This document shows, one piece after another, positions 1 through 28,719 of a stretch of 28,719 bases of DNA; the stretch's first letter is position 1, and each line of letters opens with the position of its first letter. Source of the stretch: Actinomycetota bacterium (lineage in GTDB: Bacteria > Actinomycetota > Actinomycetes > Streptosporangiales > Streptosporangiaceae); NCBI GenBank assembly GCA_003140115.1, contig PLIQ01000438.1, positions 1 through 28,719 of the forward strand, read 5' to 3'. Under the pieces are notes generated by a model that was given only the letters and a program-made list of their open reading frames with translations, did no database searches and was not told the DNA's origin. Made by a program: the position numbers and the translations under genes.

Positions 1-250
1 GGACGAGATCGCCAAGGAGGCCAACAACTCCGTCTACGGCCTGGGCGCCGGGATCTGGACCAGGGACATCTCCAAGGCCCACGCCCTGGCCAAGAAGCTC
101 CGGGCCGGGACCGTCTGGATCAACTGCTACAACGTCTTCGACGCGTCCCTGCCGTTCGGCGGGTACAAGCAGTCTGGCTGGGGCCGTGAGATGGGCCACG
201 CGGCCCTCGAGGCCTACACCGAGGTCAAGGCGGTAACCGCCCAGTTGTAG
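1..250 (+). CDS. Aldehyde dehydrogenase, C-terminal fragment (5' end outside window)
   Basis: This is the last 82 codons of an NAD(P)-dependent aldehyde dehydrogenase, which oxidises an aldehyde to the carboxylate; the open frame enters from the left edge and ends at TAG 248-250. The visible residues carry the family's C-terminal signature: NNSVYGLGAGIWT, then the AGTVWINCYN strand, then PFGGYKQSGWGREMG, followed by ALEAYTEVKAV near the end. The catalytic Cys and Glu lie upstream of the window, so the substrate cannot be read. Oxidation of acetaldehyde released by the PhnX-like hydrolase at 20208-20876 would be one possible use, but the genes are 20 kb apart and that link is speculation. Confidence 0.93.
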   Translation, partial: DEIAKEANNSVYGLGAGIWTRDISKAHALAKKLRAGTVWINCYNVFDASLPFGGYKQSGWGREMGHAALEAYTEVKAVTAQL

Positions 251-260
251 ACATTCCCGA

Positions 261-293
261 AACGGGGGGCCGTCCTTAGGACGGCTCCCCGTT
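261..293 (+). terminator. Strong hairpin terminator after the aldehyde dehydrogenase
   Basis: Arms 261-275 and 279-293 pair over all 15 positions (one G-U wobble) around a TTA loop. The hairpin starts 10 bases after the stop codon. There is no T-tract, as is common for actinobacterial terminators. Confidence 0.85.
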
Positions 294-372
294 CGCTGCA
301 CCAGTAACGTCTGACACTCCGCACTCGCCTTGGCATCTGTCTCTGGCATATGGGGCCGGTGCGGGCCTGCTG

Positions 373-1023
373 TTACCGGAGCGGTTCAGCCGCTGCTGCC
401 GGGAGCCGGGCTGCCGATCCGGCTATGACCAGGGCCCACCCGATGGCGATCCTCGGCCTGCGCCGCTGCACGGCCCGGGCCACCCAGGGGACATAGAACA
501 CGACGGTATAGGATTCGCTGGCGATCGCGAGCACCGTCAGCCGCCGCGGGTGGCGCAGGCCCCACCACACGCCGAGGACCATCCCCACGGCAGTGGATGC
601 AAGTTTGTACTGGGGGGTGCCCGTGGCCTTGAACAAGGGGGCGGCCCGCGATAGGTAGCGGTTTAGGCGGCGGGCCGCGGGTGTCGGCGTCCGGACGGCA
701 GCCGGGGTCTTGGTGCCAGGCTCTGGCAGCGCTCCCTCCCTTTGCAGCCGCTGCATGTTCTGCTCCATGTTCTGTCGCACCTCGGCCGGGGTCGGTGCTT
801 CCGTGCCCAGGCCCCACGCCACCAGCCCGTAGCCAGCAGCGCTCGTCCACGCGGCCAGGGCCCGCCGCCGGCGCCCGGCGGCCCAGTGCCCGGCCCCGAC
901 GGCGGCCTGGGTAACAACCGGGACGACCGGGCCCACCCATCCGAGCACCCCCGAGGGCCTGGCCCCATCCAGAATGGGCAAGCCCATCCGCAGCACCTGG
1001 GCCCAGCTGTTATCACTAGCCAT
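373..1023 (-). CDS. Hypothetical multi-spanning membrane protein
   Basis: I do not recognise a family. The 216-residue product from ATG 1023 has about five hydrophobic stretches: near GVLGWVGPVVPVV, the alanine-rich segment after the RRRR cluster, YKLASTAVGMVLGVWWGL, LTVLAIASESYTVVFYVPWVA, and IAIGWALVIAGSAA. Between the second and third lies a polar, Gln-rich linker (RQNMEQNMQRLQREG). The frame stays open upstream to a TTG at 1095, but ATG 1023 gives a more natural N-terminus. No convincing ribosome site is visible for either start. An opposite-strand frame (742-1464) overlaps it and is Pro/Arg-rich in the way of a shadow frame. The hydrophobic pattern is the main reason for preferring this strand. 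Confidence 0.5.
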   Translation of the reverse strand: MASDNSWAQVLRMGLPILDGARPSGVLGWVGPVVPVVTQAAVGAGHWAAGRRRRALAAWTSAAGYGLVAWGLGTEAPTPAEVRQNMEQNMQRLQREGALPEPGTKTPAAVRTPTPAARRLNRYLSRAAPLFKATGTPQYKLASTAVGMVLGVWWGLRHPRRLTVLAIASESYTVVFYVPWVARAVQRRRPRIAIGWALVIAGSAARLPAAAAEPLR

Positions 1024-1193
1024 CCCGGCATTGTCGCCCAGACGGCGTGTGTGTGCCAAGCTCCCGGGCTGCCACGGGGCCTTCGGCGCCGCCAAGGACT
1101 GCTGTCTGTCCTGGTGATCCGGCCTGGGTCCGCCTCAGCGCCCCATCGCGGCGGCGCTCACCGTCGCCGGTATGACGACCGTCTCGCCGCTGG

Positions 1194-3098
1194 TCACACC
1201 AGACGTGTCGTATCACCTGGAGTGCCAGTAACTGCTGACTCCGACCAGACCGACACGGCCCTCCGGTCGGTCTCCACCCGGCAGGCGGCGCCGACGCTGA
1301 GGTCGGGCACCTCGAGGGTCCGGGCTCGGAGCTCGATACCGGAGGACAACAACACCACCACCTCCACGGTGCGGCCTAGGTCGATGATGTCGGTCACCCG
1401 CCCGGGGCCGAGGTCGACGGTCGGCCCGTTGCCGCCCGACGGCGACGGTCCCGGCCGGACCTGAACGGCTTCGGGCGGCACCTGCCACAGCAGCCGAGCG
1501 CCGGCCGGCAGACCCGTAGCAAGGCCGACCGGAACACCGCCACCTGGGACGCCGGGGCCGAGGTCCCGGCCGGTGAGCAGCACGCCGTCGGCACCGGCCT
1601 CGCCCTCGAAGAGGTTGTCGATGCCGAGCAGGCGACCGATCTTGGCCGAAGCGGGGCGCTGGTACACGTCGCGGCAACTCCCGGACTGGAGTACCTGCCC
1701 GTCGCTCACGACCATGATTTCGTCGGCCAGCATCGCCGCCTCCTCCGGGTCGTGGGTGACCAGGACCGTAGAGAGGTTGACCTCGCGCTGCAGGCGGCGC
1801 AGCTCCCGCCGTAGCTCGGCCCGTACCGGGGCGTCCAGCGCGGAAAACGGCTCGTCGAGCAGCACCACCCGAGGATCCCCGGCGAGCGCTCGGGCCAGGC
1901 TGACCCGCTGGCGCTGCCCACCGGAGAGCTGCTCCGGCAGCCGGTCGAGGAGGCCGTCGAGGTGGAGGGTCTGCAGCCACCAGGCGGCCCGGGCTGGATC
2001 CGCGTCGACGCCGAAGACCGCCTGCTGCCAGACCGTGCGTCCGGGCATCAGGCCGAAGCCCTGGGGGACGTAGCCGACCCGGCGCCGCTCGGGTGCGGTG
2101 CGGCTCACGTCGACATCGCCGTAGGTCACGGTCCCGGCGTCCGGCCCGAGCAGCCCGGCGAGGACCCGCAGCGTAACCGACTTGCCCGAGCCTGACGGTC
2201 CCACGACCGCCAGGCGGTGGGCGCCTTCGGGGTGCGCCACCCGCAGGCGGAACGTCCCGACGGTGACGTCGATGTCGAAGCCCACCGGGGCCAGCGGAGT
2301 CGGCACGGGAGCGAGCGGCGCCGGGATCAGTCGGCGCCGGACGCGGGCCGGGCGCCGCACGCGGACCGCGGCGATCGCCAGCACGGCGACGCCGAAGGCG
2401 AGGATCGTCGGGGCTTCGGCCAGCGACAGTGGCCCGGAGGAGAACAGGTTGTCGACGTAGACCGGGAGGCTGTAGGGGTGGTAGGCGAGGACCACGGTCG
2501 TGCCGTACTCCCCGAAGGCCCGCAGCCACATGAGAATCGCCCCGGTCCGGAGGCCCTCCGACGCGGCGGGCACGTCGACGCGGAGAAACCGAGCCAGCGG
2601 ACCGTGGCCGAGGGTGGCGGCGACGTCGCCCAGGGACGGGTCGACGGCACGGAAGGCGCTGCGGGCCACGACGACCAGGAACGGTAGGGAGACGAACGAC
2701 TGGGCGATGACGACCCCGTACATCGTCTGGGTGAGCCGCTCTCCCGACAGCTGGCCGAGGAACGTGTACGGGCCGACGATGTAGACCAGCAGGATGCCGC
2801 AGATGAGCGGCGGTACGGCCAGCGGGAGCTGGACGACCACGCCCACCGCCGAGGACAGCCACCCTCGGCGGTGGGCCAGGACGTACGCCAACGGGATGCC
2901 GGTCACCACTCCGATCAGCACCGAGATGGTGGCGCCCGCGACCGACACCCACAAGGCCGACCAGAGTCCAGGGTCGTTCCAGCCTTCACCGTGCCCACCG
3001 ATGACGCGGTAGACGAACGCCCCGACCGGATATGCCAGGTAGAGGACCAGCAGGACGCCGAGCCCGCGCAGCAGGCGCGGCGCCCCGCCAGGGGTCAC
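1194..3098 (-). CDS. Molybdate/tungstate-type ABC transporter, permease fused to ATPase
   Basis: One 634-residue polypeptide joins the two membrane-transport components that are usually separate (ModB/WtpB plus ModC/WtpC). Residues 10-245 hold about six membrane segments with an EAA-type loop (ATLGHGPLARFLRVDVP, 161-177). A short Pro-rich linker leads to an ATPase: Walker A GPSGSGKS (300-307), Q-loop YVPQGFG, signature LSGGQRQR (390-397), Walker B VVLLDEP (410-416) and H-loop VLVTHD. The C-terminal 130 residues look like a TOBE/MOP-type oxyanion-sensing module. It starts at GTG 3098, whose codon overlaps the TGA of the upstream binding-protein gene (GTGA), so the two are translationally coupled. 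A homodimer would give a complete importer. The substrate is inferred from the partner lipoprotein. Confidence 0.88.
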   Translation of the reverse strand: MTPGGAPRLLRGLGVLLVLYLAYPVGAFVYRVIGGHGEGWNDPGLWSALWVSVAGATISVLIGVVTGIPLAYVLAHRRGWLSSAVGVVVQLPLAVPPLICGILLVYIVGPYTFLGQLSGERLTQTMYGVVIAQSFVSLPFLVVVARSAFRAVDPSLGDVAATLGHGPLARFLRVDVPAASEGLRTGAILMWLRAFGEYGTTVVLAYHPYSLPVYVDNLFSSGPLSLAEAPTILAFGVAVLAIAAVRVRRPARVRRRLIPAPLAPVPTPLAPVGFDIDVTVGTFRLRVAHPEGAHRLAVVGPSGSGKSVTLRVLAGLLGPDAGTVTYGDVDVSRTAPERRRVGYVPQGFGLMPGRTVWQQAVFGVDADPARAAWWLQTLHLDGLLDRLPEQLSGGQRQRVSLARALAGDPRVVLLDEPFSALDAPVRAELRRELRRLQREVNLSTVLVTHDPEEAAMLADEIMVVSDGQVLQSGSCRDVYQRPASAKIGRLLGIDNLFEGEAGADGVLLTGRDLGPGVPGGGVPVGLATGLPAGARLLWQVPPEAVQVRPGPSPSGGNGPTVDLGPGRVTDIIDLGRTVEVVVLLSSGIELRARTLEVPDLSVGAACRVETDRRAVSVWSESAVTGTPGDTTRLV

Positions 3099-4039
3099 GA
3101 GTTAAACAGGCTCGTGAGACCGCTCGGCACGCCGGAACCGGTCACCGTCGCCGGCGAGACGATGTCGAAGTTGTCAGCCTTCATCTCGGCTTGACCGGTG
3201 GGGCCGAGGAGGAACTTGATGAAGGCCTCGGCCGCAGCCAGGTGGGGGGCCTTGTTGACCAGCGTGATCGTGTAGTCGCCGGCGAGGCTGGTGCCGGTGA
3301 GCATCACGAAGGGGCTGTCCTGGGAGTTGGCGTCGGCCTCGTACATGAACGCACCGTCGAGCTGTCCGGTCTGGATGTCGGCCTCTTCAGGATCTTCCGA
3401 GTAGACGTCCGACGTCTCGGTCGCGAGCGTCTTCAGCGCCGGGAGATTCTGCGCCGTCGCCGTCTCCTCGAGGGCCTTGACGGCCAGCACGCCGCCGGGG
3501 TCCTGGGTCGGGTCGGTCCGCCCGAGGCGGAACCCGGGCAGGGTGATCACCTTGTACCACGGCATGGTCTGCAGGTCCTTGGCGAACTTGCTCTTGGGGT
3601 AGTACCCAAGGACCTCCGGCGACGAGGCGAAGGCCGCGTACCACGAGACCCAGTTACCGTTCGCGCTGCCCTCAAGGGTGGTGTCCACCGCTGGCGAGGC
3701 ACTGACGAAGACGTCGGCGACCGCGACCCCGTTCTTGATATCAGCCGCGAGGGTCCCCGATCCGTGCGAGGTGTCGACCAGCGTGTAGCCGGTCGCGGTG
3801 TGGAACGCCGGTCCGACCGACTTGGTCATCAAGGTGTCGAGGGACCCAGCGGAGAACACGTCGACGTCGCCACTCGGCAAAGCGCTCTTAGAGCTGGCAG
3901 GCGCGGAGCTGGCAGGCGCGGAACTGGAGGACGTGGTGCTGGAAGAGGCGCTGCTGCTGCATCCCGTAGCCAGCGCGGTGCAGGTTATGGCGAGCAGAGC
4001 GAGAAGAGGCGCTCTTTTCCTGGTCAACAGAGGGATCAT
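3095..4039 (-). CDS. wtpA: Molybdate/tungstate-binding lipoprotein, WtpA-type
   Basis: This is an extracellular solute-binding lipoprotein (314 residues) for the fused importer that follows it. From ATG 4039 the N-terminus reads as a lipoprotein signal: basic MIPLLTRKR, a hydrophobic core, lipobox LATGC, then a Ser/Ala-rich tether. Features of the archaeal-type ModA/WtpA family are visible: VFSAGSLDTL, the SHGSGTLA loop, ADVFVSASP, the diagnostic GRTDPTQDPGG motif (the region that supplies an Asp ligand in WtpA), and an acidic EDPEEAD before GQLDGAFMYEAD. It ends in EAFIKFLLGPTGQ, typical of this fold. A longer frame to 4129 would bury the signal peptide, so ATG 4039 is preferred; an AAGG lies upstream of it. 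Molybdate versus tungstate cannot be decided from sequence. Confidence 0.85.
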   Translation of the reverse strand: MIPLLTRKRAPLLALLAITCTALATGCSSSASSSTTSSSSAPASSAPASSKSALPSGDVDVFSAGSLDTLMTKSVGPAFHTATGYTLVDTSHGSGTLAADIKNGVAVADVFVSASPAVDTTLEGSANGNWVSWYAAFASSPEVLGYYPKSKFAKDLQTMPWYKVITLPGFRLGRTDPTQDPGGVLAVKALEETATAQNLPALKTLATETSDVYSEDPEEADIQTGQLDGAFMYEADANSQDSPFVMLTGTSLAGDYTITLVNKAPHLAAAEAFIKFLLGPTGQAEMKADNFDIVSPATVTGSGVPSGLTSLFNS

Positions 4040-4062
4040 TCCCAGAACCTTGCCACTGTTAG

Positions 4063-4075
4063 TTGCGCTACGCAA
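4063..4075. promoter_or_regulatory. Inverted repeat upstream of the wtpA gene
   Basis: TTGCG-CTA-CGCAA is a perfect 5-3-5 inverted repeat lying 24-36 bases upstream of the wtpA start, in the divergent region shared with the AAA+ gene. It does not resemble the classical ModE site. It could be an operator or a leader hairpin. Confidence 0.35.
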
Positions 4076-4185
4076 GGAACCGAGACACGCCGTGAGAGGC
4101 TGGTTGTGATTTCTTAGCCCAAACGACACTTAACGCGGTGAAACTCTGTTGGCAGTGCCTCCGCCCACCGGGCATTGTTAATCAG

Positions 4186-5697
4186 ATGAGCATCCCCGAT
4201 TCTCCGCCCGTGCCGGACTTTGACGACCTGCGCGGGCTGGCTCGCGGTCTGCGGCTGCTCGTCGAGGTCGGGGCCAGGACGCTGGCCGAGGACGCGGGCC
4301 CCTCTGAGGTCGCCGTCCGTGTAATCGCGCACCTCGGCTGCGAGCTGTCCGCCGTGGTACAGGTCACCGAGCGGTTTCCGTCCTGGGAGAACGTGAACAT
4401 CCAGCGGGGCGTCGACGCCTACCTGGCAGCACAGCACACTCAGCCGGACTGGTTCGGCGCGGCAGGGATCGGCCACCGTCCGCACGAGGACATGCTGTCG
4501 TTGATCAACATGCCCGCTCATTTCGGGTCGCTCCGCATGATGGGCGGCGGAGTCCGGGTTGGGCCCGCCGGTGACCTGCGAGCCGGGGCCGCCAGCTACG
4601 GCACGGCCCCGGTCGGGCCGCAGGAGAACACCGAGGTCGTGACGTTCGGACTGGTGACGACGACGGCGCCGGACGGCACGCCGGTGGTGATCGGCCTCCG
4701 TGACGAAAGCCGGTTCGGCCCGCCCTTCTGTAACCTCGAGATACTCGCGGCCGACCAGGCCGCCGCCACCGCGACCCGCGACGAGATCGAGCGGTTGATA
4801 CGCGCGCACGATGTGTTCCGCGGTCAGGTGCTCAGCTTTAGTGCGAGCGAGCACCATGGCAACGAACTCGTCACGTTCCTGCCCCGGCCCGTGATCGCGG
4901 CACAGGAGGTGGTCCTGCCCGAGGGCGTGCTGGAGAACATCGAGCGGCACGTCATCGGTGTCGCCGAGTGGTCGCGGGAACTGCTGGACGCCGGCCAGCA
5001 TCTCAAGCGTGGTCTGCTCCTGCACGGCCCGCCGGGAACCGGCAAGACGCACACCATCCGGTTCTTGACCGGCCGGCTGACCAGCAGCACGATCATCTTG
5101 CTCACCGGCCGGTCCATTCGCTTCATCGACCAGGCCGCCGCCCTGGCCCGGCGTCTGCAGCCGTCGATGGTGGTGCTGGAAGACGTCGATCTGGTCGCTA
5201 CCGACCGCGATCTCGCCCAGGACGGAAACCCGCTGCTGTTCTCTCTCCTCGACGCGATGGACGGGGTCGGCGCCGACGCCGACGTGACGTTCGCGCTGAC
5301 TACCAACCGGGCTGACATCCTCGAGACGGCGCTGGCCGACCGTCCGGGGCGAGTCGACCTGGCGATCGAGATTCCGCGGCCCGACGCGCGGTGCCGCCTG
5401 CGCCTGCTCCGGGTCTATGCGCGTGACCTGGCTATAGACGCTGACCTCGACGAGGTGGCCGCGGGCTGCGAAGGCGTCACCGCGTCCTTCATCAAGGAGC
5501 TGATCAGGCGGACCGTACTGGTGTCGTTGCGCGCCGGGGAACGCCCGCCGGTACTGCGCGACGCCCACTTCGCTGAGGTTCTCACCGAGATGAGTAGCGA
5601 GCATCACGCGCTGACCCGCGCCCTGCTCGGCGCGGGTCCTGACGGCGGGGAGTCTGGGGTCACCGAGCACGCACAGCGAGGAAGGAAGATCCGCTAA
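4186..5697 (+). CDS. AAA+ ATPase of unknown role
   Basis: This 503-residue protein has a single classical AAA module in its second half: Walker A GPPGTGKT (281-288), Walker B MVVLEDVD (328-335), sensor-1 TTNRAD (about 372-377), and an arginine-finger segment DRPGRVD (385-391), followed by a helical lid. The first 250 residues match no domain I recognise. They are acidic and predicted soluble, with no transmembrane segment or coiled coil. Such proteins use ATP to remodel a partner, but nothing nearby names the partner. ATG 4186 (MSIPDSPPVPDFDD) is chosen over an in-frame GTG at 4138, whose extra Cys-rich 16 residues look non-coding. The gene is divergent from wtpA and converges on the DUF1206 gene 47 bases downstream. 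Confidence 0.85.
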   Translation: MSIPDSPPVPDFDDLRGLARGLRLLVEVGARTLAEDAGPSEVAVRVIAHLGCELSAVVQVTERFPSWENVNIQRGVDAYLAAQHTQPDWFGAAGIGHRPHEDMLSLINMPAHFGSLRMMGGGVRVGPAGDLRAGAASYGTAPVGPQENTEVVTFGLVTTTAPDGTPVVIGLRDESRFGPPFCNLEILAADQAAATATRDEIERLIRAHDVFRGQVLSFSASEHHGNELVTFLPRPVIAAQEVVLPEGVLENIERHVIGVAEWSRELLDAGQHLKRGLLLHGPPGTGKTHTIRFLTGRLTSSTIILLTGRSIRFIDQAAALARRLQPSMVVLEDVDLVATDRDLAQDGNPLLFSLLDAMDGVGADADVTFALTTNRADILETALADRPGRVDLAIEIPRPDARCRLRLLRVYARDLAIDADLDEVAAGCEGVTASFIKELIRRTVLVSLRAGERPPVLRDAHFAEVLTEMSSEHHALTRALLGAGPDGGESGVTEHAQRGRKIR

Positions 5698-5744
5698 TGC
5701 CGCATATCTGGCAGGCACTTGCTGGAACCGGTGCCGCGCTTGTG

Positions 5745-6587
5745 TTACAGCCGGACCCACTTGGCTTCGCAGCAGGAGAACAGGCCGAACATAATCAGGC
5801 CGATCGCGACGAGCAGCAGAAGCCACGGCCCGAGCGGCGTGGCGGCCAGCGCGCGCAGCGAGGAGTCGATGCCCTTGGCCTGCTCAGGCTGCGCGTCGAC
5901 GGCCGCCACCACGAGGAAGATGCCCGAGGTCACGAACACGATGCCGCGGGCGATCCCGCCGTACCGGCCGAGCCATTCGACCACCCGCCGACTGCGGCGC
6001 CGCATCTGCCCGAGTTCCAGGTCACGGCGGAACTCCTTGCGCCAGGCCTGGTAGGCCAGATAGAGGCCGCCGCCGATGAAGGCGAGACCGATCACGACCA
6101 CCAGGGCCTGACCGCCCGGGTACTTCAGGAGCGTCGCGGTCAGGTCGACGGACTGGGCGTCGCTGGACTTCGGGCTGCCCTCGCCGAGCGCGTACTTAAG
6201 GACGCCGTAGGCGATGACGGCGTAGATGACGGCACGGGCGAACGCGGACAGCCTCTTGCTGGCCTTGGTGTTGCCCGAACCCGGCGCGCCGTAGAGCGCC
6301 TCGCAGAGCCGCCACAGCGCCATGCCGATGAACCCGACGACCAGCAGCCACAGCAGGACGCCGCCCACCGGGGTGGAGCTGATGGAATGCAGCGCGCCGG
6401 TCCGGTCGGCCTGCTGGCGGGAGCGGCCGAAGGCGACCTGGACGGCGATCCAGCCGACGATGACGTACATAACGCCGCGCGCCGCCAGCCCGGCCCGGGC
6501 CAGCCACCGCAGCGCCTCACTGTTCGCGGCCCGTCGGCCGGAGCGAGCGCTCCGCCGGCCGCTGCGCCGCGCTGTCCGGGTGACCAA
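5745..6587 (-). CDS. DUF1206 membrane protein
   Basis: This is a 280-residue integral membrane protein with the three-fold repeat of the DUF1206 family: WLARAGLAARGVMYVIVGW, then the SAFARAVIYAVIAYGV segment, then WLGRYGGIARGIVFVTSG. Each repeat is followed by a second hydrophobic helix, giving about six membrane spans with a very basic cytoplasmic N-terminus (RRSGRRSARSGRR). The function of the family is unknown. The start is a TTG at 6587, supported by a GAGGAG ribosome site six bases upstream; no ATG or GTG fits better. It lies downstream of, and is probably transcribed separately from, the ANTAR gene about 105 bases upstream. Confidence 0.85.
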   Translation of the reverse strand: MVTRTARRSGRRSARSGRRAANSEALRWLARAGLAARGVMYVIVGWIAVQVAFGRSRQQADRTGALHSISSTPVGGVLLWLLVVGFIGMALWRLCEALYGAPGSGNTKASKRLSAFARAVIYAVIAYGVLKYALGEGSPKSSDAQSVDLTATLLKYPGGQALVVVIGLAFIGGGLYLAYQAWRKEFRRDLELGQMRRRSRRVVEWLGRYGGIARGIVFVTSGIFLVVAAVDAQPEQAKGIDSSLRALAATPLGPWLLLLVAIGLIMFGLFSCCEAKWVRL

Positions 6588-6692
6588 CGTGCACTCCTCT
6601 CCTCGGGCGTCTTACGGCCTAGCCGCCTCACCACTTCCCCGGGAGCGGACTCCTATGCCAAACGCGGCAGCCCGATGGGCCGACGGGGAGGG

Positions 6693-7400
6693 TCAGCTAT
6701 CGCGGACGGCGCCGCGCACCAGTTCGGTCGCGACGACCGCGATCTTGCGGCGCTCGGCCCGGGCCTGCGCCCGGATCTGCTCGTAGGCGGCCTGCGCGGA
6801 AAGTCCCTGCTGGCCGATGAGCACACCCTTGGCCTGCTCGATGATGGCCCGGGAGTTCAACGCGCCCTGCAGCTGCGTGGCCAGCACCGTCTGCTGCTCG
6901 CCCATCATCATGCTCGCGATGAGCAGGGCGGCGAGGTCGGTGAAGGCCAGCAGGGCCAGTTCCGCCTCGGCGGACCACGGATGCTGCTCCCGCGACAGCA
7001 CCGCCACCACTCCGATGGCGTCCTGGTTGTAGGGGATGGGGCTGGCTAGCACGGCACGGACGCCCCGGTCCACCGCGGCCCGGTTGAAGGAGGGCCAGCG
7101 CGGGTCCGAGGCCAGATCATCGGCCCCCACCAGCACCTTGTCGTCGAACGCCGTGATGCACGGGCCCTCCTGGTGGACGATCTGCAGCTCCTCCAGGTGC
7201 CGGACCCGGTCATCGGAGACCGCCGCGTTGCGCAAGTGGTGCTCGGCGTCGGCCAGCATCAGACCCGCGCCGTCCACGGAGAAAATCGCGTGGGTCGTCT
7301 GCACGATCTGGTGCATCGCCTCGTCGACTCGCATCTCACCGAAGCGCAGCCGGCCGAGCTCCTTCAGGGCGTGACGTACATCCTGCGGCGTGACGGTCAT
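6693..7400 (-). CDS. GAF-ANTAR transcription antitermination regulator
   Basis: This 235-residue cytoplasmic regulator has an N-terminal GAF sensor domain (about 25-160; GAGLMLADAEHHLRNAAVSD and VLASPIPY are recognisable) and a C-terminal ANTAR RNA-binding domain (about 172-228; LQGALNSRAIIEQAKGVL, then LSAQAAYEQIR and a final helix). ANTAR proteins bind paired hairpins in nascent RNA and prevent termination; the GAF ligand is unknown. ATG 7400 has an AGGAG site five bases upstream. The STAS gene ends 13 bases before it on the same strand, so the two form one operon, a common actinobacterial pairing of signal-regulated antitermination with an anti-anti-sigma-like protein. Confidence 0.92.
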   Translation of the reverse strand: MTVTPQDVRHALKELGRLRFGEMRVDEAMHQIVQTTHAIFSVDGAGLMLADAEHHLRNAAVSDDRVRHLEELQIVHQEGPCITAFDDKVLVGADDLASDPRWPSFNRAAVDRGVRAVLASPIPYNQDAIGVVAVLSREQHPWSAEAELALLAFTDLAALLIASMMMGEQQTVLATQLQGALNSRAIIEQAKGVLIGQQGLSAQAAYEQIRAQARAERRKIAVVATELVRGAVRDS

Positions 7401-7413
7401 GCTCGCTCCTAGG

Positions 7414-7800
7414 TCATCCCTCGATCTCGCAGCTGGCGTCGAGTCCGGTTAGCTCCAGAACCCGCCGGACCGCCCGGCTGGGGTGCCGGATAACCGTACG
7501 CCTGCCCTCGGGCAGGAACTGGCCCGCGCTGACGATCAGGCGCGCGGTGCCGCAATCGATGAAGCCGGTACCGGCTAGATCCACGATGAGCCGCCGCGGC
7601 CTGGTGCGCAGGATCGCCGACAGCTGCTCGGCCAGCACTGGTCTGGTGGTGAGATCCAGCTCACCGCTGATCACCATCGTGGCCGTCTCCTGTCTCACAT
7701 CCACCTCGATCACCACCTGTATTCCCGGCGGGCCGGCCGAACCGCGGGCGGGCGGGTCAGGACGGGCAGGCGGGTCGGAAGAAGATGAGAGCCACGTCAT
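7414..7800 (-). CDS. STAS-domain protein (anti-sigma factor antagonist-like)
   Basis: This 128-residue protein has a Pro/Ser-rich N-terminal tail of about 35 residues and a STAS domain (VVIEVDVRQETATMVISGELDL...LIVDLAGTGFID...). Canonical antagonists are switched by phosphorylation of a Ser in a DSSG-type loop; here the loop reads FIDCGTARLI, with Cys-Gly at those places. Regulation by the usual serine kinase is therefore doubtful, although Thr in the loop remains. ATG 7800 is chosen because GGGG lies five bases upstream; an in-frame TTG at 7815 is the alternative. It is the first gene of the operon with the ANTAR regulator. Confidence 0.82.
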   Translation of the reverse strand: MTWLSSSSDPPARPDPPARGSAGPPGIQVVIEVDVRQETATMVISGELDLTTRPVLAEQLSAILRTRPRRLIVDLAGTGFIDCGTARLIVSAGQFLPEGRRTVIRHPSRAVRRVLELTGLDASCEIEG

Positions 7801-8060
7801 GAGAACCCCACTCAACGGCAGCGGCCAGGGCTCGAGCCGACTGCTGTCAGGAGGCCTCTTCCTACGATCCAGGAAGACGCGGAGCCAGTACCGGCTTGGC
7901 GGCGGGCCGCGGGCGTCTAGGCGGCATCATGATCTGATCCAGTATGCCTCATGCGGCCGGCCCGCAGAGCCGAATGGCCGGTCCGCGGCGCGGATACGCC
8001 CCGCGCCTACGGGTCCGCCCGGGTCCGCTGGCCCGGGGAGTGTCTGTCAGGGTTGTTGTC
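7801..8060. other. Intergenic region between STAS and phosphatase genes
   Basis: This divergent, roughly 260-base spacer holds short perfect palindromes GAGGCCTC (7851-7858) and ATCATGAT (7926-7933). I see no promoter pair I would defend and no small gene with a ribosome site. Confidence 0.4.
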
Positions 8061-8843
8061 ATGCTGTGGATCGACCTTGAAGGTGCCGTCAACGTGCGCG
8101 ACCTGGGCGGCCTGCCGACCGACGACGGCGGCCAGACGGTGAGCGGCCGACTACTGCGGGCTGACAACCTGCAGGAACTGTCGGCCTCCGACGTCAGCCG
8201 GCTCGTGCAGGACATCGGCGTGACCACTGTGGTCGACTTGCGCAGCTCAGCCGAACTGGCGGCCGAGGGCCCGGCGCCGCTGGATGCCATCCCCGGCGTC
8301 CGGCACACTCATCATCCGGTGGTACCCGAGATCGGATTGGCTACCGACGTGGTGGCCGAGGCATTGCTGGTCAAGAAGAGGCAGGACCAATCGCGCTTCC
8401 CGGGCGATCCCACCTGCGGGCACTACCTGGGCTACCTGGAGGACCGCCCGAACGAGGTGGTGGGCGCGGTGCGCAGCGTCGCACACGATCAGGGCGCGGC
8501 GCTCGTCCATTGCGCGGCCGGCAAGGACCGCACCGGCGTGGTGGTGGCACTGGCCCTCGCCGCGGCCGGTGTCCGGCCGCAGGCCGTGGTGGACGATTAC
8601 GCCGCGACAGGGGAGCGCACCGAGGCCATCCTGAATCGCCTGCGCCGCTCACCCACCTACGCCCGGGACATCGACAGCAAGCCGGTCGAAGCTCACCGGG
8701 CCCGGGCGGAAACGATGACAGCCTTCCTCGAGCAGATGGATTCCCGTTACGGCGGGGTCACCCGCTGGCTGACCGATCATGGTCTCAGTGCCGGGGATCT
8801 GGACCTGCTGCGCGCCAAACTGCGCCGTCCGTTACCAACCTGA
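8061..8843 (+). CDS. Tyrosine/serine protein phosphatase (PtpB-like)
   Basis: This 260-residue protein belongs to the bacterial dual-specificity/tyrosine phosphatase family (the Mycobacterium PtpB type), which removes phosphate from phosphotyrosine, phosphoserine or phosphoinositides through a cysteinyl-phosphate intermediate. The N-terminal NVRDLGGLPTDDG block, the DLRSSAEL strand and the P-loop HCAAGKDRTG (Cys151, Arg157) are all present. The length fits the family. ATG 8061 has an AGGG upstream and begins directly with the family N-terminus (MLWIDLEGAVNVRDLGG). An open frame extends upstream to 7944 but is not needed. A hairpin follows at 8875, and the next gene starts 215 bases later. Confidence 0.9.
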   Translation: MLWIDLEGAVNVRDLGGLPTDDGGQTVSGRLLRADNLQELSASDVSRLVQDIGVTTVVDLRSSAELAAEGPAPLDAIPGVRHTHHPVVPEIGLATDVVAEALLVKKRQDQSRFPGDPTCGHYLGYLEDRPNEVVGAVRSVAHDQGAALVHCAAGKDRTGVVVALALAAAGVRPQAVVDDYAATGERTEAILNRLRRSPTYARDIDSKPVEAHRARAETMTAFLEQMDSRYGGVTRWLTDHGLSAGDLDLLRAKLRRPLPT

Positions 8844-8924
8844 TATCGCAGGCCGTCTGCGGTCTCACATGATGGGCGATCGGTACGAACCGGTCGCCGC
8901 AGGTCAGGGATGTTACCAACCTGA
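8831..8924. repeat. Pair of 13-bp direct repeats
   Basis: GTTACCAACCTGA occurs at 8831-8843, where it includes the phosphatase stop codon, and again at 8912-8924. The copies flank the terminator-like hairpin. Their function is unknown; slippage or a small insertion are possible origins. Confidence 0.6.
8875..8898 (+). terminator. Candidate terminator after the phosphatase gene
   Basis: GGCGATCGGT-ACGA-ACCGGTCGCC forms a 10-bp stem with one G-U wobble, 31 bases after the stop codon. No T-tract follows. Confidence 0.55.
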
Positions 8925-8972
8925 CCAGTAACGGCTTCCCGGTCGCCATGGGCTGGATACCTCCCGTTTTTG

Positions 8973-9014
8973 TTGGCTAGTCATGATCTCGACTTGTCTA
9001 GCCAAGATTTGGCT
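8973..9014. promoter_or_regulatory. Cluster of three TTGGCT elements upstream of importer 1 (candidate operator)
   Basis: TTGGCTAG (8973-8980) is repeated inverted as CTAGCCAA (8998-9005), and again direct as TTGGCT (9009-9014). The second and third form AGCCAA-GAT-TTGGCT, a perfect 6-3-6 repeat. The middle copy also lies in the near-palindrome CTTGTCTAGCCAAG (8993-9006), whose CTAG centre resembles known HutC/DasR-type GntR sites. The cluster ends 45 bases before the GTG of the binding-protein gene. A related element occurs at 22053-22066. Confidence 0.6.
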
Positions 9015-9058
9015 TTTTGCATCCCGGGTTCCCGGGGACTGCGCTTGGGAGGGAAATA

Positions 9059-10225
9059 GTGCGCGCAAGGCACCTGATTGCGGCCACCGCCGCAGTTGCC
9101 AGCGGCCTGCTGCTCACTGCGGCTTGCGGCAGCTCGTCGAGTTCCAGCGGCAGCAGCACCGGCGGCAGTACCAGCAGCAGCACCACCAGCACCACTAACT
9201 GGGCGACCGCTACCTCCGCTGCGGCGGGCGGCGGCATGAGTGCCCTGGTCGCAGCGGCCGAGAAGGAAGGCCAGCTCAACGTCATCACGTTGCCCTCTAA
9301 CTGGGCCAACTACGGCACGATCATGAAGGACTTCACCGCCAAGTACGGGATCAAGATCACCGACGCCAACCCGGACGGCTCCAGCCAGGACGAACTGAAC
9401 GCCATCGCTCAGCTCAAGGGCCAGAGCCGCGCCCCCGACGTGGTTGACGTGGGTACCGCGTTCGCGGTCAAGGGCGACCAAGCAGGCGACTGGGCCCCGT
9501 ACGAGGTAGCGACCTGGAGCAACATCCCAGCCGACGCCAAGGCCTCGGACGGCAGCTGGTACGCCGACTACGGCGGATACGTGGCGATCGGGTACAACTC
9601 GGCGACGGTAAAGACCCCGCCGACTTCGTTCGCGGACCTGCTCAAGCCCATCTACAAGAACCAGGTGGCCATCAACGGCAACCCGACCCAGGCGAGCGCC
9701 GCGTTCTCAGCCGTATTCGCCTCGGCGCTGGCCAACGGCGGCTCGCTCAACGACATCACCCCTGGTATCAACTACTTCAAGAAGCTGCACGACGTGGGCA
9801 ACTTCGTACCGGTCGCGGCCAGCGCGGCGACGATGGAAAGCGGCCAGACGCCGATCGTGATCTGGTGGGACTACCTGCTGGCCTCCGAAATCGGCCCCAG
9901 CGTCCCCGGCCTGAAGATCGTGATCCCGTCGGACGCGTCCTACGCCGCCTACTACGACCAGGCCATCAGCAAGTACGCGCCCGACCCGGCCGCGGCCCGG
10001 CTGTGGGAGGAATACCTGTACTCCACCGTCGGCCAGAACCTCTGGCTCGAGGGCGAGGCCCGGCCGATCGAGCTGGCGACCCTAGTGGCGAACGGCACGG
10101 TCAACCAGAGCGCGTACAAGGCGCTGCCGCCTGCCCCGGCCGGCAACGTCACCTTCCCCACTCAGGCCCAGCAAGCGGCGGCCGAGAACGTCGTCGCCCA
10201 GCAGTGGTCCAGCGTGATCGGTTAG
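9059..10225 (+). CDS. ABC importer 1: phosphonate-type substrate-binding lipoprotein
   Basis: This is the extracellular binding protein (388 residues) of the first importer. GTG 9059 is chosen because a GGGAGGG site lies just upstream and it yields a clean lipoprotein signal (RARH, hydrophobic core, lipobox LTAAC) followed by a long Ser/Gly/Thr tether. The body is of the iron/polyamine/2-aminoethylphosphonate class (MSALVAAAEKEGQLNVITLP, DYGGYVAIGYNSA, PAAARLWEEYLYS, LWLEGEARPIE). It is clearly paralogous to the protein at 17667-18812. It leads a four-gene operon with permease, permease and ATPase. Its substrate is inferred from the phosphonate catabolic genes nearby: 2-aminoethylphosphonate or an N-methylated form. 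Sequence alone does not exclude another small charged compound. Confidence 0.85.
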   Translation: MRARHLIAATAAVASGLLLTAACGSSSSSSGSSTGGSTSSSTTSTTNWATATSAAAGGGMSALVAAAEKEGQLNVITLPSNWANYGTIMKDFTAKYGIKITDANPDGSSQDELNAIAQLKGQSRAPDVVDVGTAFAVKGDQAGDWAPYEVATWSNIPADAKASDGSWYADYGGYVAIGYNSATVKTPPTSFADLLKPIYKNQVAINGNPTQASAAFSAVFASALANGGSLNDITPGINYFKKLHDVGNFVPVAASAATMESGQTPIVIWWDYLLASEIGPSVPGLKIVIPSDASYAAYYDQAISKYAPDPAAARLWEEYLYSTVGQNLWLEGEARPIELATLVANGTVNQSAYKALPPAPAGNVTFPTQAQQAAAENVVAQQWSSVIG

Positions 10226-10227
10226 CG

Positions 10228-11181
10228 GTGGACCAGACCGTAGCGGCCCCGGGATCCCTGGCGGATCCCGGGGCCCCCGGGTCCGACCCCGCCGCCGAGG
10301 CCGGCCCCCTGGGGAGGCTGACCGTACCGGGCGCCCTGCGCTGGCTGCGCCGGGTAGCCGGTATCGTTCCGTTCGGCGCGTACGTGACGCTCGGGCTGCT
10401 GCTGCCGATGATCGCGGTCGCGGTCGGAGCCTTCGAGACCAACAACGGCGGCTTCACCTTCAACAACATCAGCGCCGCCACCCACGGCATCTACCTGCAC
10501 GGCTTCTGGCAGAGCATCATCTTGTCCGTATTCACCTCGATCCTGCCGGCCATCTTCGGGCTGCTGATCGCGTACGCGATCTTCACCGCCAAGCGCGGGA
10601 ACGTGCTGCGGCAGGTCGTGATCACCGCCTCCGGCGTGTTCGCCAACTTCGGCGGCGTGCCGCTGGCCTTCCTGTTCATCGCTTCCCTCGGATCCAGCGG
10701 GCTCATTACCCACTGGCTCGCGAACATCGGGTTCAACCTTTACGGCTACGGCTTCAGCTTGTATTCCCTTAGCGGCGTGATCGTGGTGTACCTGTACTTC
10801 CAGATCCCGCTGATGGTGCTGGTCATCCTGCCGGCCCTGGAGGGGCTGCGCCCCGCGTGGCGCGAAGCGGCCGAGAACATGGGCGCGCGGACCTGGGAGT
10901 ACTGGCGCTTCGTGGGCGGCCCGGTGCTGCTGCCGTCGTTCCTGGGCTGTGTGCTGCTGCTGTTCGGCAGCGCGCTGTCCGCGTACGCCACCGCCGAGGC
11001 GCTCACCAACGGGACGATCCCGCTGACCGCGATCCAGATCGGGTCGTTCCTGAACGGGAACGTCATCGCCGGCCAGGAGAACATCGGCAAGGCGCTCGGC
11101 CTGGGCATGGTGGTCATCATCGCGGTCGCGATGATCATCTATGTCATGCTGCAACGGAGGGCCGCCAAATGGCTGCGGTAG
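10228..11181 (+). CDS. ABC importer 1: inner-membrane permease A
   Basis: This 317-residue permease has a roughly 40-residue Pro/Gly/Ala-rich cytoplasmic N-terminus and about six membrane spans (first near VPFGAYVTLGLLLPMIAVAVGAF). The EAA loop reads REAAENMGARTWEYWRFVGGPVLLPSFLG, as in PotB/PhnU-type components. GTG 10228 follows the binding-protein stop by two bases and is preferred to upstream in-frame starts inside that gene. Its last 13 bases overlap the start of the second permease. It forms the transport channel together with permease B; the ATPase docks on the EAA loops. Confidence 0.88.
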   Translation: MDQTVAAPGSLADPGAPGSDPAAEAGPLGRLTVPGALRWLRRVAGIVPFGAYVTLGLLLPMIAVAVGAFETNNGGFTFNNISAATHGIYLHGFWQSIILSVFTSILPAIFGLLIAYAIFTAKRGNVLRQVVITASGVFANFGGVPLAFLFIASLGSSGLITHWLANIGFNLYGYGFSLYSLSGVIVVYLYFQIPLMVLVILPALEGLRPAWREAAENMGARTWEYWRFVGGPVLLPSFLGCVLLLFGSALSAYATAEALTNGTIPLTAIQIGSFLNGNVIAGQENIGKALGLGMVVIIAVAMIIYVMLQRRAAKWLR

Positions 11182-12017
11182 CCGATACCCAGATCGTGAA
11201 GGCGCCGCGCCGGGCCGCACGGCAAGGAGCCCCCCGGGCCGGCACAGCCTGGCGCTGGGTGGTCCTGCTGATCGCCGCCGTGTTCTTCCTGCTGCCACTG
11301 ATCGTGGCGCTCCGGTTCGCCGGGATCAAGGCCTTCGGTTCGGTGGTCAGCGAACCAGGCTTCACCTCCTCCCTAGGCCTGTCAGTCCGGCTGGCGGTCG
11401 TCACCACGGTGATCACGATCGTGCTCATGTTGCCCACTACCGTCTACGTCCACCTACGGCTGCCCGGGATCCGGCGGCTGATGGAGGGAATCACGATCCT
11501 GCCGATCGTCATCCCGCCGGTGGTGCTGATCGTGGGCGTCCTGCAGATCGCCCCGGGCTCGCTCAAGGGCACGCCGTACCTGCTGGGGCTGGAGTACGTC
11601 GTGCTGGCCATGCCCTTCGCCTACCGGGCCATCGACGCCGGCCTACGCTCGCTGGACCTGAAGACGGTTACCGAGGCGTCCAACTCGCTGGGGGCCGGCT
11701 GGGTCAGCACGATGCTGCGGGTGATCCTGCCGAACCTGCGGACCGCGTTGCTGTCGGCCATCGTCTTGACCGTGGCCCTGGTGCTCGGCGAGTACACGAT
11801 GGCCAGCCTGGCGCTGTACCAGACCTTCCCGGTGTGGATCTACGTCAACAGCCAGACCAGCGGCCAGGTGTCGGTCGCGGCCTCACTGCTCGCGCTGTTC
11901 GTGACCTGGATCTTCCTCATGGGCATCACGGTGCTCGGAACCCGACAGTCGCGCAGGACCGGCGGCGGCTCGGTCACGCTGTTTACCGTCGCACGTCAAG
12001 AAACGCGGGGTAATTAA
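11169..12017 (+). CDS. ABC importer 1: inner-membrane permease B
   Basis: This 282-residue permease of the PotC/PhnV type begins at ATG 11169 within the end of permease A (a 13-base overlap), with GGAGG upstream. A basic N-terminus (KAPRRAARQG) precedes about six membrane spans. The EAA loop is EASNSLGAGWVSTMLRVILPNLRTALLSA. The stop TAA 12015-12017 shares its last base with the ATG of the ATPase gene (TAATG), so translation is coupled. The same 13-base overlap, with the same ATGGCTGCGGTA sequence, occurs at the permease A/B junction of importer 2, showing that the two operons descend from one duplicated unit. Confidence 0.9.
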   Translation: MAAVADTQIVKAPRRAARQGAPRAGTAWRWVVLLIAAVFFLLPLIVALRFAGIKAFGSVVSEPGFTSSLGLSVRLAVVTTVITIVLMLPTTVYVHLRLPGIRRLMEGITILPIVIPPVVLIVGVLQIAPGSLKGTPYLLGLEYVVLAMPFAYRAIDAGLRSLDLKTVTEASNSLGAGWVSTMLRVILPNLRTALLSAIVLTVALVLGEYTMASLALYQTFPVWIYVNSQTSGQVSVAASLLALFVTWIFLMGITVLGTRQSRRTGGGSVTLFTVARQETRGN

Positions 12018-13126
12018 TGACCACCAACACCGCCCGGGACGCCACCGCGGCCGACGGCACCCGGCAGATGACCGAGGCCCGGGGCACGAGCGTGGTGCTG
12101 CAGAATCTGAGCCGCTTCTTCGGGGCCACCAAGGCCCTGGACGGGCTGTCCATCGACATGGCCCCGGGCGAGCTGGTCGCGCTGCTCGGTCCGTCCGGCT
12201 GCGGCAAGACTACGGCCCTGCGCATCGTGGCCGGCTTTGAGATCGCGGATACCGGATCTGTCCTGATCGACAGCAAGGACATCTCCTCGGTGCCGGCCGC
12301 CAAGCGGGACATGGGCATGGTGTTCCAGAGCTACAGCCTGTTCCCGAACATGAGCGCGCTGGACAACGTGGCCTTCGGGCTCCGGATGCGCAAGGTAGGC
12401 GCGGGCGACCGGCGCAAGCGGGCCGGTGAGCTGCTGGACCTGGTCGGCCTGGCCCCGCAGGCCAAGCAGTACCCGCACCAGCTGTCGGGTGGGCAGCAGC
12501 AGCGCGTCGCACTGGCCCGGGCCCTGGCCATCGAGCCGCGGGTGCTGCTGCTGGACGAGCCGCTGTCCGCCCTGGACGCCAAGGTCCGCCTGCAGCTCCG
12601 CGAGCAGATCCGCACCCTGCAGCAGCGGCTGGGCACCACCACCTTGTTCGTCACCCACGACCAGGAGGAAGCCCTGTCGATGGCGGACCGAGTCGGGGTC
12701 ATGAACAAGGGCAAGCTGGAGCAGATCGCCGCGCCGGACGAGCTGTACGATCACCCGGCCACCGCGTTCGTGGCCGAGTTCGTCGGCGTCATGAACCGGA
12801 TCCCGGCCGAACTCCAAGGCGGCGGGATGGTGACCGCGCTCGACAGCACTGTGCCGGTCAGGGGCGAGGCTCCGGACGAAAGCACGAGCGCGGTAGACGT
12901 GCTGGTCCGGCCGGAAGGGCTGACCATGGCGGTCATCGAGAACGGAAACGGGATCGTGACCACCAGGACGTTCCTCGGCTCGGTGACCCGGGTCGCCGTC
13001 CTGCTGTCCGGGGACGTCACCGTGCAGGTCGACAAGGCCAGCTCGGAGGCCGGCGCGCTGGCCCCGGGCACCTCGGTCTCGGTGACCCTCCCCAGCGAAC
13101 CGGTGCTGATCGCACCGAGGTCCTAG
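12017..13126 (+). CDS. ABC importer 1: ATP-binding protein
   Basis: This 369-residue cytoplasmic ATPase powers importer 1. All motifs are intact: Walker A GPSGCGKTT, Q-loop MVFQSYSLFP, signature LSGGQQQRVALARAL, Walker B VLLLDEPLSALD, and H-loop LFVTHDQEEAL. A C-terminal TOBE-type regulatory region follows (LVRPEGLTMAVIENG, TFLGSVTRVAVLLSG). The architecture is that of PotA/PhnT. It is the last gene of the operon and converges on the metallophosphoesterase gene with only five bases between the stop codons, leaving no room for a separate terminator. Confidence 0.93.
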   Translation: MTTNTARDATAADGTRQMTEARGTSVVLQNLSRFFGATKALDGLSIDMAPGELVALLGPSGCGKTTALRIVAGFEIADTGSVLIDSKDISSVPAAKRDMGMVFQSYSLFPNMSALDNVAFGLRMRKVGAGDRRKRAGELLDLVGLAPQAKQYPHQLSGGQQQRVALARALAIEPRVLLLDEPLSALDAKVRLQLREQIRTLQQRLGTTTLFVTHDQEEALSMADRVGVMNKGKLEQIAAPDELYDHPATAFVAEFVGVMNRIPAELQGGGMVTALDSTVPVRGEAPDESTSAVDVLVRPEGLTMAVIENGNGIVTTRTFLGSVTRVAVLLSGDVTVQVDKASSEAGALAPGTSVSVTLPSEPVLIAPRS

Positions 13127-13131
13127 CGCGC

Positions 13132-14808
13132 CTACGCGCCAGGCAGGCGCTTGACCGGGAAGGGGGGGATGACGCGCAGTTCGGTGTTCCGGTCGCTGGC
13201 GGCTCCGGCCATGACCGACACCGCCCACGGGAAGTTAGCCGCAAGCTCGCGATGCAGCGCGGCGAGGTCATCGGTGGTTTCCAGCGACACGGGCCGCAGC
13301 GGCGTGTCGTGGTCCACCATGGTGGTCACGATGGACAGGTACTCGCCGTGGTCGACAAGTTCGACCACACGGGTCTGGCACGGCCAGTCCGCCACCGCGC
13401 AGGTGGTGACCTCCCAGAACCCGCGGGCCGGGTCGGCCGGGTCGTGGTGCGAGCGAACCGTGTTGGTGTGCGTGTGACCGTTCAGCCACAGCACCACGTT
13501 CGGGAACCGGTGGACCAGGGCCACGAGGTCGGCGGCGCCCAGTACCGGCTCGCCGCCTGATCCCGGGTGAGCGCCGCGCGGGTTATCGAGCGTGCTGCTG
13601 CCGTGATGGGAGAACAGGATCACGAGCCGGTCGTCGTGGCCGGTCCGGACCTCGCTCCCGTCCGCTGTCCGGTAGGCCGAGTGGACCTCGCCGAGCCTGG
13701 CTTCCAGCCACCGGGCCTGGTCCCGGTCCAGGCACCCGGCCGCCCCGCCGGCCAGGCAGTTGGTGTCCAGCGCGATGAACCGGGCGGCCGGGGTGTCGTG
13801 GACGTAATACGCGGTACCGTCCAGCCGGTTGCGCTCGCTGAACCCGTGGCCGAACGGCCGCGAACCGGCTCGAAGGTGGGCGTCGACGAAATCCCGCCGG
13901 CTGATCGGCCTGCGGAAGGCATCCGCTGTGACCGACCGGGACGGGCCGGCCATGAACGCCTCGGGGCGGGTGGTGAACAGCTCGAGCGCCAGGTCGTGGT
14001 TGAAGTCCGCGGGCAGTGCGGTCGGCTTCTTGCTGCCGGTCAGTGCCGCGGCCAGGCCCGGGGTCTGGATGCCGACGCCCTGGTTGAGCGCCTCGTGATT
14101 ACCGAAGCAGGACAGCCAGGGGAGACCCAGGCCGGCCGCGGAGAACTCGCGCAGCGCCCGCCGGAGCAGGCCAGGGTGATGCGGGAAGCCGTATTCGCGC
14201 CGGAAGAGGTCCGGTCCGCCGGGACCCGCTCCGTCGGGTCTCCAGAAGACGTCGCCCGGCCAGTCAAGCGCCTGCACCCCCTCGTAGTCCTGCCCACCGG
14301 AATCCGGCGCGACCACGCCGCCTTCGAACAGGGCGAGGAACGCCTGCAACTCGTTCCACTGCGCGTTGTCGATCGCGTCGCCCGTGGTCACGGCGAGCTG
14401 CAAGGGCAGACCCGTCGCCGGACCCTGTACCGCGCCGAGAGTGCGGACGGTGGCGTCGACGGCGTGCACCGTAAGCGCCTCCTGGGGGCGTTGCACGGGC
14501 AGGATCTCGGCGTACCTGGGATCGGCGAAACGGGCGTTGAGGAATTCGAACCGTGCGGGCGACTGAACGTCGGCGAGCTGCAGGTCGGTGATGTGAACCA
14601 GGCACAGCAGCGGACGGCCGGAACCGGGCGCGTCCGCCGCGTCCGCCCTGGCCGCGCCGAAGTCGTCGCGGATCAGGTGCGATTCACCGGCGCGGGCCTC
14701 GACGGCCCGGTAGGGGGCCGACCCCCCGTTACGGAGTACTGCTCCGCGCTCGAGGCGGCGATGGGTGGTCAGCGGCGGAGGCCGTCCGGGCCCGTGGTGG
14801 TGGCTCAC
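13132..14808 (-). CDS. Calcineurin-type metallophosphoesterase (TIGR03767-like)
   Basis: This 558-residue phosphoesterase has the five metal-site motifs spread by long inserts: HITDLQ (72-77; Gln where many relatives have His), GDAIDN (143-148), GNHE (236-239), SHHG (400-403) and GHTH (444-447). It resembles the actinobacterial metallophosphoesterases grouped as TIGR03767. Many of those carry a Tat signal, but none is visible here, so it should act in the cytoplasm. GTG 14808 overlaps the TGA of the importer 2 ATPase (GTGA), making it the fifth gene of that operon. Coupling to an importer suggests it trims an imported substrate, for example a phosphonate or phosphate ester; that is inference. 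A different phosphodiester or nucleotide substrate is equally possible. Confidence 0.85.
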   Translation of the reverse strand: MSHHHGPGRPPPLTTHRRLERGAVLRNGGSAPYRAVEARAGESHLIRDDFGAARADAADAPGSGRPLLCLVHITDLQLADVQSPARFEFLNARFADPRYAEILPVQRPQEALTVHAVDATVRTLGAVQGPATGLPLQLAVTTGDAIDNAQWNELQAFLALFEGGVVAPDSGGQDYEGVQALDWPGDVFWRPDGAGPGGPDLFRREYGFPHHPGLLRRALREFSAAGLGLPWLSCFGNHEALNQGVGIQTPGLAAALTGSKKPTALPADFNHDLALELFTTRPEAFMAGPSRSVTADAFRRPISRRDFVDAHLRAGSRPFGHGFSERNRLDGTAYYVHDTPAARFIALDTNCLAGGAAGCLDRDQARWLEARLGEVHSAYRTADGSEVRTGHDDRLVILFSHHGSSTLDNPRGAHPGSGGEPVLGAADLVALVHRFPNVVLWLNGHTHTNTVRSHHDPADPARGFWEVTTCAVADWPCQTRVVELVDHGEYLSIVTTMVDHDTPLRPVSLETTDDLAALHRELAANFPWAVSVMAGAASDRNTELRVIPPFPVKRLPGA

Positions 14809-15929
14809 GCCTCGTCCCCGGCCACCGAGACGGCCGGGTCCGAGCTGGCCGATACGAGCACCGGGTCAGGCCGGATGGTCAGCGCGACCCGGCTGCCCGC
14901 CGGCAGCGCGGTCGCATCTGCGGTCGTAACTTGAGCCAGGATGGTGGCGTCGCCAAGATCGACGGTGACCCGGCTGGTCGCACCGAGGAAGGTAACGGCG
15001 ATCACGGTGCCGACCAGCAAGCCGGACTCGGGCGCGTCGTGGGAGGCCAGCGTCACCGCTTCCGGTCGCACCAGCGCGACCACCTGGCCGTCGGGCGTCT
15101 CACGGTCCACCAGCGGCAGCGTGCAACCGCGGACGGTCAGCTGGCCGGCCCGGACCTCGCCGACCAGCCGGTTGGTGAGACCGACGAACTCGGCCACGAA
15201 CGACGTGGCCGGGCGCGAGTAGACCTCGACGGGCGGCGCGAGCTGCTCGATGTGGCCTTCCCGCATGACCCCGACCCGGTCCGCGATGGCCAGCGCCTCT
15301 TCCTGGTCGTGGGTGACGAACAGCGTGGTGATGCCCACCTCGAGCTGGATCCGGCGGATCTGGTCCCGCAGCTGCGCCCGGACCTTGGCGTCCAGTGCCG
15401 ACAGCGGCTCGTCAAGCAGCAGCACCTGCGGCTCGATGGCCAGGGCTCGGGCCAGGGCGACCCGCTGCTGCTGGCCGCCGGAGAGCTGGTGCGGGTACCG
15501 GTCCGCCTGCGTGGGCAGGTCCACCAGTTCCAGCATCTCCATCGCGCGCTTGTCCCGCTGAGCCGCGCCGATCCGGCGCAGCCGCAGCCCGAAGGCCACG
15601 TTCTGCCGCACCGTCATGTGCGGGAACAGCGAGTAGGCCTGGAACACCATCCCCATGTCACGCTTGCTGGCGGGCAGGCGAGTGATGTCCTTACCGCCGA
15701 CGAAGATCTGCCCGGCGTCGGCGTCCTCCAGTCCCGCCAGCAGGCGCAGCGTCGTGGTCTTGCCGCAGCCCGACGGGCCGAGTAGCACGATGAGCTCACC
15801 GGGCTGCAGGGTCAGGTCAAGGCGGTCGAGCGCGACGACGGGGCCATAGTGCCGGCTCAGTGCCTCCATCCGCACCTCGACAGCGGTCCGGGCCGCGCCA
15901 TCTTGTGCCCTGGTCATTGGCGAAGTCAC
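14805..15929 (-). CDS. ABC importer 2: ATP-binding protein
   Basis: This 374-residue ATPase is paralogous to the one at 12017-13126. Its motifs are Walker A GPSGCGKTT, Q-loop MVFQAYSLFP, signature LSGGQQQRVALARAL, Walker B VLLLDEPLSALD and H-loop LFVTHDQEEAL, with a TOBE region near VALVRPEAVTLASHD. GTG 15929 is chosen: a GAGG site lies just upstream, overlapping the permease B stop. A TTG at 15968 and an ATG at 15917 are in-frame alternatives. Its stop overlaps the metallophosphoesterase start. It differs most from its paralogue in the C-terminal third, where regulatory ligands usually act. Confidence 0.92.
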   Translation of the reverse strand: MTSPMTRAQDGAARTAVEVRMEALSRHYGPVVALDRLDLTLQPGELIVLLGPSGCGKTTTLRLLAGLEDADAGQIFVGGKDITRLPASKRDMGMVFQAYSLFPHMTVRQNVAFGLRLRRIGAAQRDKRAMEMLELVDLPTQADRYPHQLSGGQQQRVALARALAIEPQVLLLDEPLSALDAKVRAQLRDQIRRIQLEVGITTLFVTHDQEEALAIADRVGVMREGHIEQLAPPVEVYSRPATSFVAEFVGLTNRLVGEVRAGQLTVRGCTLPLVDRETPDGQVVALVRPEAVTLASHDAPESGLLVGTVIAVTFLGATSRVTVDLGDATILAQVTTADATALPAGSRVALTIRPDPVLVSASSDPAVSVAGDEA

Positions 15930-15939
15930 GGGCCGTACC

Positions 15940-16803
15940 TCATCCCCGGCCGCGACGGCGGCGGCCAACGTAGGAAAGGATCATCAGCAGCGCGAAGGCA
16001 AACAGCAGCGCGGCGAACGAGGTCGAGAAGAGCACCCCGGCATTCGGCGTGTTCCGGCTGATGGAGTACAGCTCCACCTGCAGGTTGGTGTACAGCAGCA
16101 GATAGGCGATGGTGAACTCGCCGAGTACCAGCGACCAGGTCAGCAGCACGGCGTTCAGGATGCTTTGCCGCATGTTCGGCGCGATCACCCGGACGATCAC
16201 GGTGAACCAGCTTGCCCCGAGACTGCGCGCGGCCTCGGACAGCGTCGTCACGTCGATCGCGCCCAGTCCGGCGGCGAGCGCCCGGTAGGCGTAGGGCAGC
16301 GCCAGGATCACGTAGACCCAGAACAGCATGAGGGCCGACAGGCTGTAGTGCTGGATCCTGTTGTAGATCTCGCCCAGGCCGACCACCAGCACGATCGAGG
16401 GGATGGTGAGCGGCAGCAAGCACAGGACCTCGATGGTGCGCGCCAGCCACGGCACCCGCAGCCGGACCCAGATCATGGTCGGTACCAGCAGCACCAGCAT
16501 GACCGCGCAGGTGATGACCGCCAGTTCCAGGGTGATCTCGATCGCGCTCAGCAAGGGAGGAATTCCCGTGTTCTGATACGAAGCGATCTGCCGCCAGGCC
16601 GTCAGCGACCAGGTGCCGAGCTTGGCCCCCTCCAGGGAGAACCGGAGCATGGCTAGCAGCGGCAGGAGGAAGAACAGCCCGAACACGGTGAAGACCACGT
16701 AACGGAAAACGTTCAGCCGTCTGCGCCGGCCAGCCTGCATGCCTCGCGTGCGCCCGGCCGACGCGGCGGCGGCGCTCTCATTGAGCGCGGTTACCGCAGC
16801 CAT
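15940..16803 (-). CDS. ABC importer 2: inner-membrane permease B
   Basis: This 287-residue PotC/PhnV-type permease starts at ATG 16803, 13 bases inside the 3' end of permease A. A basic N-terminus (RTRGMQAGRRRR) precedes about six membrane spans. The EAA loop is EAARSLGASWFTVIVRVIAPNMRQSILNA. The late segment VLGEFTIAYLLLYTNLQVELYSIS matches the corresponding part of permease B of importer 1 (VLGEYTMASLALYQTFPVWIYVNS). It ends with a very basic tail (GRRRRGRG). The ATPase gene follows ten bases after its stop. Confidence 0.9.
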   Translation of the reverse strand: MAAVTALNESAAAASAGRTRGMQAGRRRRLNVFRYVVFTVFGLFFLLPLLAMLRFSLEGAKLGTWSLTAWRQIASYQNTGIPPLLSAIEITLELAVITCAVMLVLLVPTMIWVRLRVPWLARTIEVLCLLPLTIPSIVLVVGLGEIYNRIQHYSLSALMLFWVYVILALPYAYRALAAGLGAIDVTTLSEAARSLGASWFTVIVRVIAPNMRQSILNAVLLTWSLVLGEFTIAYLLLYTNLQVELYSISRNTPNAGVLFSTSFAALLFAFALLMILSYVGRRRRGRG

Positions 16804-17657
16804 CGCGCCGCCCTGCGCTGCAGCAATGCATATCCCGTCATGACGATGGCCACCAGGATCACCATGCCCAGGGCGAGCAGGTCGGCCACGTTGACGTTGC
16901 TCAGCCCGACCTCGCTGGATAGCGCGGTACTGATCTGCTGCGGCACGATGTAGGCGATCTGGTTTTCCCAGGCCTGGATGGTCGCGAAGGCCGACAGCGC
17001 GTTCGCGAACAGCAGCAACAAGGCGCCGAGGAACGCCGGCATGAGCAGTGGCCCGCCGACGTACCGCCAGTACTGCCAGGCGGACGCGCCGAGGTTCTCC
17101 GACGCCTCCCGCCACTGGACCTTCAGCCCGTCGATCGCGGGCAGGAAGACCAGCACCATCAGCGGGATCTGGAAATACGTATAGATCAGCCCGATGCCCC
17201 ACGGGAAGTCGAAGTACCAGCTGGCGTGGAACAGCAGGCCCACGGGGCCGATGGTCACGAGGAAGGCGAACGCGAGCGTCACCCCGCCGAATTGGGCGAG
17301 AACGCCCGAGACGGCTATGTAGAGCCTGCGGCCTACGCCGTCCGGGTCGCCCGACGCCACCGCATAGGCCAGGATCGCGCCCAGCACGGCCCCGGCCACC
17401 GACGAAAGCACGCAGAGCTTGAATGAGCCGATGAAGTAACCGCGGACCAGCGGGTTGCCGAGCTCGCTGATATTGGAGAACGCCCACGCGCCGTTCGGGT
17501 TCTTGAGCGAGTCGACGACCACGATCCCGGTCGGCCAGAGCAGGAAAACCCCGACGTAGGCGAGGAACGGGACGGTGCCGACCCAGGCCGGAGTAGGCGG
17601 CCGGCGCCCAGCCCACCAGGGCCGGGCGCCGGTCTGCGTTGTCGTTGCGACGGCCAC
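16791..17657 (-). CDS. ABC importer 2: inner-membrane permease A
   Basis: This 288-residue PotB/PhnU-type permease starts at GTG 17657, with GAGGG just upstream and nine bases after the binding-protein stop. Six membrane spans are expected; the EAA loop is REASENLGASAWQYWRYVGGPLLMPAFLG, close to that of its paralogue (REAAENMGARTWEYWRFVGGP). The C-terminus LLQRRAARWLR nearly repeats that of importer 1 (MLQRRAAKWLR), and the coding overlap with the next permease is the same length. Its N-terminal tail is shorter than that of the importer 1 protein. Confidence 0.9.
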   Translation of the reverse strand: MAVATTTQTGARPWWAGRRPPTPAWVGTVPFLAYVGVFLLWPTGIVVVDSLKNPNGAWAFSNISELGNPLVRGYFIGSFKLCVLSSVAGAVLGAILAYAVASGDPDGVGRRLYIAVSGVLAQFGGVTLAFAFLVTIGPVGLLFHASWYFDFPWGIGLIYTYFQIPLMVLVFLPAIDGLKVQWREASENLGASAWQYWRYVGGPLLMPAFLGALLLLFANALSAFATIQAWENQIAYIVPQQISTALSSEVGLSNVNVADLLALGMVILVAIVMTGYALLQRRAARWLR

Positions 17658-17666
17658 GTTCCCTCG

Positions 17667-18812
17667 CTAGCCGACGGCCTTCGCCCAGTTCGCCGCCAGG
17701 TAGTTGGCGGCGGCGGTGTTCTGGGCTTCAGTGAGGAACACCGGTGTCCCGGTCACGGCGGGCAGTGCCGAGGCCGCCGAGGTGTTGATGCTGCTATTAG
17801 AGGTCATGGCCTGCTGCTCCACCGGCCTGGCGCCACCCTCCAGCCACAGGTTCTGCCCGCCGCTGGCAGCCTGCGAGTAGAGGAACTCCTCCCACAGCCT
17901 GGCTGCCGCAGGATGCGGCGCGTCCTTGTTGATGGCCTGCGCGTAGTACCCGCCGAGAACGGCGTTCTGCGGGATGAACACCTTCCAGCTGCCCGCGGGG
18001 ACGCCCACGTAGCTCGGGAGGTTGAGGTAGTCCCAGTTGAACACGACCTCGGTCGTGCCCGCCTTGATCGTGGCACCAGTAGCCGAAATGGGGTTGAAGT
18101 TGCCGGCCGCCTTGAGCTTGGCGAAGAAGTTCACGCCGTCGGCGATGTTGCTGGCGGTTCCGCCTTCGGCGAGGTTCGCCATCATCACGCCGTTCAGCGC
18201 CGCATTGGCCGAGGTCGGGTTCCCGTTCAGCGCGACCGCGCCCTTGAACTTCGGGCCCAGCAGCTGGCTCAGCGAGGTGATCGTCCCGAACTTGGTCGAG
18301 TACCCGATCGCCATGTAGCCGCCGTAGTCCTCGTACCACAGGCCGTTCGGGTCCTTCTGCGCAGCCGGGATGTCCGACCAGGTGCTGACCTCGTAGGGCG
18401 CGAACAGACTCGTGTTAGCCAGGGCGACGGCCAGGCCGATGTCCATGACGTCGGGCGCCTTGGCGGTGCCGTTCTCGGTCTTCACCGCGTCGACTTCCTG
18501 CTGGCTGGTGCCGTCGGGGAGCGTGGAATTGACGGTGATCCCGTAGGTCTTCTGGAAGTCGTCGATGATCGTCCCGTAGTTCGCCCAGGTCGGCGGCAGG
18601 GCGATGACGTTCAGCGTGCCTTCCTTCTTGGCCGCCGCGATCAGGGCGCTCATGCCGCCCCCGGCCGAGACGGACGTTTCTGTGGCCCAGTTGACGCTCG
18701 AGCCTGACGATGCACCTGATGACGAACTTGATGACGAACTCGACGAGCAGCCGGTCGCCAGCAGCAGGGCGGCCGCGACGCCGGCGAACGCGAATCGATA
18801 TGGCGATTTCAC
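17667..18812 (-). CDS. ABC importer 2: phosphonate-type substrate-binding lipoprotein
   Basis: This extracellular binding protein (381 residues) is the first gene of the second importer operon. GTG 18812 is fixed by an AGGAGG site five bases upstream. It gives a lipoprotein signal (VKSPYRFAFAG, lipobox LATGC) and a Ser-rich tether. The body parallels the importer 1 protein: GGGMSALIAAAKKEGTLNVI, then TWANYGTI, DYGGYMAIGY, PAAARLWEEFLYS and LWLEGGARPVE. The ligand-facing middle differs more (NWDYLNLPSYVGVPAG against WWDYLLASEIGPSVPG), so the two may prefer different phosphonates. An open frame extends upstream to 18998 through the promoter and operator and is not coding. LacI-type control is likely. 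Confidence 0.87.
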   Translation of the reverse strand: MKSPYRFAFAGVAAALLLATGCSSSSSSSSSSGASSGSSVNWATETSVSAGGGMSALIAAAKKEGTLNVIALPPTWANYGTIIDDFQKTYGITVNSTLPDGTSQQEVDAVKTENGTAKAPDVMDIGLAVALANTSLFAPYEVSTWSDIPAAQKDPNGLWYEDYGGYMAIGYSTKFGTITSLSQLLGPKFKGAVALNGNPTSANAALNGVMMANLAEGGTASNIADGVNFFAKLKAAGNFNPISATGATIKAGTTEVVFNWDYLNLPSYVGVPAGSWKVFIPQNAVLGGYYAQAINKDAPHPAAARLWEEFLYSQAASGGQNLWLEGGARPVEQQAMTSNSSINTSAASALPAVTGTPVFLTEAQNTAAANYLAANWAKAVG

Positions 18813-18947
18813 GAGTGCCTCCTGAATAGCTTCCCCATCCCGAAGCGGATCGCGACGGTCCGGAAACGTACCGGGCAGCGACGCTGAGGAGGCCTCACGC
18901 CCCCGTGGCTCCCCTGGCCCCCCAGCTGAGAATGCAGGATAAACGCA

Positions 18948-18973
18948 GCTAAAACGTTTAGCATGCGACATGC
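18948..18973. promoter_or_regulatory. LacI-type operator candidate before importer 2
   Basis: GCTAAA-ACG-TTTAGC (18948-18962) is a perfect 6-3-6 inverted repeat with an AAACGTTT core typical of LacI-family sites. It abuts a second perfect repeat, GCATG-CGA-CATGC (18961-18973). Both lie at the predicted transcription start of the importer 2 operon, 49 bases after the LacI gene ends, which suits repression by that protein. Confidence 0.6.
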
Positions 18974-18998
18974 AAACACAGGCTGAACGAGGTGTCAA
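18970..18998 (-). promoter_or_regulatory. Promoter of importer 2 operon
   Basis: A perfect TTGACA -35 box (18998-18993) lies 17 bases upstream of TTGCAT (18975-18970), a weak -10. Transcription would start near 18963, inside the operator, leaving a leader of about 150 bases before GTG 18812. Confidence 0.5.
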
Positions 18999-19004
18999 GA
19001 ACCG

Positions 19005-20084
19005 TTACCGAGTTGCCGCACGCAACGACGCGGGTGCTCCGTCCACGGGGATCGCCGCGGTCGGCAGGCAGGACTGCGGGGCCTGGAGGGAGGCTCGTTC
19101 GACCAGGTCCACCGGGGCGATGTAGTCGTGCGGCGGATGGCCGTCAAGCAGCCTCGCCATGAGTGCGCGGCCCATCTCCCGGCCGTCGAGGCGGATGGTC
19201 GCCAGCGGCGGATCCAGCAGCTCAGACGTGGGCAGGTCATCATGCCCGATGACCGAGACGTCGGGTCCCACACGCAGGGCCAGGTCGCGGGCGGTCAGGT
19301 AGATCCCGAGCGCCGTGTAATCGGAGTTGGTGATGACCGCCGTAGGGGCGTCCTGGCGGGCCAGCAGGGTTCCGGCCGCCTTGCGCACGGCGGCGATCGT
19401 CAACGGCGAATGCATGACGTAAGCCCGGACCCCGAGTTCGCGGGCGAGGCGGCGGAAATGACGGAGCCGGTCCGGATCTGCCACCAGGCCACGCGGCGCG
19501 GACAGGAAGGCGACGCGGGAGTGACCTAGCTCGGCGAGCCGGCGCATGGCCATGTCGACCCCGATCGCGTTGTCCGGGTATACCCGCGACACGCCGGTGA
19601 TGCCCTCGATGGTCGCGTTGAGCGCCACCACCGGCGTGCCGGGGCGCAACTCCTGCCAGAGCCGCACCGACTCGCCGTTCCCGACCGGCGCGATGGCGAG
19701 CCCGGCCAGGCGCTGCGCGGCCATCTCCCGCACCAGCATGCGCTCGCGTTCCAGCGAGTAGTGCGAATCAAGGAGCAGCAAAGTGGCCCCGGCCTCGTCC
19801 GCGACCTGCTCGGCGCCGCTCAGCACCTCGAGGAAGAAGGGGTTGTTGAAGTTACGGATCACCAGGCCGTAAGTGGTGGTCCGGCCCCGCCGCAGGGCCT
19901 GGGCCTGCGGGTTGGCCCGGTAGCCAAGCTCCGCCGCGGCCGCCAGGATCCGGTGGCGAGTATCTTCCGCGACACCTGGCTGGCCGTTCAGCGCGAAGCT
20001 CACCGTGGCAACGGATACGCCGGCTCTCCTGGCCACGTCACGGATTCCAGCCGGCTGTCCCGCTCCGCCCTGGTGGCTCGTCAT
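19005..20084 (-). CDS. LacI-family transcriptional regulator
   Basis: This 359-residue repressor has an N-terminal LacI helix-turn-helix (IRDVARRAGVSVATVSFALN, residues 14-33), a hinge helix near NPQAQALRRGRT, and a periplasmic-binding-protein-like effector domain (YGLVIRNFNNPFFLEVLSGAEQ..., VSVIGHDDLPTSELLDPPLATIR). ATG 20084 is chosen, with AAGG close upstream; an in-frame GTG at 20096 is possible. It stands between the C-P hydrolase gene and the importer 2 operon on the same strand, with an inverted repeat just after it. It most likely represses importer 2, with a phosphonate or catabolic intermediate as effector; the effector cannot be read from sequence. A TAGGAT -10-like box at 20155-20150 may serve it. 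Confidence 0.92.
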   Translation of the reverse strand: MTSHQGGAGQPAGIRDVARRAGVSVATVSFALNGQPGVAEDTRHRILAAAAELGYRANPQAQALRRGRTTTYGLVIRNFNNPFFLEVLSGAEQVADEAGATLLLLDSHYSLERERMLVREMAAQRLAGLAIAPVGNGESVRLWQELRPGTPVVALNATIEGITGVSRVYPDNAIGVDMAMRRLAELGHSRVAFLSAPRGLVADPDRLRHFRRLARELGVRAYVMHSPLTIAAVRKAAGTLLARQDAPTAVITNSDYTALGIYLTARDLALRVGPDVSVIGHDDLPTSELLDPPLATIRLDGREMGRALMARLLDGHPPHDYIAPVDLVERASLQAPQSCLPTAAIPVDGAPASLRAATR

Positions 20085-20161
20085 GGCCTTACTCACGCTG
20101 ATGACGCTCTGCTTCCCCGACCGGAGTGGAGGTACGTCGATGAGCGCACATCCTAACCAGC

Positions 20162-20193
20162 CTGGTCGGCCTTCGGCCAGAGGCCTAGACCAG
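20162..20193 (-). terminator. Hairpin after the C-P hydrolase gene
   Basis: The 11-base arm CTGGTCGGCCT (20162-20172) pairs with AGGCC (20181-20185) and GACCAG (20188-20193), leaving a two-base bulge and an 8-base loop. It lies 14 bases after the hydrolase stop. The segment GGCCTAGACCAG also resembles a GntR/HutC-type site, so an operator role before the LacI gene is an alternative. Confidence 0.5.
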
Positions 20194-20207
20194 CTTGTGG
20201 CGGACCG

Positions 20208-20876
20208 TCAGCCCAGGACATGGGGCAGGAGGGCGGCGATCGTGTCGAGGATGAGCGGCGCGCCGGCCTGCTCCAGGTCCGCGCGGGAGCCGGCGCCGGT
20301 CAGCACGCCCGCCACGATCCCGGCCCCGGCGCGTAGCCCGGACTCGACGTCACTGGCGGTGTCGCCGGCCACCGCGAGCTCGCCAACCGCTTCGCCGTGC
20401 AAGGACAGCAGCGCGGTCAGCGGCAGGTCCGGCCACGGGCGGCCGCGGCCCGCGTCGGCGGGAGACAGGGCCAGGTCGATCAGCTCGCCCCAGCCCAGCT
20501 CGGAGATGATGGCGTCCCGGGTCGTGGGGGAGAAGCCGGTGGCCAGGCAGACCCGGATGCCGGCGTCGCGGCAGGTCTTGAACACCTCCGTCGCCCCTGG
20601 CATGGCCGCCACGTGGCCCGCGCGGACGGCCGCCGCGTAGTGGTCCTCGAACGCCTCGTTGGCCTGCTGCGCGGCGTCCTCGTGGCCCAGAATCTGGCGG
20701 AACACCTCGATCTTGGACTGGCCCATGGTCGACTTCACGTCCTGCATGGCCTGGTTGTACTTGGCCGCGGGCAGGTTCTGCGTCGCGATGGCCGCGGTGA
20801 ACGCCTCCAGCACGCTGCCGTCGTCGCGGACCGTGGTGCCGGCCATGTCCAAGCAGGCGACCGTGATGTGTGTCAT
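20208..20876 (-). CDS. PhnX-like phosphonatase (phosphonoacetaldehyde hydrolase type, TIGR03351)
   Basis: This 222-residue HAD-superfamily hydrolase is expected to cleave the C-P bond of phosphonoacetaldehyde to acetaldehyde and phosphate. The nucleophile loop reads DMAGTT (Asp10, Ala12): the phosphonatase DxA form rather than the phosphatase DxD form. In the cap, MGQSKIEVFR places Lys55 where PhnX has its Schiff-base lysine (MGLLKIDHVR). Later motifs are GRGRPWP and the metal loop GDTASDVESG. It is shorter than classical PhnX (about 270 residues), as expected for the PhnX-like subfamily. ATG 20876 overlaps the oxidase stop (ATGA), tying it to the enzyme expected to make its substrate. Precise substrate is inferred, not shown. 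Confidence 0.87.
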   Translation of the reverse strand: MTHITVACLDMAGTTVRDDGSVLEAFTAAIATQNLPAAKYNQAMQDVKSTMGQSKIEVFRQILGHEDAAQQANEAFEDHYAAAVRAGHVAAMPGATEVFKTCRDAGIRVCLATGFSPTTRDAIISELGWGELIDLALSPADAGRGRPWPDLPLTALLSLHGEAVGELAVAGDTASDVESGLRAGAGIVAGVLTGAGSRADLEQAGAPLILDTIAALLPHVLG

Positions 20877-22027
20877 CTAAATGTCTCCTCCGCGATGGCC
20901 GGGCTGCAGGTCATGCCCCGCCCGCCCGGCCCGGTGACCAGCACGACGCCCGGTTCGGGCTCAGATCGGTGGTACAGCACATGACTGGCGGCGGACGGCG
21001 CTACCTCACTGTAGATGCCGGCCCAGCGGCGCTGGATCCGCGGGATGGGGCCGCCGAGCAGCGCCTCGGCGCGGGCCTGCAGATGGTCGTAGGCGTCGGA
21101 ATCCACGTCAAACGTGAACGGCTCGTCGTATTCGTGAGTGTCACCGATGGTCAGGCCGCCGTCGGCCCGCTGGACCATCAGCAGCTGCGCCCGGGTGCGC
21201 GCGGCGACCGGCGTCTGCGGCGGCAGCTGGCTCCGTCCTGGCAGGTCGTAGGCGGGGTAGTAGCGCAGCGAGTCGCCGTCGGCGACCGCCGTGGTCAGCC
21301 GCTCGGACATGGGCGCGGTTTGCATCATCTGCAGCCGCACCCGGCGCACCCCGTCGCGCGCCAGGTAGTCGCGGTAGCGGCCGATCACCCCGGTGAACGT
21401 GGCGCCCGGGCACAGGACGATCAGGTCACACTGGTGCCAGACGCCGGTGTGATCACGCACGGCGTTCGGCGCGATCTCGGTCACGTCGCGCCCGGGCAGC
21501 CACTCATAGCCGCTGTGCCGGCCCGAGCGGGCCTCGCCTGCGGTGGCGGAAAGGTAGCCGCGCAGCGCGGGTAGCACCAGGCGCGGCTCGACGATCGCGT
21601 CGGCGCGGCAGAGCAAGCCGCCGGCCAGTTCGCCGCGCAGGGCCGGGTTGACGGTCCGGACGCCGCCCGGGTCGAGCAGCTCGAAGTCGCGCTGGACCGC
21701 GTCCGGCAGCGCGGCCGCTTCCTTGAGCACGCGCAGCTCGGCGTCCTCCGTGGCCAGGGTGAGCGAGCCCGCGGGCCAGAAGCGCAGACCCGGGACCTCG
21801 GCGCCCAGCTCGGCCCACAGCTCGCGGGCGCGCAGGGCCAGCGCGAGTTCCGCGCCCGCCCGCCTGCCGCTGACCCAGACCAGGCCGAAGTTCCTGACGC
21901 TCGCGCCGCGGGCCTCGCTCTCGCGTTCCAGGTGCACGACCTCGTAGCCGCGTCGCCGCGCCGCCACCGCGTGCATGGTGCCGAGCACGCCCCCGCCGAT
22001 CACCACGATCCGTTGCGTGAGCCTCAC
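20873..22027 (-). CDS. FAD-dependent amine oxidoreductase (TIGR03364 type), phosphonate-linked
   Basis: This 384-residue DAO/glycine-oxidase-fold flavoenzyme has a dinucleotide-binding loop right at the N-terminus (IVVIGGGVLGTMHA), an ERESEARGASVRNFGL segment that contacts FAD, and a C-terminal GPGGRGMTCSPAIAEE segment. Relatives beside phnX-like genes have been shown to oxidise N-methyl-2-aminoethylphosphonate, and some also 2-aminoethylphosphonate, to phosphonoacetaldehyde, replacing the PhnW transaminase. With the PhnX-like gene overlapping by four bases, this should be a two-step hydrolytic route. GTG 22027 is chosen: upstream residues of the open frame would precede the flavin loop by 27 unneeded positions. 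No ribosome site is visible and a -10 box lies seven bases upstream, so the mRNA may be leaderless. Confidence 0.85.
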   Translation of the reverse strand: MRLTQRIVVIGGGVLGTMHAVAARRRGYEVVHLERESEARGASVRNFGLVWVSGRRAGAELALALRARELWAELGAEVPGLRFWPAGSLTLATEDAELRVLKEAAALPDAVQRDFELLDPGGVRTVNPALRGELAGGLLCRADAIVEPRLVLPALRGYLSATAGEARSGRHSGYEWLPGRDVTEIAPNAVRDHTGVWHQCDLIVLCPGATFTGVIGRYRDYLARDGVRRVRLQMMQTAPMSERLTTAVADGDSLRYYPAYDLPGRSQLPPQTPVAARTRAQLLMVQRADGGLTIGDTHEYDEPFTFDVDSDAYDHLQARAEALLGGPIPRIQRRWAGIYSEVAPSAASHVLYHRSEPEPGVVLVTGPGGRGMTCSPAIAEETFR

Positions 22028-22034
22028 GGCCGTC

Positions 22035-22042
22035 AGTATACT
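22035..22042. promoter_or_regulatory. Palindromic -10 box for the FAD oxidase gene
   Basis: AGTATACT reads TATACT on both strands. On the minus strand it ends seven bases before GTG 22027, so transcription would start at the start codon. A TTGGCT at 22065-22060 could act as -35, though the 19-base spacing is long. The plus-strand tmpA promoter in the same 81-base gap is less clear. Confidence 0.45.
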
Positions 22043-22052
22043 CAATTTGCAA

Positions 22053-22072
22053 CATGTATAGCCAACTTTACA
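22053..22072. promoter_or_regulatory. Candidate operator between the divergent catabolic genes
   Basis: TGTATAG-CCAA-CTTTACA (22055-22072) is a 7-4-7 inverted repeat with one mismatch. Its complement contains GTTGGCTATACATG (22066-22053), matching GTTGGCTAGTCATG upstream of importer 1 (8972-8985) at 12 of 14 positions. The TATAG core recalls PhnF/HutC-type sites. Binding here could control both catabolic units. Confidence 0.5.
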
Positions 22073-22108
22073 CGCCGGTAGTACCTGCTGAAGGGCCGGA
22101 GGAGGCAC

Positions 22109-23236
22109 TTGAGCTGCAAAGATGGCGGGGACCTGGTACTCGAAGCGGATGGAAACATGCTACGTTTCCCTGCCGTTTGGCTGCGCGACAACTGCCCGTG
22201 CGCCGAATGCCTTGATCCCGGCAGCGGGCAGAAGCTGACCGACGTCACCGAGCTGCCGGGCGCTCTGGCGGTCAGCGGCACCGAGGTCGCCGGGGCCTCG
22301 GTGGTGGTGACATTCGCCCCTGACGGGCACCGGTCCGTGTTCCCCCGCGAGTGGCTAGCCGACCACGCGCTCGACGGGTACGGCGACGGTGACGGGCGCA
22401 CTGAGGACGATAAGCAACTCTGGCTGTCGGCCGACCTGGACCAACTGCCCGGGGACACCTGGCCGCGCTACCTCGGTGAGCCCGCGAACCGGGCGCGAGC
22501 TCTGGACGCGGTGCTGCGCTGGGGTTTCGTGCTGCTCCACGACGTGCCCGCCGAGCCCGCTATGGTGCTCGAGGTCGCCGCAACCTTCGGGTTCGTGCGG
22601 GAGACCAACTACGGTCGGCTGTTCGACGTCCGGGTCGAGCCCCGGCCGGGCAACCTGGCCTTCACCAGCCGCCGGATCCTGCCGCACACCGATAACCCGT
22701 ACCGGGATCCGGTGCCGACCGTCCAGTTGCTGCACTGCCTGCGCGCGGCGCAGAAGGAGGCCGGGGGGCCAGGAGGGGAAACTGGCCTGGTCGACGGGTT
22801 CGCCGCGGCCCGCGAGCTTCGCGCCACGGACCGCGAGACGTTCGACCTGATCGCGGGAACCCCGGTTCCGTTCGGCTATAAAGACAAGAGCGCGGAGCTC
22901 CGGGCCAGCCTGCCGCTCATCCAGCTCAGCCCGCGCGGCCGGATCCGTGGCGTCCGGTTCAACAACCGGTCGGCGCAGCCGCTGCAGCTGCCGTACGCGG
23001 AGGTCGTCGCGTTCTACGCGGCCTACCGGCGGTGGGCCGAGCTGCTGGCCCGGCCCGGGCGGCAGCTGAACCTTCGGCTCGCGCCGGGCGACTGCCTGAT
23101 CTTCGACAACACCCGGGTCATGCACGCCCGCACCGCGTTCAACGTAACCAGCGGCCGGCACCTGCAGGGGTGTTACGCCGACCTGGACGGCCTGGCCAGC
23201 ACCCTGGCGGTGCTACAGCGAGAGGAGATTCCATGA
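22109..23236 (+). CDS. tmpA: TmpA-like 2-(trimethylamino)ethylphosphonate dioxygenase
   Basis: This 375-residue Fe(II)/2-oxoglutarate oxygenase of the gamma-butyrobetaine hydroxylase family is predicted to hydroxylate carbon 1 of 2-(trimethylammonio)ethylphosphonate. The N-terminal zinc module shows Cys29, Cys31, Cys34 (DNCPCAEC) and His74. The iron triad is His193, Asp195 (LPHTDNPYRDP) and His339 (FDNTRVMHART). TTG 22109 has a GGAGGAGG site just upstream; the next ATG (22157) would remove part of the N-terminal module. The stop overlaps the start of the HD oxygenase (ATGA). Sequence alone would also allow gamma-butyrobetaine or trimethyllysine hydroxylase; the HD partner and the phosphonate neighbourhood decide for TmpA. 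Confidence 0.83.
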   Translation: MSCKDGGDLVLEADGNMLRFPAVWLRDNCPCAECLDPGSGQKLTDVTELPGALAVSGTEVAGASVVVTFAPDGHRSVFPREWLADHALDGYGDGDGRTEDDKQLWLSADLDQLPGDTWPRYLGEPANRARALDAVLRWGFVLLHDVPAEPAMVLEVAATFGFVRETNYGRLFDVRVEPRPGNLAFTSRRILPHTDNPYRDPVPTVQLLHCLRAAQKEAGGPGGETGLVDGFAAARELRATDRETFDLIAGTPVPFGYKDKSAELRASLPLIQLSPRGRIRGVRFNNRSAQPLQLPYAEVVAFYAAYRRWAELLARPGRQLNLRLAPGDCLIFDNTRVMHARTAFNVTSGRHLQGCYADLDGLASTLAVLQREEIP

Positions 23237-23751
23237 CGGCGGTCGAGACGATCGGGGAGCTGTTCGCCGGGCCCATGGCGCGTGACCACATGGGCGAGCC
23301 GGTGCCAATCGGCGAACACATGCTGCAGGCCGGCGCGCTGGCCGAAGCGGCTGGCGCGGAGGGCACGCTGGTGGCCGCGGCTCTGCTGCACGACATCGGC
23401 CATCTACTCGGCACTGACGAGGATCGGCACGGCGAGTCCGGCGCGCGATGGCTGAGCCAGTGGTTCGGCACCGCGGTGACCGAGCCGGTGCGGTTGCACG
23501 TGCCGGCCAAGCGGTACCTGTGCGGGGCGGACGCCGGTTACTTCGGGCTGCTGTCGGCCGAATCGGTCCGCACGCTGTCGCTGCAGGGCGGCCCGATGAC
23601 CGCGGCCGAGGTGGCCGCGTTCGAGGCGCTGCCGCACGCGCGGGACGCGGTGGCCGTGCGCCGGTGGGACGACCAGGCCAAGGACACGGCGGTTACCCCG
23701 CCGCGGTTCGCGCACTTCGCGCCGCTACTTGAGGCTCTGGTCCGGATCTGA
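23233..23751 (+). CDS. tmpB: TmpB/PhnZ-like mixed-valent diiron HD oxygenase (C-P cleaving)
   Basis: This 172-residue HD-domain protein is predicted to use O2 to split the C-P bond of the hydroxylated product, giving glycine betaine and phosphate (PhnZ does the same with hydroxylated aminoethylphosphonate to give glycine). Candidate ligands match PhnZ spacing: His29, His53-Asp54 (LLHDIGH), His66, His89 and Asp146 or Asp147. Glu22 lies where PhnZ has Glu27, while the place of PhnZ Tyr24 appears to be His19 with no Tyr nearby. The ATG overlaps the tmpA stop, so the pair is coupled. Its last 27 bases overlap the 3' end of the convergent GntR gene. A generic HDIG phosphohydrolase is the alternative, made unlikely by the pairing. 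Confidence 0.83.
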   Translation: MTAVETIGELFAGPMARDHMGEPVPIGEHMLQAGALAEAAGAEGTLVAAALLHDIGHLLGTDEDRHGESGARWLSQWFGTAVTEPVRLHVPAKRYLCGADAGYFGLLSAESVRTLSLQGGPMTAAEVAAFEALPHARDAVAVRRWDDQAKDTAVTPPRFAHFAPLLEALVRI

Positions 23752-24552
23752 CTGGGTTGACCTGGGGGGACGACCCCCCGGTTGCGCCCGGTGGGCCCGC
23801 GTCCGGGACAGCGCGTTGACCGCGGTCGAGTTGTGCACACTGAACGCGACCGCGCTGCCCAGGTAACGGTCATCTGACCATTCGACCGGCACGCTGGCCA
23901 GGTCCGTGGTGAGGCGACGCTCACGCAGCATGGGCACCCGCGGGCTGACGCCGAGCAGCCTGGCGTCCTCGGCCGAGGCCGCCACGGCGTCGATCACATG
24001 CTCCGCGTCGGCGAACACGATGCCCAGGTCCTCCAGGCGCTCGGTGATCGAGACCTGCTCCAGGTCCATCCCGGCCACCAGCGCGCCGACCCGGTCCGGG
24101 TAGGCGCCGCGCTCGATCATTACCGGGCGGCCGGACAGCAGCCGCACCCGGACCAGGTAGTAGATCGGCGCGGCGGGCGGGACGGCCAGGCGTTCGGCCT
24201 CCAGCGGCTTGGCCGGGCGGCGTTGCAGGGCGATGACCCGGCCGCTCGGCACCTCGCCCACGGCCCGGGCCCAGCGGGAGAATGACAGCAGCTCACCGAA
24301 GCTCTGCACCCGCGGCCCGCCGATGACCACTCTTCGCGCCCCGCGCCGGGACGAGATCACCCCGTCCGCGCGCAGGGCCGCGAACGCCTGGCGGATCGTG
24401 CCGCGGGACACCGAGTAGCGCTCGGCTAGCTCGCTCTCCGAGGGCAGCCGGGTACCGGCCGCGTACCCGCCGGCCGCGATCGCGGCCTTAATGTCCTCGG
24501 CGACCTTGCGGTAAAGCGAAGGCGAACGGGACAGCGCCTGATCTACCGCCAT
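23725..24552 (-). CDS. GntR-family regulator, HutC subfamily (PhnF-like)
   Basis: This 275-residue regulator has an N-terminal winged helix (LYRKVAEDIKAAIAAGGYAA, then RLPSESELAERYSVSRGTIR with the recognition helix) and a C-terminal UTRA effector domain (SFSRWARAVGE..., YYLVRVRLLSGRPVMIERG, VPMLRERRL). The PhnF-like assignment rests on family and position beside phosphonate catabolic genes. ATG 24552 is chosen because it gives the usual short leader before the winged helix and leaves a perfect palindrome upstream; an in-frame ATG at 24645 would add 31 residues and make that palindrome coding. The basic, Pro-rich C-terminal tail (HRAQPGGRPPRSTQS) overlaps the end of tmpB on the other strand. 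Confidence 0.9.
   Translation of the reverse strand: MAVDQALSRSPSLYRKVAEDIKAAIAAGGYAAGTRLPSESELAERYSVSRGTIRQAFAALRADGVISSRRGARRVVIGGPRVQSFGELLSFSRWARAVGEVPSGRVIALQRRPAKPLEAERLAVPPAAPIYYLVRVRLLSGRPVMIERGAYPDRVGALVAGMDLEQVSITERLEDLGIVFADAEHVIDAVAASAEDARLLGVSPRVPMLRERRLTTDLASVPVEWSDDRYLGSAVAFSVHNSTAVNALSRTRAHRAQPGGRPPRSTQSDPDQSLK
23763..23780 (+). terminator. G6/C6 hairpin after tmpB
   Basis: GGGGGG-ACGA-CCCCCC (23764-23779), extended by a T-G wobble, starts 12 bases after the tmpB stop. It also lies in the GntR gene's C-terminal codons, so it could slow transcription from both sides. Confidence 0.5.
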
Positions 24553-24606
24553 GACAGCCGAGCGTATCTGGCGGTTAGCCGGTACGACATCCCGGCGCGC
24601 AACAGT

Positions 24607-24618
24607 GAAAGATCTTTC
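24607..24618. promoter_or_regulatory. Perfect 12-bp palindrome upstream of the GntR gene
   Basis: GAAAGATCTTTC is a perfect palindrome 54 bases upstream of ATG 24552 and AT-rich in a GC-rich setting. It may be an autoregulatory operator. It differs from the TTGGCTA elements elsewhere in the island. Confidence 0.45.
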
Positions 24619-24663
24619 GGCCGAACGGGCCGTGGTGCCTGTCATCCGCCACGGCTCGTTGCG

Positions 24664-25611
24664 TCAGCGGGGCTTGAGGGAGACCGCGGGCAGCGGCGGC
24701 GCCGCTAGCGGCTCGCCCGGATAGCCGTGGACGTCCCCGAACCGGCCGGCCACCCAGTCCTCGCGGGCGCGCGCGATTTCCTCGCCGCTGCGAGCCACGA
24801 AGTTCCACCACATCAGCAGCCGTTCGGCGAACGGCACGCCGCCGAGCACGAAGAACCGCGCGTGCCTTCGCCCGCCGGCGGGCGAGAGACGGACCTCGGA
24901 GAGGCCGGCGGGCAGGTGCGCCAGCAGTCCGGGCGCGATCAGCGCGCCCGCCACCACCGCGGAACCGTCCACCGCGACCACGGCGTACTCGAAGTTCTCC
25001 CGGAGCGGGAGCACGAAGTCATCGCCGCCGGGGACCGCGACCTCGAGCCCGGCCAGCGGGGTGAACACCTCGGCCGGGGATTGCTGGCCGCGGTACTCGC
25101 CGATGACCACGGTCACCCGCGTGTCGCCCTCGCGCACCACCGGCAGGTCCTCGTGATGCGCAAAACGCGGCTCGACGAACCGGTCCTGCTCGGGCAGCGC
25201 GATCCACAGCTGCAGGCCGTGCAGCGCGGCGGGCCGCCCGGCCGCGGACTCCTCGGAGTGCGCGATGCCCCGCCCGGCGGTCATCAGGTTCAGCTCACCG
25301 CGCCGGATCATCTGCCGGCTGCCGAGGCTGTCGCGGTGCAGCACCAGGCCCTCGAACAGCCAGCTCACCGTCTGCAGGCCGATATGCGGGTGGGGTGGCA
25401 CCTGCATGCCTGGGCCGATGCTGACGTCGTCCGGCCCATAATGGTCCAGGAAGCACCACGCGCCCACGGTCCGCAGCATCCGCTGCGGCAGCAGCCTGCG
25501 GACTTCGGTGCCATCGCCGATGGCCGCCTTGCGCGCCTCGAGCACGTCCACGGCGCGCACCAGCGCAGGCACCAGCGCGATGGTTTCCGGCGCCCGATCC
25601 AGGTTGCTCAC
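24664..25611 (-). CDS. Pirin-family cupin protein
   Basis: This 315-residue bicupin shows the pirin metal site in the N-terminal cupin: His74 and His76 (PPHPHIGLQTV) with His118 and Glu120 (GRGIAHSEES). The C-terminal pirin domain carries GGVPFAERLLMWWNFVARS near the end. Bacterial pirins have been reported as quercetin-cleaving dioxygenases or as regulators of metabolic enzymes; the role here is unknown. GTG 25611 is used because the ATG eight bases upstream (25619) is out of frame and stops after three codons. It follows the membrane protein gene by 12 bases and precedes the GntR gene, so the three may share a transcript. Confidence 0.9.
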   Translation of the reverse strand: MSNLDRAPETIALVPALVRAVDVLEARKAAIGDGTEVRRLLPQRMLRTVGAWCFLDHYGPDDVSIGPGMQVPPHPHIGLQTVSWLFEGLVLHRDSLGSRQMIRRGELNLMTAGRGIAHSEESAAGRPAALHGLQLWIALPEQDRFVEPRFAHHEDLPVVREGDTRVTVVIGEYRGQQSPAEVFTPLAGLEVAVPGGDDFVLPLRENFEYAVVAVDGSAVVAGALIAPGLLAHLPAGLSEVRLSPAGGRRHARFFVLGGVPFAERLLMWWNFVARSGEEIARAREDWVAGRFGDVHGYPGEPLAAPPLPAVSLKPR

Positions 25612-25623
25612 GGTTCCATGGTG

Positions 25624-26811
25624 TCATTGCCGCAGCCACACCGACACGTGAGTCGGCTCAAGAGCGGTATGGACCATTCCGGTCAGATCGGCCCGGACGG
25701 CGTCGGTATCCACGGCGTCCTGCAGCCGGGCCGCGAACGCCGTCACCATCCGCTCGGCGTCGTAGCGAGCCCGGTTGAACCGCCGGTCCACGGCGTGCTG
25801 TACCCGTCGCCGGACGGGATTGAACAGCGCGGCCGCCACCAAGGTGGAGGCCGCTACCGCCACCGGCGAGCTGAACCGCAGCACCTCGGTGGCCAGCAGC
25901 ACCAGTCCCGCGTACACCCCGACCAGCAGGCCGGTGACGATCGCGTAGGCCAGCGTCCGGGAGATGATCCGGTCGATCTCGTACAACCGGTACTTCAGGA
26001 TCGCCACCCCGATCGACACCGGCAGCGCCGCGATGCCGAACCACCCGAGGAAGCCGACCACGGCCAAGATCGTCCTAGGGCCGCCCTGACCGAACGTCCC
26101 GCCCAGGATCAGGCAGGTGAGGCTGACGGCGGCCCCGCTGGCCAGCCACTTCAGCTGCTGGCGCCGCTCCCCGGCAGCGCGCCGCCAGCTCAGCGCCTGC
26201 CGGACGATAAAGGCCAGCGCCAGCACGAGCACGCCGAGCATGAGCGGGGCCTGTACGGCATTGAACCAGCCGGCTGGCTGATCGACGGTCGCCAGGCCGC
26301 CGTTGCCATCGACGCGGATCGGGTGCGCGGCCAGGGCGCTGGCCGTCGCCACGCCGGTGGCAACGAGCTCCGCCGCGAACAGGGCACCATAGACCCGCAG
26401 GGTCGCGCGCCAGAACCGCGACGGCAGCCTGCCGTCCGGGAACAGCAGGACTACCACCACGAACAGCTCGAGACTGGGGCCCCAGGTCTGGTTCAGGGCC
26501 AGGGCTACCGGGCCGAAGGGAAGATGATGATGCCCGAGGCGATAGGCGAGCAGCGCGTAGGTATCGCCGTCCGTGGCCACGAACTGGCAGAGGGCGAGGA
26601 TGAGAAAGAGCCAGCCGAGCGGGTTGTCCTGCTGGCGGCGGGTAACCACCAGCCCCACCGCCGCACAGGGAACGCCGATCACCGCCGCTATCGCCGCTTG
26701 GCTTTCCTGATGAGACGCCACGGCGAGCGGGATCATGGCCACGCAGGACAGCACGGCCACGACGCCGAGGGCGATCCTCCAGATCCTCGCCGATCCCACC
26801 CGCAAGCTCAT
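25624..26811 (-). CDS. Membrane sensor-like protein lacking a kinase domain
   Basis: This 395-residue membrane protein has about eight hydrophobic spans, starting with ALGVVAVLSCVAMIPLAV and ending near VAVAASTLVAAALFNPV. A cytoplasmic stretch follows: RRRVQHAVDRRFNRARYDAER, then a helix and VHTALEPTHVSVWLRQ. That pattern is the membrane half of a class of actinobacterial sensor histidine kinases, which normally continue into GAF/HisKA/HATPase domains. Here the frame ends with TGA directly after VWLRQ, so no kinase is encoded. It may be a stand-alone sensor partner or a truncated kinase; no kinase remnant is seen downstream, where the pirin gene begins 12 bases later. Confidence 0.72.
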   Translation of the reverse strand: MSLRVGSARIWRIALGVVAVLSCVAMIPLAVASHQESQAAIAAVIGVPCAAVGLVVTRRQQDNPLGWLFLILALCQFVATDGDTYALLAYRLGHHHLPFGPVALALNQTWGPSLELFVVVVLLFPDGRLPSRFWRATLRVYGALFAAELVATGVATASALAAHPIRVDGNGGLATVDQPAGWFNAVQAPLMLGVLVLALAFIVRQALSWRRAAGERRQQLKWLASGAAVSLTCLILGGTFGQGGPRTILAVVGFLGWFGIAALPVSIGVAILKYRLYEIDRIISRTLAYAIVTGLLVGVYAGLVLLATEVLRFSSPVAVAASTLVAAALFNPVRRRVQHAVDRRFNRARYDAERMVTAFAARLQDAVDTDAVRADLTGMVHTALEPTHVSVWLRQ

Positions 26812-26834
26812 GGAACCGCACCCTACGCGGCGAT

Positions 26835-26847
26835 CGTTCCGGGAACG
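26835..26847. promoter_or_regulatory. Inverted repeat in the divergent gap
   Basis: CGTTCC-G-GGAACG is a perfect 6-1-6 inverted repeat, 24 bases upstream of the membrane protein ATG. It may be an operator. Confidence 0.35.
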
Positions 26848-26915
26848 TTACCGCAGGAGTCGTGGAGAGCCGCTGTTCGCGGTACCGGGCCTGGCGGGCC
26901 GGAGGGCGGAATTAG

Positions 26916-26921
26916 TAGAAT
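26916..26921 (+). promoter_or_regulatory. -10 box for the 479-residue gene
   Basis: TAGAAT matches the -10 consensus at five of six bases in an AT-rich pocket. The implied leader is about 60 bases. No good -35 is seen. Confidence 0.4.
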
Positions 26922-26989
26922 CCGAGCGACGATGATCGTGCCGGGCCCGATGGCCGTGCCGGGCGCCCCGAACAGGCAGGGGAGACACG

Positions 26990-28429
26990 ATGACCGAGCT
27001 CATCGTTGGCGCTCAGCTCAGCGACACACACCAGAAGGCGTTGCGGATCAACCTGGATCCGCGCTGGTACGGGACGATCGCGGAGATCGGAGCGGGCCAG
27101 GAGGTGGTCCGCTGGTTCTTCCGGGTCGGCGGGGCCGCCGGGACCGTCGCGAAGTCCATCTCCGCCTACGACATGGCGGTCAGCGACGCGGTCTACGGCA
27201 AGGCGGACCGGTACGTCTCGATGGGCCGTCTGCAGGGCATGCTCGACAAGGAATTTCAGCTGAACGTTGAGCGGCTGGACGACGAACGCGGCGACTCGAA
27301 CTGCTTCTTCGCATTCGCCGACACCGTGGTTGCGCGCAGCTTCCAGGGCGGCAACGAATGCCACGGCTGGATGGGCGTGAAGTTCCAGTCCCAGTCGCAC
27401 GATGAGCCGAGCCAGATCGTGATGCACGTGCGGATGCTCGACGTCGAGGCCTGGCTGCAGCAGGAGGCGCTCGGCATCGTCGGGGTGAACATGCTGTACG
27501 GCGCGTTCTTCCACCACCACGAGCCGGAGAAGCTGATCGAGAGCCTTTTGGACAAGCTGACCGTGGGCCGGATCGAAATCGACATGATCCAGTTCCGCGG
27601 CATCGAGTTCCGCGGCGTGGACAACCGGCTCATGGCGCTCAAGCTCGTCCAGCTCGGGCTGAGCGGGGTCGCCATGTTCGGCCCCGACCGCGAGGTGCTG
27701 CAGCCGAGCGAGGTGCTGCGCAAGAAGGCGATCCTGGTCGAGCGGGGCAGCTTCCGGCCGCCGACGCACGTGAACCTGGACATGCTTGAGACGGCCAAGG
27801 AGAAGTTCGCGCAGGACCCCGCCGTAGCCGGCAAGCCGATCCTGCAGCTCACCGAGATCACGATGCGCAATTTGCTGGCCGGGGGGCAGGATGTCGACCG
27901 CCGCGACTTCCTGGCCCGGGCCGAGCTACTCGCCGCCTGCGGCGAGACCGTGCTGATCAGTAACTACTTCGATTACTACCGCCTGGCCGCCTACATCGGG
28001 GAACGGACCAGCGAGCGGATCGGCATCGTCATGGGCGTGCCGAGCCTCATCGACCTGTTCGACGAGAAGAACCACGCCCAGCTGCCCGGCGGGATCCTGG
28101 AGAGCTTCGGGCGGCTGTTCAAGAACGGCCTGAAGCTCTACGTCTACCCGCATCGGCCGAGTCCGGACGACGAGCTCAGGACGGTCAACGACATCAAGGT
28201 CCAGCCTGAACTGCAGCCGCTGTACGACTACCTGTACGGGCGGGGCAGCTTCGTCCACCTGGACAACTACCGCCCCGAGTACCTCCCGATCTTCAGCCGT
28301 GACGTGTTGCGCCGGATCGCCGCGCAGGACGAGTCCTGGGAATCCATGGTGCCCGACCAGGTCATCGAGCTCATCAAGCGCCGCGGGTTCTTCGGCTACG
28401 TGAAGCCGGGCCGGAAGTACGAAGAGTAA
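26990..28429 (+). CDS. Conserved-looking protein of unknown function (479 aa)
   Basis: I do not assign a function. ATG 26990 has an AGGGGAG site just upstream, and the codons are well ordered through TAA 28427-28429. The protein is soluble with no signal peptide or membrane span. It opens with MTELIVGAQLSDTHQKALRI, has a His-rich GAFFHHHEPEKLIESLLDKL, a strand-like IEIDMIQFRGIEFRGVDN, a central ISNYFDYYRLAAYIG, and a basic C-terminus GYVKPGRKYEE. The many Tyr, Phe and charged residues are typical of a folded enzyme. I have a vague memory of relatives annotated as nucleotidyltransferase or, implausibly, TonB receptor; neither is supported by a motif here. It is divergent from the membrane protein gene. 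Confidence 0.8.
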   Translation: MTELIVGAQLSDTHQKALRINLDPRWYGTIAEIGAGQEVVRWFFRVGGAAGTVAKSISAYDMAVSDAVYGKADRYVSMGRLQGMLDKEFQLNVERLDDERGDSNCFFAFADTVVARSFQGGNECHGWMGVKFQSQSHDEPSQIVMHVRMLDVEAWLQQEALGIVGVNMLYGAFFHHHEPEKLIESLLDKLTVGRIEIDMIQFRGIEFRGVDNRLMALKLVQLGLSGVAMFGPDREVLQPSEVLRKKAILVERGSFRPPTHVNLDMLETAKEKFAQDPAVAGKPILQLTEITMRNLLAGGQDVDRRDFLARAELLAACGETVLISNYFDYYRLAAYIGERTSERIGIVMGVPSLIDLFDEKNHAQLPGGILESFGRLFKNGLKLYVYPHRPSPDDELRTVNDIKVQPELQPLYDYLYGRGSFVHLDNYRPEYLPIFSRDVLRRIAAQDESWESMVPDQVIELIKRRGFFGYVKPGRKYEE

Positions 28430-28719
28430 TCGCCCCGGCCTGCGCAGCACCTCGACCTTGAGCAGGGCGGCCACGCTCACCGATTCGGTTATTGATCCAG
28501 CCAGGACCTGTGCCACCGCCTGGTCGAAGGGCAGCCAGCTGAGGGTTATCCGCTCTTCTGGGTCTTGCGCGTCCACTCCGGCCACCAGATCCGTGGCCAG
28601 GAACATGTGAGCTGTGTCGGTCGATACCCCGTTGCTGTTGTCGACGAAACCAAGCCCGCGCCAGCTTCGCGCCGTCAGCCCGGTTTCCTCCCGCAGTTCA
28701 CGCCCGGCGGCGGCCAGCA
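27926..28719 (-). CDS. NUDIX hydrolase, N-terminus outside window; frame runs antisense into its neighbour
   Basis: The frame enters from the right edge with the NUDIX box (RELREETGL, 28705-28679), followed by VSTDTAHMFLATDL and EERITLSWLPFDQAV, as in ADP-ribose pyrophosphatase-type NUDIX enzymes. These cleave nucleoside diphosphate derivatives with Mg2+ bound by the box glutamates. The domain should finish around SVAALLKVEVLRR, near 28440. There is no stop there, and the frame continues for about 170 codons antisense to the 479-residue gene, to a stop at 27926-27928. Residues after about 28440 are probably not part of the domain. Either the natural stop was lost or a long antisense tail is tolerated. 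Confidence 0.7.
   Translation of the reverse strand, partial: LAAAGRELREETGLTARSWRGLGFVDNSNGVSTDTAHMFLATDLVAGVDAQDPEERITLSWLPFDQAVAQVLAGSITESVSVAALLKVEVLRRPGRLLFVLPARLHVAEEPAALDELDDLVGHHGFPGLVLRGDPAQHVTAEDREVLGAVVVQVDEAAPPVQVVVQRLQFRLDLDVVDRPELVVRTRPMRVDVELQAVLEQPPEALQDPAGQLGVVLLVEQVDEARHAHDDADPLAGPFPDVGGQAVVIEVVTDQHGLAAGGE

Follow-up and report, generated by a model that had tools for sequence, protein, structure and literature searches.

The window analyzed here comprises 28,719 nucleotides of DNA from an Actinomycetota bacterium. Scans with Pfam and NCBIfam profiles revealed that the stretch between positions 9059 and 24552 encodes two diverged ABC importers, two enzyme pairs predicted to cleave C-P bonds, and regulators of the GntR and LacI families. 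The first-pass annotation, which described a composite phosphonate island with two regulators, is thus borne out in gene content and coordinates. It counted twelve clustered genes; the island contains 13 structural genes, and the omitted one is the TIGR03767 metallophosphoesterase at 13132–14808. Its statement that the window lacks PhnW and C-P lyase genes agrees with a Pfam scan, which detected neither among the 30 window open reading frames. The functions given below for the enzymes are predictions from homology. The features of the island are as follows:

8991–9008, plus strand: weak predicted GntR operator site (9.9 bits) preceding importer 1
9059–10225, plus strand: SBP1, substrate-binding lipoprotein of importer 1 (SBP_bac_6; Pfam/NCBIfam), GTG start at 9059
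10228–11181, plus strand: PermA1, ABC permease (Pfam/NCBIfam), start uncertain
11169–12017, plus strand: PermB1, ABC permease (from its translation; 40% identity with PermB2, 80% with the homologue at locus L001)
12017–13126, plus strand: ATP1, PhnT2-like ABC ATPase (TIGR03265)
13132–14808, minus strand: MPE, metallophosphoesterase (TIGR03767, 386 bits, over the cut-off of 330.75)
14805–15968, minus strand: ATP2, PhnT2-like ABC ATPase (TIGR03265), start uncertain
15940–16803, minus strand: PermB2, ABC permease (Pfam/NCBIfam)
16791–17657, minus strand: PermA2, ABC permease (Pfam/NCBIfam)
17667–18812, minus strand: SBP2, substrate-binding lipoprotein of importer 2 (Pfam/NCBIfam), GTG start at 18812
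18949–18961, no strand: LacI-type palindrome CTAAAACGTTTAG, between the SBP2 and LacI genes
19005–20096, minus strand: LacI-family regulator (Pfam/NCBIfam)
20208–20876, minus strand: PhnX-like HAD hydrolase (TIGR03351, 195.8 bits, under the cut-off of 218.9)
20873–22027, minus strand: FAD-dependent amine oxidase, PbfD/HpnW type (TIGR03364, 298.4 bits, over the cut-off of 285.1)
22051–22068, no strand: predicted GntR operator scoring 20.6 bits, in the interval that separates the divergently oriented oxidase and TmpA genes
22109–23236, plus strand: TmpA, predicted 2-trimethylaminoethylphosphonate hydroxylase (NF049936, 415.8 bits, over the cut-off of 400)
23233–23751, plus strand: TmpB-like HD-domain diiron oxygenase (6npa match, 1e-37), ATGA overlap with tmpA
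23725–24552, minus strand: GntR/UTRA regulator, PhnF/HutC-like (Pfam/NCBIfam), ATG start at 24552 or start at 24645

A sigma-70 scan of positions 8800–25700 returned no sites. Origin of the window from a plasmid was set aside; each of the 20 listed megablast matches to plasmids was short and covered at most 3% of the query.

Profile scans relate both enzyme pairs to the families originally proposed for them, with TmpA and the oxidase over their family cut-offs. In the first pair, the oxidase gene overlaps the start of the PhnX-like gene by 4 bases; GTG 22027 was chosen as the oxidase start, since this places the operator upstream of the gene. Alignment of the hydrolase with Bacillus cereus PhnX by MAFFT revealed that D10, A12-G-T-T, M51-G, K55, G145-R-P, D172, and D176 are common to both proteins. 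D10 and A12 correspond to D12 and A14 of the DxAGTT nucleophile motif in PhnX, while K55 aligns with the cap lysine K53 in the MAFFT alignment and not in the HMMER profile alignment. A PhnX-like match adjoins all 11 over-cut-off oxidases in a 296-genome sample of the phylum, the weakest at 52 bits and 27%. The fold was discarded as support for PhnX chemistry because the model of the hydrolase matches many HAD enzymes, with AlnB or 3s6j scoring best depending on the comparison. A plasmid-borne FAD oxidase reference yielded matches of only 30–31% in two records, and the oxidase was therefore assigned to no PbfD subclade.

We consider it unlikely, but a real prospect, that this pair acts on some other aminophosphonate (1-hydroxy-AEP or a glyphosate-like compound) rather than on 2-aminoethylphosphonate (AEP) or N-methyl-AEP. 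The description of TIGR03364 proposes 1-hydroxy-AEP, as quoted in the accessible text of PMC10590968, and the available portion of PMC11203657 describes in silico work that predicts glyphosate-like glycine derivatives as substrates of its HpnW. Moreover, the hydrolase scores far below the cut-off of the true PhnX model TIGR01422 (66.4 versus 220 bits), and in the stretches examined at L118, L123, and L127 an HD oxygenase adjoins the oxidase/PhnX-like pair with no TmpA match. Against this reading stand the conserved DxAGTT motif and, in the MAFFT alignment, the cap lysine, as well as the oxidation of N-methyl-AEP shown for PbfD enzymes, one of which is annotated as TIGR03364 and one of which also oxidizes AEP (accessible text of PMC10590968).

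The second pair comprises TmpA, which matches structure 6npb at 6e-92, and the TmpB-like protein. N182, N286, and R287 of TmpA correspond to the Asn, Asn, and Arg residues described as phosphonate-binding in the available sections of PMC9296572. The Arg is present in 82 of 82 aligned rows, and the Asn residues occur in 79 and 74 rows; at the Arg position, human gamma-butyrobetaine dioxygenase carries Ala instead. TmpA also matches TIGR02409 at 327 bits, which would fit a gamma-butyrobetaine hydroxylase of carnitine synthesis accompanied by an HD-domain hydrolase. That score misses the family's cut-off of 414.75, whereas the NF049936 cut-off is passed; a TmpB match accompanies TmpA in 77 of 80 loci. 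On the profile cut-offs and the Arg we rejected this reading, which we regard as highly improbable.

The TmpB-like protein falls below the cut-offs of both relevant profiles (TIGR03276, 190.5 versus 214.6 bits; NF049941, 168.7 versus 300 bits), and its closest solved structure is TmpB 6npa. All six diiron ligands (H29, H53, D54, H66, H89, and D146, counted from the start Met) are present, together with the Lys. The lid reads HxxE instead of YxxE: its Glu is kept, and His19 (numbered without the start Met) replaces a Tyr found in 81 of 86 aligned rows. In PhnZ and TmpB, according to the accessible part of PMC8177086, this Tyr is bound to the second iron site ahead of substrate binding. The replacement raises the slim chance that the enzyme is impaired or shifted in substrate and that the second route is incomplete. 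Against this stand the retention of the iron ligands, lid Glu, and Lys, and the His might itself bind iron.

The first-pass annotation suggested a survey of gene neighborhoods in related actinomycetes, and TmpA and the oxidase do co-occur across 150 Streptomycetaceae genomes: 60 contain both, 6 TmpA only, 40 the oxidase only, and 44 neither (odds ratio 11, p 1e-8, uncorrected for kinship between genomes). In 22 of the 60 genomes with both, TmpA lies within 25 kb of the oxidase. Over-cut-off oxidases were found in 64 of 79 TmpA genomes (46/49 in one set and 18/30 in another). Among 69 TmpA-bearing relatives, none had PhnW and three had PhnJ over the cut-off.

To locate candidate operators, we used a position weight matrix derived from 28 sites, all of them in promoters of TmpA or importer genes at loci other than the window. 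The matrix matched the window at two positions only, strongly at the divergent oxidase/TmpA promoter and weakly at the importer-1 promoter. The latter match is weak on its own, because 2 of the 20 shuffled windows scored at least as high (9.9 bits); an identical copy of this 18-mer occurs at L001 position 3232. Counterparts of the strong site score 27.4 bits each at L001 (8666) and L008 (9920), and the equivalent position at L002 has weak matches of 4.0 and 3.9 bits. Across loci the operator precedes TmpA in 48 of 80 cases and SBP1 in 23 of 39. Of 62 oxidase loci, 24 carry it at the oxidase gene, including 13 of 13 Kitasatospora and Streptomyces loci in which TmpA lies 8.8–29 kb away. Matches numbered 27 in 249 kb, compared with 1 in 1.25 Mb of shuffled sequence. 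The GntR protein of the island presumably binds the predicted site. Co-occurrence in Streptomycetaceae, linkage within 25 kb, and a predicted operator common to both suggest that the two routes belong together. The earlier claim of two separate C-P cleavage routes draws support from these findings as well as from family assignment and catalytic residues.

The two importers are diverged copies, with identities of 51% between the SBPs, 45% between the A permeases, 40% between the B permeases, and 57% between the ATPases. ATP1 and ATP2 both have PhnT2 as their top match and both fall under its cut-off (396.9 and 402.6 versus 457.7 bits). SBP1 (54.1 bits) and SBP2 (29.6 bits) fall short of the curated AEP-importer cut-off of 395.3; the best PDB match to both, 5t1p, is named merely a substrate-binding protein, with no ligand indicated.

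The genes for importer 2, LacI, and the phosphoesterase make up a second module, distinct from the rest of the island and carrying a conserved LacI-type site of its own. All 13 bases of the palindrome are the same at the other two loci with that promoter, L001 (1925–1937) and L212 (13954–13966); its core, AAACGTTT, was not found at L002, L008, or L214. The matrix scan of the window gave no GntR-operator match at importer 2, and the module, importer 2 included, was not found in the stretches examined around the same routes at L002 and L008. Thus, the two importers of the first-pass annotation are both present, and a phosphonate cargo is not established for both. The phosphoesterase has DxQ in its first metal motif and no visible Tat signal. 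Its model resembles Lmo2642, GpdQ, and acid sphingomyelinase with modest scores, and its sequence gave a single PDB match (E 0.61).

These features lend substance to a competing view, which we hold to be possible but not the better bet, that the module is a neighboring scavenger of ordinary phosphate esters such as glycerophosphodiesters and stands outside phosphonate use. A search for the phosphoesterase in G002 gave zero matches, and in G003 one 40% match on a separate contig, which fits that view. The likeness of SBP2 and ATP2 to their importer-1 counterparts speaks against it, as does the persistence of the module next to the island in genomes G001 and G346, despite a different gene order in G001. 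Furthermore, a TIGR03767-family phosphoesterase follows importer 1 at L003, L212, and L214.

Gene content, residues, co-occurrence, and operator positions lead us to favor, with a probability of roughly 70%, a scavenging island for AEP and its N-methyl forms in which two independent C-P routes have one regulator and one importer in common. Aminophosphonates would enter through importer 1. In the first route, the FAD oxidase would take the place of PhnW and deaminate AEP and/or N-methyl-AEP to phosphonoacetaldehyde, which the PhnX-like enzyme would split into acetaldehyde and phosphate through a Schiff base on the cap lysine. In the second route, TmpA would hydroxylate trimethyl-AEP and TmpB would cleave the hydroxylated intermediate, giving glycine betaine and phosphate. 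The methylation state assigned to each route follows characterized homologues in the available text of PMC10590968 and PMC10574752; all substrates named here are putative. GntR would control importer 1 and both routes, the latter through one site between divergent promoters. The second module probably imports and opens related phosphorus esters. A more elaborate version, which we find doubtful, is a regulon for salvage of phosphonolipid headgroups: importer 2 would import glycerol-type aminophosphonate esters, the cytoplasmic, Tat-less DxQ phosphoesterase would free the headgroup, and the GntR-controlled routes would take phosphorus from headgroups with none, one, or three N-methyl groups.

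Under the scavenging model, a cell could draw phosphorus from several methylated forms of one natural compound, probably under one regulator. Co-occurrence and a predicted common operator, which accompanies the oxidase even in loci where the genes lie 9–29 kb apart, suggest that, to soil actinomycetes, AEP-type compounds count as a single nutrient class whatever their methylation. The outcome is a regulon open to direct test and a candidate hydrolase of phosphonate esters. In the accessible portions of the literature, the two chemistries are treated separately and mostly in proteobacteria; here they occur together in genomes of Actinomycetota, Streptomycetaceae among them, most of which lack a match to PhnW or PhnJ. 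Each cleavage chemistry has been published. What sets the island apart is their combination, the predicted common operator, and the phosphoesterase module; the literature searched, which included few subscription papers, yielded no precedent for TmpAB together with an oxidase/PhnX pair.

Four known systems, compared through the available parts of their descriptions, come closest. The TmpA/TmpB pathway of Leisingera caerulea (PMC10574752, PMC8177086, PMC9296572) shares with the window the two families, adjacent genes, metal ligands, and phosphonate-binding residues. The window differs in its lid His, GntR regulator, and divergent oxidase operon; none of the 10 proteobacterial TmpAB genomes in the survey set had an FAD oxidase match. 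The AepXVW, AepSTU, and PhnSTUV importers (PMC8316502) likewise include pfam13343 SBPs and PhnT2-like ATPases, whereas the SBPs and ATPases of the window fall below the curated AEP-importer cut-offs. The Achromobacter HpnW-PhnX cluster with PhnHD (PMC11203657) resembles the window in combining an FAD oxidase, a phosphonatase, and an HD-domain oxygenase without PhnW. In that account it has a LysR-type regulator and no described TmpA partner, and its phosphonatase activity was measured. In the PhnW-independent PbfD2-PhnX pathway (PMC10590968), as in the window, a TIGR03364 FAD oxidase adjoins a phosphonatase-type gene and PhnW was not seen. The window hydrolase, in contrast, is a below-cut-off TIGR03351 PhnX-like protein, and its gene pair is joined to TmpAB.

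Open reading frame listing, codon-position GC, and Pfam and NCBIfam scans gave the gene content of the island, shown here with two matrix-predicted operator sites.

8991–9008: predicted GntR operator, weak, upstream of SBP1 (9.9 bits)
9059–13126, + strand: importer 1, comprising the substrate-binding lipoprotein SBP1, permeases PermA1 and PermB1, and ATPase ATP1
13132–20096, leftward: metallophosphoesterase (MPE)-ATP2-PermB2-PermA2-SBP2-LacI
20208–22027, leftward: PhnX-like/FAD oxidase pair
22051–22068: predicted GntR operator between the start codons of the divergent oxidase and TmpA genes (20.6 bits)
22109–23751, rightward: TmpA/TmpB pair
up to 24552, leftward: GntR regulator

The inventory in the first-pass annotation was correct except that it left out the TIGR03767 MPE (386 bits; cut-off 330.75), so the island totals thirteen structural genes and two regulators. 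Genes within each enzyme pair overlap by four bases (20873–20876 for PhnX-like/oxidase and 23233–23236 for TmpA/TmpB), as would be expected for translational coupling. Elsewhere in the window, 1194–4129 encodes a tungstate/molybdate-type importer whose permease and ATPase form a single fused protein of 634 residues, accompanied by a WtpA-like binding protein; all parts score below curated cut-offs. Positions 26990–28429 encode a 479-residue protein that neither Pfam nor NCBIfam matched at E 0.001; its counterpart in the homologous locus L001, 89% identical, flanks the island on the corresponding side.

The best 80 of 571 relatives were kept from a TmpA scan of genome contigs, and a TmpB match accompanies TmpA in 77 of these 80 loci. 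The compact divergent layout, in which importer 1 is followed by the PhnX-like and oxidase genes pointing away from TmpA, TmpB, and GntR, recurs in loci L001, L002, and L008. The oxidase/PhnX pair lies on the far side of importer 1 in L023 and L047, while L056 has a cut PhnX-like gene beyond importer 1 with the oxidase next, outside the locus. In genome G001 (L117 plus L001), the window's flank genes (AAA, DUF1206, ANTAR, STAS, and Tyr phosphatase) also precede the island, and importer 1 and the MPE-LacI module are in exchanged order relative to the window, apparently at the same chromosomal site. In genome G346 (L212), importer 1, the MPE-LacI module, and PhnX/oxidase are ordered as in the window; an extra phosphoesterase gene follows ATP1, and TmpAB are on a different contig. 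This genome, whose island is closely related to the window's, also has PhnJ of C-P lyase. Lid residues 19–22 of the window's TmpB (23287–23298) are HxxE instead of YxxE, the sole lid His among 86 aligned rows. TmpA matches of two genomes, G327 (L031) and G349 (L054), contain one in-frame stop codon each.

The two routes co-occur beyond the island. Among 150 evenly sampled Streptomycetaceae genomes, 66 had a TmpA match (61 above cut-off) and 100 had the oxidase; 60 genomes had both, 6 TmpA only, 40 the oxidase only, and 44 neither (odds ratio 11, Fisher p 1e-8, relatedness not corrected). TmpA and oxidase lie 8.8–25 kb apart in 22 of the 60. Among 79 genomes found via TmpA, the oxidase exceeded the cut-off in 64 (46/49 plus 18/30), and the ten proteobacterial genomes had no oxidase match. 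PhnW was above cut-off in none of 69 actinobacterial TmpA genomes (4 genomes had a match below it) and PhnJ in 3. In a phylum sample of 296 genomes, the oxidase was above cut-off in 11, each time adjoined by a PhnX-like match (weakest, 52 bits). At three of these loci (L118, L123, and L127) an HD oxygenase adjoins the pair and the fetched stretches contain no TmpA match, resembling the Achromobacter cluster of PMC11203657. The lid residue of the L123 HD oxygenase is Trp.

A palindrome search in promoters of the 80 TmpA loci revealed AGTTG-N6-CAACT upstream of TmpA in 48/80 and of SBP1 in 23/39; in one shuffle, the top listed patterns reached 10/80 and 6/39. However, GC-rich palindromes (GCCGC arms) also occur in 20/39 SBP1 promoters. 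A matrix was built from 28 distinct sites, with none contributed by L001, L002, L008, or oxidase promoters. Its only two matches above zero bits in the window are the listed sites. The best score in 20 shuffled windows was 12.8 bits; the 8991–9008 site is weak on its own because 2/20 reached 9.9 bits, but its exact 18-mer is present again in L001 at 3232. At the divergent promoter, L001 and L008 each have a site of 27.4 bits; L002 has only matches of 4.0 and 3.9 bits there. The matrix matches 24 of 62 oxidase loci, always within 200 bp of the oxidase match start, and in the TmpA set all 13 genomes with the oxidase 8.8–29 kb from TmpA have an operator at the oxidase. Overall, 27 matches occur in 249 kb; shuffled sequence totalling 1.25 Mb gave 1. 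We infer that the window's GntR binds this operator. However, this link is weakened because 38/62 oxidase loci have no match and the fetched stretches of G346 and another genome, G347, contain neither an operator above 5 bits nor a GntR match.

The LacI module carries a separate palindrome, CTAAAACGTTTAG, which is located identically in the window, L001, and L212; its core, AAACGTTT, was not found in L002, L008, or L214, three loci in which no such module was observed. The two importers are diverged copies (40–57% identity), and in L003, L212, and L214 importer 1 is likewise followed by a TIGR03767 gene. TIGR03767 proteins elsewhere in these genomes commonly have an N-terminal twin-arginine signal, whereas the importer-linked proteins of the window, L182, L212, L003, and L214 have none, as judged by eye from script-chosen start codons. 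The first metal motif is DxQ in the window, L182, L212, and L184, and DxH in the other 10 of 14 aligned proteins. The closest structures to the predicted MPE model (pLDDT 76) are those of Lmo2642, GpdQ, and acid sphingomyelinases, with modest TM-scores. We read the MPE as a putative cytoplasmic phosphodiesterase for an imported ester, phosphonate or ordinary phosphate.

According to PMC10590968, PbfD enzymes oxidize N-methyl-2-aminoethylphosphonate (N-methyl-AEP) to phosphonoacetaldehyde; one PbfD also accepts AEP and could stand in for PhnW. The same source describes trimethyl-AEP as not a PbfD substrate and a pair of iron oxygenases as its only described route. Because PbfD does not take trimethyl-AEP, the two routes would have no substrate overlap, provided that the homologues here act alike. 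Each route on its own is already known. A literature search limited largely to openly available papers found no precedent for both routes under one predicted common operator, together with a LacI-linked importer-phosphoesterase module.
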